This document shows positions 1 to 64,000 of a stretch of 64,000 nt of DNA, piece by piece (position 1 is the stretch's first letter; each line of letters begins with the position of its first letter). Position numbers and translations under genes: made by a program. The notes below the pieces were generated by a model, which saw only the letters and a program-made list of their open reading frames with translations, was not told where the DNA came from and did not search any database. The stretch comes from Massilia mucilaginosa. GTDB lineage: Bacteria; Pseudomonadota; Gammaproteobacteria; Burkholderiales; Burkholderiaceae_D. Location of the stretch: contig NZ_WHJH01000004.1 of the NCBI RefSeq assembly GCF_011682145.1, positions 186,001-250,000 of the forward strand. The letters are read 5' to 3'.

Positions 1-1430
1 TCCAGGCGGCCGGCAAGGCCGTCGAGCACCTTGACCGCCGCTGCGGACAGCCATGGCGTCAAGGCGGGCAAGGCTGCCAGGTGTTGCGGCACCAGTGCGG
101 CCAGCACCGAGCGTGCCGCGCCGGGGGCGCGCTTGTCGGTGGCGATCAATTCGGCCAGGCCGGCGACGGCGGCGAGCGGCCAGCGCGCCGACGCCGACGT
201 CAGGCGCTTGATCGCCTTTTTTGCGGTGATCGACGCCAGCGCGCGGATCGCCTCCGGCGTGCCGATGCTGGCGATGGCGTCGGCGGCCAGGTCGGCGCCG
301 GCCCCGTCGCGCAGCGCCGCCACGGCGTCGGTGCCACGGTCCTGGATGGCGGTCGCAATCATCTGCGGCTTGTCGTACCACGCGAACAGGTAGAAGTCGT
401 CGCACGCCTTGATCGTATCGAGGGCGCACATGCTGGCGGCGTCGCGCACCGTCAGGCGCAGCCACGCCATCGAGGTGGGGTAGACGGGACCGGACGCGGC
501 GACGATGGCGTCCGACAGGCTCGGAGCGTCGGGCAGCAGCACGCCGAACAGCGCTTGCCGGTGCGCCGCCAGCGAAGGCAAACGGTCGCGAACCAGCTGC
601 ACGCAGGCGTCCCATACATCTTGCGGCGCATGCGCCAGATGGGAGCGCAGTGCCAGCTCGGTTTTGCCGAACACGTTTTCGGTGGGGGCGAACCATTGCC
701 CGGCATCGTCGTCGATGCAGATGCCGGGGTTGCGCAGCCCTTGCTGGCGCACGCTGATGCGTTCCATCCGCAGCAAGGTGTCGAGGGCGTACGCGATGCC
801 TTCGCGGGCCACCAGGAAGTCGATGAAAGGCACGCCATCGGACGGCGCCAGCAGGTCGTCGAAGGTGCTCGATAGTGCCAGCAAGACGATGTCGGAGGCG
901 GCGGAGCCGTCGCGCTGCCCGTGTTCGATGCGCTGCGCCGCCTCGTCCATCGCCGGACGCCAGCCCGACGCCGAGAGCGCGGGACTGAGTGGCGCGCATT
1001 GCCGCGCATGGGCCAGGAACAGGTTCCAGCTGGCGTCGGCGTCGATTGCGGGCGCATTGCCCGGGAAGCGGCGCGAGGGCAGGGCCAGCGCCATCATCGT
1101 GGCCGGCATGTCGATCAGCGGGGAGACGGCCAGCCAGGGGGCGATGTCGGACGCGGGCGCGGGCGCCACCACCGGCACTGGTGCCGCCGGCGCGGGCACT
1201 GGCGTTGCCGCCACTGGCGCACCGGCCCCGGTTTCCGCGTAGCCCTTGCCGGTTTTTTCGCGTATCAGCTTGGCCATCGCCGCGCCGGCCGTGGCGGCAT
1301 CCGGATGGTTCTTGGTCTGGACCTTGCCCGCCGTGCCGATCTTGCCGAAGCAGACCGTGACATCGCTGCCGTCCTGGCTCACTTCCCAAAATTTGCTGGA
1401 AACGCCATCGCTCAATTCAAATCGCAGCAT
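1..1430 (-). CDS. WGR-DUF4132 protein, C-terminal part outside window
   Basis: The ATG at 1430 opens a frame of 476 codons that stays open to the window edge, so only the N-terminal ~40% is seen. It starts MLRFELSDGVSSKFWEV and continues with the WGR core (VCFGKIGTAGK) up to KLIREKTGKGYAE at about residue 65. A Pro/Ala/Val-rich linker follows, then the helical region with APWLAVSPLID, LALPSRRFPG, PFIDFLVAREG and ELALRSHLAHAP. The start is supported by GGGATG upstream and by the shared family N-terminus, although the second residue is Leu instead of the usual Arg. It lies 35 bp after the neighbouring copy. Family function is unknown; E. coli relatives are MolR and YehI. Confidence 0.85.
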   Translation of the reverse strand, partial: MLRFELSDGVSSKFWEVSQDGSDVTVCFGKIGTAGKVQTKNHPDAATAGAAMAKLIREKTGKGYAETGAGAPVAATPVPAPAAPVPVVAPAPASDIAPWLAVSPLIDMPATMMALALPSRRFPGNAPAIDADASWNLFLAHARQCAPLSPALSASGWRPAMDEAAQRIEHGQRDGSAASDIVLLALSSTFDDLLAPSDGVPFIDFLVAREGIAYALDTLLRMERISVRQQGLRNPGICIDDDAGQWFAPTENVFGKTELALRSHLAHAPQDVWDACVQLVRDRLPSLAAHRQALFGVLLPDAPSLSDAIVAASGPVYPTSMAWLRLTVRDAASMCALDTIKACDDFYLFAWYDKPQMIATAIQDRGTDAVAALRDGAGADLAADAIASIGTPEAIRALASITAKKAIKRLTSASARWPLAAVAGLAELIATDKRAPGAARSVLAALVPQHLAALPALTPWLSAAAVKVLDGLAGRL

Positions 1431-1465
1431 CGTTCATCCCGAATGTAAAAGTATGGGCGCGCCGC

Positions 1466-4400
1466 TCAGGCGCACAAGTCTTGCATGTCGCGTATCAGTT
1501 CACTGGCGACGATGGAGCCCAGCGTCGACAGAGGATAACAAGCCGCTTTGCCGTTGACTGTCTGGCTATCCGTGACGCGCACTTCCTTCAAGCGCTGTTC
1601 CGGCTCGTGCTCGGGCATGCCGACGATCAGGCCGGGGTCGAGGTGCAGTTCCAGCAGGCGGCCGTCGCCGAGTGGCTTGTAGAACTCCCCGATCCAGCCG
1701 CCGTCCTGCGGGTCGCCGCGACGCCAGCCTTTGTTGGTGAGGCCAAGCACGCGTCCCGTCGGCACTTTTTCGCTGTCCCAGCGCGTCAACGCGAGCGTGC
1801 CCGATTCCGCCCCGGTGAGCGCGTACGTGTCGCGCCCGATCTGGGCAAACGGTTGCAGCAGTTCGTAGTCGGCAAACAGTTGGCCGAACGCGCTTGCCTC
1901 GGCGGCGGGCAGGTCGAGCGCATGCGGAATGCCGATCACAGCCTCCGGCGGCAGGTCGAACACCTCGTCGGCGGCGCTGGTGAGCGCCCCATCCGGTCCC
2001 ACGCGGAAGCACCCGAGCAGTCGCCCGTCCGGGCCTGCCGCATATGCGCCCCACACCAGCCGCTGCACCAGGTGGCGCACCAGCGGGTGCCCCGCGAGGA
2101 AGGTGAAAAAGACCTGCGGCTGCCAGCGCCGCTGCGTGCACATCGCCTGTTCAAGCCGCAGCACCTGCTGCGCGGCGATGGTGCGGGCATCCTTCTTGAG
2201 CAGCTTGAAGCGCTCTTGCGCCGCGCCGGACAATGCGGCGTCGTCGGTTTTCTTCGGCTTGGGCAGGTCGGCCAGGCGCGCGCCGTCGGCATCGCGTACG
2301 TACGGCTTGAGCGTCTCGTCGAAGCCGACCCGGAACTGGCGTGGGCCAAAGTCGAGCAGCAAGGCGCCGTCATCGTCCAGGCCCAGGTCGGGCGCGAGGC
2401 GGTCTTCCAGTTCGTCGACGCTCAGCTTGCGCGCCTCGGCGATCTGGCCGATCTTCTCGCGCGCGTTGTCTTGCAGGGCCTTGAACTTGACCTTCTGAGC
2501 AATCCCGTTGAGCAGCATCAGCGCGGTGTCGGTACCGATCTCGCACAGGATGTCCAGGCCAAGAATGGCGCGCTGGTGCTGGCTTTCGCCCGGCCAGGCA
2601 CGGATCAGCGGCGTGAGCTTGCGCGCGATGTCGTCGTTGCCAAACAGGCGCAGGGCACTGAATGCCCAATTCTCTTTGGCGTCTGCACCGGCGTCGGTCC
2701 ACGCGTTAAACAAGTCCCAGGCAAAATCGGCGAGCGAGGCGCCGGTGCAGACTTGCCGCAGGTGCGCGATGCCAGGGTACACGCCGTCGGCCTGGGGAAA
2801 GCGCAGCATCACGCCGATGGGGTCGAGTGCCGCGTCGGGCAAGGCCTTGCCATTGCTGGCCAGGCGCGGACGGGTCCAGTTACGCGGCATCCAGAAGGCC
2901 GGCAGCGGTCCGATTTTTGCGGGCAGGCGGTCGAGTGGATCTTCGTCGAGCAGGGCGCGCAAGGCTTCGCTGACCTTGCTCTGCTGGTAGCGGCTGGCCA
3001 CATCGGCCAGCAGCGTTTCGTGACCGCCTTCGGCCAGCAGGTGCAGGGCGCGGACGGCGGCGTCGCGCGCGCTGCCGGCTTTGCCGAGGGCCGGCGCAAT
3101 CAGGCCGCAGGCGGCATGTTCTGGATTGTCCAGCAGCCATGCGCGCGCCAGCTCGCGCGCGCTTTTGCTTTTGAGGGTTGCGTACGCGCGCGCTACCGGC
3201 GCGGCCAGGGCGACCACGCCGAAGTAGCGGGCATACGGCAGCTCGTCGGCCGGGCGCCGCTCGCACATGCCCACCAGCGCCGGCAGGCCGGCAAGGCCCA
3301 AGGTGGCGATGGCATAGCCGGGCGAGTTGATCTCGTATTTGGACATGGTGCTCCATACGGCCGCGTTGAACGGCGCCGGCATGTCGGCAATCGCGTGCAC
3401 GCAGCCGCCGATTTCGTAGCCGCCGACCGAGTAGGCTTCCCACAGGGCGACGACCTTGGCGACATCGCCCGCCGCGATGGCCGCCGCCGCGTCGGCGGGG
3501 CCGGGATAGCGTTTCCAGTTGTACGGCCAGGCGTTGTAGCGTTTTTGCTTGAGCAGCTCCTGGCGCTCGTCCTCGCTCCAGCGTATCACCGGCGCCAGGT
3601 CCAGCGGCGCCAGCGTGAGGACGTTGGCGCCCGGCTTCGGCGCCGCCAGCCACGGTGGACTTCTCAAGACCGCCGGCAGCTCGGCCAGGTCGGCCAGGTC
3701 GGCCGGGGCGGCGGCGCGCGCGGCCACGGCGTCGAGCAGCGCGGCCGCCGGGGCCGACATCCATGGCTTGACGTCCGCTACCTGGTCCGCATGGTCCAGC
3801 ACCAGATCTGCAAGCACCGCGCTGGCCGCGGCCGGGGCCTGCTTGGCGGCGGCCAGCTCCGACAGGGCGGCCAGCGCCGCACACGGCCAGCGTTTCGCTG
3901 CCGATGCCAGGCGCTTGAGCGACTTCTTGCTCGCTTCGCAGGCCAGTGCCAGGGCGCGCAGCGCGTCGGGCGTGCCGATATGGGCCAGTGCTTCGCCGGT
4001 CGCATCGATGCCGGCGCCGTCCTTCAACAGGTCAACCGCCTCGATGCCGCGCTCCTGCACCATGGTGGCCACGGCGGCGGGCAGGTTGTAAAAGTAGTGA
4101 ACCGCGTAGGTGCCGGTGGACGGCACGAACGGGTCGAGCGCGCGCAGGGCGGCCGGCGCGCTGGCGCTCAGGCGCAGCCAGGCGGCCGTGTCGACTTCCT
4201 GCTGCGCGAGTGCGAGGGCCAGCGCGTCGGACAGGTCGGGCAGGTCGGGCAGCAGCACGCCGAACAGCGGCTGGCGCCGCACGGGCAATGTCGGCAGCGC
4301 CGCGCGGATCATGCCGACGCACTGCTCCCAAACTTCCTGCGGCGCGTGCGCCAGGTGGGCGCGCATCGCCAGCTCGGTTGATCCGAAGTCGTCATTCGAT

Positions 4401-5134
4401 GGCGAAAACGACCCAATGCCCCGTTCACCCATGTACCAGCACATGCCATACTGGTTGGTGTGTTCTTCGATGCTCACGCGTTCCATGTCGATCAGCACTT
4501 GCAGCGCATACGGCAAGCCTTTGGCGGCCACCAGGAAGTCGAGGAAGGGCGCGCCCTCCGCCGCTGCCAGCTTGTCTTCGACCAGCGTCGACACTGCCAG
4601 CAGCACCAGGTCGGACGCGGGCGAACCGCTGCGCAGATTGCCGCTGATGCGGGCGACGGCTTCGCTCACGGCGTCCTGGAAGCTTTTGGGGGAGTTGTCG
4701 GGGGCGACGTCGGCATAGCGCCGCACGCGCGAGATGAACAGGTCCCAGCAGGCCGCCGCGTCGGCGTTCGGCGGTGCACCGGGAAAGCGGCGCGACGCCA
4801 TGGCCCTGGCCGCGAGGGCACGCGGCAGGTCGATCAGCGGGGCGACAGCCAGCCATGGCGCAACCTCGCCCGTTGCCGGCGTGGAGACGGGAGCGACTGG
4901 CGCCGGCGGCGGCGTCGGGCACGCGCCAGCATTGATTTCGGCGTAGCCCTTGGCGCACTTTTCGCGAATGAGTTTTTCGATCGCCGCCGCAGCTTTGCCG
5001 GCATCGGCGTGTTGCTTGGTCTGGCTGGTGCCGGCGCTGCCGATCCTGCCGTAGCAGACGTTGACGTCGCAGCCGTCCTGGCCTATCTGCCAGAATTTAT
5101 CGGACGCCCCATCGCTCAATTCAAATCGCCGCAT
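1466..5134 (-). CDS. WGR-DUF4132 protein, full-length copy
   Basis: The product has 1222 residues, close to the size expected for E. coli YehI-type proteins. Residues 1-66 form a WGR domain (KFWQIGQDGCDVNVCYGRIG), then a Pro-rich linker to about 92. The middle is a long alanine/leucine-rich helical region resembling HEAT-like repeats. The C-terminal DUF4132-type part holds LAPDLGLD (~913), LLLDFGPRQFRVGFDE (~926), LLKKDARTIAAQQVLRLE (~977), HPLVRHLVQRLVWGAY (~1015) and LFADYELLQPFAQIGRDTY (~1085). It ends SELIRDMQDLCA. GGAGATGG precedes the ATG. It can serve as the reference copy for judging deletions in its neighbours. WGR domains are associated with nucleic-acid or PARP-linked proteins; the role here is unknown. 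Confidence 0.9.
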   Translation of the reverse strand: MRRFELSDGASDKFWQIGQDGCDVNVCYGRIGSAGTSQTKQHADAGKAAAAIEKLIREKCAKGYAEINAGACPTPPPAPVAPVSTPATGEVAPWLAVAPLIDLPRALAARAMASRRFPGAPPNADAAACWDLFISRVRRYADVAPDNSPKSFQDAVSEAVARISGNLRSGSPASDLVLLAVSTLVEDKLAAAEGAPFLDFLVAAKGLPYALQVLIDMERVSIEEHTNQYGMCWYMGERGIGSFSPSNDDFGSTELAMRAHLAHAPQEVWEQCVGMIRAALPTLPVRRQPLFGVLLPDLPDLSDALALALAQQEVDTAAWLRLSASAPAALRALDPFVPSTGTYAVHYFYNLPAAVATMVQERGIEAVDLLKDGAGIDATGEALAHIGTPDALRALALACEASKKSLKRLASAAKRWPCAALAALSELAAAKQAPAAASAVLADLVLDHADQVADVKPWMSAPAAALLDAVAARAAAPADLADLAELPAVLRSPPWLAAPKPGANVLTLAPLDLAPVIRWSEDERQELLKQKRYNAWPYNWKRYPGPADAAAAIAAGDVAKVVALWEAYSVGGYEIGGCVHAIADMPAPFNAAVWSTMSKYEINSPGYAIATLGLAGLPALVGMCERRPADELPYARYFGVVALAAPVARAYATLKSKSARELARAWLLDNPEHAACGLIAPALGKAGSARDAAVRALHLLAEGGHETLLADVASRYQQSKVSEALRALLDEDPLDRLPAKIGPLPAFWMPRNWTRPRLASNGKALPDAALDPIGVMLRFPQADGVYPGIAHLRQVCTGASLADFAWDLFNAWTDAGADAKENWAFSALRLFGNDDIARKLTPLIRAWPGESQHQRAILGLDILCEIGTDTALMLLNGIAQKVKFKALQDNAREKIGQIAEARKLSVDELEDRLAPDLGLDDDGALLLDFGPRQFRVGFDETLKPYVRDADGARLADLPKPKKTDDAALSGAAQERFKLLKKDARTIAAQQVLRLEQAMCTQRRWQPQVFFTFLAGHPLVRHLVQRLVWGAYAAGPDGRLLGCFRVGPDGALTSAADEVFDLPPEAVIGIPHALDLPAAEASAFGQLFADYELLQPFAQIGRDTYALTGAESGTLALTRWDSEKVPTGRVLGLTNKGWRRGDPQDGGWIGEFYKPLGDGRLLELHLDPGLIVGMPEHEPEQRLKEVRVTDSQTVNGKAACYPLSTLGSIVASELIRDMQDLCA

Positions 5135-5170
5135 TCCATCTCCATAAAGTTAAAGCATGTGCATGTCGTC

Positions 5171-7675
5171 TCAGACGCGCAATTGTTCCACATCCCAGTG
5201 CAGCTCGCTGAAGACAACTGGTGCGAGCTGAGGGAACATGACCGATTCGCCTACGCCACCCCACGCGTCGGCACGTGCGACCTCCACGATATCGGGCTTC
5301 TGGGGCGGGCAATTGCGAATGTTCCCGGGACTCAGACCAGGTGAAATGTGCATGATCGCCAGATGTTTGACGTCAATCCGTTTCGTGAATTCGCGCACAA
5401 GGCCTCCGTCTCCCGCGCCTGCCTGGAGCCAACCACGATTGAAGAGCGCCACCAGGCGGCTGGCAGCTATGGGTGTTTCCCGGCCCGGCAGGAGACATTC
5501 GTTTGCAAAGGCGTAGTCCGTCCCCTGTGTCTCGCGGCCGATCTGGATAAATGGCTGCGGCAGCTCGTGGTCGGGGAACAGCTGGCCCAAACCCGCACCG
5601 TCGTTCGCTTCGAGCTCCATTTCATGCACGATGCCAATCCGGAAAAGCTCACCCTGCGGCAGCTCGAACGGTTCGTTGCGGGTGTCGATGAAGGTGCCGT
5701 CGGGCGCCACGCGAAAGCACGCCGTCAGCGCGCCGCGGTAGTTGCCACCGCAGCGCAACAGGTAGACGCCCCACACCAGGCGCGGCACCAGATAGCGCAG
5801 CAGCGGATGACCAACCAGCGCCGTGCGGAACACTGCCGGATTCCAGCGGTATGACGTGCACATTGCCATCTCCAGCCGTTGCACCTGCTGCGCGGCCAAA
5901 TTGCGCACATCTTTCTTGAGCAGCTTGAAACGCATCACGGCGGCGCGCGCAAGCTCGGCGTCGTCGGTGCTTTTTGGTTTGGGAAGCCGGAACAGGCGCA
6001 CGCCAGCGTGGTTGCGCACATACGGTTTACAGCGTGCGTCGAAACCGACCCGGAACTGGCGCGGGCCGAAGTCGAGCAGCATCTCGCCCTGGGCGTCGAG
6101 ATCGAGGCGGGGCGCCATGTAGTCGTGCAGTTCCACTGGTATCAATCCGCGCTCGTCGGCGATTGCCGCAATCTTGTCGCGTGCGCGGTTCTGCACATCC
6201 TTGAACTTGCGCTCCATGGCGATCCCATTGAGCAGCATGAGCGCCACCTCGCTGCCGATCATCGCAAGGATGTCCAGGCCGGAGGCCGCGCACGCGCATG
6301 GATTTTTTCCAGGCCATGCAGTGAGCAGCGGGGCAAGTCGACGTGCGCAGTCGTCATTGCCCAGCAGACCGAGCGCAAGATAGGCCCAGTTGTCGCTGGC
6401 CGGTGCACCGTGGTCAAACCAGGCGCGGAACAGGTCCCAGGCAAAGTCGGCCAGCGAGTCCGGCGTGCACGCCGCGCGCACCTGGGCCAAGCCGGCGTAC
6501 TCGCCTTCCCCGCAAGGGAAACTGAGCATGGTGCCCAGGGTATCGAGCGCGCCATCCGGCAGCGCCTTGCCGTTAGCGGAAAGAAGAGGGCGCCTCCATG
6601 AACGCGGTGTCCAGAATGCCGGCAGCGTGCCGATGTCGGCGGGATACAGGTCGAGCGGCTCTTCGTCGATCAGTGCGCGCATGGCGCGCGTGACGGCTGG
6701 CCTGTCGTAGCGCAGGGCGACCTTCATCAGCATGTCGGCGTGGCCGGCCGCAGCGAGCATGCGCAGCGCCTGGCGCGCATGGTTGCGCGCATCCCCGCCG
6801 ATGCCCAGCGCAGCCGCAGCCAGGCCGCAGACGGCGTGTTCGGGAAAAGCCAGCAGCCAGTTGCGGGCGCTGGCCTGTAGCGCCTTGCCTTTCAGGGTGG
6901 CGTACGCGCGCGCAACCGGCGGCGCCAGTTCAGTGGCGCCGAAGTACTGTGCATACGACAGGTTCTGCGCAAGATGGCGCGTGACCATGGCGATCAGGCC
7001 GGGCAAGCCATCCAGTCCGAGCCTGGCGATGGCATAACCTGGATGATTGACCTCCATGTGCGCCACCGCATTCCAAACGTGCGCGTTCAGTGGTACCGGC
7101 AGATCGGCAATCAGGCGTGTCGCGTCACCCGCGTGCGCGCCCGCATTGATGCAGGCGCGCCAGGCCGCCAGCATGGCGTCGGCTGCATGTGTCTTCATCG
7201 CGGAACGCAGACTTGAAAGCGCCTCGCCCTTGCCCTGTCGTCCCGGGATGATGTTGCTGACATGCTGTCGTTGGCTGACATTCTTGCGTTGCAGCTCGCT
7301 CCAGTGCACGACCGGGGCCAGCGCCAGCGGATCGAGTGCGAGTGCCGGCAGGGCTTTGCAGGTCGCCCCGGCCCAGCGCGGGCGGATCAGCGTCTCCGGC
7401 AGGTCCGCATCGGCGCCCGGCTCCACCGGCGGTGCCGCGATCGGCACCGGTGCAGGTGTGGGCATGCCAGCGGCAATCTCCACATAGCCCATGCTGGACC
7501 TTTTGCGGCGCAGCCGATCGATCGCCGCCGCCGCTTTGGCATCGTCGGCATGGCTGATGGTGTGCGTTTGTCCGACCGTGCCCACCTTGCCATGGCGGAC
7601 ATGCACGTCGGATCCATCCTGTTCCACCTCCCAGAATTTGTCCGAGACGCCATCGCCACATTCAAATCGCCGCAT
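5171..7675 (-). CDS. WGR-DUF4132 protein lacking the N-terminal middle region
   Basis: The product has 834 residues, about 390 fewer than full-length copies. The WGR domain (MRRFECGDGVSDKFWEVEQ to about residue 66) and a proline-rich linker are present. The sequence then passes directly to LALAPVVHWSELQRK, which in full copies sits near residue 510. The segment carrying SRRFPG, FLDFLVADKG and LALRAHLAHAP is absent. Everything downstream is kept, including LLDFGPRQFRVGFDARCK, LLKKDVRNLAAQQVQRLE and HPLLRYLVPRLVWGVY. The C-terminus is atypical (VVFSELHWDVEQLRV instead of SELIRDMQ). GGTGATCC precedes the ATG. The deletion is in frame, so it may be a functional short form or decay that kept its frame by chance. 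Confidence 0.87.
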   Translation of the reverse strand: MRRFECGDGVSDKFWEVEQDGSDVHVRHGKVGTVGQTHTISHADDAKAAAAIDRLRRKRSSMGYVEIAAGMPTPAPVPIAAPPVEPGADADLPETLIRPRWAGATCKALPALALDPLALAPVVHWSELQRKNVSQRQHVSNIIPGRQGKGEALSSLRSAMKTHAADAMLAAWRACINAGAHAGDATRLIADLPVPLNAHVWNAVAHMEVNHPGYAIARLGLDGLPGLIAMVTRHLAQNLSYAQYFGATELAPPVARAYATLKGKALQASARNWLLAFPEHAVCGLAAAALGIGGDARNHARQALRMLAAAGHADMLMKVALRYDRPAVTRAMRALIDEEPLDLYPADIGTLPAFWTPRSWRRPLLSANGKALPDGALDTLGTMLSFPCGEGEYAGLAQVRAACTPDSLADFAWDLFRAWFDHGAPASDNWAYLALGLLGNDDCARRLAPLLTAWPGKNPCACAASGLDILAMIGSEVALMLLNGIAMERKFKDVQNRARDKIAAIADERGLIPVELHDYMAPRLDLDAQGEMLLDFGPRQFRVGFDARCKPYVRNHAGVRLFRLPKPKSTDDAELARAAVMRFKLLKKDVRNLAAQQVQRLEMAMCTSYRWNPAVFRTALVGHPLLRYLVPRLVWGVYLLRCGGNYRGALTACFRVAPDGTFIDTRNEPFELPQGELFRIGIVHEMELEANDGAGLGQLFPDHELPQPFIQIGRETQGTDYAFANECLLPGRETPIAASRLVALFNRGWLQAGAGDGGLVREFTKRIDVKHLAIMHISPGLSPGNIRNCPPQKPDIVEVARADAWGGVGESVMFPQLAPVVFSELHWDVEQLRV

Positions 7676-7689
7676 GGATCACCATATAG

Positions 7690-7716
7690 TTAGTCATCGC
7701 GAATCAGTTTTCCGAC
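7690..7716 (-). pseudogene. Relic of the 3' end of a deleted array copy
   Basis: The spacer between two copies is 55 bp here instead of 35-37. Read on the minus strand it contains codons for VGKLIRDD followed by TAA. This resembles the conserved C-terminal tail SELIRDMQ of the array genes, and the ACTGATTCGCGA core matches at nucleotide level. It follows an intact stop codon at 7731, so it is not the end of the neighbouring gene. I read it as a footprint of a nearly fully deleted copy. The match is short. Confidence 0.5.
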
Positions 7717-7730
7717 CGCTACCGCACCGC

Positions 7731-10700
7731 TCATGCGCACAGCGCCTGCATGTCGCGAATCAGTTCACTGGCGGCGATCTGATCGAGCGTCGACAGCGGC
7801 TCGGGTTCGTCGACGCCGCCCCAGTTGCCGGGCAAGCCGACGGTGAGCTCCTTGAGGATTTGTTCGGGGAACTCGTCCACCAGGCCGGCGACGATGCCCG
7901 GCTCGAAGCGCAGGTTGACCACGCGGCCGGCACCAAGCGTCTTGGTGAAGTCCAGCATGCTGCCGCCGTCGAGCGGGCGGCCGCGCCGCCAGCCCTTGTT
8001 GGCCATGCCCAGCACGCGCCCGGTCGGCACGGTGATGTCTTTCCAGCGCATCAGCGCGCTGGCGCTCATTTCCCCGGCGCTCAGCGCGTAGGTGTCGCGC
8101 CCGATCTGGGCGAATGGCTGCATCAGCTCATAGTCGGCGAACAGTTGCGCAAAGGCGGCGCTGTCGATGGCTGGCAGGTCGATCGCATGCGGGATGCCGA
8201 TGCGGATGTTCTGGCCTTGCGGCAGGTTGAACGCGTCGTCGTCGGCATCGGTCAGGCCGCCGTCGGGGCCAACCCGCAGGCAGGCGAGCAGGCATCCGCC
8301 GTGGCTGGCGCCTGCCTCGACCTCATACACGCCCCATACCAGCCGCTGTACCAGGTGGCGCAGCAGCGGATGGTGCGCCAGGAAGTCGAGGAACACTTGC
8401 GGCTCCCAGCGGCGCTGGGCGCACATGGCCACTTCCAGCCGCACAATCTGCTGGGCGGCGATGGTGCGCGCGTCTTTCTTGAGCAGCTTGTAGCGCTCGA
8501 CCGCCGCATCGGCCAGCCCGGCGTCGTCGGATTTTTTTGGCTTGGGCAGGTCGGCCAGGCGCGCGCCATCCTCGTCGCGCACGAAGGGCTTGAGCGTCTC
8601 GTCGAAACCGACCAGGAAGCGGCGCGGTCCGAAATCGAGCAGCAGCGTGCCCTGTTCGTCCAGGCCCAGGTCGGGCGCGAGCCGGTCTTCCAGTTCTTCG
8701 GTGGTGAGCTCGCGCGCTTCGGCGATCTGGGCGATTTTTTCGCGCGCGTTGTCCTGCAAACCCTTGAACTTGACCTTTTGCGCAATGCCGTTCAGGAGCA
8801 TGAGGGCGGTGTCGGTGCCGATCGCGGCCAGTACATCGAGTCCGGCCACCGCGCGCGCATGCTGGCTCTCGCCGGGCCACGCGCGGATCATCGGGGTCAG
8901 CTTGCGCGCCACGTCGTCGTTGCCGAACACGCGCAGCGCGCCATAGGCCCAGTTTTCTTTCGGGTCGGCGCCGGCGTCGAGCCAGGCGCGGAACAGTTCC
9001 CACGCAAAGTCGGCCAGCGAGGCTGGCGTACAGGCCTCGCGCACCTGCGGCAGGCCGGCGTAGACGCCGTCTTCCTGCGGAAAACGCAGCATGGCGCCGA
9101 GCGGATCGAGCGCGCTGTCGGGCAGTACCTTGCCGCTGCCGGCCAGGCGCGGACGGGTCCAGTTGCGCGGCAACCAGAACGCCGGCAGAGGGTCGACCCT
9201 GGCCGGATGGCGATCGAGCGGATCTTCATCGAGCATGGTCTCGATGGCGGCGTTGACGGCGTCCTGCTGGTAGCGGCTCGCCGTATTGACTATGATCGCG
9301 CGGTGCCCGCCGGCCGCCAGCAGTTGCAGGAGGCCGGCGGCGCAATTGCGCGCCGCGCCGGGTTTGCCCAGCGCCGGCGCGATCAGGGCGCAGGCCGCGT
9401 ACTCCGGGTTGGCCAGCAGCCAGCTGCGCGCGATGGCACGCAGCGACTTGTTCTTGCCGCTGGCGCAAATGCGCCCCATGAGCTGCGCCAGTTCGACGCT
9501 GCCGAAGTGCATTGCGTACGGCAGTACGTCGACCGGATTGCGCTCGCACATGAGCAGCAGCGCCGGCAGGCTGTCCACGCCCAGCGTGGCGAAGGCGTAG
9601 CCGGGCGAGTTGATGTCGTGTGCGGCCATGGCGGTCCACACCGCCGCGTTGAAAGGTGCGGGCAGGTCGGCGATGGCGTGCACGCAGCCGCCGATGTCGT
9701 CATTCTCGTCGGCATAGTGCTCCCACAGCGCGACCACGGCCTGCACATCGCCCGCCGCGATGGCGGCGGCCGTGCCTTGCGGGCCGTCGAAACGCTCGGC
9801 GTCGTAAGGCCAGGCGTTGTAGCGCTGGTCGGCCAGCAGGCGCTGGCGCTGCTGTTCGGTCCAGCGCGTGCAGGGCGCCAGCGGCAGCGCCGCCAGCGCC
9901 TGCGGTTTTGGCGCCGGCTTGGGCGGCGCCATCCACGGCGGGTTGGCCAGCACCGCTGGCAGCTCGTGCGCATCGGCGGCGTCGAGCGATGCGCTGAACT
10001 TGCCGGCCATCTCGGCCAGCAGCCGGGCGGCCGGGGCCGCGATCCACGGCGTGATTGCCGGCACCGCGCCGGCATGGTCCAGCACCAGGCTGGCGAGGGT
10101 GGACCGCAATGCCGGCGCTGAGGCCGGGTCGCTGGCGACCAGTTCCGACAGGGCGGCCATGGCGGCCAGCGGCCAGCGCTGCGTCGCCATCGTCAGGCGT
10201 CCCAGCGATTTTTTGGTGACGTTGCAGACCTTCGCCAGCGCGCGCAGTGCGTCCGGCGTACCGATGCAGGCCAGCGCGTCGCCGGCCGCATCGACGCCGG
10301 CGGCTTCGTCGAGCAGCGCGACCGCGTCGACGCCATGCTCCAGCACCAGCGCGGCCACCACGGACGGCATGTTGTAAAACAGGTTGCGCGCGTACTCGTC
10401 ATATCTTGGTTCGAACGGCTCCATTGCCTGCAAGCTGGCCGGATCGCGCGCGGTCAGACGCAGCCACCCGCTCGGGTTGTAGGGATGCTGCGCGAGCGTG
10501 AGGACCAGCGCGTCCGACAGCGCCGGCTCCTCGGGCAGCAGCAGGGCGCACAGCGGCTGGCGGTATACGGACAAGGTGGGCAGGCCGTCGCGCAGCAGTT
10601 GCGCGCATTCCTGCCACAGCGCTTCCGGCGCCCACGCCAGATGCGAGCGAAATGCCAGTTCGGTCGCGCCGAAACTGCTGCGCGACGACCCGTACGACAG

Positions 10701-11477
10701 GTCGCTCTCGTCGCTGATGAACCAATGACTGGTAAAACGGTTGCGCTCCTCGCGGATGCTCATCCTCTCCATTTGCAGCAGCACCCCGATGGCGTACGCA
10801 AGGCCCTTGTCGGCGACCAGGAAGTCGAGGAAGGGCGCGCCTTGCGCCGGCGCCAGCTTGCTCTCGAAACGGGTCGACAGCGCCAGCAGGACCGCGTCCG
10901 ACAGCGCCGAGCCGCTGCGCAGGTCCTGTTCGATCCGCTGCATGGCTTCGGTTACGGCGGCGCGATATTGTTTGTGCGAGTGCTTCGGGTCGGCCGGATC
11001 GTAGGCGCGCGCCAGCGCCAGGAACTGCATCCAGCAGGCGCCGGCGTCGGCGTTCGGCTGGCGGCCCGGGAAGCGGCGCGAGGACAGGGCCTGGGCCGCG
11101 AGTGCGGCCGGCATGTCGATCAGTGCATCGGCGGCCAGCCATGGCGCGATGTCGCCCGATGGCGCTGCTGGTGGCAACGGCGGCGTTACCGGTACCGGCG
11201 GCGCGGCGGGGACCTTGGCGGCTTTGACCGCCTTCGGCGCTGCCGCGACCGTGGAAACGGCGGCCGCACCGCTGGTCACTTCGGCGTAGCCCTTGCCTGT
11301 TTTTTCGCGTATCAGCTTGTCCATTGCGGCGCCGGCCTTGGCCGCATAGGCGTGGTTCTTGCATTGGGTGGTGCCGGCGGTGCCGATTTTTCCGTAGCAG
11401 ACGGTCAGATCGCTGCCGTCCTGGCTGATCTCCCAGAATTTGTTCGAAGTCCCGTCGCTCAATTCAAATCGCCGCAT
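7731..11477 (-). CDS. WGR-DUF4132 protein, full-length copy
   Basis: The product has 1248 residues from the ATG at 11477. A further in-frame ATG at 11492 would add MTGQR, but an AGGACAGAG ribosome site lies between them at correct distance from 11477, and paralogues start at MRRFE. The WGR domain (KFWEISQDGSDLTVCYGKIG) is followed by an unusually long Ala/Pro/Lys-rich linker (about 66-115). The helical region and the DUF4132-type part (LLLDFGPRRFLVGFDE, LLKKDARTIAAQQIVRLE, HPLLRHLVQRLVWGVY, LFADYELMQPFAQIGRDTY) are all present. It ends SELIRDMQALCA. It groups by eye with the copy at 1466-5134, sharing RYNAWPY and GGCVHAIAD. Function unknown. Confidence 0.9.
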   Translation of the reverse strand: MRRFELSDGTSNKFWEISQDGSDLTVCYGKIGTAGTTQCKNHAYAAKAGAAMDKLIREKTGKGYAEVTSGAAAVSTVAAAPKAVKAAKVPAAPPVPVTPPLPPAAPSGDIAPWLAADALIDMPAALAAQALSSRRFPGRQPNADAGACWMQFLALARAYDPADPKHSHKQYRAAVTEAMQRIEQDLRSGSALSDAVLLALSTRFESKLAPAQGAPFLDFLVADKGLAYAIGVLLQMERMSIREERNRFTSHWFISDESDLSYGSSRSSFGATELAFRSHLAWAPEALWQECAQLLRDGLPTLSVYRQPLCALLLPEEPALSDALVLTLAQHPYNPSGWLRLTARDPASLQAMEPFEPRYDEYARNLFYNMPSVVAALVLEHGVDAVALLDEAAGVDAAGDALACIGTPDALRALAKVCNVTKKSLGRLTMATQRWPLAAMAALSELVASDPASAPALRSTLASLVLDHAGAVPAITPWIAAPAARLLAEMAGKFSASLDAADAHELPAVLANPPWMAPPKPAPKPQALAALPLAPCTRWTEQQRQRLLADQRYNAWPYDAERFDGPQGTAAAIAAGDVQAVVALWEHYADENDDIGGCVHAIADLPAPFNAAVWTAMAAHDINSPGYAFATLGVDSLPALLLMCERNPVDVLPYAMHFGSVELAQLMGRICASGKNKSLRAIARSWLLANPEYAACALIAPALGKPGAARNCAAGLLQLLAAGGHRAIIVNTASRYQQDAVNAAIETMLDEDPLDRHPARVDPLPAFWLPRNWTRPRLAGSGKVLPDSALDPLGAMLRFPQEDGVYAGLPQVREACTPASLADFAWELFRAWLDAGADPKENWAYGALRVFGNDDVARKLTPMIRAWPGESQHARAVAGLDVLAAIGTDTALMLLNGIAQKVKFKGLQDNAREKIAQIAEARELTTEELEDRLAPDLGLDEQGTLLLDFGPRRFLVGFDETLKPFVRDEDGARLADLPKPKKSDDAGLADAAVERYKLLKKDARTIAAQQIVRLEVAMCAQRRWEPQVFLDFLAHHPLLRHLVQRLVWGVYEVEAGASHGGCLLACLRVGPDGGLTDADDDAFNLPQGQNIRIGIPHAIDLPAIDSAAFAQLFADYELMQPFAQIGRDTYALSAGEMSASALMRWKDITVPTGRVLGMANKGWRRGRPLDGGSMLDFTKTLGAGRVVNLRFEPGIVAGLVDEFPEQILKELTVGLPGNWGGVDEPEPLSTLDQIAASELIRDMQALCA

Positions 11478-11514
11478 TCTCTGTCCTGTCATGATGATGT
11501 GTGTGCGTGCCGTC

Positions 11515-14500
11515 TCAGGCGCGCAGGTGTTCGATGTCGCGTATCAGTTCACTGGCGTCGACCGGGTCGAGCTGCGCCAGCGGCACCGCCTGGCGCAAAT
11601 GTCCGAGCCGGTCGGCGCTGCCGAACAGCACCAGCCCGAGGGTCTGCTCGGAATGCGCGTCGACTGCGGCGATCAGAATACCCGGCTCGAAGCTCAGTTG
11701 AGCGACGTGTCCGCCGGCCATGGGCTTGCTGAAGTCGCGTGCGCAGCTGCGCTCGTGCGTGCGGCCGCGCTGCCAGCCCCACTTGGCCAGGCCCATGATG
11801 CCGCCGGTCGCCGCCAGTACGCCATCCCAGCGCAGCAAGCGGTCCGACGCCAGGTCGGCCTGCGTCAGTGCATAGGTGTCGCGATCGAGTTGCGAGAAGG
11901 GCTGCATCAGCTCATAATCGGCAAACAGCTGCGTGAATGCCGCCAGCCCGGCAGCCGTCATTTCGAGCGGATGCGGGATGCCGATGCGGATGCCGTCGTC
12001 CTGCGGGAGCGTGCAGGCATCGTCGGCGCCGTTGGCCAAGGTGCTGTCGGATGCAAGCCGGAAGCACGCTTCCAGGCGCTCCTCGCGGTACACGCCCCAT
12101 ACCAGGCGTTGCGCCAGGTGGCGCACCAGCGCATGGCCGGCCATGGAGGTCATCAGTGTGGCGTCGTCATTCTGGCGCGGCTTGGGCAGGTCGGCCAGGT
12201 GCGCGCCGCTTTGGTCGAGCACATAAGGACGCAGCGCTTCGTCGAAGCCGACCACAAACTGGCGCGCGCCAAAGTCGAGCAGCAGCGTACCTTGTTCGTC
12301 GAGCCCCAGTTCGGGCGTGAGATGGTCTTCCAGTTCCTCGGCGCTCATGCCGCGCGCTTCCGCAACCTGCACGATTTTTGCGCGCGCGTTTTCTTTCAGC
12401 GTGCCGGAATTGAAGCGTTTGACAATCGTCCGCAACTGCAACAGAGCCGCATCGGTGCCGATCGCGCCGAGTACGTCGACGCCCAAAGCCGCGCGCGAAT
12501 GCAGGGCGTCGGCCGGCCACGCGCACACCAGCGGTCCGAGTTTGTTGGCGATGTCGTCGTCGCCCAGCACGCCCAGCGCGGTGATGGCCCAGTTTTCACG
12601 GGCGCTGCCGCCATCGTTCTGCCAGGCGTTGAACAGACTCCAGGCAAAGGCCGCCAGCGAATCGGCTGTGCATGCCGCGCGGACCTGGGCCAGGCCCGCG
12701 TACACGCGTTCCCCTTGCGCAAAGCGCAGCATGGCGCCAAGGGCGTCGATGGCGGCGTCGGGCAGCTCCTTGCCATTGCTGGCCAGGCGCGGACGGGGCC
12801 AGCTGCGCGGTGTCCAGAAATCCGGTGCCGTTGCCAGTTTTGCCGGATACAGATCCAGTGGATCCTGGTCGAGCAGTGCGCGCAGGGCGGCGCCGATCGC
12901 CGGCTTCTGGTAGCGCGCGGCCACCTCCATCAGCAGGGCGTCGTGGCCGGCGGCGGCCAGCATGCGCAAGACATCGGCCGCTTGCTCGCGCGCGCTGCCC
13001 GCCTTGCCGAGGGCCGGCGCGATCAGCGCGCAGGCGCTGTGTTCCGGATAGGCCAGCAGCCAGCGCCGTGCCGCAGTGCGCGCCGTTCTCTTTTTCAGGG
13101 GCGCAAAGGCGCGCGCCACCGGCGCCGCCAGTTCGATCGCGGCGATGTGGCGGGCGTACACCAGGTCGTCGCCGGGACGCTGTTCGCACATCGTCACCAG
13201 TGCCGGCAAGCCGCTCAGGCCCAGGGTCGCCACCGCGTAGCCGGGTGAATTGATCGGGTGCCCGGCCGTGGCGTTCCACACCGCCGCGTTGAAGGGGGCC
13301 GGCATGTCGGCGATGAGGTGCACGCAGGCCGCGAAGAACGTGTTGTCTTGTGCCGCCTCGTGCCACATGGCGACCAGGGCGGCGCTGTCGCCGGCTGCGA
13401 TGGCCGCCGCGCTGTTTGCTGGCGCCGTTGCCTGGTTGGCGTACGTGGATAGCGTGTCGCGTTCCTCCATGCGCATCTCTTCGCGTTCCTCGTCGCTCCA
13501 GTGCTCGGCGGGCGCCAGCGGCAGCGGCGCCAGCGACATTGCCGCGACCGTTTTCTTGCGCGGCGCCAGCCAGGGCGGATTGGCCAGCACCGGCGGCAGC
13601 TCGGCATCGGGGGCAAGCGTGTCGCCGTCGATGCCGGCGCTGAGCTCATCGAGCACCGCCGCTGCCTGCGCCGATATCCATGGCCTGAAAGCGGGAACGA
13701 CTGCGGCGTGTTCGTAGGCCAGCGTGGCCAGCATCGCGTGGACCACCTCGGGAACCTGCTGCTCGGTGGCGATCAGCTGTGCCAGGCCCGCGATTGCCGC
13801 CAGCGGCCAGCGCCGCACGGCCTCGCGCAGGCGCTGGCGCGCGTCGATGGCGGGCTGGCGGAAAAATCCGCGACTGGCCTCCACCAGTTCGCGCCCGAGC
13901 GTCTGAATGGCCAGCGGCGTGCCGATCCAGGTGAGCGCCTCGGTGCCCAGTTGAATGGTGGGTGCGGCATGTACCAGGACGGCAAGGTCGGTGCCGTGGT
14001 CCCGGATCAGCGTGGCGATGACCTTGAGCGCATCGTCGCGCAGCAGATCCCGCATGCTGCCTGCCTGCGTGACCAGTGCCCTGGCGTTGGCGAGGGTATC
14101 GTACATGCGCGACAGGGGGGCGGTTACCTGGCCGGCGTCGTCTCTTGAGCGCAGCGCGAGCAGCGGTGCATGCGGCTGGAATGGTGCAAGATGCACCTGG
14201 CGCTTGGCTGGCACACGCGCCACGCGTTCGCCGATCATGTGCAAGCATTCATGCCAGTTTGCCTCGCTGGCATGAACCAGGTGCTGGTGGAGTGCCTGTT
14301 TTGTCCTGAGACTGCCGTAGCTCTCGCTCGGGCCTTCATCGGACTCGATGACGCGCAACTGCCAAGTCTCGTTGGGCACGGCGGCGCTGGTGCGGATTGT
14401 ATTGGCGGTCAGTCGTTCCATGGCGGCCAGCATGACGTCGACCGCATACGGCAGTCCTTTTTCGGCCGCGAGAAAATCGAGGAAGGGGACGGCGCCATTG

Positions 14501-15078
14501 AATGCTAACGGGGTGCAGGATATGTTGGCGACGGCGAACATGATCGTGTCCGACAGCATGCTGCCGCTGCGCGTGCCTTGCCGGATGCGCTGCATGGCCT
14601 CGTTGATGCCAGCGTGTAGCTCCACGTCGCAGAGGGCCATGGCCGGGTCCCTGAATGCGCGCGCCACCTGCAGGTACATGTCCCAGGCGCGGTCGGCGTC
14701 GGTGATGGGCGCCGGGCCGGGCACGCGGCGCGAGGGCAGGGCCAGCGCGGCGACGCCGGGCGGCAGGTCGAGCACCGCTCCGCAGGCGAGCCACGGGGCG
14801 ATATCGCCTGACGGCAGTGGGGCCGCTGGCGCGGCGGCGCGAATGCCCGCCCCGGCGATGCTGGCCCTGGCGCTGGTCTCCGCATAGCCTTTGGCGGTTT
14901 TCTCGCGTACCAGCTTGACCAGCGCGGCGGCGGCCGTGGCCTCGTCCGCGTAGGTTTTCGGTTTGCTTTGCCCGGCGCTGCCGATCCTGCCAAAGCGGAT
15001 CTGCAGTTCGGCGCCAGCCTGCCCAATCTCCCAGAATTTGCTGGAAACGCCATCGTCCAATTCAAATCGTCGCATCAT
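11515..15078 (-). CDS. WGR-DUF4132 protein with a deletion inside DUF4132
   Basis: The product has 1187 residues. The WGR domain is present (KFWEIGQAGAELQIRFGRIG), as are the helical region and LLLDFGARQFVVGFDEALR. After LADLPKPRQNDDATL the sequence jumps to MTSMAGHALVRHLAQRLVWG. About 41-45 residues found in the other long copies are missing, including LLKKDARTIAAQQVLRLE and the following AMCAQRRW stretch. The rest to SELIRDIEHLRA is intact. Starts at 15078 and 15075 are adjacent ATGs; AGGAGAGGC fits 15075 slightly better. Loss of the most conserved block suggests altered or lost activity, but the frame is kept throughout. Confidence 0.88.
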   Translation of the reverse strand: MMRRFELDDGVSSKFWEIGQAGAELQIRFGRIGSAGQSKPKTYADEATAAAALVKLVREKTAKGYAETSARASIAGAGIRAAAPAAPLPSGDIAPWLACGAVLDLPPGVAALALPSRRVPGPAPITDADRAWDMYLQVARAFRDPAMALCDVELHAGINEAMQRIRQGTRSGSMLSDTIMFAVANISCTPLAFNGAVPFLDFLAAEKGLPYAVDVMLAAMERLTANTIRTSAAVPNETWQLRVIESDEGPSESYGSLRTKQALHQHLVHASEANWHECLHMIGERVARVPAKRQVHLAPFQPHAPLLALRSRDDAGQVTAPLSRMYDTLANARALVTQAGSMRDLLRDDALKVIATLIRDHGTDLAVLVHAAPTIQLGTEALTWIGTPLAIQTLGRELVEASRGFFRQPAIDARQRLREAVRRWPLAAIAGLAQLIATEQQVPEVVHAMLATLAYEHAAVVPAFRPWISAQAAAVLDELSAGIDGDTLAPDAELPPVLANPPWLAPRKKTVAAMSLAPLPLAPAEHWSDEEREEMRMEERDTLSTYANQATAPANSAAAIAAGDSAALVAMWHEAAQDNTFFAACVHLIADMPAPFNAAVWNATAGHPINSPGYAVATLGLSGLPALVTMCEQRPGDDLVYARHIAAIELAAPVARAFAPLKKRTARTAARRWLLAYPEHSACALIAPALGKAGSAREQAADVLRMLAAAGHDALLMEVAARYQKPAIGAALRALLDQDPLDLYPAKLATAPDFWTPRSWPRPRLASNGKELPDAAIDALGAMLRFAQGERVYAGLAQVRAACTADSLAAFAWSLFNAWQNDGGSARENWAITALGVLGDDDIANKLGPLVCAWPADALHSRAALGVDVLGAIGTDAALLQLRTIVKRFNSGTLKENARAKIVQVAEARGMSAEELEDHLTPELGLDEQGTLLLDFGARQFVVGFDEALRPYVLDQSGAHLADLPKPRQNDDATLMTSMAGHALVRHLAQRLVWGVYREERLEACFRLASDSTLANGADDACTLPQDDGIRIGIPHPLEMTAAGLAAFTQLFADYELMQPFSQLDRDTYALTQADLASDRLLRWDGVLAATGGIMGLAKWGWQRGRTHERSCARDFSKPMAGGHVAQLSFEPGILIAAVDAHSEQTLGLVLFGSADRLGHLRQAVPLAQLDPVDASELIRDIEHLRA

Positions 15079-15114
15079 GCCTCTCCTGAAAGTTGAAGTT
15101 GTACCGGCGCTGTG

Positions 15115-15399
15115 TCAGGCGCCCAGCGATTGCAGGTCGCGTATCAGTTCGCTGACCACGACCGCCGGCAGCGTGCCAAGGGCGACGGACGTGTCGATGT
15201 TGTCCCATTGTCCCACGCGCCCGACCACAACCGGGTCGAGGGTCTGCACTTCTCCTTCGCGCATCATGCCGCCGAGCGGCTTGTTGAAGTCCCGGATCGA
15301 ACCGCCATCCTGCGCTTCGCCGCGCGCGGCCAGTGCCACCTGGCTGTCAACCTCCCCGAATTTGTTGGAAGCGCCTTCGCTATGTTCAAATCGCCGCAT
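15115..15399 (-). CDS. 94-residue remnant: WGR start joined to DUF4132 tail
   Basis: This open frame has the family start (MRRFEHSEGASNKFGEVD, residues 1-18) fused to the family end (QDGGSIRDFNKPLGG to VVVSELIRDLQSLGA). About 1100 residues of a normal copy are missing between them. The WGR core itself is gone and the Trp of KFW is replaced by Gly. The ribosome site AAGGAAAG is intact, and the spacers are 15 bp upstream and 36 bp downstream. It is probably the product of one large in-frame deletion, perhaps after several steps. Whether a peptide is made is unknown; a dominant-negative or adaptor role is conceivable but speculative. Confidence 0.72.
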   Translation of the reverse strand: MRRFEHSEGASNKFGEVDSQVALAARGEAQDGGSIRDFNKPLGGMMREGEVQTLDPVVVGRVGQWDNIDTSVALGTLPAVVVSELIRDLQSLGA

Positions 15400-15414
15400 C
15401 GTCTTTCCTTGTCA

Positions 15415-18400
15415 TCACATCGCACGCGCGCCGTCGACAGTACATAGTCTTTCCATTTCCCTGATCAACTCACTGAGCATGGCGGCATCGAGTGACGACA
15501 GCGCGACGCTGGCGCCCATGCGGTCCGCCGCATCGCCGCGCCGCACCACCAATTGATCGAGCCTTTGTTCCTCGCTTTCGTTGGCCATGCCCGCAGTGAT
15601 GCCAGGCGAGATCGTTAGTTCGGCCATGTAGCCGCCGCCGAGCATCTTGCTCAGTTCATTGATCGCGCCGCCGTCCCACGCCTGCCCGCGCCGCCAGCCC
15701 TGGTTGACCAGGCCAAGCACGCTGCCGGTCGGTACGATTTTGCGCCATCGTTCCAGTGCGTGCAGGCCCTGTTCATCGGCGCCCAGCCGGTAGGTGTCGC
15801 GGCCGAGCTGCGCGAACGGCTGCAGCAGCTGGTAGTCGGCGAACAGCTGGCCGAAGGCCGCGGCCATCGCCGGCGGCAGGTCCACCGCATGCGGTATGCC
15901 GACCAGAATGTCGTCCTGCGGCAGCGTGAAGCTGTCGTCGCCGGCGTCGGTGAAGGCGCCGTCCACGGAGACCCGGAAGCAGGCCAGCAAGGCGCCGCCG
16001 CTGCCGTACACGCCCCACACCAGGCGCTGCACCAGATGGCGCAGCAGTGGGTGGCCGGCCAGGAAATCGAGGAACACCTGGCGCGGCCAGCGGCGCTGGG
16101 CGCACATCGCGCTCTCCAGGCGCCGCATCTGCTGCGCGGCGAGGGCGCGCGCGTCTTTCTTGAGCAGTTTGTAGCGCTCCACCGCCGCCGCCGACAGCTC
16201 GGGATCGTCGCTTTGCTTCGGTTTGGGCAGGTCGGCCAGGCGCGCGCCGCCCTCGTCGCGCAGGTAGGGCTTGAGCGCTTCGTCGAAGCCGACCCGGAAC
16301 TGGCGCGGCCCGAAGTCGAGCAGCAGCGTGCCCTGTTCATCCAGGCCCAGGTCGGGCGCGAGCCGGTCTTCCAGCTCTTCGGCGCTCAAGCCCCGGACCT
16401 CGGCAATGGCGGCGATCTTTTCCTGCGCGCGGTCCTGCAGCGCCTTGAACTTGAGCTTCTGCGCGATTCCGTTGAGGTGCAGCAGGGCCGCATCGGTGCC
16501 GATCATGGCCAGGATGTCCAGGCCGGCGACTGCGCGCGTGTGCAGTTTTTCGCCGGGCCAGGCGCGCAGCAGCGGCGTGAGCCTGCGCGCGGTATCGTCG
16601 TTGCCGAGCAGCCCAAGCGCGTGGAAAGCCCAGTCCTCCTTCGGTCTGGCGCCATCTTCGGTCCAGGCGCGGAACAGCTCCCACGCAAAGTCGGCCAGCG
16701 AGGCCGGCGTGCAGACCTGTTTGAGCTGGGTCACGCCGGCGTACACGCCTTCGCTGTGAGGAAAGCGCAGCATGATGCCCACCGCATCGAGCACTGCGTC
16801 GGGCAGTGCCTTGCCGCTGCCGGCCAGCAGGGGACGGGTCCAGACCAGTGGTGTCCAGAACGGCGGCAGCTTGCCGATCTTGGCGGGATACAGCTGGAGT
16901 GGGCTTTCATCGAGCACGATGCCCAGCGCCGCGCGCACGTCAACCTGGCCGTAGCGGCCTGCGACGGTCAGCAGCAGGTCGCGCTGGCCGGCGGCGGCCA
17001 GCAGGCGCAGGGCGCGCCGCGCATGGTCGCGCTCCGGGCCGGGCTGGCCCAGGGCGACGGCGATCAGGCCGCACGCAGCATGCTCGGGATGGCGCAGCAG
17101 CCAGGCGCGCGCCGTGGCGAGCAGGCCGCGCGCCTTGAGCGTGGCGTAGGCGCGCGCAACCGGCAGCGCCAGTTCGACGGCGCCGAAATACAGCGCATAG
17201 CCGATGTGCTGGCCCGGGGTGCGGATGCACACCTCGATCAGTCCGGGAATCGCGGCCAGGCCGAGTTTGGCGATGGCTTGTCCGGGGTGGTCCATGCCCA
17301 TGGCGGCGAGAGCGTTCCAGACCCTGGCGTTGACCGGCGCGGGCAGTGCGAGGATCTCCAGCGTGCGTCCCTGGAACGCGCGGTCCGGCAGCAGGCAGTC
17401 GACCCAGCGCGCCAGGCTGCCGTCGGTGTCGGCCGCCGCTACCGCGTCCACCGCCTGCGCCAGCGCTTCCGGCGACGTGCTCATGAAACCGAGAAAATAG
17501 CGCCATTCGTCGCGCAACTGCTGGCGTTCTTCTTCGCTCCAGGTGGCGATCGGCGCCAGCGGCAAGGGCGCCAGCGCGAACGGCGGCGCTTCCTTGCGTG
17601 CGGGCGCCTGCCATGGCGGCTCGGCCAGGACCGCCGGCAGTTCGCTCGTGTCGGCGCAGTCGCGCAGGGCGACGAACTGCGCGGCGGCCACCGACAGCAC
17701 TTTCCATGCAGGCGCCGGCAGCAGCGGCTTGAGGGCGGCGGCGCGGGCGGCATGGACCGGCATGATGCTGGCCAGCGCCTGGCGCGCGCGCGCAGGACCG
17801 CAGTGGTCCTTCGCGATCAATTGGCTCAGCACCGTCATGGCCAGATCGGGCCAGCGCTGGGCGGCGGCGCACAGTTGGGTGAACGGTGTCTGGCTCTGGT
17901 CGCAGCCCAGTGCCAGCACCGTCATCGATGGCGCGGTGCCGATGCAGGCCAGCCCGTGGGCAGCCGCCTCTTTGCCGACTCCCTCCCGGAGCGCCTCGAA
18001 GGCTCCGGCGCCGCGATCCTGGACTGCGCAGGCCACGGCGCTGAGCGACTCGTGAAAAGATGTCATCGGCCGGTACGGCCACGCGCGCAGGGCGTCCAGC
18101 GCCTCGGGCGCGGTAGCGTACAACAACAGCCAGCCATCGTTGTCGGACCAGTACATGGACTGGTTCTCCCGATACGGCGGCAGCATCAGGGCCAATTCAT
18201 CGGCCAGCCCGGGTGCATCCGGCAACAGCGCCGCCAGCAAGGGGCGGCGGCGCCGGTCCAGGCCGGGCGCGGCGTAGCGCGCGATCCGCACGCATTCTTC
18301 CCAGACCTCTTGCGGCGCATGCGCGAGGTGGGCGCGCAGGGCCAGTTCGGTATCGCCGAAAAACGCGTCGTCCCATGTGCCTGGGTCGTGGATCTGGTAG

Positions 18401-19098
18401 AAGCCCTTGCCGTCAATGCTGTCGTACGTGATGACGAAGCTCTGCCTGCGCAGCACGATTTCCATTGCGTACGGCAGGCCCTTGTCGGCCACCAGTACGT
18501 CGATGAACGCATTGTCGCGCGCGAACTGGGGTCTCGCACCGATTACGCTTTCGGTCGCCAGCAAAATGGCGTCGGACGCTGGCGAGCCGCGCCGCTCGCC
18601 TTTGGCGATCCGCGCGAGGGCCTCGTTGACGGCAGCGTGGTAAATCGAACCCTGCGAGCGCGGACGCAGTTCGCAGTGTTCGCGCACGCGTGCCAGGTAC
18701 AGACGCCATCTGGCGTCGGCGTCCGCACTCGGCGGCGGTCCGGGATGGCGGCGCGACGGCAGGGCGTGCGCAGCCAGTTCCGGCGGCAGGATGGCCGACC
18801 CGGCGGCTTCTGGTGGCGCCGGGGTGCTCGCCACCATCGACGCTGCTGGCGCCGGGATGGGCGCGATCGCCGCCACCGCCACCGTTTCGCCGCCGGCGGT
18901 TTCGGCGTAGCCCTTGACGGTCTTTTTGCGGATCAGCTTTTCCATCGCGGCCCCGGCTTTGGTGTCGTCGGCGTAGTTTTTGCACTGGCGCTGGCCGGCG
19001 GTGCCGATCTTGCCGAAGCCGATATGGAGATCGTTGCCGACCTGGTCGACTTGCCAGAATTTGCTCGAAACATCATCACTCAATTCAAATCGTCGCAT
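15415..19098 (-). CDS. WGR-DUF4132 protein, full-length copy
   Basis: The product has 1227 residues and opens MRRFELSDDVSSKFWQVDQ with WGR core LHIGFGKIGTAGQ. A short linker leads to ELAAHALPSRRHPG and the helical middle (FIDVLVADKGLPYA, ELALRAHLAHAPQEVWEE). The DUF4132-type part is complete: LLLDFGPRQFRVGFDEALK, LLKKDARALAAQQMRRLE, HPLLRHLVQRLVWGVY and LFADYQLLQPFAQLGRDTY. After SELIREMERLC it carries an extra tail TVDGARAM, so the usual stop has been passed. AGGACACACG precedes the ATG. It belongs by eye to the SRRHPG subgroup with the copies at 22606 and 26121. Confidence 0.9.
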   Translation of the reverse strand: MRRFELSDDVSSKFWQVDQVGNDLHIGFGKIGTAGQRQCKNYADDTKAGAAMEKLIRKKTVKGYAETAGGETVAVAAIAPIPAPAASMVASTPAPPEAAGSAILPPELAAHALPSRRHPGPPPSADADARWRLYLARVREHCELRPRSQGSIYHAAVNEALARIAKGERRGSPASDAILLATESVIGARPQFARDNAFIDVLVADKGLPYAMEIVLRRQSFVITYDSIDGKGFYQIHDPGTWDDAFFGDTELALRAHLAHAPQEVWEECVRIARYAAPGLDRRRRPLLAALLPDAPGLADELALMLPPYRENQSMYWSDNDGWLLLYATAPEALDALRAWPYRPMTSFHESLSAVACAVQDRGAGAFEALREGVGKEAAAHGLACIGTAPSMTVLALGCDQSQTPFTQLCAAAQRWPDLAMTVLSQLIAKDHCGPARARQALASIMPVHAARAAALKPLLPAPAWKVLSVAAAQFVALRDCADTSELPAVLAEPPWQAPARKEAPPFALAPLPLAPIATWSEEERQQLRDEWRYFLGFMSTSPEALAQAVDAVAAADTDGSLARWVDCLLPDRAFQGRTLEILALPAPVNARVWNALAAMGMDHPGQAIAKLGLAAIPGLIEVCIRTPGQHIGYALYFGAVELALPVARAYATLKARGLLATARAWLLRHPEHAACGLIAVALGQPGPERDHARRALRLLAAAGQRDLLLTVAGRYGQVDVRAALGIVLDESPLQLYPAKIGKLPPFWTPLVWTRPLLAGSGKALPDAVLDAVGIMLRFPHSEGVYAGVTQLKQVCTPASLADFAWELFRAWTEDGARPKEDWAFHALGLLGNDDTARRLTPLLRAWPGEKLHTRAVAGLDILAMIGTDAALLHLNGIAQKLKFKALQDRAQEKIAAIAEVRGLSAEELEDRLAPDLGLDEQGTLLLDFGPRQFRVGFDEALKPYLRDEGGARLADLPKPKQSDDPELSAAAVERYKLLKKDARALAAQQMRRLESAMCAQRRWPRQVFLDFLAGHPLLRHLVQRLVWGVYGSGGALLACFRVSVDGAFTDAGDDSFTLPQDDILVGIPHAVDLPPAMAAAFGQLFADYQLLQPFAQLGRDTYRLGADEQGLHALERWRKIVPTGSVLGLVNQGWRRGQAWDGGAINELSKMLGGGYMAELTISPGITAGMANESEEQRLDQLVVRRGDAADRMGASVALSSLDAAMLSELIREMERLCTVDGARAM

Positions 19099-19134
19099 CG
19101 TGTGTCCTGAGTGTTGAATGGTGTCGGCGCCGTC

Positions 19135-22100
19135 TCATGCGCGCAGATTGTTCATGTCGCGTATCAGCTCACTGACCACCACAGGGTCGAGCGAGGACAG
19201 TGCAAGCGGCTGGCCGATGCCGCCCCAGTTGTCGCCGCGCCCGACCCGCACCTCGCCCAGCGTTTGCTCCGGATATTCGCCGGTAATCCCGGCGATCAGG
19301 CCCGGCGCGATGTGCAGTTCGGCCAGGTGGCCGGCATCGAGCGCCCTGGTGAAGGTCCAGATGCCGCCGCCGTCGCGCACCGGTCCGCGCCGCCATCCCT
19401 TGTTCGCCAGGCCCATGACGCGCCCGCTCGGCACCACCTCGCCGTCCCAGCGCGCCAGGGAATCCCGGACCGCTTCGGCGTCGTCCAGGCGGTGCGTGTC
19501 GCGCCCGATCTGCGCGAACGGTTGCAGCAGTTCGTAGTCGGCGAACAGGCGGGCGAAGGCTTCTCCATCGCCCGCCGGCAGGTCGAGCGCGTGCACGATG
19601 CCGATCCGCGCCGCGTCGGCCGGTGGCAGGTTCACAGCGTCGTCGGCCGCCGTGGTGAACGTGCCGTCCGGGGCGACCCGGAAGCACGCGAGCAAGGCAT
19701 TGCCGTCGACACTGTACAGGCCCCAGACCAGGCGCTGCACCAGATGGCGCAGCAGCGGGTGGTGGGCCAGGAAGTCGACGAAGACCTGGCGCTGCCAGCG
19801 CCGCTGCGCGCACATCGCCATTTCCAGCCGCAGCACCTGCTGCGCGGCGATGGTGCGCGCGTCTTTCTTGAGCAGTGTGTAGCGTTTCACCGCCGCCGCC
19901 GACAAGGCCGGGTCGTCGCTCTTTTTCGGCTTGGGCAGATCGGGCAGGCGCGTGCCGGCGGTGTCGCGCACGCAGGGCTTGAGGGTTTCGTCGAAGCCGA
20001 CGCGGAACTGGCGCGGGCCGAAGTCGAGCAGCAGCGTGCCTTGGTCGTCAAGGTCCAGGTCGGGCGCCAGACGGTCGTCCAGTTCCCCGGTGCTCAAGCC
20101 GCGCGCCTCGGCGATGGCGGCGATCTTGTCGCGGGCGCGGTCCTGCAGCGCCTTGAACTTGACCTTTTGCGCGATCCCATTGAGCAGCATCAGGGCGGTA
20201 TCGCTGCCGATCAGTGCCAGCACGTCCAGGCCGGCGATGGCGCGCGCGCTGAGGCTTTCGCCAGGCCAGGCGCGCAGCAGCGGCGTGAGCTTGCGCGCGC
20301 TGTCGTCGTTGCCGAGCAGGCCGAGCGCGAAAAAGGCCCAGTTCTCCTTCGGCTGTGCGCCGTCTTCGACCCAGGCGCGGAACAGCTCCCACGCGAAATC
20401 GGCCAGCGAGTCCGGGGTGCACGCTTTTTTGAGCAGGGCGACGCCGGCATAGATGCCGTCGGCATGCGGAAAGCGCAGCATCGCGCCGATCGTGTCGAGC
20501 GTGGCGTCGGGCAGCGCCTTGCCGCTTGCGGCCAGGAGAGGACGGGCCCAAAGCTGCGGCGTCCAGAACGGCGGCAGGCCGGCGATTCTGGCCGGGTACA
20601 GGTCGAGCGGATCTTCATCGAGCATGGTGCGCATGGCGCTCGTCACGGCTGCCTGGCCGTAGCGGCTGGCGACGTCGAGCAGCAGCGCGCGGTGGCCGGC
20701 CGCATCGAGCAGCCGCAGCGCGCCGCGTGCCTGGTCGCGCGCGCCGCCTGGCTTGCCGAGTGCTGGCGCAATCAGGCCGCAGGCGGCGTGTTCAGGGTTC
20801 GACAGCAGCCAGTCGCCGGCGCTCGCACGCAGTTCTTTCGCTTTCAGGGCGGCCCAGGCGCGCGCCACCGGAGCGGCCAGTTCGACGGCGCCGAAGTGGC
20901 AAGCATACGCCAGGTCCTGCGCCGGACGCCGCTCGATCATGCTCACCAGGCCGGGCAGCCCTTCCAGGCCAAGTGTCGCAATCGCGTACCCCGGAAGATT
21001 GACCTCGACCTGCGCGACCACGTTCCAGACCTGCGCGTTGAGCGGCCCAGGCAGGTCGGCGATCATGCGCGCGGCGTCGTTGAGGTGCTTGCCGCCGGCG
21101 AGGCAGGCCAGCCAGGCGTCTATGATGGTGGCCGCGTTGGCGTGGGCGGTGGCATCGGCCGACACCAGCGGGTCCGCCTCGCTCTTGTACGACGTGACGG
21201 TGTAGCGTGGCTGCTTGCGCAAGCGGGCGCGTTCCTCCGCGCTCCAGCGCATGATTGGGGCCAGCGGCAAGGGCGCCAGTGCCAGCGTCGCTACAGCTTT
21301 CTTCTTCGCCGCTGTCCATGGCGGATTGGCCAGAATGGACGGCAGGTCGGCTGTGGCCGCGATATCGCGCACGGTGAGGTAGTGCGCGGCGGCGTTGGAC
21401 AGCACCTTCCATGCGCGCGGCGAGAGCCACGGCTGGTATGCCGGCACGCTGGCGGCGTGCTGCGCGACCAGCGCTGCCAGGAAGCGGCGCGCGCGCGCCG
21501 GACCGCAATGGTCCCTGGCGATCAATTCGCTCAGTACCGCAATGGCCGTCTGCGGCCAGCGCGCCGCCGCCAGCGCGAAGCGCGCGCACTGCGCCTCGCC
21601 GTGGTCGCACGCCAGCGCCAGCACGGTCAGCGACTCGGTGGTGCCGATGCAGGCCAGCGCCGTGGCGGCCGCTTCTTCATGCATCGCCCTGTGTTTCAGG
21701 GCGTCGACCGCATCGACGCCGCAATCGCGCACGATCGTCACAAGCGCTTGCTGCGAGCGGCCGAAGTCGACATCGGCGGCGTGGCAGGTGCGGCGCCACT
21801 GGCGGATCGCTTTCGTCGCTTCCGGCGAAGTGGCGTAGGCAAGCAGCCATCCATATTGGGACAGCCAGTCGAGGCCATAGTAGCTCGGCGGCGGCTGCAG
21901 CGTCAGGGCGATGGCGTCGGCGATGTGCGGTGCATCGGGCAGCAAGGCCGCCAGCAGCGGGCGGCGGCAGGTGTACAGGCGCTCGATCGCGGCATGGCTG
22001 ATGCGCACGCATTCTTCCCAGACCTCCTCGGGCGCGAGCGCGAGGTAGCTGCGCAGTGTCATCTCGGTTGGGTGGTACATGTCGTTGCGCAGGCAGCCGC

Positions 22101-22578
22101 GCGGGTCGGATGCGGCGCGCACGCCATGGCCACCCCTGGTCGACTCAATGGCGGTGCATTCCATGCCGATCAGTGCTTCGAGCGCATGGGGCAGGCCCCG
22201 GTCGGCGGCCAGCACGTCGATCAGGGAGGCGCCACCGATCAGCGGCAGATAGGGGAAATCCAGATGGCGCTCGACCGCCAGCAGCACCGCATCGCAGGCC
22301 GCCGAACCGCGCCGTTCGCCGCTGGCGATGCGCGCGGCCGCCTCGCGCACGAGCTGTTCGTCGTCCGAGCTGGCCGGGTCGAGCGCGCAGTGCTGGCGCG
22401 CAGCCGAGATGAACCGGTCCCAGATGGCATCGGTGTCGGGGCAGGGCGCCGGCCCGGGAAAGCGGCGCGAGGGCAGCGCTTCGGCCGCCAGTGCGGCGGG
22501 AATCTCGACCAGCGGTCCGATCGCGAGCCAGGGCGCCACGGCGCCGCTTGCGCTATCGCGGGATTGAGGAGGATTCAT
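19135..22578 (-). CDS. DUF4132-family array protein without WGR domain
   Basis: The product has 1147 residues and starts MNPPQSRDSASGAVAPWLA, at the position of the linker in other copies. No WGR sequence is present in the 27-bp spacer or the N-terminus, so the domain is lost, not mistranslated. The ATG at 22578 has AAGGCAGACA just before it. All later parts are intact: ALPSRRFPG, a variable segment near 155-190, LLLDFGPRQFRVGFDETLK, LLKKDARTIAAQQVLRLE, HPLLRHLVQRLVWGLY and a SELIRDMNNLRA end. If WGR provides a targeting or nucleic-acid contact, this copy would act without it, perhaps with a neighbour. That is inference. Confidence 0.88.
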   Translation of the reverse strand: MNPPQSRDSASGAVAPWLAIGPLVEIPAALAAEALPSRRFPGPAPCPDTDAIWDRFISAARQHCALDPASSDDEQLVREAAARIASGERRGSAACDAVLLAVERHLDFPYLPLIGGASLIDVLAADRGLPHALEALIGMECTAIESTRGGHGVRAASDPRGCLRNDMYHPTEMTLRSYLALAPEEVWEECVRISHAAIERLYTCRRPLLAALLPDAPHIADAIALTLQPPPSYYGLDWLSQYGWLLAYATSPEATKAIRQWRRTCHAADVDFGRSQQALVTIVRDCGVDAVDALKHRAMHEEAAATALACIGTTESLTVLALACDHGEAQCARFALAAARWPQTAIAVLSELIARDHCGPARARRFLAALVAQHAASVPAYQPWLSPRAWKVLSNAAAHYLTVRDIAATADLPSILANPPWTAAKKKAVATLALAPLPLAPIMRWSAEERARLRKQPRYTVTSYKSEADPLVSADATAHANAATIIDAWLACLAGGKHLNDAARMIADLPGPLNAQVWNVVAQVEVNLPGYAIATLGLEGLPGLVSMIERRPAQDLAYACHFGAVELAAPVARAWAALKAKELRASAGDWLLSNPEHAACGLIAPALGKPGGARDQARGALRLLDAAGHRALLLDVASRYGQAAVTSAMRTMLDEDPLDLYPARIAGLPPFWTPQLWARPLLAASGKALPDATLDTIGAMLRFPHADGIYAGVALLKKACTPDSLADFAWELFRAWVEDGAQPKENWAFFALGLLGNDDSARKLTPLLRAWPGESLSARAIAGLDVLALIGSDTALMLLNGIAQKVKFKALQDRARDKIAAIAEARGLSTGELDDRLAPDLDLDDQGTLLLDFGPRQFRVGFDETLKPCVRDTAGTRLPDLPKPKKSDDPALSAAAVKRYTLLKKDARTIAAQQVLRLEMAMCAQRRWQRQVFVDFLAHHPLLRHLVQRLVWGLYSVDGNALLACFRVAPDGTFTTAADDAVNLPPADAARIGIVHALDLPAGDGEAFARLFADYELLQPFAQIGRDTHRLDDAEAVRDSLARWDGEVVPSGRVMGLANKGWRRGPVRDGGGIWTFTRALDAGHLAELHIAPGLIAGITGEYPEQTLGEVRVGRGDNWGGIGQPLALSSLDPVVVSELIRDMNNLRA

Positions 22579-22605
22579 TGTCTGCCTTGTGTCGTAGGTG
22601 GCGAT

Positions 22606-25600
22606 TCAAGCGCATAGCCGCGCCAGTTCCCGAATCAGTTCGCTGGCGGCCGCCGCATCGAGCGACGACAGCGGCACGCTGTCACGTATGCCCGCATGGC
22701 CGGCGTGCGCGATCACGACGCCGCCAAGCGTTTGTTCCGCGCTCTCGCCCGGCATGCCGGGCAGGATGCCGGGCGCGAAGTTCAGTGTCGCGGCATAGCC
22801 GCCGCCGAGGACCTTGACGACTTGCAGGATCGTGCCGCCATCCTGCATCCGGCCGCGCCGCCAGCCCCGCTCGAGCAGGCCGAGCAGGCTCGCGGTCGGC
22901 ACGACCTTGCCGTTCCAGCGGCCGAGGGCGTGATGCTTCTTTTCGTCGTCGTCCAGGAGGTACGTTTCACGGCCGATCTGCGCGAATGGCTGCAGCAGTT
23001 CGTAGTCTGCAAACAGCCGGGCGAAGGCGGCGGCGTCGGCCGGCGCCAGCGAGAGCGCATGCGCAATACCGACGACGGCGCCTTGCGCCAGCACGAAGGC
23101 GTCGTCGGCGGCGTCGCTGAGTGTTCCTTCCGGCGTGACCCGGAAGCAGGCCTGCAACTGGCCGCCGCTGGCGTCGTACATGCCCCACACCAGGCGCTGG
23201 GCCAGGTGGCGCACCAGCGGGTGCGTGACCATGCACTCGTAAAACACCTGCACCGGCCAGCGCCGCTGGGCGCACATGGCCAGCTCCAGCCGCAGCACTT
23301 GCTGCCCGGCGATGGTGCGCGCATCGTTCTTGAGCAGCTTGAAGCGCTTGACCGCCTGCGCCGACAATTCGGCGTGGTCGCTTTTTTTCGGTTTGGGCAG
23401 GCCGGCGCTACGCTTGCCATCGGCATCGCGCACAAATGGCGTGAGCATTTCGTCGAAGCCGGCACGGAACTGGCGCGGGCCGAAGTCGAGCAGCAGGGTG
23501 CCTTGTTCATCGAGGCCGAGGTCGGGCGCGAGGCGGTCTTCCAGTTCCTCGCTGCTCAAGCCGCGTGCTTCGGCGATCTCCCTGATCTTTTCCTGCGCGC
23601 GGTCCTGCAAGGGTTTGAACTTGAGTTTTTGAGCGACGCCGTTGAGCAGCATCAGGGCGGTGTCGCTGCCGATCAGTCCCAGGACGTCCAGGCCCATGAC
23701 GGCGCGCGCGTGCAGGCCCTGGCCGGGCCAGGCCCGCACCAGTGGCGTGAGCCTGCGCGCGCTTTCGTCGTCGCCGAGCAGGCCGAGTGCGTAGAAGGCC
23801 CAGTTTTCCTTGCCCTTGGCGTCGTCTTCGGTCCAGGCGCGGAACAGCTCCCACGCGAATTCGGCCAGCGACTCGGGTGTGCACGCTTCCTTGATTTGCG
23901 TGACGCCGGCGTACACGCCGTCGGTGTGCGGGAAGCGCAGCATGATGCCGATGGCATCCATCGCTTCATCGGGCAGCGCCTTGCCGCTGGCGGCCAGCAG
24001 GGGGCGGGTCCACACCAGCGGTGTCCAGAACGCCGGCAGTTTGCCGATCCTGGCCGGGTGGCGTTGCAGCGGGCTTTGATCGAGCATGGCGCGCATGGCG
24101 GCGCTGACGTTTGCCTGCCCGTAGCGGCTGGCCACTTCCATCAGCAGGCCGGCATGGCCGGACGCAGCCAGCATGCGCAGCGCCTGGCGCGCGTGATCGC
24201 GTTGCTCGCCGGCGTGGCCGAGCGCGGGGGCGATCAGGCCACAGGCCGCATGTTCCGGAAAGTCCAGCAGCCAGCTGCGCGCTATGGCCAGCAACGTCCT
24301 GTTTTTGAGGGTGGCAAAGACGCGAGCTACCGTTGGCGCCAGTTCGATGGCGCCAAAGTGGCGCACGAGCGGCAGCTCCCGGGCCGGTGCGCGCTCGAAC
24401 ATCGCGGCCAGGGCCGGCAGCGCGGCGAGGCCAAGCCGCGAGATGGCGTAGCCGGGATGGCACATGCCCATGTGCGCCACCGCGTTCCACACGCGCGCGT
24501 TCAGCGGCGCGGGCAGTTCGACAATGGCGCGCGTACTGCGTTGAAAGTAGTCCCCCGGCGCGATGCACTCCACCCAGCGCGCCAGGCTGCCATCGGCATC
24601 AATGTCGCTAACCGCCGCCACCGCTCTGGCGAGCGGATAATGCGCAATGGTCTCGTTATCCAGGTTGCGGGCACCTTGTTCGCCGACCTGTTCGCGTTCG
24701 TCCTCGCTCCAGTTCACGAGCGCGGCCAGCGTGATGGGCGCAAGCGCGCATGGTGCCGCTTCCTGCGCGGCAGGCTGGCGCCACGGCGGCGCGGCCAGCA
24801 CCGGCGGCAGTTCGCTGGAGGCGGCGCAGTCGCGCACCGTGATGTATTGGGCGGCGGCGACCGACAGCACCTTCCAGGCTGGCGCGGGGATCCATGGCTG
24901 GAGGGCGGGAACCCGGTGCGCATGCGCAGCGACCACGCTTGCCAGGAACTGGCGTGCGCGTTCGGGGCCGCAGTGATCCCTGGCGATCAGTTGGCTCAGT
25001 GCTGCCATGGTGGCATCGGGCCAGCGCCGGCCGGCGTCGCGCAGATAGTCGGGCGGCAGCTCGCAGTGGCGCTGCGTCAGGGCGATGATCGCTTCCGGGG
25101 TGCCAATGCAGGCCAGCGCCTGTACCGTGAGCGCGTGCGTCAGCCCGTCCTTGAGCGCATCGACAGCGCCGGCCCCGCAGTCCTGCAATGCGGTGGCGAC
25201 GCCGATCGGCGATTGATGAAAGCTGTCGCTGCCCGCACCCTCGCCGCGCGACCAGAGACGCAGCGCCCGCCGTGCGTCGGGCGAGGTGGCGTAGACGATC
25301 AGCCATGCGTCGTTGGCGCACGATTGCGCTTGCCCCTTGGGGTCCGTCTCCGGCTGCGGCATCAGCGCCAGTTCGTTGGCCAGGTCCGGCGCATCGGGCA
25401 GCAGCACGGCAAGCAGTGGACGGGCACAGGCAGGAAGTTCCCTGGCCGCCTCGCGCGCCATCTGGACGCATTGTTCCCATACCTGTTGCGGGGCATGCGC
25501 CAGGTGGGCGCGCAGCGCCAGTTCGGTCACACCGTACAACTGACGGGTGCCGCCGGTGTTGGCATGGACGTCGTATGCGGTCTTATCGGGGCCGGCTTCG

Positions 25601-26085
25601 GACGGCGCGAGACAAATACGCTGCGCCTTGAGCAGGATGTCGAAGGCGTATGACAAGCCATTGTCGGCCACCAGCACGTCGAGAAACGGGCAGCCTTCGG
25701 ATGCCGGCCGCATTTTTTCGTTGATCCGTTCCATCGCCAGCAGGACCGCATCGGTATCGGGCGTGCCACGCTGCCTGCGCTTGGACAGGCGCTCGATGGT
25801 CTCGACGACTGCCGCCTGGAGCATGGCGTCGCCGCCGGCTTGCAGCGTGCAATTTTCGCGCATCCGGGTCAGGAACAGCACCCAGCGCTCCCTGCCGTTC
25901 GTGCATGGCGCCGGACCGGGGTGGCGGCGCGAGGGCAGGGCGTGCGCGGCCAGGCCGGGCGGCGGCGCGATCACCGCATCTGCGCCGAACCACGGCGGCG
26001 CGGCGGCCAAGGGCGCAGCCGCTGCGGTTTCGGCACAGCCCTTGGCTGCAGTGGTCCTGTCGTCTTTCAACTCAAATCGCCGCAT
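22606..26085 (-). CDS. DUF4132-family array protein with WGR core deleted
   Basis: The product has 1159 residues. It begins MRRFELKDD, the first strand of the WGR domain, and then continues RTTAAKGCAETAAA, which matches the last WGR helix (EKTAKGYAETGAA) of other copies. The intervening ~50 residues with the WGR core are gone in frame, while the ribosome site (AAGGTAGGT) and start are kept. The remainder is full: SRRHPG, FLDVLVADNGLSYA, ELALRAHLAHAPQQVWEQ, LLLDFGPRQFRAGFDE, LLKNDARTIAGQQVLRLE (Lys to Asn change), HPLVRHLAQRLVWGMY and SELIRELARLCA. The breakpoint differs from that of its WGR-less neighbour, so the losses look independent. Confidence 0.88.
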   Translation of the reverse strand: MRRFELKDDRTTAAKGCAETAAAAPLAAAPPWFGADAVIAPPPGLAAHALPSRRHPGPAPCTNGRERWVLFLTRMRENCTLQAGGDAMLQAAVVETIERLSKRRQRGTPDTDAVLLAMERINEKMRPASEGCPFLDVLVADNGLSYAFDILLKAQRICLAPSEAGPDKTAYDVHANTGGTRQLYGVTELALRAHLAHAPQQVWEQCVQMAREAARELPACARPLLAVLLPDAPDLANELALMPQPETDPKGQAQSCANDAWLIVYATSPDARRALRLWSRGEGAGSDSFHQSPIGVATALQDCGAGAVDALKDGLTHALTVQALACIGTPEAIIALTQRHCELPPDYLRDAGRRWPDATMAALSQLIARDHCGPERARQFLASVVAAHAHRVPALQPWIPAPAWKVLSVAAAQYITVRDCAASSELPPVLAAPPWRQPAAQEAAPCALAPITLAALVNWSEDEREQVGEQGARNLDNETIAHYPLARAVAAVSDIDADGSLARWVECIAPGDYFQRSTRAIVELPAPLNARVWNAVAHMGMCHPGYAISRLGLAALPALAAMFERAPARELPLVRHFGAIELAPTVARVFATLKNRTLLAIARSWLLDFPEHAACGLIAPALGHAGEQRDHARQALRMLAASGHAGLLMEVASRYGQANVSAAMRAMLDQSPLQRHPARIGKLPAFWTPLVWTRPLLAASGKALPDEAMDAIGIMLRFPHTDGVYAGVTQIKEACTPESLAEFAWELFRAWTEDDAKGKENWAFYALGLLGDDESARRLTPLVRAWPGQGLHARAVMGLDVLGLIGSDTALMLLNGVAQKLKFKPLQDRAQEKIREIAEARGLSSEELEDRLAPDLGLDEQGTLLLDFGPRQFRAGFDEMLTPFVRDADGKRSAGLPKPKKSDHAELSAQAVKRFKLLKNDARTIAGQQVLRLELAMCAQRRWPVQVFYECMVTHPLVRHLAQRLVWGMYDASGGQLQACFRVTPEGTLSDAADDAFVLAQGAVVGIAHALSLAPADAAAFARLFADYELLQPFAQIGRETYLLDDDEKKHHALGRWNGKVVPTASLLGLLERGWRRGRMQDGGTILQVVKVLGGGYAATLNFAPGILPGMPGESAEQTLGGVVIAHAGHAGIRDSVPLSSLDAAAASELIRELARLCA

Positions 26086-26120
26086 TACCTACCTTGTCGT
26101 TGTCGTTGCAGGGCGCCCGA

Positions 26121-29100
26121 TCAAGCGCACAGTTTGTTCATGTCGCCAATCAGCTCGCTGACTGTCGCCGCCCCGAGGGACGACAAGGGCACGCTCTCGC
26201 GGATGTCCTTCGGGCCGCCGCGCCCGATGCAGACCGACCCGAGCGTCTGTTCCGCAAACTCGTGCGCCGAGCCGGCGCGGATGCCGGGCGCCATGTCCAG
26301 CGTTGCGGTGTAGCCGTCGCCGAGCACCTTGAGCAGGTCCCGGATCATGGCGCTGTCGTGCGTTTCGCCAAGCCGCCATCCCTGGTTCAGCAGGCCAAGG
26401 AGGCGCCCGGTCGGCACCACTTCGCCGTCCCAGCGACCGAGCGCGTGATACGTCTCTTCACCCTCGTCCAGGGTGTGCGTGTCGCGCCCGATCTGCACGA
26501 ATGGCTGCAGCAGCTCGTAATCGGCAAACAGCTGGCCGAAGGCGGTGGCGTCGGCCGGCGCCATATCGAGCGCATGCGGGATGCCGATCACGGCGCCTTC
26601 TCCTTGCGGCAGCGCGACGGCGTCATCGGCCGCATCGCTGAAGGCGCCTTCGGGCGTCACGCGAAAGCAGGCCTGCAACCGGCCGTGCGCATCGTACACG
26701 CCCCACACAAGACGCTGGGCCAGATGGCGTACCAGCGGGTGCGTAACCATGCAGTCGTTGAACACCTGCACCGGCCAGCGCCGCTGCGCGCACATGGCCA
26801 GCTCCAGCCGCAGCACCTGCTGCGCGGCGATGGTGCGCGCGTCCTTCTTGAGCAGCTTGAAGCGCTTGACCGCGTCCGCCGCCAGTTCGGCGTGGTCGGT
26901 CCTTTTCGGTTTGGGCAGGTCGGCACTGCGCGTGCCGTCGGCGTCGCGCACGAACGGCTTGAGCGTCTCGTCGAAGCCAACGCGGAACTGGCGCGGGCCG
27001 AAGTCGAGCAGCAGGGTGCCCTGTTCATCGAGGCCCAGGTCGGGCGCAAGGCGGTCTTCCAGTTCGTCGCTCGTCAGGCCGCGCGCTTCGGCGATCGCCT
27101 TGATTTTCTCCTGCGCGCGGTCTTGCAGCGGCTTGAACTTGAGCTTGAGGGCGATCCCGTTGAGCAGCATCAGGGCGGTGTCGCTACCTATCAGCGCCAG
27201 TACGTCCAGGCCCGTGACGGCGCGCGCATGCAGGCCGTGACCGGGCCAGACCCGCAACAACGACGTGAGCCTGCGCGCGGTGTCGTCGTTGCCGAGCAGG
27301 CCAAGCGCGTAAAAAGCCCAGTTCTCTTTCGCCTTGGCGCCGTCGTCCACCCAGGCGAAGTACAGATCCCAGGCGAAGTCGGACAGCGACTCGGGCGTGC
27401 ACGCTTGTTTGATCTGGTCGATGCCGGCGTACACGCCGTCGGCGTGCGGGAAGCGCAGCATGATGGCGATGGCATCCATCGCCGCATCGGGCAGCGCCTT
27501 GCCGTTGGCGGCCAGCACGGGACGGCTCCACACCAGCGGCGTGCAGAAGCCCGGCAGCTTGCCGATCTTGGCCGGATAATTCTGCAGCGGTCCCTGGTCG
27601 AGCAGGGCGCGCATGGCGGCGCCGACGTCGTCCCGGCCGTAGCGGCCGGCCACCTCGATCAGCAGGTCGCGATGGCCGGCGCGTTCGAGCAGCCCGAGCA
27701 CCCGGCGCGCATGGTCGCGCCCAGCGCACACTTTGCCCAGGGCGGGGGCGATCAGGGCGCAGGCGGCATGCTCGGGAAAACGCAGGAACCAGGCACGCGC
27801 CATGGCCAGCAGCGCAGAGGTCTTGAGCGTGGCGTACACGTGCGCCATCGGCGCGGCCAGTTCGACGGCGCCAAAACACGTGACGTATTCCAGTTCCTGG
27901 GAAGGCGCGCGCGTGAACGTCGCGATCAGGCCGGGCAGGGCGGGCAGGCCGATCCGCGCGAGCGCCGCGCCGGGGTGGTTCATGCCCAGCGTGACCACCG
28001 CGTTCCAGACCCTGGCGTTGATCGGCTCGGGCAGGGCGACGATGGCGCTGGTGGCGTCCTCGATGGCCTGCCCCGGCGCGAGGCAGTCGATCCACCCGGC
28101 CAGGCTGCCGTCAAGGTCGACCGCCGCCACCGCCGCTTTCGCTTCCGCGCGCCGGCTCTTGATGTGGCCCGTGCCGTCGTAAAAGCTGCGCTTGCCGGCG
28201 AGGTGTTCGCGTTCGGCCTCGCTCCAATCGGCGACGGGGGCCAGCGCCAGGGGAGCGAGCGCGAAAGCGGCGGCTTCGCGCGTGGCCGGCGCGCGCCAGG
28301 GCGGGGCGGCCAGTACCGGCGGCAGGTCGCTGGCGGCGGCGCAGTCGCGCACAGTGATGTACTGCGCGGCGGCGACCGACAGCACCTTCCAGGCCGGCGC
28401 CGTCATCCAGGGCGCGAGCGCGGGAACCCGGTGCGCATGCCTGGCCACCGCAGCGGCGAGGAGCTGGCGGGCGCGATCCGGGCCTTGCTCCCTTGAGGCG
28501 ATCACCTGGCTCAGCCCCGCCATCGCGGCGTCGGGCCAGCGCTCGACCGCCTCGACCAGATAGCCGAACTGCCACTCGTAGTAGTGGCGCTGCGCGAGGG
28601 CGGCGATCGCTTCCGGCGTGCCGATGCAGCCGAGCGCCTGCGCCGTCTGATCGGCCCAGCTGCCGCCCATGATCGCATCGATCGCCGCGGCGCCGCGATC
28701 CTGGAGCGCAGTGGCCAGGCCACGCAGGGAGCTGTGAAAGGTGTCGCGCCACAGGCCCTCGCCGCTCGGCCACAGGCGCAGCGCCTGTTTTGCCTCGGGT
28801 GAGGTGGCGTACACGATCAGCCATGCGTAGTTGCTGTTCCACTTCGGCAGTCCTTTGTCGTCCGTCTCCGGCTGCAGCATCAGCGCCAGTTCGTTGGCCA
28901 GTTCCGGCGCATCGGGCAGCAGCGCGGCCAGCAGCGGACGAGCCCTGGTATGCAGGGTCCCTGCCGCCGCGCGCGCGCGCTGCACGCATTGTTCCCACAG
29001 CGCTTGCGGGGCATGCGCGAGATGGGCGCGCAGCGCCAGCGTGGTGACGCCGTAAAGGCGATGGACACCCCAGCTCACGTGGTCGGCCGTGTACACGCTG

Positions 29101-29807
29101 TCGTCGTTGTCGTAATCCGGATGGATCCAGATCCGTTGCAGCATCATCACCACATCGAACGCGTACAGCAGACCCTTGTCGGCGACCAGCACATCGAGGA
29201 ACGGACAGCCGTCGGACGCCGGTTCGTATTCTTCGTTGACGGTTTCGGTCGCCAGCAAGACGGCATCGGACTCCGGCGAGCCATGCCGCTCGCGCCGGGA
29301 AATGCGGGCGATGGCTTCGATGACGCCCGGGCCGTCGGGGGCGCCGCCGGCGCGCGCTCGCAAAGGGCAATGCTCGCGCACGCGCTTGAGGTACAGCGCC
29401 CAGCGCAAATCGGCGTTGGTGCTGGGTGGCGGACCGGGGTGGCGGCGCGAGGGCAGGACATGCGCGGCCAGTTCCGGCGACAGTTGGACCAGCGCATCGG
29501 CGGCTAGCCATGGCGGTGTGTCGCCCGGTAGCGCCAGCGGGGTGGCGGCAGCTGGCGCAGCCGGCTTGGCTGCGGCGGGAGCCGCCACGACTGCCGCCGC
29601 GGCACCGGTTTCGGCATAGCCCTTGGCCGTTTTCTCGCGAATCAGCTTGTCCAGCGCCGCCGATGCCCTGGCCTGGTCGGGGAAGCTCTTGCACTGGCGC
29701 TGTCCGGCCGTGCCGATCTTGCCGAAGCCGATATGCAGCTCGCTCCCCGCTTGTTCAACCTCCCAGAATTTGCTGGAAACGCCGTCACTCAATTCAAATC
29801 GCCGCAT
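26121..29807 (-). CDS. WGR-DUF4132 protein, full-length copy
   Basis: The product has 1228 residues from the ATG at 29807; an ATG at 29822 would add MNGQT but lacks a ribosome site, whereas GGGCAG fits 29807. The WGR domain reads KFWEVEQAGSELHIGFGKIG. An Ala/Pro linker (70-110) precedes AHVLPSRRHPG. The conserved blocks LLLDFGPRQFRVGFDETLK, LLKKDARTIAAQQVLRLE, HPLVRHLAQRLVWGVY and LFADYELLQPFVQIGRDTH are all present, ending SELIGDMNKLCA. It is most alike, by eye, to the WGR-deleted copy at 22606-26085, suggesting those two are sister duplicates. Confidence 0.9.
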   Translation of the reverse strand: MRRFELSDGVSSKFWEVEQAGSELHIGFGKIGTAGQRQCKSFPDQARASAALDKLIREKTAKGYAETGAAAAVVAAPAAAKPAAPAAATPLALPGDTPPWLAADALVQLSPELAAHVLPSRRHPGPPPSTNADLRWALYLKRVREHCPLRARAGGAPDGPGVIEAIARISRRERHGSPESDAVLLATETVNEEYEPASDGCPFLDVLVADKGLLYAFDVVMMLQRIWIHPDYDNDDSVYTADHVSWGVHRLYGVTTLALRAHLAHAPQALWEQCVQRARAAAGTLHTRARPLLAALLPDAPELANELALMLQPETDDKGLPKWNSNYAWLIVYATSPEAKQALRLWPSGEGLWRDTFHSSLRGLATALQDRGAAAIDAIMGGSWADQTAQALGCIGTPEAIAALAQRHYYEWQFGYLVEAVERWPDAAMAGLSQVIASREQGPDRARQLLAAAVARHAHRVPALAPWMTAPAWKVLSVAAAQYITVRDCAAASDLPPVLAAPPWRAPATREAAAFALAPLALAPVADWSEAEREHLAGKRSFYDGTGHIKSRRAEAKAAVAAVDLDGSLAGWIDCLAPGQAIEDATSAIVALPEPINARVWNAVVTLGMNHPGAALARIGLPALPGLIATFTRAPSQELEYVTCFGAVELAAPMAHVYATLKTSALLAMARAWFLRFPEHAACALIAPALGKVCAGRDHARRVLGLLERAGHRDLLIEVAGRYGRDDVGAAMRALLDQGPLQNYPAKIGKLPGFCTPLVWSRPVLAANGKALPDAAMDAIAIMLRFPHADGVYAGIDQIKQACTPESLSDFAWDLYFAWVDDGAKAKENWAFYALGLLGNDDTARRLTSLLRVWPGHGLHARAVTGLDVLALIGSDTALMLLNGIALKLKFKPLQDRAQEKIKAIAEARGLTSDELEDRLAPDLGLDEQGTLLLDFGPRQFRVGFDETLKPFVRDADGTRSADLPKPKRTDHAELAADAVKRFKLLKKDARTIAAQQVLRLELAMCAQRRWPVQVFNDCMVTHPLVRHLAQRLVWGVYDAHGRLQACFRVTPEGAFSDAADDAVALPQGEGAVIGIPHALDMAPADATAFGQLFADYELLQPFVQIGRDTHTLDEGEETYHALGRWDGEVVPTGRLLGLLNQGWRLGETHDSAMIRDLLKVLGDGYTATLDMAPGIRAGSAHEFAEQTLGSVCIGRGGPKDIRESVPLSSLGAATVSELIGDMNKLCA

Positions 29808-29850
29808 GGTCTGCCCATTCATATCATATGTTATGCCAGGCGCCCATTCG

Positions 29851-29886
29851 GGCGCACCGGAACGTCTTGTCCCGCATCAGTTCACT
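29851..29886 (-). pseudogene. Relic of the 3' end of another deleted array copy
   Basis: The spacer upstream of the copy starting at 29807 is 109 bp, the longest in the array. On the minus strand it holds codons for SELMRDKTFRCA, clearly related to the family tail SELIRDMQxLCA, but no complete gene. The conserved CAGTGAACTGAT stretch supports common origin. It is best explained as the leftover of an almost completely deleted unit between two intact genes. Confidence 0.55.
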
Positions 29887-29916
29887 GTGCGCGACCGGCC
29901 ACCAGGCCGGCGTGCA

Positions 29917-32900
29917 TCACGCGCACAATTGCTCCATATCCCGGATAAATTCGCTGACAACGATCGGGTCGAGCGCGGCCAGGCGCGCATCTTCGTCCGC
30001 GCCGATGTGCTCGAGGACCAGCTTGACCAGCGTCTGTTCTTCGTCACCGTCGATAAAGCCTGCCGTCAGGCCGGGCGCGATGATCAGGTGCGCCAGCTTG
30101 CTCTGGCCGAACCACCGCGAAAATTTGACCGTCTCGCCGCCGCTGCCGATCTCGCGGGACCAGCCCCGGTCGACGAGTCCGAGCAGGCGGCCGGCACTGA
30201 TCACCGCGCCGTTCCAGCGCGTCAGCGCCCGGCTGCCGCGTTCAGCCTGGGTCAGCGCGTGCGTGTCGCGCGCGAGCTGGGCGAACGGCTGCAGCAGTTC
30301 GTAGTCGGCGAACAGCCGGGCGAAGGCGGCGATGAGGGCCGGGTCGAGCTCCACCGGGTGCGGGATGCCGATCCGGATATCTTCCCCCGGCGCCAGCGCA
30401 AAGGCGTCGTCCGCGTGGTCGGTGTAGCCGCCGTCGGGCGCCACGCGGAAGCTGGCCAGCAGCTCGCCGTCGCCGCCGTACGCGCCCCAGACCAGGCGCT
30501 GCACCAGATGACGCAGCAGCGGGTGGCCAGCCAGGAAGTCCCGGAATGCCTGCGCTGTCCAGCGCCGCCGCCTGCACATTGCCTGTTCCAGGCGCCGCAC
30601 CTGCTGCGCGGCGATGGTGCGCGCATCCTTCTTGAGCAGCTTGTAGCACTCCACGGCGGCTGCCGCCAGTTCGGCGTCGTCGGTTTTCTTCGGTTTTGGC
30701 AGCTCGTCCAGGCGCGCACCAAGCGCCTCGCGCACGGTCGGCTTGAGCGCCTCGTCGAAGCCGACGCGGAACTGGCGCGGGCCGAAGTCGAGCGTCATTT
30801 CGCCGTCTTCATCAAGGCCCAGGTCGGGAGCCAGGCGGTCTTCCAGTTCCTCGGAACCGAGTTCGAGGGCTTCGGCGATCTCGCCGATCTTGTCGTCGGC
30901 GTGGGACTGCAGCGCGTAAAACTTGGCCTTGCTGGCGATTCGGTGCAGGAGCATGAGGGCGGTGTCGCTGCCGATCATGGCCAGCACGTCGACACCCACC
31001 AGGGCGCGCGCGTTGAGTTTTTCGCCGGGCCAGGCGCGCACCAGCGGCGTGAGCTTGCGCGCGCTGTCGTCGTTGCCAAGCAGGCCAAGTGCGTAAAACG
31101 CCCAGTTTTCCTTGGTCTCGCCGCCACGTTCGGCCCAGGCGCGGAACAGCTCCCAGGCGAAATCGGCCAGCGACTCCGGCGTGCACGCCTGTTTGAGCTG
31201 GGTCACGCCGGCGTAAATGCGGTCGGTGTGCGGAAAGCGCAGCATGACGCCGATGTTGTCGAGCGCGGCGTCGGGCAGCGCCTTGCCGTTGCTGGCCAGG
31301 CGAGGGCGGGTCCATCCCAGCGGATCCCAGAAGTACGGCATTTTGCCGATCTTGGGCGGATGCAGCGTGAGCGGATCTTCATCGAGCATGGCGCGCATGG
31401 CGCCGGTAACGGCGGCGTCGCCATAACGGGCGGCGACCTCCATCAGCACGCCGTCATGGCCGGCGCCGGCCAGCATGCGCAGGGCCTGGCGCGCCTGGTC
31501 GCGCGGCGCGCCCGGTTCGCCCAGGGCGGTGGCGGTCAGGCCGCAGGCGGCATGCTCGGGATTGCGCAGCAGCCAGCTGCGCGCACTGGCGATCATCTTT
31601 CCCGGCTTGGGCATGGCGTAGGCACGCGCCAGCGGCGCCGCCAGCTCGACCGCACCGAAGTGCTGCGCGTAGTGCAGGTTATCCGGAAGCTGGTGTTCGA
31701 TCAGGGCGACCAGTCCGGGCAAGCCGGCCAGGCCCACGGCGGCGATGGCGCAGCCGGGGTGGTTGATGCCGGTTGCGGCCAGCGCGTTCCAGACCTGCAC
31801 GTTCAGCGGCGCCGGCAGCGCCGCGATCAGGCGCGCGCCTTCCACCGGCGGTTTGTAGGAGCCGGTGCTGGCGCGCCATGCCGCGATCAGCGCATCGGCG
31901 TCGCCAGCCGCGATCGCGTCGTTGGCAAACGGCGTGGCCGGGCCGTGGTAGTGAAGGTAGCGGGGCTCCTTGCCCAGTTGTTCGCGCTGCTGCGCGCTCC
32001 AGCGTTCGAGCGGCGCCAGGGGCAGCGGGGCCAGCGCCAGCGCGGGGGCGGATGCCGGCTTCGTCGATGGGTTCTTCCAGGGCGGGTTGACCAGCACCGG
32101 TGGCAGGTCGGCCGCGTCGGCGATGTCGGGTACGCCGAGGTAGCGCGCGGCGGCGTTCGAGAGTACCTTCCACGCACCAGCCGACAGCCATGGCTTGAAC
32201 GCGGGGACCATGGGGGCGTTGGTGGCGAGTACCTCGGCCAGCGCGCAGCGTGCGTAGCGCGGCCCGCAGCCGTCTTTGGCAATCAGTTCGCTCAGCACGG
32301 CCATCGCCGCCTGCGGCCAGCGCGTAGCCGCCGCCTCGAAACGACTGGACGAATGCGCCAGCGCCGTCATCGCGTCGAGCGTGCCGATGCAACTGAGACC
32401 GTCCGAGGTTTCCTCGAACAGGGCATGCGGCGCAAGTACTGCGACCGCGTGGGCGCCACGGTCGCACACCACGGTGGCCACGTTCACTGCCGACCTGCCG
32501 ATATTGAACTCGCCGCAGCTTGCCGCCTGGGGCCAGCGGCGCAACGCCTTGATGGCGGCGTCCGATGTGGCGTAAGCCTTGAACCACTCATAGGGTTCGA
32601 ACCACGGGGCAGGCGGCTGGCCTGGTGGCGCCTGCGCCGCCAGGATCAGTTCATTGGCCAGGTCCTGCGCCTCGGGCAGCAGGATGGGCAGCAGGGGACG
32701 GCGCCATTCCGGCAGCGATGGCGCGGCCAGCCGCATCAACCGCTCGCCGTCGTTCCAGTCCTCCTCGCGCGCCTGCGCCAGGTGCTCGCGCAGCAGCAAG
32801 TCGCCCTCGCGATAGCCGCTGGACCAGTTGTAGCCGATATTGTCGACGTCGGCGCTGATGGAGTACGCCAGGCCGTAGCCCTCACGGCCCTGTTCGAGGA

Positions 32901-33570
32901 TCATTCCCAGCCGCCGTAGATAGACTGCGACGGCGTAGGGCAATCCTCTGTCGGTCACCAGGAAGTCGGTGAAGGCGCTGCGATTGACGTCGCCGAAGGC
33001 GGATCCTGTTGTCGATTCAAGCAGCATCATGATGGCGTCCGACGTTGGCGAGCCGCGCCGCCGGTCCTGAGCGATGCGTTCGATGGTTTCGGTCACGGCA
33101 TCGCGGTAAACGGGATCGGAGACCTCCGCACTGAACCTGCAATGGTGGGTGACCAGGCTGAAGTCGTCCCAGCATGCATCGGCATCGATGGTGCGCGGTA
33201 CACCTGGAAAGCGGCGCGACGGCATCGCCAGCGCCGCCAGTTCGGGCGATATGTCGACCAGCGGCTCGAGCGCCAGCCATGGCGCGACGCGGCTGTGCGC
33301 GGAGACGGCGGGTGCGGGAGGGGCGGGAGCGGCCGGCGCCGGCGCGGCGGCAGGTGGAGATGCAGCGCCGCTGTCAGCGTAGCCCTTGCCGGTCTTTTCG
33401 CGTATCAGCTTCTCGATCGCGACCGTCGCCGCGGCTTGGTCAGGATGGGTCTTGGTTTGCCGTTGACCCGACGTGCCCACCTTGCCGTAGCAGACATGCA
33501 CCTCGCAGCCATCTTGTTCGACTTCCCAGAACTTGTTGGAAGCGCCTTCGCTAAATTCGAAACGTCGCAT
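29917..33570 (-). CDS. WGR-DUF4132 protein, first gene of the array
   Basis: The product has 1217 residues from the ATG at 33570 (MRRFEFSEGASNKFWEVEQ). Longer starts at 33576 or a TTG at 33585 exist, but TAGGA lies five bases before 33570 and homology starts there. The WGR core is VCYGKVGTSGQ, with a linker rich in Ala and Pro to about 100. Its helical middle is among the most divergent: AMPSRRFPG, FTDFLVTDRGLPYA and a long variable segment ending DLLLREHLAQAREEDW. The C-terminal blocks are standard (TLDFGPRQFRVGFDEALK, LLKKDARTIAAQQVRRLE, HPLLRHLVQRLVWGAY, SEFIRDMEQLCA). As the most upstream gene it sits next to the only plausible operon promoter. Confidence 0.9.
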   Translation of the reverse strand: MRRFEFSEGASNKFWEVEQDGCEVHVCYGKVGTSGQRQTKTHPDQAAATVAIEKLIREKTGKGYADSGAASPPAAAPAPAAPAPPAPAVSAHSRVAPWLALEPLVDISPELAALAMPSRRFPGVPRTIDADACWDDFSLVTHHCRFSAEVSDPVYRDAVTETIERIAQDRRRGSPTSDAIMMLLESTTGSAFGDVNRSAFTDFLVTDRGLPYAVAVYLRRLGMILEQGREGYGLAYSISADVDNIGYNWSSGYREGDLLLREHLAQAREEDWNDGERLMRLAAPSLPEWRRPLLPILLPEAQDLANELILAAQAPPGQPPAPWFEPYEWFKAYATSDAAIKALRRWPQAASCGEFNIGRSAVNVATVVCDRGAHAVAVLAPHALFEETSDGLSCIGTLDAMTALAHSSSRFEAAATRWPQAAMAVLSELIAKDGCGPRYARCALAEVLATNAPMVPAFKPWLSAGAWKVLSNAAARYLGVPDIADAADLPPVLVNPPWKNPSTKPASAPALALAPLPLAPLERWSAQQREQLGKEPRYLHYHGPATPFANDAIAAGDADALIAAWRASTGSYKPPVEGARLIAALPAPLNVQVWNALAATGINHPGCAIAAVGLAGLPGLVALIEHQLPDNLHYAQHFGAVELAAPLARAYAMPKPGKMIASARSWLLRNPEHAACGLTATALGEPGAPRDQARQALRMLAGAGHDGVLMEVAARYGDAAVTGAMRAMLDEDPLTLHPPKIGKMPYFWDPLGWTRPRLASNGKALPDAALDNIGVMLRFPHTDRIYAGVTQLKQACTPESLADFAWELFRAWAERGGETKENWAFYALGLLGNDDSARKLTPLVRAWPGEKLNARALVGVDVLAMIGSDTALMLLHRIASKAKFYALQSHADDKIGEIAEALELGSEELEDRLAPDLGLDEDGEMTLDFGPRQFRVGFDEALKPTVREALGARLDELPKPKKTDDAELAAAAVECYKLLKKDARTIAAQQVRRLEQAMCRRRRWTAQAFRDFLAGHPLLRHLVQRLVWGAYGGDGELLASFRVAPDGGYTDHADDAFALAPGEDIRIGIPHPVELDPALIAAFARLFADYELLQPFAQLARDTHALTQAERGSRALTRWNGAVISAGRLLGLVDRGWSREIGSGGETVKFSRWFGQSKLAHLIIAPGLTAGFIDGDEEQTLVKLVLEHIGADEDARLAALDPIVVSEFIRDMEQLCA

Positions 33571-33758
33571 GGGCATCCTAGCCAAGTTTGAACGGAAGGG
33601 GGAGCGGGCCGCCGGCGCGCGCAGCGCTGTTGTTTCGCTTACTCATAAGTAATGATAAATATTGCAAAAAATGATACTTTACGGCAAAGCGGCACCTCTG
33701 TCGAGCCGGGCCAATCCGGTTATGATGCGCATCCGGACACCCCATCGTGAGACCTGCA
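33571..33758. promoter_or_regulatory. Divergent intergenic region, presumed promoter of the array
   Basis: This stretch separates the array from the oppositely oriented Sel1-like gene. It contains the only clearly AT-rich block near the array (33652-33685, with TAAATATTGCAAAAAATGAT). Leftward, elements like TTGCAA followed by TATGAG can be read but with a short spacer. Rightward, TATGAT at 33721 is a possible -10 without a good -35. I assign it as the operon promoter region from position only. Confidence 0.4.
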
Positions 33759-34484
33759 ATGAAGAAAACCCTGTTCTGCCTGGCATTGATGCTGAGCGGC
33801 GTGGCGCACGCGGACGAGCTGGCCGACGCCAACGCCCTGTTCGCGAAAAAGTCTTATCCGCAAGCGCTGCAGCTCTATACCAAGCTGGCCAATACCGGCA
33901 ATGCCGAAGCCCAGTTGCATATGGGCGAGATGTATTTTTATGGCGAGGCGGGCACGGTCGACCTGGCCAAGGCCGAAGCCTGGTTCAAGAAGGCCGCAGC
34001 CAAGGGCAACAAGACCGCCGCCGCCTCGCTCGAGATGATGAAAAAGCGCGACACGCGCCGCGCCGAGCTCGATTACTGGATCGGCAAATACGATGGCGCC
34101 GAGCTCAGCGCGGGCCAGTTCCGCTGTCCGGCGCCGCGCATTCCGGCCATGTCGAAGCAGAACGATGAAATCGAGAGCGTGTCGGCCAAGGTCGCCGCGT
34201 GGCAGGATTGTTACAACGCCTTCGTGCGCAACCTGAACGAATCGAGCCCGCTGACCAAGCGCATTCCCAAGGACATCGCCGACTTGCTGACCAAGGACGA
34301 AACCGAGCAGTCGCGCGTGCACCTGGAAGGCGTGTATGCCGGCATCGCCGAAAACGCCAAGGTCTCGGCCAAGCTGGTGCTGGCCGACTTCGGCGCCTGG
34401 CGTAGCGCCACCGACGCCTACATCAAGGAACACAACCGCATCGTCACCGATGCGGCCGCCACCGCGCCGCGCAAGGGCGACTAA
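33759..34484 (+). CDS. Exported Sel1/TPR-like repeat protein
   Basis: From the ATG at 33759 the product has 241 residues; an upstream GTG at 33747 would add four residues before an obvious signal peptide (MKKTLFCLALMLSGVAHA, cleavage before DE). Mature residues 20-80 form Sel1/TPR-like helix pairs (ANALFAKKSYPQALQLYTKL, AQLHMGEMYFYGEAG, AEAWFKKAAAKGNKTAA). The rest, to about 240, is helical with no recognised domain and contains an isolated Cys pair (FRCPAP and WQDCYNAF). Sel1 repeats mediate protein contacts in the periplasm. It is divergent from the array operon. Its stop codon lies at the edge of an inverted-repeat element. Function unknown. Confidence 0.8.
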   Translation: MKKTLFCLALMLSGVAHADELADANALFAKKSYPQALQLYTKLANTGNAEAQLHMGEMYFYGEAGTVDLAKAEAWFKKAAAKGNKTAAASLEMMKKRDTRRAELDYWIGKYDGAELSAGQFRCPAPRIPAMSKQNDEIESVSAKVAAWQDCYNAFVRNLNESSPLTKRIPKDIADLLTKDETEQSRVHLEGVYAGIAENAKVSAKLVLADFGAWRSATDAYIKEHNRIVTDAAATAPRKGD

Positions 34485-34643
34485 GTAAGCGTACAGAAAT
34501 TATTGTCATTTATAGCGAACAGAAGCGGATGCCTGGCACGGCGCACGCCGCGACGCAGTGCGAGCACTGCTAGCGGTGGGCAACGCAGCAAGGCGCCGCT
34601 TATGGAAGCTGGAAATGACAAGAATGTATGTGCACTTACTTAG
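34481..34643. repeat. Imperfect terminal inverted-repeat element (MITE-like)
   Basis: The left end CTAAGTAAGCGTACAGAAAT and the following TATTGTCATTT are matched, in reverse complement, by the right end (CTAAGTAAGTGCACATACAT then TCTTGTCATTT, 34610-34643). About 28 of 36 positions agree. The GC-rich interior (about 95 bp) has no open frame of note. It lies between the stop of the Sel1-like gene, which it supplies, and the stop of lexA. It could be a miniature transposable element or an interspersed repeat acting as a bidirectional terminator. Confidence 0.6.
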
Positions 34644-34659
34644 GCACTACAGGCGCGGC

Positions 34660-35295
34660 TTAGTTCCAGCTGCGCATCAACCCCACCGCCAGGCCTTCGA
34701 GCGCAAACTCGTCGGTCGCCGGATCGACGTGGATGACCTTGAAGTCCGGGTTCTCCGGGAGCAGTTCGATCAGCGAGCCGGTCTTTTTGTAGCGCTTGAC
34801 GGTGACATCGTCACCGATGCGGGCCACCACGATCTGGCCATTCTTGGCGCTGTCGACCTTTTTGACGGCCAGCAGGTCGCCATCCATGATGCCGGCATCG
34901 CGCATCGACCAGCCACGCACCTTGAGCAGGAAATCGGGCCGCGACGAGAACATCGCCGGGTCCACGCTGTAGGTTGCCTCCACATGTTCCTGCGCCAGGA
35001 TGGGCGAACCGGCGGCCACGCGCCCGACCAGCGGCAGCGACATGAGCAGGTTCGGCGGCGGCATGGGAATGGCGTCGACGCTGGCGCCGATCAGGCGGAT
35101 GCCGCGCGAGGTGCCCGGTGAAATTTCGATGGCGCCCTTGCGCGCGAGCGCCTGCAGGTGCTCCTCGGCCGCGTTGGCCGACTTGAAGCCCAGTTCATTG
35201 GCGATCTCGGCACGGGTCGGAGGAAAGCCCGTGTTCTCGATCGCATCCTTGATCAGGTTGAGGATTTGTTCTTGCCGTGGTGTGAGCTTGATCAT
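34660..35295 (-). CDS. lexA: LexA repressor, SOS regulator and self-cleaving protease
   Basis: LexA represses DNA-damage genes until RecA filaments trigger its autoproteolysis. The product is 211 residues from the ATG at 35295 ([15 protein letters not shown]); the longer upstream frame would extend through the SOS boxes and is rejected. Residues 1-70 are the winged helix domain ([20 protein letters not shown]). The cleavage site is Ala95-Gly96 in GRVAAGSP. The catalytic pair is Ser130 (RGWSMRD) and Lys167 (VTVKRYK), at the family's 37-residue spacing. Two SOS boxes lie immediately upstream, implying autoregulation. Length and motifs are typical. Confidence 0.97.
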
Positions 35296-35307
35296 CGATG
35301 TGCGGGA

Positions 35308-35323
35308 CTGTGTATATGGACAG
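35308..35323. promoter_or_regulatory. SOS box 1 (LexA operator)
   Basis: CTGTGTATATGGACAG matches the CTGT-N8-ACAG operator. It begins 13 bp upstream of the lexA start codon. Confidence 0.85.
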
Positions 35324-35352
35324 ACTGTATTTTTGTACAGTATTTCGCGCAA
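35324..35352 (-). promoter_or_regulatory. Putative lexA promoter
   Basis: On the minus strand TTGCGC (35352-35347) and TACAGT (35329-35324) are separated by 17 bp, the optimal sigma-70 spacing. The -10 and spacer coincide with the second SOS box. Confidence 0.55.
35325..35340. promoter_or_regulatory. SOS box 2 (LexA operator)
   Basis: CTGTATTTTTGTACAG matches CTGT-N8-ACAG exactly and is separated by one base from the first box. It overlaps the likely lexA -10 element, consistent with repression by promoter occlusion. Confidence 0.9.
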
Positions 35353-35486
35353 TGCAAGGGTTAATTAACAGAATGGGGAATTATTTGCGACAGGGGCTGT
35401 CCAACAACTATCCGCGATTGCAGGATGGGGTTCCGTCGCGAAATCAAACACCGTTACTCAAAAACCGAGACCAGAGGAGGTAAGTC

Positions 35487-35933
35487 ATGGATCGACTCCA
35501 AGTACCGCTTGCTGATTGCGAGCAAGACTTTGTCCGTTGGGCCGAGCGGCAGGTGAGCCTGTTGCGCGCGAAGCAGTTCGAGCAGCTTGATATCGACCAT
35601 CTTGTAGAGGGGCTTGAAGGCATGATCGGCCGTGACCGGAGGGAACTAGGCAGCCGCTTGAAGGTGGTGATGATCCATCTCCTCAAATGCGAATTTCAGC
35701 CAGCGCTCAAGTCGACCAGCTGGCTAAATACGCTTGCCCACCAGCGTGACGAGATTGGCGAGCTGCTGCAAGACAGTCCCAGCCTTGCGCAGGGCATTCC
35801 GGCGCTTGCCAGGCGCCGTTACCGGCAAGCTGTTCTGGCTGCGGCAAGGGAAGCGCACCTTCCCCCGAGGACATTCCCATCCGAGTTGCCTTACAGTGAG
35901 GATCAACTGCTCGACCAAGGCTTCGTGCCATAA
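35487..35933 (+). CDS. DUF29 family protein
   Basis: The 148-residue product resembles DUF29 proteins, common small proteins of unknown function in bacteria. The typical pattern is visible: an N-terminal DFVRWAERQVSLLRAKQFEQ, then DIDHLVEGLEGM, a helix with LKVVMIHLLKCEFQP, and the tryptophan-containing KSTSWLNTLAHQR. The start at 35487 is fixed by a strong AGAGGAGGT ribosome site. It is divergent from lexA, and the two SOS boxes lie about 150 bp upstream, so DNA-damage control is possible but not shown. It is followed by the ribosomal-protein promoter, so it is probably transcribed alone. Confidence 0.8.
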   Translation: MDRLQVPLADCEQDFVRWAERQVSLLRAKQFEQLDIDHLVEGLEGMIGRDRRELGSRLKVVMIHLLKCEFQPALKSTSWLNTLAHQRDEIGELLQDSPSLAQGIPALARRRYRQAVLAAAREAHLPPRTFPSELPYSEDQLLDQGFVP

Positions 35934-35968
35934 ATCACGCCCAATCGCACAGCCCACTCACAGCCTCC

Positions 35969-35997
35969 TTGTTTGTTGCTCCATTTCACGCTATAAT
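35969..35997 (+). promoter_or_regulatory. Strong sigma-70 promoter of the rpsF operon
   Basis: TTGTTT (35969-35974) and a perfect TATAAT (35992-35997) are spaced by 17 bp. The predicted start near 36004 leaves a leader of about 65 bp before rpsF. Confidence 0.8.
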
Positions 35998-36071
35998 CGC
36001 CGGCTTTCCCTTCCCACACTCGTCTTGACGCCGAGGTGGGCATTTGTTTAAACGTCCCTAAGGAGTTATGC

Positions 36072-36476
36072 ATGCGTCATTATGAAATCGTTTTTATCGT
36101 CCACCCGGACCAAAGCGAGCAAGTCCCGGCGATGATCGAACGCTACAAAGCCAGCGTAACCACGCGCGGCGGTTCGGTTCACCGTGTTGAAGACTGGGGC
36201 CGTCGTCAGATGGCTTACTCGATCCAGAAGCTGCCAAAAGCGCACTACATCTGCCTGAACATCGAATGCGACAACGAGACCCTCGTGGAACTCGAAACCG
36301 CGTTCAAATTCAATGATGCCGTGCTGCGTCACCTCACCGTTAAGATGAAGAAGGCTGAAACCGCGCCGTCGCCGATGATGAAATCGGTACAACGTGAAGA
36401 CGCAGCCAAGAGCCACCGCACTGAAGCGCCTGCTCCTGCAGCCGCGCCAGCGCCAGCTCCAGCCGCAGCAGCGTAA
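36072..36476 (+). CDS. rpsF: 30S ribosomal protein S6
   Basis: S6 binds S18 on the platform of the small ribosomal subunit. The 134-residue product opens [17 protein letters not shown] and contains [17 protein letters not shown] and [10 protein letters not shown], diagnostic of S6. The C-terminus is extended by an Ala/Pro-rich tail, as is common in beta-proteobacteria. The start at 36072 follows AAGGAG at a proper distance; an upstream in-frame start at 36036 is rejected. It is the first gene of the rpsF-priB-rpsR-rplI operon. Confidence 0.97.
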
Positions 36477-36517
36477 TTGTTGAACAAAAACCCTGAACGC
36501 GGCTTGACCTCACCTCG

Positions 36518-36811
36518 GTGAATCAACTCCAGTTCGTAGCCCAGATTTGCGAGCGCGACGTATTGCGCTACACCCCGGCCGGCGTGCCCATCGTGACCGC
36601 CACACTGATGCACAGTTCGCAGCAGATGGAAGCAGGGGGCGCCAGGTTGGTCGAATTCGAAATCACCGCGCTCGCCGCGGGCGAGATTTCGGGACGATTC
36701 AGCCAGGCCGAATTGGGTGCCGTCCATCAGTTCACGGGATTTTTGGCCAAGAAGAACCGCAGCAGCAAAAGCCTGGTGTTTCACATCATTGATTTCTGTG
36801 CCGCCGCCTGA
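36518..36811 (+). CDS. priB: Primosomal replication protein N (PriB)
   Basis: PriB is a small OB-fold single-strand DNA-binding protein that helps PriA reload DnaB at collapsed forks. The 97-residue product starts at a GTG (MNQLQFVAQICERDVLRYTP) and shows the family pattern GVPIVTATLMHSSQQ, FEITALAAGEISGRF and FLAKKNRSSKSLVFHI. No clear ribosome site precedes it, so translation may depend on coupling to rpsF 41 bp upstream. Its place between rpsF and rpsR is the classical arrangement. Confidence 0.95.
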   Translation: MNQLQFVAQICERDVLRYTPAGVPIVTATLMHSSQQMEAGGARLVEFEITALAAGEISGRFSQAELGAVHQFTGFLAKKNRSSKSLVFHIIDFCAAA

Positions 36812-36845
36812 GGCGTCAGCACATTTTTAGATACAGGAGCCTCAA

Positions 36846-37136
36846 ATGGCATTCGGTAAAAAATTCGACAAGAACAAGCTCAAGCTTAAAGAAAAGCGCA
36901 AACAACAGAACCCACTGTTCAAGCGTAAGAAATTCTGCCGCTTCACCGCAGCAAACGTTGAACAGGTCGACTACAAAGACGTAGACACCCTGAAAGACTT
37001 CGTCCAGGAAAACGGCAAGATCATGCCAGCACGCCTGACCGGTACCAAAGCGCACTACCAGCGCCAGGTTGACACCGCAATCAAGCGCGCCCGCTACCTC
37101 GCGCTGCTGCCATACACCGATCTGCACCACGCTTAA
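36846..37136 (+). CDS. rpsR: 30S ribosomal protein S18
   Basis: S18 pairs with S6 in the small subunit. The 96-residue product contains [20 protein letters not shown], then [20 protein letters not shown] and [11 protein letters not shown], all typical of S18. The ribosome site AGGAG lies just before the ATG. It is the third gene of the operon. Confidence 0.97.
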
Positions 37137-37162
37137 TCGCTGCGGATAAACTGGAGAACTCT

Positions 37163-37615
37163 ATGCAAATCATTCTGTTGGAAAAAGTTGTTAACGTCGG
37201 CAACCTGGGCGATGTTGTTAAAGTCAAAGACGGTTACGCACGTAACTTTCTGATCCCGCAACGCATGGCTCGCCGTGCTACCGCCTCGGCTGTCGCCGAA
37301 TTCGAAGTCAAGCGCGCCGAACTGGAAAAAGCAGCAGCTGCCAAGCTGGCCGCTTCCCAGGCTCAAGGCGAGAAGCTGGGCGGCATGACCATCTCGATCG
37401 CTCAAAAAGCGGGCGTCGATGGCCGTCTGTTCGGTTCCGTCACCAACTTCGACATCGCTGAAGCGCTGACGAAAGCTGGCTTCGCTGTAGAAAAAGCGCA
37501 AGTACGCATGCCTACCGGCCCGCTGAAAACGACCGGCGAACACGCTGTCGCAGTTGCTCTGCACACCGACGTCGTGGTCGAGATCACGATCGCTGTTGTT
37601 GGCGAAGCTGCTTAA
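37163..37615 (+). CDS. rplI: 50S ribosomal protein L9
   Basis: L9 binds 23S rRNA near the L1 stalk and influences reading-frame fidelity. The 150-residue product begins [20 protein letters not shown] with the L9 signature [15 protein letters not shown], a long connecting helix (37290-37400) and the C-terminal domain ending [19 protein letters not shown] precedes the ATG 26 bp after rpsR. It is the last gene of the operon, followed by two hairpins. Confidence 0.97.
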
Positions 37616-37640
37616 GTACGCTCAGTGACTTCGTGTCACA

Positions 37641-37677
37641 TAGTTGCCTTGCAGGCATGATGCTTGCAAGGCAACTA
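37641..37677. repeat. 13-bp perfect inverted repeat downstream of rplI
   Basis: TAGTTGCCTTGCA and its exact complement TGCAAGGCAACTA flank an 11-base loop. There is no T-run directly after it. It may stabilise the 3' end of the rpsF operon mRNA or be a protein site. Confidence 0.6.
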
Positions 37678-37682
37678 CGAAA

Positions 37683-37709
37683 AAAGCCGGGTCTTCCCGG
37701 CTTTTTTTA
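37683..37709 (+). terminator. Rho-independent terminator of the rpsF-rplI operon
   Basis: AAAGCCGGG and CCCGGCTTT form a stem around TCTT, followed by a run of T. The A-run on the other side would also allow leftward termination. Confidence 0.9.
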
Positions 37710-37754
37710 CGCCCGAATCTCCCCAATTATGTCAGCCGGTTGACCCGAAGCAGG

Positions 37755-37760
37755 TATAAT
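37755..37760 (+). promoter_or_regulatory. -10 box very close to dnaB start
   Basis: A perfect TATAAT ends 7 bp before the dnaB ATG at 37768. TTGACC at 37740 is too near to serve as its -35 (9-bp spacer). If used, transcription would begin at or next to the ATG, giving a leaderless message. No ribosome site precedes the ATG. Confidence 0.5.
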
Positions 37761-37767
37761 TCGCGCC

Positions 37768-39153
37768 ATGAACGCACCATCCGATCCGCAGCTCGACGCA
37801 CTCCGCATCCCGCCCCATTCCATCGAAGCAGAACAATCTGTGATCGGTGGTTTGCTGCGCGATAACGCCGCGTTCGACCGCATTGCCGACATGATGCATG
37901 CCGACGACTTCTACCGTTACGATCACCGCATCATCTTCGAGCAGATCGTCAAGCTGATCAACCAGTCGAAACCGGCCGACGTGATCACCGTGTTCGAGGC
38001 GCTGTCGAACATCGCCAAGGCCGACGATGTGGGCGGCCTGCAGTACCTGAACGCGATGGCGCAGAACACGCCGTCGGCGGCCAACATCCGGCGCTACGCC
38101 GAGATCGTGCGCGACCGCGGCGTGCTGCGCAAACTGATCACCGTGGCCGACGAAATCTCGGGCAACGCGTTCAACCCGCAGGGCAAGGAAGTCAAGCAGA
38201 TGCTCGACGAAGCCGAGTCCAAGATCTTCGCCATCGCCGAACAGGGCGCGCGCGGCTCGCAGGGCTGGATCGCGGTACAGCCGCTGCTCACCCAGGTGGT
38301 CGAGCGCATCGATGAACTCTACAGCCGCGACAACCAGAGCGAAATCACCGGCGTGCCGACCGGCTTCATCGACCTCGATCGCATGACCTCCGGCCTGCAG
38401 CCGGGCGACCTGGTGATCGTGGCCGGCCGTCCGTCGATGGGCAAGACCGCGTTCTCGGTCAACATCGGCGAGAACGTCGCCATCGAAGCCGGCCTGCCGG
38501 TCGCGATCTTCTCGATGGAGATGGGCGGCACCCAGCTGGCCATGCGTATGCTCGGCTCGGTCGGCCAGCTCGACCAGCACCGCCTGCGCACCGGCCGCCT
38601 GAACGACGAAGACTGGCCGCGCCTGACGCACGCGATCCAGAAAATGAACGACGCCCAGCTGTACATCGACGAGACCCCGGCGCTCAATCCGATCGAGCTG
38701 CGCGCGCGTTCGCGGCGCCTGTCGCGCCAGTGCGGCAAGCTTGGCCTGATCATCATCGACTACATCCAGCTCATGACCGGCAGCCAGCCGGGCGACAACC
38801 GCGCCTCCGAGATTTCGGAGATTTCGCGAAGCCTCAAGGGCCTGGCGAAAGAGCTGCACTGTCCCGTGATCGCCCTGTCCCAGCTGAACCGCTCGCTGGA
38901 ACAACGCCCCAACAAACGCCCCATCATGTCCGACTTGCGCGAATCGGGCGCGATCGAGCAGGATGCCGACGTCATCATCTTCCTGTATCGCGATGAGGTC
39001 TACAACCCGGATTCGCCCGACAAGGGCACCGCGGAGATCATCATCGGCAAGCAGCGTAACGGTCCGATCGGCTCGATACGCCTGACGTGGATCGGCCAGT
39101 ACACCAAGTTCGGTAACTACAGCGGTAACCTGGCGGTCTACCAGGGCGACTAA
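37768..39153 (+). CDS. dnaB: Replicative DNA helicase DnaB
   Basis: DnaB is the hexameric 5'-3' helicase of the replication fork. The product has 461 residues, normal for the family. Residues 15-115 are the N-terminal domain (PPHSIEAEQSVIGGLLRDN). The RecA-like domain has Walker A GRPSMGKTAF (~219-228), IFSMEMGG, Walker B LIIIDYIQLM and the ALSQLNRSLEQRPNKRP arginine region. The start is chosen by homology. It follows the rpsF-rplI operon, as is usual in this group. No intein or unusual insertion is seen. Confidence 0.97.
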   Translation: MNAPSDPQLDALRIPPHSIEAEQSVIGGLLRDNAAFDRIADMMHADDFYRYDHRIIFEQIVKLINQSKPADVITVFEALSNIAKADDVGGLQYLNAMAQNTPSAANIRRYAEIVRDRGVLRKLITVADEISGNAFNPQGKEVKQMLDEAESKIFAIAEQGARGSQGWIAVQPLLTQVVERIDELYSRDNQSEITGVPTGFIDLDRMTSGLQPGDLVIVAGRPSMGKTAFSVNIGENVAIEAGLPVAIFSMEMGGTQLAMRMLGSVGQLDQHRLRTGRLNDEDWPRLTHAIQKMNDAQLYIDETPALNPIELRARSRRLSRQCGKLGLIIIDYIQLMTGSQPGDNRASEISEISRSLKGLAKELHCPVIALSQLNRSLEQRPNKRPIMSDLRESGAIEQDADVIIFLYRDEVYNPDSPDKGTAEIIIGKQRNGPIGSIRLTWIGQYTKFGNYSGNLAVYQGD

Positions 39154-39238
39154 TCCATTACGGCGCCGCCACGAGCGGCGCTCTCAAGCAGTATCACGCA
39201 GTATCAATCACGCTTTAACGCGCTTTAACGGAGAAACC

Positions 39239-39865
39239 ATGTTCGGACGCCTGATGCCCACCGAGGGCAAATTTTTTGAGCTCTTCAACCAGCACGCTGC
39301 ACTGTGCGTGAAGGGCGCGCATGAAATGGTCGGCCTGATGACCAACTTCGACGACCTCGAAAACCGCGTCCACGCGATTGAAAGCATCGAAAAGCAAGCC
39401 GACAAGATCACTTACGCCACAGTCGACATGCTGCACAAGACCTTCATCACCCCGATCGACCGCGACGACATCCACAAGCTGATCACGCGCATGGACGACA
39501 TCCTCGACCTGATGGAAGACGCGGCGCAGACGGTCTCGCTGTACGACCTCAAGGCGGTCACGCCGGAAGCGAAGCGCCTGGCCGAACTGTGCCTGGCCTG
39601 CTGCGAAAAAGTCGAGCAGGCCGTCGGCCTCTTGCACAACATGGACAACTCGCAAAAGATCGTCGCCATCTGCGAAGAGATCGACCGCCTCGAATCCGAC
39701 GCCGACCATGTCATGCGCGCCGCCATGTCGAAACTGTTCCGCGATGAACCGGACGTGCGCAACCTGATCAAGCTCAAGGCCATCTACGAGATCCTCGAAA
39801 CCGTCACCGACCGCTGCGAAGATGTTGCCAACATCATCGAAGGCATCATCGTCGAGAACGCGTAA
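39239..39865 (+). CDS. DUF47 (PhoU-like) accessory protein of the Pit transporter
   Basis: The 208-residue product is an all-helical PhoU-like protein of the DUF47/YkaA family: FGRLMPTEGKFFELFNQHA, KQADKITYATVDMLHKTFIT, PIDRDDIHKLITRMDDILD and a second repeat ending ETVTDRCEDVANIIEGII. The acidic D/E-rich motifs probably bind metals as in PhoU. It sits 11 bp before pit, the usual arrangement in which it modulates low-affinity phosphate uptake. Its leader has two short direct repeats (GCAGTATCA and CGCTTTAACG, each twice) of unknown meaning. Confidence 0.92.
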   Translation: MFGRLMPTEGKFFELFNQHAALCVKGAHEMVGLMTNFDDLENRVHAIESIEKQADKITYATVDMLHKTFITPIDRDDIHKLITRMDDILDLMEDAAQTVSLYDLKAVTPEAKRLAELCLACCEKVEQAVGLLHNMDNSQKIVAICEEIDRLESDADHVMRAAMSKLFRDEPDVRNLIKLKAIYEILETVTDRCEDVANIIEGIIVENA

Positions 39866-39876
39866 GCGGCAAGAGC

Positions 39877-40887
<1,011 letters not shown>

Positions 40888-40910
40888 GCGAAGGCACGCG
40901 CCCGGCCAGA

Positions 40911-40941
40911 AAACCGCCGCTCTTGACCGGCGGTTTTTTTT
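40911..40941. terminator. Bidirectional Rho-independent terminator
   Basis: AAACCGCCG pairs with CGGCGGTTT, followed by eight T on the plus strand and preceded by AAAA on the other side. It separates pit from the convergent ATPase gene ending at 40961. Confidence 0.9.
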
Positions 40942-40960
40942 CGCCTGGCCGATACCTGCG

Positions 40961-42742
40961 CTAGCGAATGCACACCTGGCGCACCGTGCGCAGGTCGGTC
41001 AGGCCCAGCAAGACCTTCTCGATGCCATCCATTTTCAGGGTCAGCATGCCTTCGTCGAGGGCGGCGGCGAGCAGGATCGCGACCCGGCTGCGCTCCTGCA
41101 GCAGGCGCTTGATGGCGTCGGACCCGATCATCAGTTCGTGCAGGCCGATGCGGCCCCGGTAGCCGCCATTGCAGGCGGCGCAGCCGCGCGCGCGGTACAG
41201 GGTGAAGCGGCCATCGGCGTCGGCATGACGCGCGCGCCAGGCGGCCAGCAGCGCCCCGGATGCCGCGCTTGGGCGGGGCAGTTCGGCGCAGTATTCGGCC
41301 AGCAGCTGCGCCATCTCTTCCTCGCCCGCCTGGTACGCTTCCTTGCAGGCGCCGCACAGGCGCCGGGCCAGGCGCTGCGCCAGCACGCCGAGCAGCGCGT
41401 CGGCGAAGTTGAACGGGTCCATGCCCATATCGAGCAGGCGCACGATCGACTCCGGCGCGCTGTTGGTGTGCAGCGTGGCCAGCACCAGGTGCCCGGTCAG
41501 CGAGGCTTCGATGCCGATGCCGACGGTTTCGCGGTCGCGCATTTCGCCGACCATGATCACATCCGGGTCGGCCCGCAGAAAGGCCCGCATCACGGTCGCA
41601 AAATCGAGCCCCGCCTTGCGGTTGACCTGCACCTGGCGCAGCCCTTTCTGGGTGATCTCGACCGGGTCCTCGGCGGTCCAGATCTTGGTGTCGGGCGTGT
41701 TCAGGTGCGCCAGCAGGGAGTGCAGGGTGGTGGTCTTGCCGGACCCGGTCGGGCCGCACACGAAGAACAGCCCATGCGGCTTGCCGATCGCCGCCAGCAG
41801 GCGCGCCAGGTTATGCGGCAGCACGCCGAGCTGGTCGAGCGGCATGGCGTCGCCGGCCGGCAGGATGCGCATGACGATGTCTTCCACCCCGCCGGCCGAG
41901 GGAATGGTCGCCACGCGCAGTTCGATGTCGAGCGGGCCGTACTTGCTGAACCTGATCTTGCCGTCCTGCGGCCTGCGCCGCTCGGACGTATCGAGGTCGC
42001 ACATGATCTTCACGCGGGCGGCGAGGGCGTTGCGGTAGCCGGCCGGGATGTCGATGTAGGGTGAGAGCGCGCCATCCTTGCGAAAGCGGATCGCGGTGCG
42101 CCCGCTGCCGGGCAGCGGCTCGATGTGGATGTCGGACGCGCCCTGGCGCCAGGCATCCATGATCATCTTGTTGACCAGCTTGACCAGTTCATTTTCGACC
42201 GCCTGCGAGAGCGGCTGCGCATCCTCGCTGCCGCTCTCGTCGTGCCTCATGCTGGACAAGACCTCGCGCAGCGAGCTGCCGTCGCTGCGCGCGGTAGTGC
42301 CGAAGAACTGGTCGACCGTGCGCCGGAATTCGGCGCGCGTGGTGACGCACCAGGTGACGCTGGACCTGGGGAAGACCTGGTTGACGATGCGGCTGGCGCG
42401 CACCCGCTCCGGGTCGAGCGCGAGCACCAGCAGGCCGTCCTTGTCTTCGTCGAGCGGCAGCCACTGGTTGTCGTCGACGTATTGGGCCTTGAGGTTCTTG
42501 AGCAGCACAAGCGGCTTGACGCGGCCGGGCAGGAAAGGCGCGTACGGCACCCCGAAGTGGCAGGCCAGCGCGTTGCCGATGGCCTCCGGCGAGAGATGCA
42601 AGTCCTTCACCAGCACCTCTTCGATGTCGAGCAGCGCCGCATGCGCCGCGTGGTGCGCCTGGTCGAGCGCGGCGGCGGACACGAGTCCGTCCCGAACCAG
42701 CGCGTCGTATTTGGTGTGCGGCTGCATGCGCGATCCCGTCAT
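40961..42742 (-). CDS. GspE/PilB-type secretion ATPase, orphan
   Basis: The 593-residue product is a hexameric traffic ATPase of the type II secretion/type IV pilus class. It has an N-terminal MshEN-like domain (~10-140), then GASDIHIEPLPG, Walker A GPTGSGKTTTLHSL (~330), an Asp box TAEDPVEI, Walker B DPDVIMVGEMRD and a His box TGHLVLATLHTN. A zinc-binding four-cysteine motif is formed by CGAC (~462) and CAAC (~520). No other secretion or pilus gene is adjacent. The start is uncertain between 42742 and 42727. It may serve a pilus or secretion system encoded elsewhere. Confidence 0.9.
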   Translation of the reverse strand: MTGSRMQPHTKYDALVRDGLVSAAALDQAHHAAHAALLDIEEVLVKDLHLSPEAIGNALACHFGVPYAPFLPGRVKPLVLLKNLKAQYVDDNQWLPLDEDKDGLLVLALDPERVRASRIVNQVFPRSSVTWCVTTRAEFRRTVDQFFGTTARSDGSSLREVLSSMRHDESGSEDAQPLSQAVENELVKLVNKMIMDAWRQGASDIHIEPLPGSGRTAIRFRKDGALSPYIDIPAGYRNALAARVKIMCDLDTSERRRPQDGKIRFSKYGPLDIELRVATIPSAGGVEDIVMRILPAGDAMPLDQLGVLPHNLARLLAAIGKPHGLFFVCGPTGSGKTTTLHSLLAHLNTPDTKIWTAEDPVEITQKGLRQVQVNRKAGLDFATVMRAFLRADPDVIMVGEMRDRETVGIGIEASLTGHLVLATLHTNSAPESIVRLLDMGMDPFNFADALLGVLAQRLARRLCGACKEAYQAGEEEMAQLLAEYCAELPRPSAASGALLAAWRARHADADGRFTLYRARGCAACNGGYRGRIGLHELMIGSDAIKRLLQERSRVAILLAAALDEGMLTLKMDGIEKVLLGLTDLRTVRQVCIR

Positions 42743-42777
42743 GGCGGTGGAGGAAAGTCACATGATGTGGACATTCC

Positions 42778-42810
42778 CGCACGCCGCGCTTGACCTCGCT
42801 CAGGCGTGCG
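42778..42810 (-). terminator. Possible hairpin after the 138-residue gene
   Basis: CGCACGCC and GGCGTGCG form an 8-bp stem with a 17-base loop in the 94-bp gap between two minus-strand genes. There is no T-run, so it may be a weak terminator or mRNA structure only. Confidence 0.35.
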
Positions 42811-42836
42811 GACGGAACCGGAATCGCTTTGCGGGG

Positions 42837-43253
42837 TCAGCCGGGGCCGAGCAAGTCGTGCGCGTCGAGGATGGCGTAGATGATGTCCGGATGCCGCTCG
42901 AGCGAGCGCCGGATGGCGCTCGGGACCGCCTGACGGGTCTTGCGGCACAGGCCCGGCAGCTCGTCCAGCACAATGCTCAGCCCGCGCGCGCTGCGCACCT
43001 CGTTGTTGCTGGGGGTAATGCGCAAGACCACGCCGAGCTGGCTGCGCAGGCGTTCGGCCAGCTTGTTCAGTTCGGCGTAGCTGGCAATGCCGTCGATGTG
43101 CGCGAGCAGCTTCTTTTCTTCGTCGCGGGTCAGGCGCAGGATGCGGGTGTCCCCGGCCGGGTCTGCCAGCAGCGCATCGCGCTGGCACACGCAGGCGCCA
43201 GGCGGACATTCGATGCGGATCGGAAAAGGCGGTGCCTGGAGCATGGGAGTCAC
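42837..43253 (-). CDS. Unrecognised 138-residue protein
   Basis: I do not recognise this family. The frame starts with GTG at 43253 (MTPMLQAPPFPIRIECPPGA) or ATG at 43244. It contains the short cysteine cluster CPPGACVCQRD near the N-terminus, then RILRLTRDEEKKLLAHIDGI, and ends with helical AIRRSLERHPDIIYAILDAH. No signal peptide or membrane segment is seen. It lies 94 bp upstream of the orphan GspE/PilB ATPase in the same direction, so the two may be linked, but no evidence for a shared job was found. The codon pattern fits a real gene. Confidence 0.6.
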   Translation of the reverse strand: MTPMLQAPPFPIRIECPPGACVCQRDALLADPAGDTRILRLTRDEEKKLLAHIDGIASYAELNKLAERLRSQLGVVLRITPSNNEVRSARGLSIVLDELPGLCRKTRQAVPSAIRRSLERHPDIIYAILDAHDLLGPG

Positions 43254-43344
43254 ATCGCCGCAGCGGATGAACGGGCCGGATCGATAGAGTAGCGCCGTGG
43301 CGGCATCGATGTCAAACGGCGGCTAAGTTGGCGCTGAAACTTCT

Positions 43345-43465
43345 GGGAACCTCGAAAAACCTACTGCGCGGCGCAATTTTCGCCCTGCGATGCTCACCGT
43401 ACTTTCGTACGGTTGCGTTTCTCGGACGAAACTTGCGCCGCTCGCTACGGTTTTTCGAGGTCCCC
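43345..43465. repeat. Imperfect 120-bp palindromic repeat
   Basis: The left arm (GGGAACCTCGAAAAACC, then GGCGGCGCAA-like sequence) is mirrored by the right arm ending GGTTTTTCGAGGTCCCC. The arms are about 40 bp with several mismatches and enclose an internal palindrome CCGTACTTTCGTACGG. The gap has no gene. It resembles an interspersed extragenic palindrome and lies just downstream of the ABM gene. Confidence 0.6.
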
Positions 43466-43483
43466 TTCTGTCATTGAATGCGT

Positions 43484-43816
43484 TCAAGAATGAATGGCCG
43501 GAACGTTCACCCGGTGCCCGAGCTCCGCATTGCCGTACGTGCGTATCACTTCCGCGATCACCACATGATAACCGTCCAGCCACCTGGCCTGCGCCGCCTT
43601 GGCCTGCAAATGCGCCGGATGCTGCATCAAGGCCTGCAGCGCTTCCAGGCTTTCCCAGTAATACACATTCGAAAACAGGCCGGTCGCGCGGTTTTCCCAC
43701 GCCTCTTCACCGAGGTAGCCGGGCAGCGCCTTGGCGGCCTCGGCGATGGTTTTGTCGAGCTGATGAAATTCGTCGTCGAGATCTTTGGTGCCGAAAATGA
43801 AGGTGGAGGAGTACAT
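43484..43816 (-). CDS. ABM-domain (antibiotic biosynthesis monooxygenase-like) protein
   Basis: From the ATG at 43816 the product has 110 residues (MYSSTFIFGTKDLDDEFHQL); the longer frame upstream lacks support. The dimeric alpha/beta barrel pattern is visible: AKALPGYLGEEAWENRATGL, SNVYYWESLEALQALMQHPA and a histidine-containing AHLQAKAAQARWLDGYHVVI. Members include small haem- or quinol-oxidising enzymes and many uncharacterised proteins, so the substrate is not known. It is a single gene between a palindromic repeat and the MBL hydrolase. Confidence 0.78.
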   Translation of the reverse strand: MYSSTFIFGTKDLDDEFHQLDKTIAEAAKALPGYLGEEAWENRATGLFSNVYYWESLEALQALMQHPAHLQAKAAQARWLDGYHVVIAEVIRTYGNAELGHRVNVPAIHS

Positions 43817-43932
43817 GGCCGTGACGGTGGATAAGTGAACGGCGATTGTGCCATGCCGGCAAGAACATTGCCGGATCAGCATCCGGATTCATCGCGCGAC
43901 GCCCGCAACGATGCGGCAGCCCGGGTGCACCG

Positions 43933-44823
43933 TCAGGGCAACTCCACTTCAAGTCCTTCGTACGCCAGCACCACGCGCAGCCCGGCCGGCAGCGGCCCGT
44001 GGCGCCTGAGCGCCTCGGCGAACACCGCTTCGAGTTCGTCGTCGCCGCGGGTCGGTTCGTGGTGGGTGCAGTACAGGGTACCGGCGCCGACCCGTACCGC
44101 CGTCGCCAGCGCCGCGTCGAAGGTGCCGTGCCCCCAGCCGCGCTTGGACGGATATTCGTCGCCCGTGTACGAGCAGTCCACGATCAGCGCGTCCACCCTG
44201 TCCATGGCGCGGTCGATGGCGTGCTGGCGCTGCGCCATATAGGCCTGGTAGGGCGCATGGCCCTCGTCGTGTTCCGGGTACGGATTGTAAAAAGGCTCAT
44301 GGTCGCCCGTGAAGAACACCGACTTGCCGTTGCAGCTGATGCGGTAGCCCAGATTGGTCACCGGATGGTTCATGACCACGTTGTCGACCATGGCGTCGCC
44401 CACGGCCACCGCCACGCCCACCTCCAGCGTGCGGTATTCGATGGTGGCCGCCATCTGCGCTTCGCCGACCGGAAAATAGCTGTTCTGCAGCTGCACCCCC
44501 ATCACATGCTCGATGCCCTGGCCGGTCGCCTCGTCGCGCGCGCCGTGCAGGCACACCCGGCTGGTCGGGATGAACAGCGGCGTAAAGAACGGCAGGCCGT
44601 GGATATGGTCCCAGTGGCTGTGCGTGATGAAGATGTTCGCATGCACGGGCAGGCGCGTGAGCAGGTGCTGGGCCAGCGCGAAAATGCCGGTGCCGCCGTC
44701 GAGGATGATCAGGGTGCCGTCGTCGCTGCGCACTTCGATGCAGGTGGTGTTGCCGCCATAGCGCGCCGTGCGCGGCCCCGGCGAGGGAATCGAGCCGCGC
44801 ACTCCCCAGAAGCGCACTTTCAT
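43933..44823 (-). CDS. MBL-fold metallo-hydrolase
   Basis: The product has 296 residues from the ATG at 44823 (MKVRFWGVRGSIPSPGPRTA), a start typical of this metallo-beta-lactamase subgroup, often annotated as phosphodiesterase-like or PhnP/RNase Z-like. The metal motif THSHWDHIHG lies near residue 78, followed by NHPVTNLGYRI, SVFFTGDHEPF and LIVDCSYTGDEY (second metal Asp) and a late histidine pair CTHHEPTRGDDEL. No signal peptide is seen, so it is cytoplasmic. Similar proteins are sometimes fused or linked to signalling domains. It is divergent from the HD-GYP gene with a 243-bp gap. The substrate is unknown. Confidence 0.85.
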   Translation of the reverse strand: MKVRFWGVRGSIPSPGPRTARYGGNTTCIEVRSDDGTLIILDGGTGIFALAQHLLTRLPVHANIFITHSHWDHIHGLPFFTPLFIPTSRVCLHGARDEATGQGIEHVMGVQLQNSYFPVGEAQMAATIEYRTLEVGVAVAVGDAMVDNVVMNHPVTNLGYRISCNGKSVFFTGDHEPFYNPYPEHDEGHAPYQAYMAQRQHAIDRAMDRVDALIVDCSYTGDEYPSKRGWGHGTFDAALATAVRVGAGTLYCTHHEPTRGDDELEAVFAEALRRHGPLPAGLRVVLAYEGLEVELP

Positions 44824-45066
44824 GTTGTTACTCTCATGGCTGGAATCGTCAGTGTTGCAATTACGGTCGATCATAGCGGTTTTGCCCCCAAAACGGCGGC
44901 AAAATTTGGCCCCGACTCCTTGCCGCGCCCGCTTTCGTGCCCTTTTGCCCACGCTTTTCGCGTGCCGATGTACAGTACTCGCAAGTGGCGCTACACTATG
45001 GGAAGTTACTCTACAGAAAGGGTGTGTCGGCTTCCGTAGGACGTCCCGCAAGGCCGCTGAACCATC

Positions 45067-46683
45067 ATGCGAGTATTAAATCCCATTCAAATTGCCCAGC
45101 GCCTCGAGTTGCTTACCGAGGTTGGCGTAGCGCTTGGCAATCCGGACACCGGCTATGTGCTCGACCGCATCCTGCATGTGGCGCGCAACATGACCGGCGC
45201 CGACGGCGGCACCCTGTACCTGCCGAATGCCGACCGCACCAGCCTGCGATTCCACATTTCGATCAACGAAACGCTCGGCCTGTACCAGGGCGGCGCCAGC
45301 GGGCGCGAGATCGGCATGGAAGCGGTGCCCTTGTACGACGCCGCCGGCGCCCCGAACGTGAGCGCGGTGGCCGCCTATGCGGCGCACTCCGGGCACTCGG
45401 TCAATATCGCCGATGTCTACCAGGACGGCATATTCAACTTTTCGGGCATGCGCAGCTTCGACGCCGCCTACGGCTACCATTCGCAATCGTTCCTGACGGT
45501 GCCGATGAAGGATCACCACGGCACCCTGGTGGGGGTGCTGCAACTGATTAACGCGCGCCCCGCCGGGCGCGGCACGATCGGCGCCTTTTCCGCCACCGAC
45601 CAGCGTTTCATCGAAGCGCTGGCGTCGCAGGCCTCGGTGGCCATCACCAACCAGCAGCTGGTGCGCCAGCTCGAAGAACTGCTCGAAGGCCTGATCGACC
45701 TGATTAACATCGGCATCGATGAAAAGTCGCCGCATACCGGCCGCCATTGCCAGCTGGTGCCGAAGCTGACGATGATGCTGGCCGAAGCGGTGCACGAGAC
45801 CGCCGACGGCCCGATGGCCGAGTTCCACCTGAGCGACGCCGACCGCAAGGAGCTGTGGCTGGCCAGCCTGCTGCACGACTGCGGCAAGATCACGACCCCG
45901 GTGCACGTGGTCGACAAGGCCACCAAGCTCGAAACCATCGTCGACCGCATCGGCCTGATCGACACGCGCTTCGAAGTGCTGCTGCGCGACGCCGAGATCG
46001 ACGCCCTGCGCGCGCGCTGCGAACCGGGCGCCGACCACGCCGTCATCGAGGCCGGGCATGCGCGCGTGCGCGCCGCGCTGCTCGACGACCGCGCGTTCCT
46101 GCGGCGCGCCAACGTCGGCGTCGAAAACATGCCCGAGGCCGATCAGGATCGGGTGCGCCGGATCGCCCGGCGCCGCTGGCGCGGGCCCGATGGGGGCGAG
46201 AGCGACTTCCTCGACGACGATGAAGTACTGAACCTGACCATCCGCTTCGGCACCCTCACGGCGCAGGAACGCAAGACCATCAACAACCATATCGACGTCT
46301 CCGTGCGCATGCTCGAATCGCTGCCCTGGCCCGAGCACCTGCGCAACGTGCCCGAATACGCCGGCGGCCACCATGAACGGATGGACGGCAAGGGCTATCC
46401 GCGCGGCCTGACCGGCGCCCAGATGTCGGTGCCGGCGCGGGTGATGGCCATTGCCGATATTTTCGAGGCGCTCACCGCGCGCGACCGGCCGTACAAAAAG
46501 GGCAAGCTGCTCTCCGAATCGCTGCACATCCTCGGGAAGATGGCGTGCAACGGCCATGTCGATCCGGACCTGTTCGATATTTTCGTGCGCAGCAAAGTCT
46601 ATCTCACCTTCGCGCACGAGAACATGGACAAGCGCCAGATCGACAGCGTCGACGAAAGCACCATTCCCGGCTACCGCGCATGA
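45067..46683 (+). CDS. GAF/HD-GYP c-di-GMP phosphodiesterase-type protein
   Basis: HD-GYP proteins hydrolyse the second messenger c-di-GMP. The 538-residue product has an N-terminal GAF sensor domain (~15-195) and the HD-GYP domain. The motif HDCGKITTP is near residue 268 and HHERMDGKGYPRGL near 434, with the GYP triplet intact. Between them lie about 100 extra residues (~285-390) absent from minimal HD-GYP domains, rich in Arg and Asp. No membrane segment is seen. Its last codon overlaps the start of the next gene (ATGA), so the two are translationally coupled. Confidence 0.9.
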   Translation: MRVLNPIQIAQRLELLTEVGVALGNPDTGYVLDRILHVARNMTGADGGTLYLPNADRTSLRFHISINETLGLYQGGASGREIGMEAVPLYDAAGAPNVSAVAAYAAHSGHSVNIADVYQDGIFNFSGMRSFDAAYGYHSQSFLTVPMKDHHGTLVGVLQLINARPAGRGTIGAFSATDQRFIEALASQASVAITNQQLVRQLEELLEGLIDLINIGIDEKSPHTGRHCQLVPKLTMMLAEAVHETADGPMAEFHLSDADRKELWLASLLHDCGKITTPVHVVDKATKLETIVDRIGLIDTRFEVLLRDAEIDALRARCEPGADHAVIEAGHARVRAALLDDRAFLRRANVGVENMPEADQDRVRRIARRRWRGPDGGESDFLDDDEVLNLTIRFGTLTAQERKTINNHIDVSVRMLESLPWPEHLRNVPEYAGGHHERMDGKGYPRGLTGAQMSVPARVMAIADIFEALTARDRPYKKGKLLSESLHILGKMACNGHVDPDLFDIFVRSKVYLTFAHENMDKRQIDSVDESTIPGYRA

Positions 46684-48941
46684 AACGCGCCGCCCGCCTG
46701 CTGCGCAGGTATTGGGGGCGCTGGCTGCTCGGAATCGGATTGACCGTGGCGGCGGCGCTGGGCACCCTGGGCTACCTGCACAGCGACGCCATCGAGCGCA
46801 TGGACGGTTTCCTGGCCGGCCTGCGCATGCGCATCGAAGCGCCGCGCCTGGACCCGCGCATCGTGATCGTCGATATCGACGAAAAGAGCCTGGCGGCGGT
46901 CGGGCGTTTTCCGTGGAGCCGCGACATCCAGGCCAGGCTGGTCACCCAGCTCACGCGCCACTACGAGGTGGGCGCGGTCGGCTTCGACATCTCCTTTCCC
47001 GAGCCGGACACCTCGTCCGGCTACGCGGTGCTGGAACGGCTGGCGCACCAGGAGCTGGACCGGGTAGCGGGCCTGAAGGAGCAGCTGGCCGCCCTGAAGG
47101 CCGGCATGGACTACGACGGCCTGCTGGCCGACGCCCTGCGCGGGCAGCCGGTGGTGCTTGGCTACAATGTGTCGGAAAAGCTGCGCAAGGGCGTGCTGCC
47201 GGCGCCCGCGTTCACGCTCGAGAGCCTCAACGGGCGCGAGCTGCTGGCCTACAGCGCCAGCGGCTATGAAGCCAATCTCGCGCGCCTGCAGCAGGCCGCC
47301 GCCGGCGCCGGCATCTTTACCGCCTTCACCGATGCCGACGGCGTGATCCGCTCCTCGATCCTGTTGCAGCGCATCGGCGACGCGTATTATCCCTCGCTGT
47401 CGCTGGCCACGGCGGCGGTGTACCTGAAGGCGCGCGCCATCGCGCCGTATTTCGATACCACCGTCGACCAGCTCTCGCAGGCCCAGAAGAACAGCGGCAG
47501 CGCGGCGCGGATTTCGCTGTTCCTGCCGCAGGGCCAGTTGCGCATTCCGGTGGGCGAGGGGCTGACCACGTACGTGCAGTATCGCGGGCGCGGCGGGCCG
47601 TCCGGCGGCGCCTTTCGCTACGTGCCGGCGGCCGATGTGCTCTCCGGCGCCGCGCCGCCGGCGCATCTGAAGGGCGCGCTGGTGCTGGTCGGCTCCACTG
47701 CGCCCGGCATCAACGACCTGCGCGTGACCCCGGTCAATCCGGAGTACCCGGGGGTCGAGGTGCATGCCAACCTGCTCAAGTCGATCCTCGACAACGACTT
47801 CAAGGCCCGTCCCGCCGAAGCCTACCTGCTCGAAACGGTGCTGGTGCTCGCGTTCGGACTGGTGCTCTCGCTCGCGCTGGCGCCGCTGTCGCCGCTCAGG
47901 GCGGTGGCGCTGGCCACCCTGGCGCTGGGCGCCGCCCTCGGCCTGAACCTGCTGCTGTACCACCAGGCCGGCATGGTGCTCAACGCCGCCGTGCCGGTGC
48001 TCCTGATCGTGGCGCTGTTCGTGATGAACCTGGCTGTCGGCTACGTGTTCGAGGTGCGCAAGGGGCAGGCGCTGGTGTCGCTGTTCGGCGAATACGTGGC
48101 CCCCGAGCTGGTGGCCGACATGGCCGACAATCCCGGCCACTACACGATGGAAGGCGCCACGCGCGAGCTGACCGTGCTGTTCGCCGACGTGCGCGGGTTT
48201 ACCGGCATCGCCGAGCAGCTCACCCCGGCCGCGCTGCGCGAATACATCAACCTGTATCTGACGGCGATGTCGGAAGACATCCGCGACAGCCATCGCGGCA
48301 CCCTCGACAAATACATCGGCGACGCCGTCATGGCCTTCTGGGGCGCGCCGCTGGCCTTTGCCGACCATGCCAGCCGCGCCGTCGCCAGCGCGCTGCTGAT
48401 GCAGGCCAGCGCGGCGCGCCTGGACACCATGTTCCGCGCGCGCGGCTGGCCGCCGCTGGCCATCGGCATCGGCATCAACAGCGGCCAGATGCACGTTGGC
48501 GACATGGGCTCGGCCATCCGCCGCGCCTACACGGTCATGGGCGACGCGGTCAACCTGGGCGCGCGCCTGGAAGGGCTCACCAAGGTGTACGGCGCCGCCA
48601 TCGTGGCCGGCGCCGCAACCCGCCTGGCCGCACCCGAATTCGCGTGGCGCGAACTCGATCTGGTGCGGGTCAAGGGCAAGCTCGAACCGGTGGCGATTTT
48701 CGAGCCGCTCGGCCATGCTGTTGCCCTGGACGCCGCCGCCGCGACCCGGCTCGCCGCCTGGCACGAGGCGCTGGCGCTGGTGCGCGCGCAGCAGTGGAGC
48801 GGCGCGCAAGCCATCCTGGCCGGCTTGCTGGCGGACCAGGAGTGCGTCCTGTACCGGCTTTATCTCGACCGTATCGCGCTGTACCGCGCCCACCCGCCCG
48901 GCCCGGATTGGGACGGCGTTACCAGATTTGACACGAAATAG
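46680..48941 (+). CDS. CHASE2-domain adenylate/guanylate cyclase
   Basis: The 753-residue product is a membrane sensor making a cyclic nucleotide, most likely cAMP. It has one N-terminal membrane helix (~15-33), a large extracytoplasmic CHASE2 domain (~40-375, IVIVDIDEKSLAAVGRFPWS) and three closely spaced membrane helices (~380-460). The C-terminal class III cyclase domain carries both metal aspartates (VLFADVRGFTGIAE near 502 and DKYIGDAVMAFWGAP near 547) and GINSGQMHVGDMGS. The start at 46680 overlaps the previous stop. A short tail after ~680 resembles family members with a helical end. It probably reads an envelope signal for the neighbouring secretion genes. Confidence 0.92.
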   Translation: MKRAARLLRRYWGRWLLGIGLTVAAALGTLGYLHSDAIERMDGFLAGLRMRIEAPRLDPRIVIVDIDEKSLAAVGRFPWSRDIQARLVTQLTRHYEVGAVGFDISFPEPDTSSGYAVLERLAHQELDRVAGLKEQLAALKAGMDYDGLLADALRGQPVVLGYNVSEKLRKGVLPAPAFTLESLNGRELLAYSASGYEANLARLQQAAAGAGIFTAFTDADGVIRSSILLQRIGDAYYPSLSLATAAVYLKARAIAPYFDTTVDQLSQAQKNSGSAARISLFLPQGQLRIPVGEGLTTYVQYRGRGGPSGGAFRYVPAADVLSGAAPPAHLKGALVLVGSTAPGINDLRVTPVNPEYPGVEVHANLLKSILDNDFKARPAEAYLLETVLVLAFGLVLSLALAPLSPLRAVALATLALGAALGLNLLLYHQAGMVLNAAVPVLLIVALFVMNLAVGYVFEVRKGQALVSLFGEYVAPELVADMADNPGHYTMEGATRELTVLFADVRGFTGIAEQLTPAALREYINLYLTAMSEDIRDSHRGTLDKYIGDAVMAFWGAPLAFADHASRAVASALLMQASAARLDTMFRARGWPPLAIGIGINSGQMHVGDMGSAIRRAYTVMGDAVNLGARLEGLTKVYGAAIVAGAATRLAAPEFAWRELDLVRVKGKLEPVAIFEPLGHAVALDAAAATRLAAWHEALALVRAQQWSGAQAILAGLLADQECVLYRLYLDRIALYRAHPPGPDWDGVTRFDTK

Positions 48942-49031
48942 ACCCTGCAATCTTTTCGTTTTTGCTCGCCTTTTGCGGCTTCGTCGCGTCCGCTGACTCC
49001 ACTAAACAACGCTTGCTTGAAATACGTCAAT

Positions 49032-49056
49032 TTGCAACAGAATTTCTGTGTTGCAA
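49032..49056. promoter_or_regulatory. Palindromic operator-like site upstream of tpsB
   Basis: TTGCAACA and TGTTGCAA form a perfect 8-bp inverted repeat separated by 9 bp, in the 218-bp gap before the two-partner secretion genes. The shape fits a dimeric regulator site; which one is unknown. Confidence 0.45.
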
Positions 49057-49159
49057 GAGATGATGCAGTTAAACTGAGCGCATATACGCACCCTGTGGCT
49101 TGGCTTTTTTCTAAGTTTGAACGCATGCCAACACGAACAACACACCGTAGAGTTCATCC

Positions 49160-50743
49160 ATGAATCTTCCCTTTGCGCGCCTGCTGGCTGGCGCCGTGCT
49201 GGCCGGCGCGGTCAGTGCGGCCTGGGCCACCGAGCCGGCCGCGACCGAGGCAATTCGGTTCGACATTGCCCGTTTCGATGTCGCCGGCAATACCTTGCTG
49301 CCCGCCGCGCAGCTCGACGCGGCGCTGGCGCCGTTTACCGGCAGCGGTCGCGATTTTGGCGACGTCCAGCGCGCGCTCGAAGCGCTCGAAGCGCTGTACC
49401 ACCAGCGCGGCTACCAGGTCGTCACGGTCCAGTTGCCCGAGCAGGAACTCAATCGCGGCGTGGTGCGCCTGAACGTGGTGCAGACCAGGATCGGCCGCAT
49501 CAGCGTCAGCGGCAACAAGCACGTCGACGACGCCAACGTGCGGCGCAGCCTGCCCACCCTGCAAGAAGGGAAGACGCCCGACCTGGACCGGGTGTCGGCC
49601 AATCTGCGCATGGCCAATGAGAACCCGGCCCGCAAGATCAAGCTGAACCTGCAGAACGGCGCCGCCGACGACACGCTCGACGCCAGGCTCGATGTGGCCG
49701 ACGAGAAGCCGTGGACCGCCATGCTCAATGTGGACAACAGCGGCACCGGCCAAACCGGCAAGACCCACGCCGGCGTGGTGCTGCAGCACGCCAACCTGTG
49801 GGGCCGCGACCATGTGGGCAGCGTGCAGTACACCACCACCGTCGAGGAGCCGAGCAAGGTGAGCGTGTACGGCGCTGGCTATCACATTCCGCTGTACGAA
49901 CTGGGCGACTCGGTCGACCTGTACGCCAGTTATTCGGATATCGATTCGGGTTCGGTCACGGCCGGCATCTTCAACCTGGCGGTGAGCGGCAAGGGCACCG
50001 TGGCGGGCGTGCGCTACAACCAGGGCCTGGCGCGGCGCGGCAGCCTGGAACCGCGCCTGGTGTACGGGTTCGACCACAAGGCCTTCAAGAACAGCGTGCT
50101 GTTTTCGGGCGAGAATTTTGGCAACGACATCACGGTTCATCCGGTGAGTGTGACATGGCTGGCCAGCACGCCCGTGGGCGGCGGCGAAGCCAATCTGTCG
50201 GTCGCGCTGGTGCGCAATATTCCCGGCGGCACCCGCGGCGAGAGCGTTGACTTTGCGCGCAACCGCGCCGGCGCCAAAGCCGGCTACACCATCGCCCGCG
50301 TCAGCGCGGCATTTACCCGCGCCTTCGGGGCCGACTGGCAGGTGCGCGCGCTTGTCAACGGCCAGCTGACGGGCGACGCGCTGGTGCCGGGCGAGCAGTT
50401 CGGCGCCGGTGGCGCATCCTCGGTGCGCGCTCTGGAAGAGCGCGCCGTCTCCACAGACTCCGGCGTGCTGGCCAATCTCGAAGTCTATACCCCGAACTTT
50501 TGCGCCGTGCGCGAACGCTGGCAGTGCCGCGTGCTGGCCTTTTACGATGGCGCCCACGGCCGCCGCCACCAAGCGCTGCCCGGCGAAGCCGCGCGCGCCA
50601 CGGTGTCCAGTGCCGGCCTGGGATGGCGCTTTTCGATGGGCAGCTCGCTCAACATGCAGATCGACTATGGCCATGTGCTGCGCCGCGACGCCGGGGTGAA
50701 CGACAAGAACAAAGTGCATGTCCGCGTAGGCCTTGCCTACTAA
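49160..50743 (+). CDS. TpsB-type outer membrane transporter (ShlB/FhaC family)
   Basis: TpsB proteins are outer membrane pores that export a TpsA partner. The 527-residue product has a signal peptide (MNLPFARLLAGAVLAGAVSA, cut near WATEP), two POTRA domains (~30-180, starting FDIARFDVAGNTLLPAAQL) and a 16-strand type barrel to residue 527. It ends with the aromatic VHVRVGLAY, typical of barrel proteins. The conserved loop 6 motif is VRAL (GGASSVRALEERAV) instead of VRGY/F; the arginine is kept. It is followed after 11 bp by the TpsA partner. Confidence 0.9.
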   Translation: MNLPFARLLAGAVLAGAVSAAWATEPAATEAIRFDIARFDVAGNTLLPAAQLDAALAPFTGSGRDFGDVQRALEALEALYHQRGYQVVTVQLPEQELNRGVVRLNVVQTRIGRISVSGNKHVDDANVRRSLPTLQEGKTPDLDRVSANLRMANENPARKIKLNLQNGAADDTLDARLDVADEKPWTAMLNVDNSGTGQTGKTHAGVVLQHANLWGRDHVGSVQYTTTVEEPSKVSVYGAGYHIPLYELGDSVDLYASYSDIDSGSVTAGIFNLAVSGKGTVAGVRYNQGLARRGSLEPRLVYGFDHKAFKNSVLFSGENFGNDITVHPVSVTWLASTPVGGGEANLSVALVRNIPGGTRGESVDFARNRAGAKAGYTIARVSAAFTRAFGADWQVRALVNGQLTGDALVPGEQFGAGGASSVRALEERAVSTDSGVLANLEVYTPNFCAVRERWQCRVLAFYDGAHGRRHQALPGEAARATVSSAGLGWRFSMGSSLNMQIDYGHVLRRDAGVNDKNKVHVRVGLAY

Positions 50744-50754
50744 AGGTGAAACAG

Positions 50755-53700
50755 ATGACTATCCAGAACCAATCCACCCGCCTGTTGCAGCGACTTTGCC
50801 TCCCGTTGCTGCTGGCCTTCGCCGGAATCCATAGCGTCCATGCAGCGCCGGCTTCCCCTCAGGTGGTGGCCGGCCAGGCCACGTTTTCGCAGCAGGGCAA
50901 TGTATTTTCGATTACGAACGCGCCCAACACCATCATCAACTGGCAGAGTTTTTCGGTGGGTGCGGGCGACATCACGCGCTTCATCCAGCAGGACGCCAGC
51001 AGCGCGGTGCTCAACCGCATCGTCGGGCAGGACCCGAGCCGCATCCTCGGCGCCTTGCAGTCGAACGGGCAGGTGTTCCTGATTAACCCGAACGGCATCC
51101 TGTTCGGGCGCGATGCGCGCATCGATGTCAACGGCCTGACCGCGTCCACGCTCAACATGAGCAATGCCGACTTCCTGGCGGGCAAGCGCAACTTTAGCGG
51201 GCCGGCCAGCGCCGGCAGCGTCGTCAACCAGGGGTCGATCACCACTCCGTCGGGCGGCAAGGTGTTCTTGATCGCGCCGAATGTCGAGAACAGCGGCATC
51301 ATCACTTCGCCGCAGGGCGACGTGGTGCTGGCGGCCGGGCACAGCGTGCAACTGGTCGATTCGAGCAATCCCGACTTGCACGTGGTGGTATCGAGCCCGG
51401 CCAATGCCGCCCTGAACCTGGGGCAGCTGATTGCGCACGGCGGCAAGATCGGCATCTACGGCGCGCTGGTCAAACAGCGCGGGCTGGTCAGCGCCGACAG
51501 CGCGCGCGTCGGCGAGAACGGCAAGATCGTGTTCAAGGCCAGCGCCGACGCCCAGCTCGAAGCGGGCAGCGTGAGCAGCGCCACCGGCGCCGGCAAAGGC
51601 GGCGAGATCAGCGTGCAGGGCGAACGCGTCGGCTTGATGGGCGACGCCCGCATCGACGCCAGCGGCGTGGCCGGTGGCGGCACGGTGCTGGTCGGCGGCG
51701 GCTGGCAGGGCCGGAATGCGCTGGTGCGCAATGCGCAGCAGACCGTGATGGGCAAGGCGGCCTCGATCCGCGCCGACGCCACCGAGAGCGGCGACGGCGG
51801 TACCGTGGTGCTGTGGTCAAGCGGCGCCACGCGCGCCTTCGGCAGCATTGCGGCCCGGGGCCGCGGCGGCAGGGGCGGGCTGGTCGAGACCTCGGGACAC
51901 TACCTGAACGTGGAAGGCATCCGGGTCGACACCGGCGCGCGCGGCACCTGGCTGCTCGATCCCTTCGATATCACCATCGGCGGCACCGGCAGCGACGTGC
52001 TGGCCGACTTCGATCAATTCAGCGATGCCCCGGATGACGGCGTGTCGCTGCTCAACGTCGCGGTGCTCAACAACGCCGCACTATCCGCCGACATCGTGAT
52101 CCAGGCCTCGAACGATGTGCTGATCAGCGAAGCCATCACGCGCGCACCCGGCGCCGCCGGCAGCCTGTCTATCCAGGCGGGCAACAACATCACGGTCGAC
52201 GCCGACGTCTCGACCGCCGGCAGGCCGATGACGCTGAGCGCCGATGTGTTGGCCAAGGGCGTTGGCACCATCTACGTCAACAAGGCGCTGACCACCGGCG
52301 GCCGAAATATGACGCTCAACGGAGCCAACATCATGTTCACCCCCGGCGCGCTGGCCAACAGCGGCGTGGGCGACATGACGTTCAACGCCGTGAACGTGTT
52401 CCAGCTGTCGGCCGGCGCCGCCCTGAAAAGCGGCGGCATGGTCACGATCGGGGCCAGCCAGATGGGCCTGCTGGGCGCGGTCGGACCGGCGCAGTTCCAG
52501 CAGAACCCCTCGGTGACCTTGCGCCCGTCGACCTACGGAGGCGATATCGCCATCGCGGCCGGCGAAATCGTGCCCGGCAGCGTGACGCTGGCGCCGGCGC
52601 AACTGGCCGCCATCGAGGCGCAGGCGCTGATCATCGGCGGCAATCAGTATGCCGGCAAGATCGTGGTCAACTCGGCGCTGGGAGGCGCTGGCGGAGCGCT
52701 GAAAGCCAATTATCTGCTCATGAGCGGCCAGGGCGGCATCGTCCTCAACGCGCCGGTCACGATCGCCGGCGGGATGCAGGTGGACGCGGCGAGCATCGTC
52801 AACACCAGCGCGGCGCCGATCAAGGCCGGCTCGCTCTCGCTCATTACCAAACAGGGAGCCGGCACATCCGCCACGCCGCTGTACACCCAGACGGCCCTTT
52901 TGGACGGCAGTAATACCGTCGAGAATGGCAGCGCGCCGCTCAATATCAGCAACAGCGGCACCCTTGCGCTCGGCAACCTGAGCCAGAGCGGCGGCAACAA
53001 CAAAGGCGCCATCATCGTCGCCAACAAGGGCGGCATGACTTTGCCGGACGGTAAGTCGGTCACCACCCTGGGCGGCGCCGTCAATCTGTCGACCCAGAGC
53101 CCGCTGGCCATCAATGGCAGCATCGACTCCCAAGGCGGCGCCATCGCGCTGCAAGCGGGCAACGGCGGCGAACTGGGCATCGGGCCGCAGGGCTCTGTCA
53201 CGTCCGGCGCCGGCAATATGTCGCTGGTGGGTGGGTCGATTGTGAACAAGGGCAGCGTCAGCGCGACGTCCGGCAATATTTCGCTGAGTACGCCGGCACT
53301 CAGCGGCAACGGCACCATCGGCAGCGCCAGCGGTACCGTCACCGGCCTGCCCGACATGTCGACGACCTTGCCGGCCTGCGTCGCCGCGCCAGGCAAGAAT
53401 GGTTGCGCACAGGTGCTGGCGAACGCGTTTGCGGCCTGCGTCGCCGATCCGGCTGGCGCTTACTGCGCGGCGATCCTGCCGTCGCTGGACGCCTGTAGCG
53501 CCAATCCCGGCAAGCCCGGCTGCAGCGCGGTGCTGCCATCGCTGAGCGCCTGCGTCGCCGCCCCGTCCATGGGCGGCTGCGACGTCGTGTTGCCGTCGGT
53601 CGCTGTCTGCGTGCTTGGTCCCACCGCGCCAGGCTGCTCCGCTGTGCTGCCGGCACTGAGCGCCTGCGTCGCCAATCCCGCAACAGCAGGCTGCGGCGCC

Positions 53701-54975
53701 GTCCTGCCGACCCTGGCCGCTTGCAGCGCCGCGCCAGCGACGGCCGGTTGCAGCGTGGTGCTGCCGACCCTGTCCCAGTGCAGCGTGAATCCGACCCAGC
53801 CCGGCTGCGCGCAAGTGCTGCCGAGCCTGAATGCCTGCGTTGCCGCGCCGTCGACCAGCGGTTGCGCGGTGGTGCTGCCAACCCTGGGCGCCTGCCTGAC
53901 GACGCCGTCGCGCGCCGGTTGCGCGGCGGTCCTGCCGACCCTGTCCGCCTGCGTGGCCAGCCCGACCCAGGCCGGCTGCAACGTGGTGCTGCCATCGCTG
54001 GCGGCGTGCAGCGCCAGTCCAGGTTTACCGGGCTGCGCCGTGGTGCTGCCGGGCGTGGCCCAATGCGTGGCCGCGCCCACCCAGGCCGGGTGCGCAGTCG
54101 TGCTGCCGACCCTGACCCAGTGCATTTCCTCGACCAGCCTGCCCGGCTGCGGCGTGGTCCTGCCGGCGCTGAGCCGCTGCGTCGCCAACCCGGCCACGCC
54201 GGGCTGCGCGGTGGTGCTGCCGTCGCTGAGCCAGTGCGTGGCCAATCCGGGCGCCAGCGGGTGCGTGGTGGTGCTGCCGACCCTGGCCCAATGCGCGGCG
54301 AATGCCGCCGTGCCGGGTTGTAACGTGGTCTTGCCGACCCTGAACCAGTGCGTCGGCAATGTCGGCTTGCCGGGCTGCGGCGCGGTCTTGCCGAGTCTGC
54401 AGAGCTGCGTGGCCAATCCTGGCGCGCTCGGTTGCTCGGTGGTCTTGCCGACCCTGGCCCAGTGCAGCGTGACGCCGTCGCTGGCGGCCTGCAACGTGGT
54501 CTTGCCGAGCGTGGCGCAGTGCAGCGCCGCACCTGGCCTGGCCGGTTGCGGCGCGGTCCTGCCGGCGCTGGCGCAGTGCGTTGCCACGCCATCGGCACCG
54601 GGTTGCGCAGTGGTGCTGCCGCGCCTGAGCCAGTGCGAGGCGACGCCAACCGCGGCCGGTTGCAGCGCCGTGCTGCCGACCCTGTCCCAGTGCACCGGCA
54701 GTCCGAGCCTGCAAGGGTGCGCCGTGGTGCTGCCGCCGGTGAGCGCCTGCGTGGCCAATCCGACGGCGCCCGGCTGCACGGTGGTGGCGCCCCCGCAGCA
54801 ACTGGCCGACAGCACGCTCAATGAAGTGGTCGTCAACACGGTCAACGCCGTCAACAGCGTGACGACGGCCACCGCAGAAAAACCGGCAATCAAGGACGAT
54901 GGCGTGAAAACCGTCGCGACGAGTAATGTTAAAGGAGACGCGAGTGAACTGCGCAAAAAGACGTATTGCAATTAA
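50755..54975 (+). CDS. TpsA filamentous haemagglutinin-like exoprotein with Cys repeats
   Basis: The 1406-residue product is a large secreted adhesin-type protein exported by the TpsB pore. It begins with a signal peptide (MTIQNQSTRLLQRLCLPLLL, cut near VHA-APASP), then the TPS secretion domain (~30-270) with INWQSFSVGAGD and NPNGILFGRDARIDVNG. A beta-helical stretch follows to about 870. Residues ~875-1350 are 25 repeats of 19 residues, each with two cysteines (pattern C-x8-C-x-VVLP). The final 56 residues end RKKTYCN. AAAGGTGA precedes the ATG at 50755; a longer upstream frame overlaps tpsB and is rejected. Its end overlaps the FecR gene. Confidence 0.88.
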   Translation: MTIQNQSTRLLQRLCLPLLLAFAGIHSVHAAPASPQVVAGQATFSQQGNVFSITNAPNTIINWQSFSVGAGDITRFIQQDASSAVLNRIVGQDPSRILGALQSNGQVFLINPNGILFGRDARIDVNGLTASTLNMSNADFLAGKRNFSGPASAGSVVNQGSITTPSGGKVFLIAPNVENSGIITSPQGDVVLAAGHSVQLVDSSNPDLHVVVSSPANAALNLGQLIAHGGKIGIYGALVKQRGLVSADSARVGENGKIVFKASADAQLEAGSVSSATGAGKGGEISVQGERVGLMGDARIDASGVAGGGTVLVGGGWQGRNALVRNAQQTVMGKAASIRADATESGDGGTVVLWSSGATRAFGSIAARGRGGRGGLVETSGHYLNVEGIRVDTGARGTWLLDPFDITIGGTGSDVLADFDQFSDAPDDGVSLLNVAVLNNAALSADIVIQASNDVLISEAITRAPGAAGSLSIQAGNNITVDADVSTAGRPMTLSADVLAKGVGTIYVNKALTTGGRNMTLNGANIMFTPGALANSGVGDMTFNAVNVFQLSAGAALKSGGMVTIGASQMGLLGAVGPAQFQQNPSVTLRPSTYGGDIAIAAGEIVPGSVTLAPAQLAAIEAQALIIGGNQYAGKIVVNSALGGAGGALKANYLLMSGQGGIVLNAPVTIAGGMQVDAASIVNTSAAPIKAGSLSLITKQGAGTSATPLYTQTALLDGSNTVENGSAPLNISNSGTLALGNLSQSGGNNKGAIIVANKGGMTLPDGKSVTTLGGAVNLSTQSPLAINGSIDSQGGAIALQAGNGGELGIGPQGSVTSGAGNMSLVGGSIVNKGSVSATSGNISLSTPALSGNGTIGSASGTVTGLPDMSTTLPACVAAPGKNGCAQVLANAFAACVADPAGAYCAAILPSLDACSANPGKPGCSAVLPSLSACVAAPSMGGCDVVLPSVAVCVLGPTAPGCSAVLPALSACVANPATAGCGAVLPTLAACSAAPATAGCSVVLPTLSQCSVNPTQPGCAQVLPSLNACVAAPSTSGCAVVLPTLGACLTTPSRAGCAAVLPTLSACVASPTQAGCNVVLPSLAACSASPGLPGCAVVLPGVAQCVAAPTQAGCAVVLPTLTQCISSTSLPGCGVVLPALSRCVANPATPGCAVVLPSLSQCVANPGASGCVVVLPTLAQCAANAAVPGCNVVLPTLNQCVGNVGLPGCGAVLPSLQSCVANPGALGCSVVLPTLAQCSVTPSLAACNVVLPSVAQCSAAPGLAGCGAVLPALAQCVATPSAPGCAVVLPRLSQCEATPTAAGCSAVLPTLSQCTGSPSLQGCAVVLPPVSACVANPTAPGCTVVAPPQQLADSTLNEVVVNTVNAVNSVTTATAEKPAIKDDGVKTVATSNVKGDASELRKKTYCN
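53377..54804 (+). repeat. 25 tandem 57-bp units encoding Cys-paired 19-residue repeats
   Basis: Consecutive units such as CVANPATAGCGAVLPTLAA and CSAAPATAGCSVVLPTLSQ fill residues 875-1350 of the TpsA protein. The first has 20 residues, all others 19. Both cysteines are present in every unit, 50 in total. Units differ in the four to six residues between the cysteines and are conserved in the VVLP part. Confidence 0.9.
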
Positions 54976-55690
54976 GGCGCTCGCGGGTGTCTTGCTGGCG
55001 GGGTCGTTCGGGATGGCGTGGGCGGCGCAGGTGGCCGGCACCATCGTCAACCTGAGCGGGCCGCTGATGGTCAAGAAGGCCGACGGCAGCGTGAAGGTGC
55101 TGGGTGTCAAATCCGAAGTGGAGCAGGGCGATACGCTGGTGTCCGAAAAGAACACCTACGCCCAGATCCGCTTCATCGACAACAGCGAAATCACCTTGCG
55201 GCCGGGGACCACCTTCAAGATCGAGGCCTTCGCTTATGAGACCGGCAAGCCGGAAGCCGACAGCGCCAGTTTCAGCCTGCTCCAGGGCGGGCTGCGCTCG
55301 CTGACCGGGCTGCTGGGCAAGCGCAACAAGGAGAAGTTCCAGCTCAAGACGCCCACCGCCACCATCGGCATTCGCGGCACGACCTTTGTTGCGCAGTATG
55401 TGCCGCCGCTGACGCGCTCGCCGGTGCCGCAGCCGGTCGCCAACTCACTCTCGCCCGGCTTGCACGTGTTCGTGATTGACGGGGCGATCATGTTGAACAA
55501 TGCCGGCGGCAGCACGAATTTTTCGGCTGGCCAGTTCGGATTCACGCCGAACATGCAAACGCCGGCGCTGAGCGTGCCGAGCAATCCTGGCCTCAAGTTC
55601 ACTCCGCCGCCGATGTTCAGCATCCCGACGGTGTTGACTACCGCCACCGGCCTGGCCAAGCCGCAGACGGTCGACTGCGAGGTACGCTAG
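54944..55690 (+). CDS. FecR-domain exported protein
   Basis: The product has 248 residues from the GTG at 54944. AAAGGAG lies seven bases before it, while the ATG at 54926 has no ribosome site. The N-terminus is a signal peptide (MNCAKRRIAIKALAGVLLAG, cut near MAWA-AQVAG). The FecR domain spans ~25-160 (VEQGDTLVSEKNTYAQIRFI, EITLRPGTTFKIEAF, TATIGIRGTTFVAQY). FecR domains of this type are periplasmic and often stand next to TPS or CHASE2-cyclase genes. It overlaps tpsA by 32 bp and shares its final CTAG with the convergent foldase gene. It may sense or shape the exported TpsA; that is inference. Confidence 0.87.
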   Translation: MNCAKRRIAIKALAGVLLAGSFGMAWAAQVAGTIVNLSGPLMVKKADGSVKVLGVKSEVEQGDTLVSEKNTYAQIRFIDNSEITLRPGTTFKIEAFAYETGKPEADSASFSLLQGGLRSLTGLLGKRNKEKFQLKTPTATIGIRGTTFVAQYVPPLTRSPVPQPVANSLSPGLHVFVIDGAIMLNNAGGSTNFSAGQFGFTPNMQTPALSVPSNPGLKFTPPPMFSIPTVLTTATGLAKPQTVDCEVR

Positions 55691-56589
55691 CGCGCAGCGC
55701 CCGGCTGCTGGCTGCGCAGGCGCTCCATGTTGTAGGCGCGCGCGGCCGGCATTTCCTGTTCCGAGTACAGGCCGCGCAGCAGGCTTTCCATATCGCTGCC
55801 CGGCTTCACGGCGGCGAGGAAGGCGGCGCTGCGCTGTTCCCAGTCCGATTGCACCTGTTCCGTGTCCTGCAATTGCTGCGCGCGCTCGGCCCCGAGCACC
55901 TGCTGGCGCAAGGCGGCCACCTTCGCTTCGGGCGTCCCGGTGCTGCGCAGCGCGGCCACATCGGCGCGCAGACGGTCGAGCGCGGGGTCCGCCGCCAGTG
56001 CACTGTGCGGCTCGGGCGCGCCCGGGCGCGTGGCGGCCAGGTCGGCGCGCATCTGTTTCTCTTCTTTCCCATACATTGACGCGGCCAGCCGCTCGCCGAA
56101 GTGCCCGATGCGCAGGGCATGCAGCTGCTCCAGCGCCTGCTCGGGCGTGAGCGCGGCATCAAGGCGCTGGCGTTCGCCCAGCTGCGTTTCGAGCTCGCGG
56201 TAGGCCACGTAGTTGCGCAGCAGTTGCGCCAGCTCGGGCGCCGCATCGGGCGGCAGGCCGGCCGCCAGCTCCTGTTCAAGCTTGTCCATCTCGGCGCGGC
56301 CGGGATGGCGCGGCAGGCTCGCCAGCAGCACGTCGAGCAGGATGCTGGTGCGTTCGTCGATGGCCAGCTTGCCGTCGGCGCCGAGTCGGAACGAGGGCGC
56401 GCGACCCGGCTGGTCCGGCATCGCGCCGAAGAGCGCGCTGGTCTCGGCCAGCAACGCAAAGCTGCGTTCGACCGCCTGCCCGGTGCGCTGTTCGGGCGTG
56501 GCGGGGGCGTCGGGGACGGGGGCGCGGTACAGCAGCGCGCCGGCGATCAGCACGGCCGCGATGCCGGCCAGCGGTCCCTTGATGCTCAT
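55687..56589 (-). CDS. Lif-like lipase-specific foldase
   Basis: Lif proteins are membrane-anchored periplasmic foldases that activate certain lipases. The 300-residue product has an N-terminal membrane anchor (IKGPLAGIAAVLIAGALLY), then SFRLGADGKLAIDERTSILL and a long helical body with ALEQLHALRIGHFGERLAAS, matching the LifO architecture and size. The classical RxxFDY(F/C)LSA motif is not intact (here RTSILLDVLLAS). It overlaps the PPIase by four bases (ATGA). It is the last gene of the lipase operon and ends on the convergent FecR gene. Confidence 0.72.
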   Translation of the reverse strand: MSIKGPLAGIAAVLIAGALLYRAPVPDAPATPEQRTGQAVERSFALLAETSALFGAMPDQPGRAPSFRLGADGKLAIDERTSILLDVLLASLPRHPGRAEMDKLEQELAAGLPPDAAPELAQLLRNYVAYRELETQLGERQRLDAALTPEQALEQLHALRIGHFGERLAASMYGKEEKQMRADLAATRPGAPEPHSALAADPALDRLRADVAALRSTGTPEAKVAALRQQVLGAERAQQLQDTEQVQSDWEQRSAAFLAAVKPGSDMESLLRGLYSEQEMPAARAYNMERLRSQQPGAAR

Positions 56590-57458
56590 CTGACGGACTC
56601 CGGCGGCGCCACGCGCCCGGCCGTGAGCCGGATGGCGGCGCCCGTCTTGAGCGCTTCGATGCGCTGGCCGAGCCGTTCCTGCATGATCCGGGTGCGCAAG
56701 CCGAGCCGCAGTTCGGCCAGTGCCGGCTTGGGCATCTGCCTGGTGGCGATCAGTTGCACGACTTGCGAGCCGCCCTGCGGCAGCGGGCGTTCGATGGCTT
56801 GGCCCGCACGCATGCCGGCCACTTGCTGCGCCAGGGCGCTATCCATCTGGGCCGCCATCAGCCAGCCTGGCGCGGGCGGATTGGGCGCGCTTGAATAGCG
56901 CCTGGCAACCTGCGCAAAGCGCTTGCCCGCGCGCAGTGCGGCCAGCGCGGCGCGTGCCTGCGCGGGACCGGCCACATCGAGCGTGGCCAGCTGGAACTGG
57001 CGCTCGTTTGGCACGCCCTGGTAGCGCTGCGCGATCTCGTCTTCGGTCACCGGAATGGTGGACAGCAGGTGCCGCACCAGATCGCGCTGCAGCAGCGTTT
57101 TGTAGGCCAGCTCCGCTTCGGCCACCAGCTCGGGCGACTCGTGCAGCTTCAGTTTGACCGCTTCCTGCGCCATCAGTTCCATGGTCACCAGTTCGCCCAG
57201 CAGTGCGTTGCGGTCGAGCGCGGCGCGGGCGTCGCTGCGCGCCTGGCGGTCTTGCGCGCTTTCTTCATCGAAGGGATTGGCACGGCCGGCGTTGGCGTCG
57301 ACGAGCGCGTCGAGCAAGGCTGTACGAACCGGCTGGTCGCCGACCAGCGCGACGATACTCGACGCAGTGTCCGGAGGCGCGGCGTGCGCCCCCGTCAACG
57401 CCAGCAGCAGGACCAGACAGTGGCGGCGCAAAACGGCCGATGTGCGGTAAAAATCCAT
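56586..57458 (-). CDS. Parvulin/SurA-like peptidyl-prolyl isomerase, exported
   Basis: PPIases of this type speed folding of exported proteins. The 290-residue product has a signal peptide (RRHCLVLLLALTGAHA, cut before APPD), a helical SurA/PpiC-like N-terminal part (~40-155, ITLMAQEAVKLKLHES-like sequence) and a parvulin-type domain (~155-260, LRAGKRFAQVARRYSSAPNP, PPAPGWLMAAQMDSALAQQV). The start at 57458 is family-consistent. It lies 27 bp after the lipase and overlaps the foldase, implying it assists lipase maturation. Confidence 0.82.
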   Translation of the reverse strand: MDFYRTSAVLRRHCLVLLLALTGAHAAPPDTASSIVALVGDQPVRTALLDALVDANAGRANPFDEESAQDRQARSDARAALDRNALLGELVTMELMAQEAVKLKLHESPELVAEAELAYKTLLQRDLVRHLLSTIPVTEDEIAQRYQGVPNERQFQLATLDVAGPAQARAALAALRAGKRFAQVARRYSSAPNPPAPGWLMAAQMDSALAQQVAGMRAGQAIERPLPQGGSQVVQLIATRQMPKPALAELRLGLRTRIMQERLGQRIEALKTGAAIRLTAGRVAPPESVR

Positions 57459-57485
57459 GGCTGATCCTTGTCCTGGTTGCTTGTA

Positions 57486-58133
57486 TTACGGCAGTTGCGC
57501 GCGGACCTGGTTGTAGACGCTGGTGTCGGTCAGCATCGCAATGTGGCCGACACTGGCGGTCTGCACGCTGGTGCCGCACTGCGCATTACTCGCCGGCAGG
57601 ATCACGCCATCGTTGGCCGACCACAGCGAGCGGTCGCAACCGGCGCCGGCCAGCTGGGTGATGAACGACGAGCCGGGCCGCATGTCGAAGCATGCCGGCG
57701 AATAGCAACCGTAGGCGCTGGTGGTGCCCTTGTGCGGCGTGCCCAGGGTGATGAAGCGGCGCATGCCGGCCTGGCCGCCGAGCTTGGCGCGCTGCCAGCG
57801 CACCACCAGTCCGCCGTTCGAATGGGCGATCACGCTGACCGGCTGGTTGCCGTTGCTGGCGCGGACGCTGTTGATGAAGGTGTTGAGCGAGGCGGCGCTG
57901 GTGCGGTCGCTGCTCGTCAGGGAGCTGTAGTTGAAGCCGTACAGCTTCGCGCGCGGATAGCCGCTGGCCGTAAAGCGCATGAGCATGGCGTCGAAGTTGG
58001 ACGACGAGCCGCTGTAGCCGTGCACGAAAATGATCGGTTCCTGGGCCGCGGCCGCGCCGGACAGTCCGAGTCCCGCTGCGAACAAACCGAGGGCGAGTGC
58101 GGACCTTGCGGCCTGGGTGAATGCGTGTCGCAT
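57486..58133 (-). CDS. Secreted small triacylglycerol lipase (LipA/EstA-like)
   Basis: The 215-residue product hydrolyses ester bonds of acylglycerols. It starts at the ATG 58133 after AAAGGAGACACTC; the longer frame to 58256 is rejected. A signal peptide (LALGLFAAGLGLSGAAAA) is cut near QEPIIFVHGYSGSS, the oxyanion strand. The catalytic serine lies in VIAHSNGG, the aspartate in SANDGVIL and the histidine in VGHIAML. This order and small size resemble Bacillus LipA/EstA class-2 lipases rather than the larger family that normally needs Lif. Four cysteines may form disulfides. It is the first gene of the operon. Confidence 0.88.
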   Translation of the reverse strand: MRHAFTQAARSALALGLFAAGLGLSGAAAAQEPIIFVHGYSGSSSNFDAMLMRFTASGYPRAKLYGFNYSSLTSSDRTSAASLNTFINSVRASNGNQPVSVIAHSNGGLVVRWQRAKLGGQAGMRRFITLGTPHKGTTSAYGCYSPACFDMRPGSSFITQLAGAGCDRSLWSANDGVILPASNAQCGTSVQTASVGHIAMLTDTSVYNQVRAQLP

Positions 58134-58373
58134 GAGTGTCTCCTTTAGTTGTGGACAACCACTATATGCGTGGCGGTCAGGCCGGGCAGTCGCCGGACAG
58201 GCCAATTCGCTCGCTTTCCGGGCCATGCGGGGCGGCTGTGGCGCCGATGACAACAAACTGAAGGAGTTGTTTTCGTGACAATGGGTTCATAGTATGATGC
58301 GAGCAGGGCGGCACAGCGCCAAGGCGTGGCCGCAGCCGTTTTCGCGGGCCAGAAAGACGAGGTTCCCATTTCC

Positions 58374-59393
58374 GTGACGATATCCAGACCGACCGTGTCC
58401 GCAGCATGGGTAAAAGGGATCGTCGAGATGATCGGCGCGCTCGGTCTTGAGCCGCTGTCATTGCTGGAGGAAGCCGGCTTGCCGCTGGACGAGCTGGACG
58501 ATCCCGACGGCCGCTTCGACAGCGCCGCCGTCTCGGCCCTGTGGTCGCTGGCGGCGCAGCAGTCGGGCCACCCGCATCTGGGCCTGGCACTCGAAGGCGC
58601 CGCCAAGCCGGCCTGCTTCGGCGCGGCCTTGCATGTGATGATGTCCAGCCCCGACCTCGATGCCGCCGTGCGCCGCATGGCGCAGTACGTGCCGATCATC
58701 AGCAGCGCGGCCACGGTGGAACTGGCATTCGACAGCCAGGGTTGCAGCCTGACCCTGGCGCTGGGCGAGGACGTGCCCGGCGAACGCTACGATTTCGCAC
58801 TGCTCATGTTTACCAATCTGTGCCGCTGGATGACTGGACGCGAGCTGCGCCCGCAGTCGGTCGACCTGGCGCACGCGCGGCCGGCCAACCTGCTGCCGTA
58901 CCTGGCGGCGTTCGGCTGTCCCTGCCATTTCGGCACGAGGCACTATCGCCTGTGTTTTTCACAGGCCGATCTGGGGCTGGCGCTGATGACCGGCAATCCG
59001 CTGCTGACCGAACTGCACGAGCGCTTCGCCGACGAGCGCCTGGCGCGCCTGGGCGACGCCCGCACCACGCGGCGCGTGCGCGAGCTGGTGATGGCGTGCC
59101 TGGCCGACGGCGAACCGGCGCGCGGCGACGTGGCCAGGGCGCTGTGCATGAGCGAGCGCACCTTGCACCGGCGCCTGCAGGACGAGGGGACCTCGTATGT
59201 GCAGCTGGTCGACGCGGTGCGGCGCGAGCAGGCCGCGCATTATCTGGATCAGACCAGTTTGTGCTTTACCGAGATCAGTTTCCGGCTCGGCTTCGCCAAC
59301 CAGGGCACCTTGTTCAGGGCGTGCAAGCGCTGGTTCAATGTGTCGCCGGGGCGCTACCGCGAGCGCCTTCGGGCGCGGGTGGAAAGCGGTTGA
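58374..59393 (+). CDS. AraC-family transcriptional regulator
   Basis: The product has 339 residues from a GTG at 58374; a longer GTG start at 58326 exists and an ATG is not available near the N-terminus, so the exact start is uncertain. Residues ~20-200 form the arabinose_bd ligand-type domain (PLSLLEEAGLPLDELDDPDG). The C-terminal AraC helix-turn-helix lies in ~235-335 (GDVARALCMSERTLHRRLQ, EISFRLGFANQGTLFRACKR, RWFNVSPGRYRERL). It is divergent from the lipase operon with a 240-bp gap, so it may control the operon. Confidence 0.86.
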   Translation: MTISRPTVSAAWVKGIVEMIGALGLEPLSLLEEAGLPLDELDDPDGRFDSAAVSALWSLAAQQSGHPHLGLALEGAAKPACFGAALHVMMSSPDLDAAVRRMAQYVPIISSAATVELAFDSQGCSLTLALGEDVPGERYDFALLMFTNLCRWMTGRELRPQSVDLAHARPANLLPYLAAFGCPCHFGTRHYRLCFSQADLGLALMTGNPLLTELHERFADERLARLGDARTTRRVRELVMACLADGEPARGDVARALCMSERTLHRRLQDEGTSYVQLVDAVRREQAAHYLDQTSLCFTEISFRLGFANQGTLFRACKRWFNVSPGRYRERLRARVESG

Positions 59394-59407
59394 CGCCACG
59401 GCGGCGT

Positions 59408-59806
59408 TTACCTGGCGTCGAACGCGCGGGTCCACCAGTGCGTTCCCTCGAATCGCATCAGCACGATCTTCGGGCCGAGGTTCGACTCGACCAGCACGGC
59501 GGTCAGTTTGGGTGAACGTTTGTCCTCCGGCGCAATGAGCACATCGCGTACGGCGACGATCTTGTAATCCTCGATCGGTCCCGCGTCAAAGCGCATCATC
59601 TGAAAACACCGGTCCAGTACCTCCGAGGGGGAAGCGTCGGCGCCCAGCCGGAGGTGCGGCGTCATGCCGTTCATCCAGAGCTGGTTCGTCGACAGTGCGG
59701 ACACCAGGGCGGCGATCCTGTCGGCGGCCGGCGCTGGCTGGGCAAAGGCCTTGGCGGCCAGCAGGACCAGCGCGGCGCCGATGGCGAGGGTCAGTCTATT
59801 CATCAT
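59408..59806 (-). CDS. Small exported protein of unknown function
   Basis: The 132-residue product starts at 59806 or 59803 (MMNRLTLAIGAALVLLAAKA, signal peptide cut near FAQPAP). The mature part has NQLWMNGMTPHLRLGADASP and ends MRFEGTHWWTRAFDAR. I do not recognise the family. Its start overlaps the end of the upstream AAA-ATPase gene by 11 bp, so it is co-transcribed and may be coupled to it. Confidence 0.72.
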   Translation of the reverse strand: MMNRLTLAIGAALVLLAAKAFAQPAPAADRIAALVSALSTNQLWMNGMTPHLRLGADASPSEVLDRCFQMMRFDAGPIEDYKIVAVRDVLIAPEDKRSPKLTAVLVESNLGPKIVLMRFEGTHWWTRAFDAR

Positions 59807-62800
59807 GGTTTTCCAGGTTGACCAGCGAGATGGTGAGCTGGCCGGCGATCAGCATCACCGTGTCGAGTTGATTGGCGGTGAAGGCGCCGCGCACGCTGCC
59901 GTTCTCCAGCAGCAGGACGGCGTGCGGCACATGCTGCTTGAAGATCGGCACGGCCAGGACCGAACACTGGCTGCGCCCTTCAAAATACGGGTCGCGCGCA
60001 AACCGGTCATCCTGCAGCGCATCGTCGAGCAGCAGTACCTCGCGCGTGCGCTCGACATGGCGCAGCAGCGACATGGGCAGGGCGGGGGTGTTCGCGACCG
60101 GGCAAATCAGCAGCTGCGCGGCGCTGGCGCCGGCCAGCGCGCAAAGCAGCTCGCCGGCGCGCTCCTGCAAGCGCGCCAGGGTGGTCTGGGCGCTCAGGGC
60201 TTGCGAGGCCCGCAGCACGGCCAGCAGGTCGATGTTGTCCAGCGGCGCATTGGCGGCATCGGCCGCGCGGCGCGCCGGCGCGGCCGCGTTGCGCAGGAAG
60301 GCATGCCGCCCGCGCAGCGCGCTGGCCTTGGCCGACGCGCCCCAGGCCTCGTAATGGCGCAGCGCCTCGGTCAGCAGCGAGGCGCCCACGTATTCCAGGC
60401 CCTGCGCAAGGTAACACAGGCCGGCGCGCTCGGTGATCGCGGCGCGCTGCCAGGGCCGCCGGTGCGCGCGCATGGCCAGCAGCGCGTGGTCGAACAGCGT
60501 GGCGGCAGCGGCCGGCGCGCCGCTGGCCCAGGCGCGTTCGGCGTCGATCCACGTGACCAGATGGGCGAAATTGCGCGGCGCGTCCGCGGCGCGCAGCGCC
60601 ATCCAGTCGCGGCAGGCGCCCAGTTCGCGCAGCGCGTCTTTGTCATCGTGCGCCTGCCGCGCCAGCGCCAGCGCGCGGAACAGGTAGCCCAGGGCGGCCG
60701 CATAGATGCCGGCAAAAGAGGCCAGCAAGGGCATGGCGGCCGCCGAATGGCGCGCCAGCGCGTCGTCGTCGCCGAACAGCAGGGCCACATGCGCGCGCAC
60801 CAGGCAGGCGGTGGGCGTATCGAGGTCGCCGGCGGGCGCCGGGAAGTGCATGTCGATCGCGCCGCGCACCACATCGAGCAGGTAGCGGTAGCTGCGGTGG
60901 ACGCGGCTGGCGGTGACGTTGCCGCCACGCCCGGTGCTCGCTTCGGCCTCGGACAGGAGCGCCGCGAGCATGTCCAGGGTCGGCGCGCACTCGAGCTGCG
61001 CCACGATCTCGGTGTGGTAGCTGTGGGTCGCGTATTGAACGTCGCCGTGTTGCAGCAGCACCCGGCGCGCCTGGCGCGCGTGGGCGATGGCGTTTTCGAG
61101 CGGCTCGACCCAGTGCAGCGACGCCAGCGCGAACACGTGCTGCAGCCAGGCGGACTCGTAGTCGTAGCCGCGCGCCTTGCCGATTGCCTGCGCCTTGATC
61201 AGCATCGCATGGCCGGTGCGGTAGTCGCCGCGCTGCTTGAACAGGATCGGCAGCGTTCCGAAGGTCTTGAGCAGCGCCGCGCAGGGACCGTGCTCGATCC
61301 ACATCTGCTGGTAGCGCACCAGCAGCGGCACCAGGCGCTGGTCGTCGGCGTAGTAGCTTGCCAGCGTGGTCAGGTGCAGCAGCCTGCCGACCGCCTGCAC
61401 ATGCGGATCTAGCGGCGCGGGGCGCCGCAGGTCGGCGTCCAGCGCGCCGCTGTAGGCCCAGGCGGCGATGGCGTCGAGCCGCGCCGGCCCGCAGTCGGCC
61501 AGCACGACACCGGCGCGGGCCAGCAGGGCGATTCCGAGGTCGATGGCAGCGGGCAGGAGGCGGCGGCTGGTCATGCTGTCGATCTGCACCGAGGCCGCTT
61601 CGATCAGGTCGGTCAGGCTGGTGTCGCCGCCGGCTATCCGCGCGTACACCGCGTCGGCCTCGGCGTGGCGGCCAAGGCTGTACAGGGACGCGTGCCAGGC
61701 GCGCATCAGCGCAGGGGCGGCGCCATGCAGGCGCACGGCGGCGTTCAGGAAGCGCTCTTCGAGCGCGTAGTCGGCCTGGGTGCGGGCCTGGGCCGCGGCC
61801 TGGCCGAACAGCGTGGCGACCTGGCGCCGTTCGGCCGGGTCGGACGGGCTGTCGGCCAGCGCCAGATACTGTTCCGATGCGCCGGCTTCCTGCCCCTCCC
61901 GCGCCAGCAGGCGACGGCCGATGGCCAGGTGCAGCGCCTGGCGTTCGCCGGCCGGCATGCCTTCGTAGACCGCCTGCTGCACGCGGTCGTGGCAGAAGCG
62001 CAGGGCGCGCCCGGACGCCAGCACCAGTCCATCGGCGAGCGCCGGCGCCAGTGCGGCCGCATCGCACCCTGCGGCCAACGCCAGCACCTGCGCATCGACC
62101 GCGCCGCCGAGGCAGGCCAGCACCCGCAGCATCAGGCGCGGTGCCGGCGGCAGGCGGGCGATGCGCAGCGCCAGCAGGCTGGTGACGTCGCGCTGCGCGA
62201 TGAAGGCGAGGATGGGCGCCATGTCGTCATCGGCGCGCAGCAGTCCGTGCCTGCGCAGCGCGTCGACCAGCTCGATCGTGTCGAAGGGATTGCCGCGCGT
62301 GCGTTGGCCGATGATGGCGGCCAGGGCGGCGCAGCGCTGCGTCTCCAGGCCTGCGAGCCGGCCGACGAAGGCGCCCATGCCAGCCTGCGGCAGGTTGTTC
62401 ACTTCCAGCGTCGCGCAGGCGCGCCAGCGCAGCAGCATGGCATGCAGCGGGTGGGCGGCGTCGACGTCGTCGTTGCGGAAGGCGCCCACCAAGAACAGGC
62501 CGTGCAGGGTCGCGTCGCGCAGCAAGGCGTCGAACGCGGCCAGCGCCGCCGGTCCCGCCCATTGCAGATCGTCGATGACGATGACCACCGGGCGCGAAGG
62601 CGACACCACGGCGCGCAGCAGGTCGAGGAAGGCGGTGCGCATGCGGGCCTGGTGGCGCGCCGGGTCGCTGTCGGCGGCCTCGATGCGGCCGAGCAGGAGG
62701 GCGAATTCGGGCAGGCCGGCGGCGACCAGGCCGGCGTTGGTATCGAGCGCCGCCAGGATGCGCTCGCGCTGGCGCTGCCGCGCCGCCGCCGGTTCGCCCA

Positions 62801-63077
62801 GCAGCAGGCGGCCCAGCGCGCGCATGGCCTGGACGATGGCCGACGGCGCATCGTGCCGGTACTGGTCGAATTTGCCGCTGACGAACCAGCCGCCCTGGCT
62901 GGCCGCCATCGCGCCCAGCTGCGCCAGCAGCGCCGACTTGCCGGCACCGGCGCCGCCGGTGACGAGCAAGCCCCATTGCTTGCGCCGGCAGCCGGCGGCG
63001 AAGGCGGCGCGCAGCGCGTCCGTCTCCGCTGCGCGGCCTGTCAAGAGCGCGCCTTCGTCATGCGGCACTGTGTCCAT
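59796..63077 (-). CDS. AAA-ATPase/TPR/GAF signalling protein without kinase domains
   Basis: The 1093-residue product starts at 63077 after AAGGGACGCA. It has a STAND/AAA-type ATPase domain with Walker A GGAGAGKSALLA (~41-52) and Walker B VVIVIDDLQWAG (~165), a long TPR-like helical region (~400-900) and a C-terminal GAF domain (~915-1085). The layout matches the middle of the large Ser/Thr kinase-ATPase-GAF-histidine kinase hybrids, but both the N-terminal kinase and the C-terminal histidine kinase are missing. It may act as an adaptor or regulator. No partner kinase is in the window. Confidence 0.82.
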   Translation of the reverse strand: MDTVPHDEGALLTGRAAETDALRAAFAAGCRRKQWGLLVTGGAGAGKSALLAQLGAMAASQGGWFVSGKFDQYRHDAPSAIVQAMRALGRLLLGEPAAARQRQRERILAALDTNAGLVAAGLPEFALLLGRIEAADSDPARHQARMRTAFLDLLRAVVSPSRPVVIVIDDLQWAGPAALAAFDALLRDATLHGLFLVGAFRNDDVDAAHPLHAMLLRWRACATLEVNNLPQAGMGAFVGRLAGLETQRCAALAAIIGQRTRGNPFDTIELVDALRRHGLLRADDDMAPILAFIAQRDVTSLLALRIARLPPAPRLMLRVLACLGGAVDAQVLALAAGCDAAALAPALADGLVLASGRALRFCHDRVQQAVYEGMPAGERQALHLAIGRRLLAREGQEAGASEQYLALADSPSDPAERRQVATLFGQAAAQARTQADYALEERFLNAAVRLHGAAPALMRAWHASLYSLGRHAEADAVYARIAGGDTSLTDLIEAASVQIDSMTSRRLLPAAIDLGIALLARAGVVLADCGPARLDAIAAWAYSGALDADLRRPAPLDPHVQAVGRLLHLTTLASYYADDQRLVPLLVRYQQMWIEHGPCAALLKTFGTLPILFKQRGDYRTGHAMLIKAQAIGKARGYDYESAWLQHVFALASLHWVEPLENAIAHARQARRVLLQHGDVQYATHSYHTEIVAQLECAPTLDMLAALLSEAEASTGRGGNVTASRVHRSYRYLLDVVRGAIDMHFPAPAGDLDTPTACLVRAHVALLFGDDDALARHSAAAMPLLASFAGIYAAALGYLFRALALARQAHDDKDALRELGACRDWMALRAADAPRNFAHLVTWIDAERAWASGAPAAAATLFDHALLAMRAHRRPWQRAAITERAGLCYLAQGLEYVGASLLTEALRHYEAWGASAKASALRGRHAFLRNAAAPARRAADAANAPLDNIDLLAVLRASQALSAQTTLARLQERAGELLCALAGASAAQLLICPVANTPALPMSLLRHVERTREVLLLDDALQDDRFARDPYFEGRSQCSVLAVPIFKQHVPHAVLLLENGSVRGAFTANQLDTVMLIAGQLTISLVNLENHDE

Positions 63078-63100
63078 TGCGTCCCTTACAAAGCATCCAG

Positions 63101-63145
63101 CAAAAGAAAACGGCCTCTGTCCAGATGACTGGAGAGAGACCGTTT
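63101..63145 (-). terminator. Rho-independent terminator downstream of phoH
   Basis: On the minus strand AAACGG and the following CTCTCTCCAG pair with CTGGACAGAG and CCGTTT, then TTTTCTTTT follows. It ends the PhoH transcript 40 bp past its stop, just upstream of the ATPase gene. Confidence 0.82.
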
Positions 63146-63187
63146 CGACTGAACTAGTCAGTGATTAGCGAAATAGGATCAAGCGTG

Positions 63188-64000
63188 TTACAGCACTTCG
63201 CTCGCGTGGTCGGCCAGGCGCGAACGTTCGCCGCGCGCCAGGGTCACGTGGCCGCTGTGCGACCAGCCCTTGAAGCGGTCGACCACGTAGGTCAGGCCGC
63301 TCGAGCCTTCGGTCAGGTACGGCGTGTCGATCTGGGCGATGTTACCCAGGCACAGGATCTTGGTGCCGGGACCGGCGCGCGTGACCAGGGTCTTGATCTG
63401 TTTCGGCGTCAGATTCTGCGCTTCATCGATGATCAGGAACTTGTTCACGAAGGTACGGCCGCGCATGAAGTTGAGCGACTTGATCTTGATGCGCGAGCGG
63501 ATCAGGTCTTGCGTTGCCGCGCGGCCCCACTCGCCGCCATCCGAATCGGACTTGTTGAGCACTTCGAGGTTGTCGTCGAAGGCGCCCATCCACGGACCCA
63601 TCTTCTCTTCCTCGGTACCCGGCAGGAAGCCGATGTCTTCGCCCACCGGCACGGTGACGCGGGTGACGATGATTTCGTTGTACAGCTTGGTCTCAAGCAC
63701 CTGCGCCAGACCGGCCGCCAGGGCCAGCAGGGTCTTGCCGGTACCGGCCTGGCCGAGCAGGGTGACGAAGTCGCATTCCGGATTCATCAGCAGGTTCAGC
63801 GCAAAGTTCTGCTCGCGGTTGCGCGCGGTGACGCCCCACACGTTGTTCTTGTTGTGGCTGAAGTCGCGCAGGGTCTGGATCACGGCGGTTTTGCCGTTGA
63901 GCTGCTTGACCTGGCCGTAGAACGGCGCTTCGCCATTCTTTGGTTCCAGGTAGACAAACTGGTTCACCAGCAAGGTCAGCATGGTCGGGCCGGTCACGCG
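63188..64000 (-). CDS. PhoH-family ATPase, N-terminal part outside window
   Basis: The visible 270 residues are the C-terminal ATPase part; the frame is open to the edge at 64000, so the start lies beyond. Walker A is LLGQAGTGKTLLALAAGLAQ, followed by ITRVTVPVGEDIGFLPGT-like sequence (IIVTRVTVPVGEDIGFLPGT) and the Walker B FLIIDEAQNLTP. GNIAQIDTPYLTEGSSGLTY is typical of the PhoH2-type. Such proteins usually carry an N-terminal PIN ribonuclease domain (total about 560 residues), which would lie outside this window. They are RNA helicase/nuclease-type enzymes. A terminator follows the gene. Confidence 0.92.
   Translation of the reverse strand, partial: RVTGPTMLTLLVNQFVYLEPKNGEAPFYGQVKQLNGKTAVIQTLRDFSHNKNNVWGVTARNREQNFALNLLMNPECDFVTLLGQAGTGKTLLALAAGLAQVLETKLYNEIIVTRVTVPVGEDIGFLPGTEEEKMGPWMGAFDDNLEVLNKSDSDGGEWGRAATQDLIRSRIKIKSLNFMRGRTFVNKFLIIDEAQNLTPKQIKTLVTRAGPGTKILCLGNIAQIDTPYLTEGSSGLTYVVDRFKGWSHSGHVTLARGERSRLADHASEVL

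Follow-up and report, generated by a model that had tools for sequence, protein, structure and literature searches.

The closest described counterpart of the locus analysed here is the gene row yehH-yehI-yehK-yehL-yehM-yehP-yehQ of Escherichia coli MG1655, which holds the same families in the same order as the operon of Massilia mucilaginosa. Operons of this YehL type occur in E. coli, actinomycetes, myxobacteria and planctomycetes; our literature search found no study of their function. The available part of PMC3893208 portrays MoxR proteins in general as chaperone-like proteins that pair with VWA cofactors. The MoxR-vWA ternary conflict systems (VMAP, iSTAND, TERNS3) likewise combine a MoxR AAA+ protein and a vWA protein with adjacent components, according to the accessible portions of PMC7159879 and PMC8195603. 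The main text of PMC7159879 contains none of the terms SWIM, WGR, MolR or YehL.

The window, a stretch of 64,000 nucleotides from M. mucilaginosa, contains ten minus-strand genes in succession at positions 1-33585, which the preliminary description had correctly recognized as paralogues. A DUF4132 domain was matched far above the Pfam cut-off in nine of them. The window start truncates the tenth, copy A, of which the part inside the window has WGR; its complete gene carries both domains. One further gene lies outside the window, which brings the array to 11 DUF4132 genes arranged head to tail on the minus strand (11 consecutive matches on the contig, 16 in the whole genome).

29917..33585, minus strand: copy I, first operon gene, WGR-DUF4132, 1222 aa from an upstream TTG (Pfam WGR 2.6e-16, DUF4132 5.4e-50)
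26121..29822, minus strand: copy H, WGR-DUF4132, 1233 aa (Pfam)
22606..26085, minus strand: copy G, DUF4132, 1159 aa, only the first WGR residues left (no Pfam WGR match; translation)
19135..22578, minus strand: copy F, DUF4132 without WGR, 1147 aa (Pfam)
15415..19098, minus strand: copy E, WGR-DUF4132, 1227 aa (Pfam)
15115..15399, minus strand: 94-aa relic of another copy, a WGR start fused to a C-terminal end (BLAST match to the C-terminus of a DUF4132 protein; frame reading)
11515..15078, minus strand: copy D, WGR-DUF4132, 1187 aa, DUF4132 domain partly missing relative to orthologues (Pfam, orthologue comparison)
7731..11492, minus strand: copy C, WGR-DUF4132, 1253 aa (Pfam)
5171..7675, minus strand: short copy, 834 aa, with WGR and a large internal deletion, resuming near full-length residue 492, with losses among the conserved residues (Pfam, residue check)
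1466..5134, minus strand: copy B, WGR-DUF4132, 1222 aa (Pfam)
1..1430, minus strand: copy A, WGR-DUF4132, truncated by the window start (full 1229 aa at L009:15741-19430)
L009:13789-15750, minus strand: 653-aa DUF4132 gene without WGR, last of the array, outside the window (Pfam)

The array is made up of nine full-length copies (two without WGR), the 834-aa and 653-aa copies and the relic. Both domains were detected by Pfam in 8 of the 11 genes; copies F and G and the 653-aa copy gave DUF4132 only. In pairwise comparison the full-length paralogues, nine in all, share 43-67% identity, which excludes chance. Some features attributed to the array needed correction. Shared termini were found as far as DUF4132 is concerned, which is present throughout, but WGR had no Pfam match at 19135-22578 and 22606-26085. 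Frames are mostly retained, the internally deleted 834-aa copy and the relic being the exceptions. Spacers are short (-10 to 94 bp) except for a single gap of 336 bp, which is occupied by the relic.

Nearly all of 23 conserved residues that we checked are kept in the nine full-length copies, copy D lacking three. Within the DUF4132 domain, residues H, R, D, H, D, Y and Q are kept in every full-length copy. A predicted structural model (pLDDT 87.5) consists of a WGR domain, helical repeats and a beta-rich C-terminal domain. In a fold search with this model, the top PDB match was the WGR part of 2ra8, followed by HEAT/ARM proteins, none with E below 1e-3; the search identified no cofactor site or enzyme fold in DUF4132.

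The DUF4132 genes lie directly upstream of a MoxR gene on the same strand. Four genes continue the array, the MoxR gene beginning 52 bp past the last array gene. This context was missed by the preliminary description because the genes lie outside the window.

L009:12621-13736: MoxR, AAA_5 (Pfam)
L009:10291-12624: DUF5682 (Pfam)
L009:9143 to ~10294: VWA_CoxE (Pfam; start set by the orthologue in genome G003)
L009:7185-9146: SWIM (Pfam)

The MoxR protein has the P-loop GEPGTAKS, whose G, K and S are invariant in 83 aligned rows, and FEE at Walker B. The VWA protein carries the MIDAS motif DQSGS and the SWIM protein two CxC..CxH motifs. For DUF5682, ordered motifs of the Tiki/TraB/EreA superfamily (GxxH, E, R-E/D/N-xxMA, GxxH) were found in most of 28 rows. 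Profile-profile comparison gave no match to this superfamily, the positive control being missed too; PDB profiles gave no match to a Tiki/TraB/EreA protein and the fold search none at E below 1e-3. DUF5682 is a candidate Tiki-type hydrolase, the motifs serving as a lead. A 910-aa ORF after the SWIM gene was considered as a sixth partner and rejected: its dN/dS is 1.3-1.6 with dS of 0.03-0.04 and its Pfam matches lie on the opposite strand, which shows it to be antisense to metabolic genes.

The array followed by MoxR, DUF5682, VWA and SWIM genes reproduces the order of E. coli yehH-I-L-M-P-Q. The locus is therefore a YehL-type MoxR operon in which the yehH/yehI part is expanded; only DUF4132 is multiplied, while the remaining families occur once each. 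E. coli has yehI and the pseudogene yehH, with the small yehK between, whereas Massilia has eleven DUF4132 genes and no yehK. MoxR of the E. coli records is 76-77% identical to the Massilia protein. Calling such genes ‘MolR-like regulators’ obscures the AAA+ system of several genes to which they belong.

The association is maintained in other bacteria. At 81 loci (80 collected by MoxR similarity, plus E. coli), DUF5682 was found at 81, DUF4132 at 75, VWA at 74 and SWIM at 72; at two of them (L046, L054) the DUF4132 gene follows SWIM instead of preceding MoxR. Among 398 Pseudomonadota genomes, DUF4132 was present in all nine with this type of DUF5682, nearby on one contig in eight, and in none of the five having only the other DUF5682 type. 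A second MoxR-DUF5682-VWA module in the same genome (C383, L171) has the identical order, but neither DUF4132 nor SWIM was found in the 19 kb extracted there. DUF4132 genes had been said to occur normally in one or two copies, which does not apply everywhere: across 49 further genomes carrying the operon, the number of matches ranges from 1 to 20. The highest numbers belong to actinomycetes (Catenuloplanes 20 matches, Actinomadura xylanilytica 18), where some of the genes lie beside the same operon. Among the matches listed, these genes are scattered or grouped in roughly twos to fours, in contrast to the eleven in one operon of Massilia.

In five genomes of the same genus the operon occupies one common site as a single block of 14.8-44.6 kb, where two close relatives have only 96-100 bp. 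Alignment to these two empty sites defined the edges.

33586..33755, no strand: right edge of the block absent from the relatives
contig position ~175178, no strand: left edge of the block, at the end of a PLP-enzyme gene

Local expansion was confirmed, and the array is neither identical nor static in relatives: full-length copies number from 2 to 9 across the five genomes, with broken copies interspersed. The copies sort into ten groups common to two to five species, most members being open frames of about 1150-1260 codons. Copy A is present in all five genomes. Genome G004 has only A and B intact, a copy fragment overlapping the start of B; G000, G003, G006 and G009 contain relics or broken copies. 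Group J adjoins MoxR in G009 and G006. Within the genus the block is either there or missing as one unit, and it changes as individual copies are gained or decay. With a full-length copy number that varies from 2 to 9, near relatives whose site is empty, and copies that can be matched between species, the variable partner and the target of the machine are directly testable; the genus is a natural copy-number experiment on the target of an AAA+ machine.

Copy turnover is evident, but selection for diversity, which had been proposed on account of the expansion, was not demonstrated. Gene-wide dN/dS of orthologous copy pairs is 0.12-0.44 and never above 1. Values are 0.02-0.09 for MoxR, 0.12-0.23 for A, the lowest of all copies and the one common to the five genomes, 0.18-0.25 for B and 0.39-0.44 for I. 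They tend to rise away from MoxR, not strictly, as F (0.24-0.30) lies below D and E, and J is at 0.24. The C-terminal half is the conserved half between paralogues: identity is 31-45% in the windows covering residues 101-460 and 63-73% in those covering 741-1100. Diversifying selection in the N-terminal half was not shown: the ratio of N- to C-half identity is 0.59 (sd 0.06) for paralogues and 0.51 (sd 0.03) for 15 loci of other bacteria with one DUF4132 gene beside the operon, using pairs with overall identities of 45-60% (46 of 105) and 45-62% (29 of 36). Single-copy loci vary just as much in the N-half, and weak constraint may be all that lies behind this variation. Nor were halves visibly shuffled between groups: nine of ten groups are clades in both half trees (32 rows). 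In the N-half tree, group H breaks up, its member from G006 branching outside a cluster of the remaining H sequences and G. Group J joins A in the N-half tree only and may therefore be an old chimera, a doubtful case. Excess amino-acid change or segment exchange between copies was not found at the level of gene-wide and window averages and of the two halves.

We consider it nearly an even call that one AAA+/VWA machine uses the DUF4132 copies of the expanded yehH/yehI part as alternative HEAT-repeat subunits, either adaptors or clients. The machine, with its MoxR P-loop and VWA MIDAS, would be encoded once and aided by DUF5682 and the SWIM protein. The WGR-HEAT-DUF4132 proteins would serve as interchangeable large adaptors, WGR and the HEAT-like solenoid binding a target and the conserved C-terminal half docking on the shared machine, which might remodel the target, or process it if DUF5682 is a hydrolase. 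Additional copies would provide more targets or conditions per machine. Copy A, kept in all five genomes, may be the core subunit, and copies closer to the operon start would tend to be more dispensable. In favour of this reading are the gene order shared with E. coli, the co-occurrence at the 81 loci and in the Pseudomonadota genomes, the multiplication of DUF4132 alone, the dN/dS values, the conserved C-terminal half and residues, the domains of the structural model and the description of MoxR proteins in PMC3893208. Several observations speak against adaptors. The extra divergence of the copies relative to single-copy loci lies mainly in the C-tail (1101-1222), on the side of the proposed docking. 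Decay of duplicates is suggested by the 94-aa relic, by the residues lost from the 834-aa copy and by the broken copies in G003, G006 and G009. The DUF4132 genes C33 and C111 have no machine genes within the 19 kb taken around each, the dN/dS trend is not strict, and the N-half varies as much where there is a single copy.

Alternatively, the locus may undergo birth and death of copies without new function, tandem duplicates arising easily, persisting for a time under relaxed constraint and decaying, with only A and B mattering. This somewhat unlikely alternative agrees with the rise of dN/dS away from MoxR, with the relics and broken copies in four genomes, with G004, and with the N-half being free of excess divergence. 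It conflicts with ten groups kept in two to five species, mostly as open frames at dN/dS 0.12-0.44, and with the conserved residues retained in the nine full-length copies.

That the copies each recognize a different invader, with MoxR, VWA and DUF5682 as response arm in the manner of the ternary systems, we regard as unlikely. Presence or absence of the whole block at one site in near relatives, the turnover of copy number, one plasmid copy adjoining a type I restriction system and up to 20 DUF4132 matches in actinomycete genomes would suit it, as would the MoxR plus vWA core common with the systems in the portions of PMC7159879 and PMC8195603 cited above. However, the Massilia MoxR is of another type (16.9 bits with the bpMoxR model, cut-off 27), and Pfam matched neither a VMAP, iSTAND or TERNS3 third component nor an effector domain on the VWA protein among the operon proteins. 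Of seven proteins scanned with PADLOC profiles, the five other than DUF4132 proteins gave nothing and the two array proteins only a weak WGR match. Around the operon elsewhere, in a count covering loci L043-L092 without a matched control set, 114 flanking ORFs gave no more than 7 with a match to a PADLOC model, three of them GlgB-like. No gene-wide dN/dS exceeds 1 and there was no reshuffling since the species split.

It is equally improbable that the DUF4132 proteins are clients, matured or activated by MoxR-VWA as metalloenzymes are by MoxR/CoxD-type machines, the genus having multiplied the client. Known MoxR proteins mature specific complexes, according to the part of PMC3893208 cited above, the VWA protein belongs to the CoxE family, the title of a 1990 paper calls molR essential for molybdate use in E. 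coli, and the seven invariant DUF4132 residues are what an enzyme might keep. Against this stand the fold search, with neither cofactor site nor enzyme fold, and the DUF4132 genes occurring without the machine nearby.

A further reading is unlikely: the chromosome of Massilia may encode a repertoire of subunits for target recognition, as many as nine full-length WGR-HEAT-DUF4132 proteins, plugging into one shared AAA+/VWA machine with a candidate Tiki-type hydrolase. Sister species would then have different repertoires of one modular, receptor-swapping surveillance system.

A DNA-damage (SOS) response system is very improbable. The WGR domain hints at one, the accessible text of PMC11039860 and PMC8533742 lists E. 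coli molR as LexA-regulated, and a gene recognized as lexA by its translation lies some 1 kb upstream of the array. SOS control of the array was rejected: no LexA box was found ahead of it, both perfect cores in the window precede lexA itself, and perfect cores 5' of the first DUF4132 gene occur at 1 of 64 loci (E. coli promoter not among them) against 0.63 expected.

Transcription of the array may start from the following site.

33676..33704, minus strand: promoter-like site ahead of copy I, in a block conserved among the five same-genus genomes (promoter match; alignment)

It is the only minus-strand promoter match in window positions 1-34000, which is about the chance number. A single promoter-like site and short gaps are consistent with one putative transcript. 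A weak terminator-like match is located at the boundary between copies B and A.

On the minus strand of the window, from 33585 to 1, all genes of the array in this 7.7-Mb genome encode DUF4132 proteins. Most combine WGR and DUF4132 according to Pfam; two differ:

19135-22578, minus strand, DUF4132 without WGR
22606-26085, minus strand, DUF4132 without WGR

The tenth array gene is truncated by the window start and complete beyond it, where an eleventh encodes a DUF4132 protein of 653 aa without WGR. DUF4132 hits number 16 genome-wide, 11 of them consecutive on this contig. The array genes are spaced by -10 to 94 bp, with a single exception of 336 bp, a gap containing a 94-aa relic in which a WGR start is fused to the final residues of a copy. 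Two solitary full-length DUF4132 genes also occur (L010:6585-10031 and L011:5937-9806, on separately excised stretches); no MoxR operon was found within 19 kb around each.

The array belongs to an operon in which the DUF4132 part is multiplied and the machine genes are single. It is followed directly by genes for MoxR (AAA_5), DUF5682, VWA_CoxE and SWIM proteins, the successive gaps being 52, -4, -4 and -4 bp when the VWA gene is started as in its orthologue. The order in Escherichia coli K-12 is similar: yehH (pseudogene), yehI (DUF4132), yehK, yehL (MoxR), yehM, yehP (VWA), yehQ (SWIM). A literature search, to which subscription papers were mostly inaccessible, found no functional study of a yehI/L/M/P/Q-type operon. 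A 1990 paper on molR reportedly concerned molybdate use. SWIM, WGR, MolR and YehL are absent from the main text of a paper on ternary systems (PMC7159879). The Walker B motif of MoxR (residues 163-164 of the product of L009:12621-13736, on the excised operon stretch) reads FEE, not the usual DE, in all 83 rows of the MoxR alignment.

Purpose-built profiles were applied to 81 loci: E. coli and 80 found by MoxR similarity (one genome per species), which are top matches by identity and so not a random sample; some lie on contigs that end early. MoxR and DUF5682 were present in all 81, DUF4132 in 75, VWA in 74, SWIM in 72 and WGR in 43. Among the hosts are Pseudomonadota, Actinomycetota, Myxococcota and Planctomycetota. 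We also drew 398 Pseudomonadota genomes separately; few candidates were scored in each, so per-genome counts are lower bounds. DUF4132 was found in 11 of these genomes and DUF5682 in 14. Nine genomes, ours included, had DUF5682 of the operon type (329-371 bits), and all nine had DUF4132, near it on the same contig in eight and on two contigs in the other (G320). DUF4132 occurred in none of the five genomes with only the other DUF5682 type (>650 bits), and without DUF5682 in two genomes. Our genome has a second such operon on another contig (L012:649-12969), with three smaller DUF4132 genes (635, 961 and 983 aa, no WGR), MoxR, DUF5682 and VWA; similar loci occur in M. aquatica, G009 and M. atriviolacea (4 copies). 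A third MoxR-DUF5682-VWA cluster (L171:8452-14063) has no DUF4132 or SWIM within the 19 kb examined.

The block is present or absent as a unit. On one side it is bordered by a PLP-enzyme gene, on the other by a region that includes lexA and dnaB; the distance from the PLP-enzyme gene to dnaB is measurable on one contig in 14 of 17 same-genus genomes. The PLP enzyme lies 48.6 kb from dnaB in our genome, 44.9 in G009, 39.9 in M. aquatica, 35.7 in M. frigida and 19.5 kb in M. atriviolacea, and 2.8-8.2 kb in the nine others. By alignment the block measures 44,578, 40,872, 36,003, 31,948 and 14,760 bp, respectively, and its position is occupied by 96 bp in G016 and 100 bp in G002. Both fall within a clade of seven close species in the flank-gene tree, which does not separate gain from loss. 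The array and machine genes are likely one transcript. The only minus-strand promoter-like site in window 1-34000 precedes the first array gene, and the sequence around it is conserved across the five carriers, including M. atriviolacea, which lacks the first genes. Promoter matches are no more numerous than chance would give, and the boundary of copies B and A carries a weak terminator-like match (1475-1457), so we rate a single transcript as likely only. About 1 kb from the array lies a gene that we take from its translation to be lexA (34660-35352), with two perfect LexA-box cores upstream (35308-35340); the other four carriers share both boxes.

Our genome has nine full-length open copies, of 1140 aa or more (A, nearest MoxR, to I, the first gene), G009 eight, M. 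aquatica six, M. frigida five and M. atriviolacea two; all five also have shortened, split or relic pieces. The copies form ten groups, each common to two to five species (C-terminal tree, 53 rows; half trees, 32 rows). Nine are clades in both the N-half and C-half trees, the exception being H, whose members do not group together in the N-half tree. The M. frigida members of D and H (about 60% and 69%) are far more diverged than the remaining members. The simplest reading of these trees is that the duplications predate the split of the species sharing them, although transfer between species may also have made groups common. The copy adjoining MoxR is the 653-aa copy in our genome, A in M. aquatica and M. 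atriviolacea, and J, a further group, in G009 and M. frigida. The 49 other operon genomes have 1 to 20 DUF4132 hits each: 1-4 in the named proteobacterial ones, myxobacteria excepted, and up to 20 in actinomycetes. Among the matches listed for them no array is as long as ours, because adjacent DUF4132 runs are short.

Nei-Gojobori dN/dS of orthologue pairs was 0.02-0.09 for MoxR, 0.10 for VWA (one pair), 0.11-0.18 for SWIM and 0.15-0.22 for DUF5682. For the copies it was 0.12-0.23 (A), 0.18-0.25 (B), 0.21-0.24 (C), 0.23-0.43 (D), 0.34 (E), 0.24-0.30 (F), 0.35 (G), 0.27-0.41 (H), 0.39-0.44 (I) and 0.24 (J). Constraint thus tends to drop with distance from the machine genes, F and J being exceptions. 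The C-half is conserved: our paralogues share 63-73% identity in windows of residues 741-1100 versus 31-45% in those of 101-460. The preliminary description had proposed selection for diversity; in the N-half, single-DUF4132 loci of other bacteria, taken at similar overall identity, speak against this, as their N/C contrast is equal or stronger (ratio 0.51 versus 0.59 in the array). The last 120 residues (1101-1222) are clearly more diverged in array copies (0.42-0.47 versus 0.60-0.64 in single-copy loci), as, to a lesser degree, are residues 801-920 and 1041-1100.

The model of copy B (1198 residues, omitting the last 24; pLDDT 87.5, pTM 0.71) comprises a WGR domain, a long run of helical repeats and, at the C-terminus, a domain rich in beta structure; its PDB matches were the WGR of 2ra8 (E 1.6e-3), then generic HEAT/ARM proteins. 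The nine full-length copies retain almost every one of the 23 conserved residues that were checked; D lacks three through a deletion, and several are gone from an 834-aa copy. The DUF5682 model (pLDDT 89.4) had no PDB match with E below 1e-3. Its conserved motifs, GxRHHSP, EGP, RExxMA and GG[FY]H, are similar, in the same order, to motifs of TraB and EreA proteins, a superfamily whose His/Glu residues are described in PMC6254334. Profile comparison with TraB/EreA gave no match, and as the positive control TraB-EreA also failed it is uninformative; a link of DUF5682 to Tiki stays a lead.

Remodelling machines are described for other MoxR proteins (PMC3893208), and by likeness to these MoxR and VWA together would form one, with the DUF4132 proteins as alternative large adaptors or clients. 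We tentatively prefer alternative adaptors. The readings considered overlap, so their probabilities need not total one. Birth-and-death of copies seems to us rather unlikely as the explanation, and that the proteins are clients is unlikely. A conflict repertoire, also unlikely, would fit the patchy presence of the whole block, the copy turnover, MoxR matches (E up to 1e-60) in 36 of 72,556 plasmid records, several of megabase size, and an Iodobacter plasmid operon adjoining a type I restriction system. However, the machine proteins have no PADLOC match, of 114 flanking ORFs (mechanically called, from loci L043-L092 only) no more than 7 have any, the 25 listed of the 51 Pfam families in these ORFs are mostly metabolic, transport or signalling, and only one of 50,697 phage records matched.

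The Iodobacter operon (L172, plasmid pl1) has two DUF4132 genes; the plasmid is mobilizable, and IS elements as well as the restriction system are adjacent. Long antisense open frames are a trap of GC-rich genomes, and a 910-aa frame (L009:4027-6759) was rejected as a gene: it is antisense to a GATase/Pribosyltran gene and a PLP-enzyme gene, and its dN exceeds dS, which indicates a noncoding frame. Unrelated to the array, a frame of 1491 aa at window 50500-54975 carries a TPS secretion domain.
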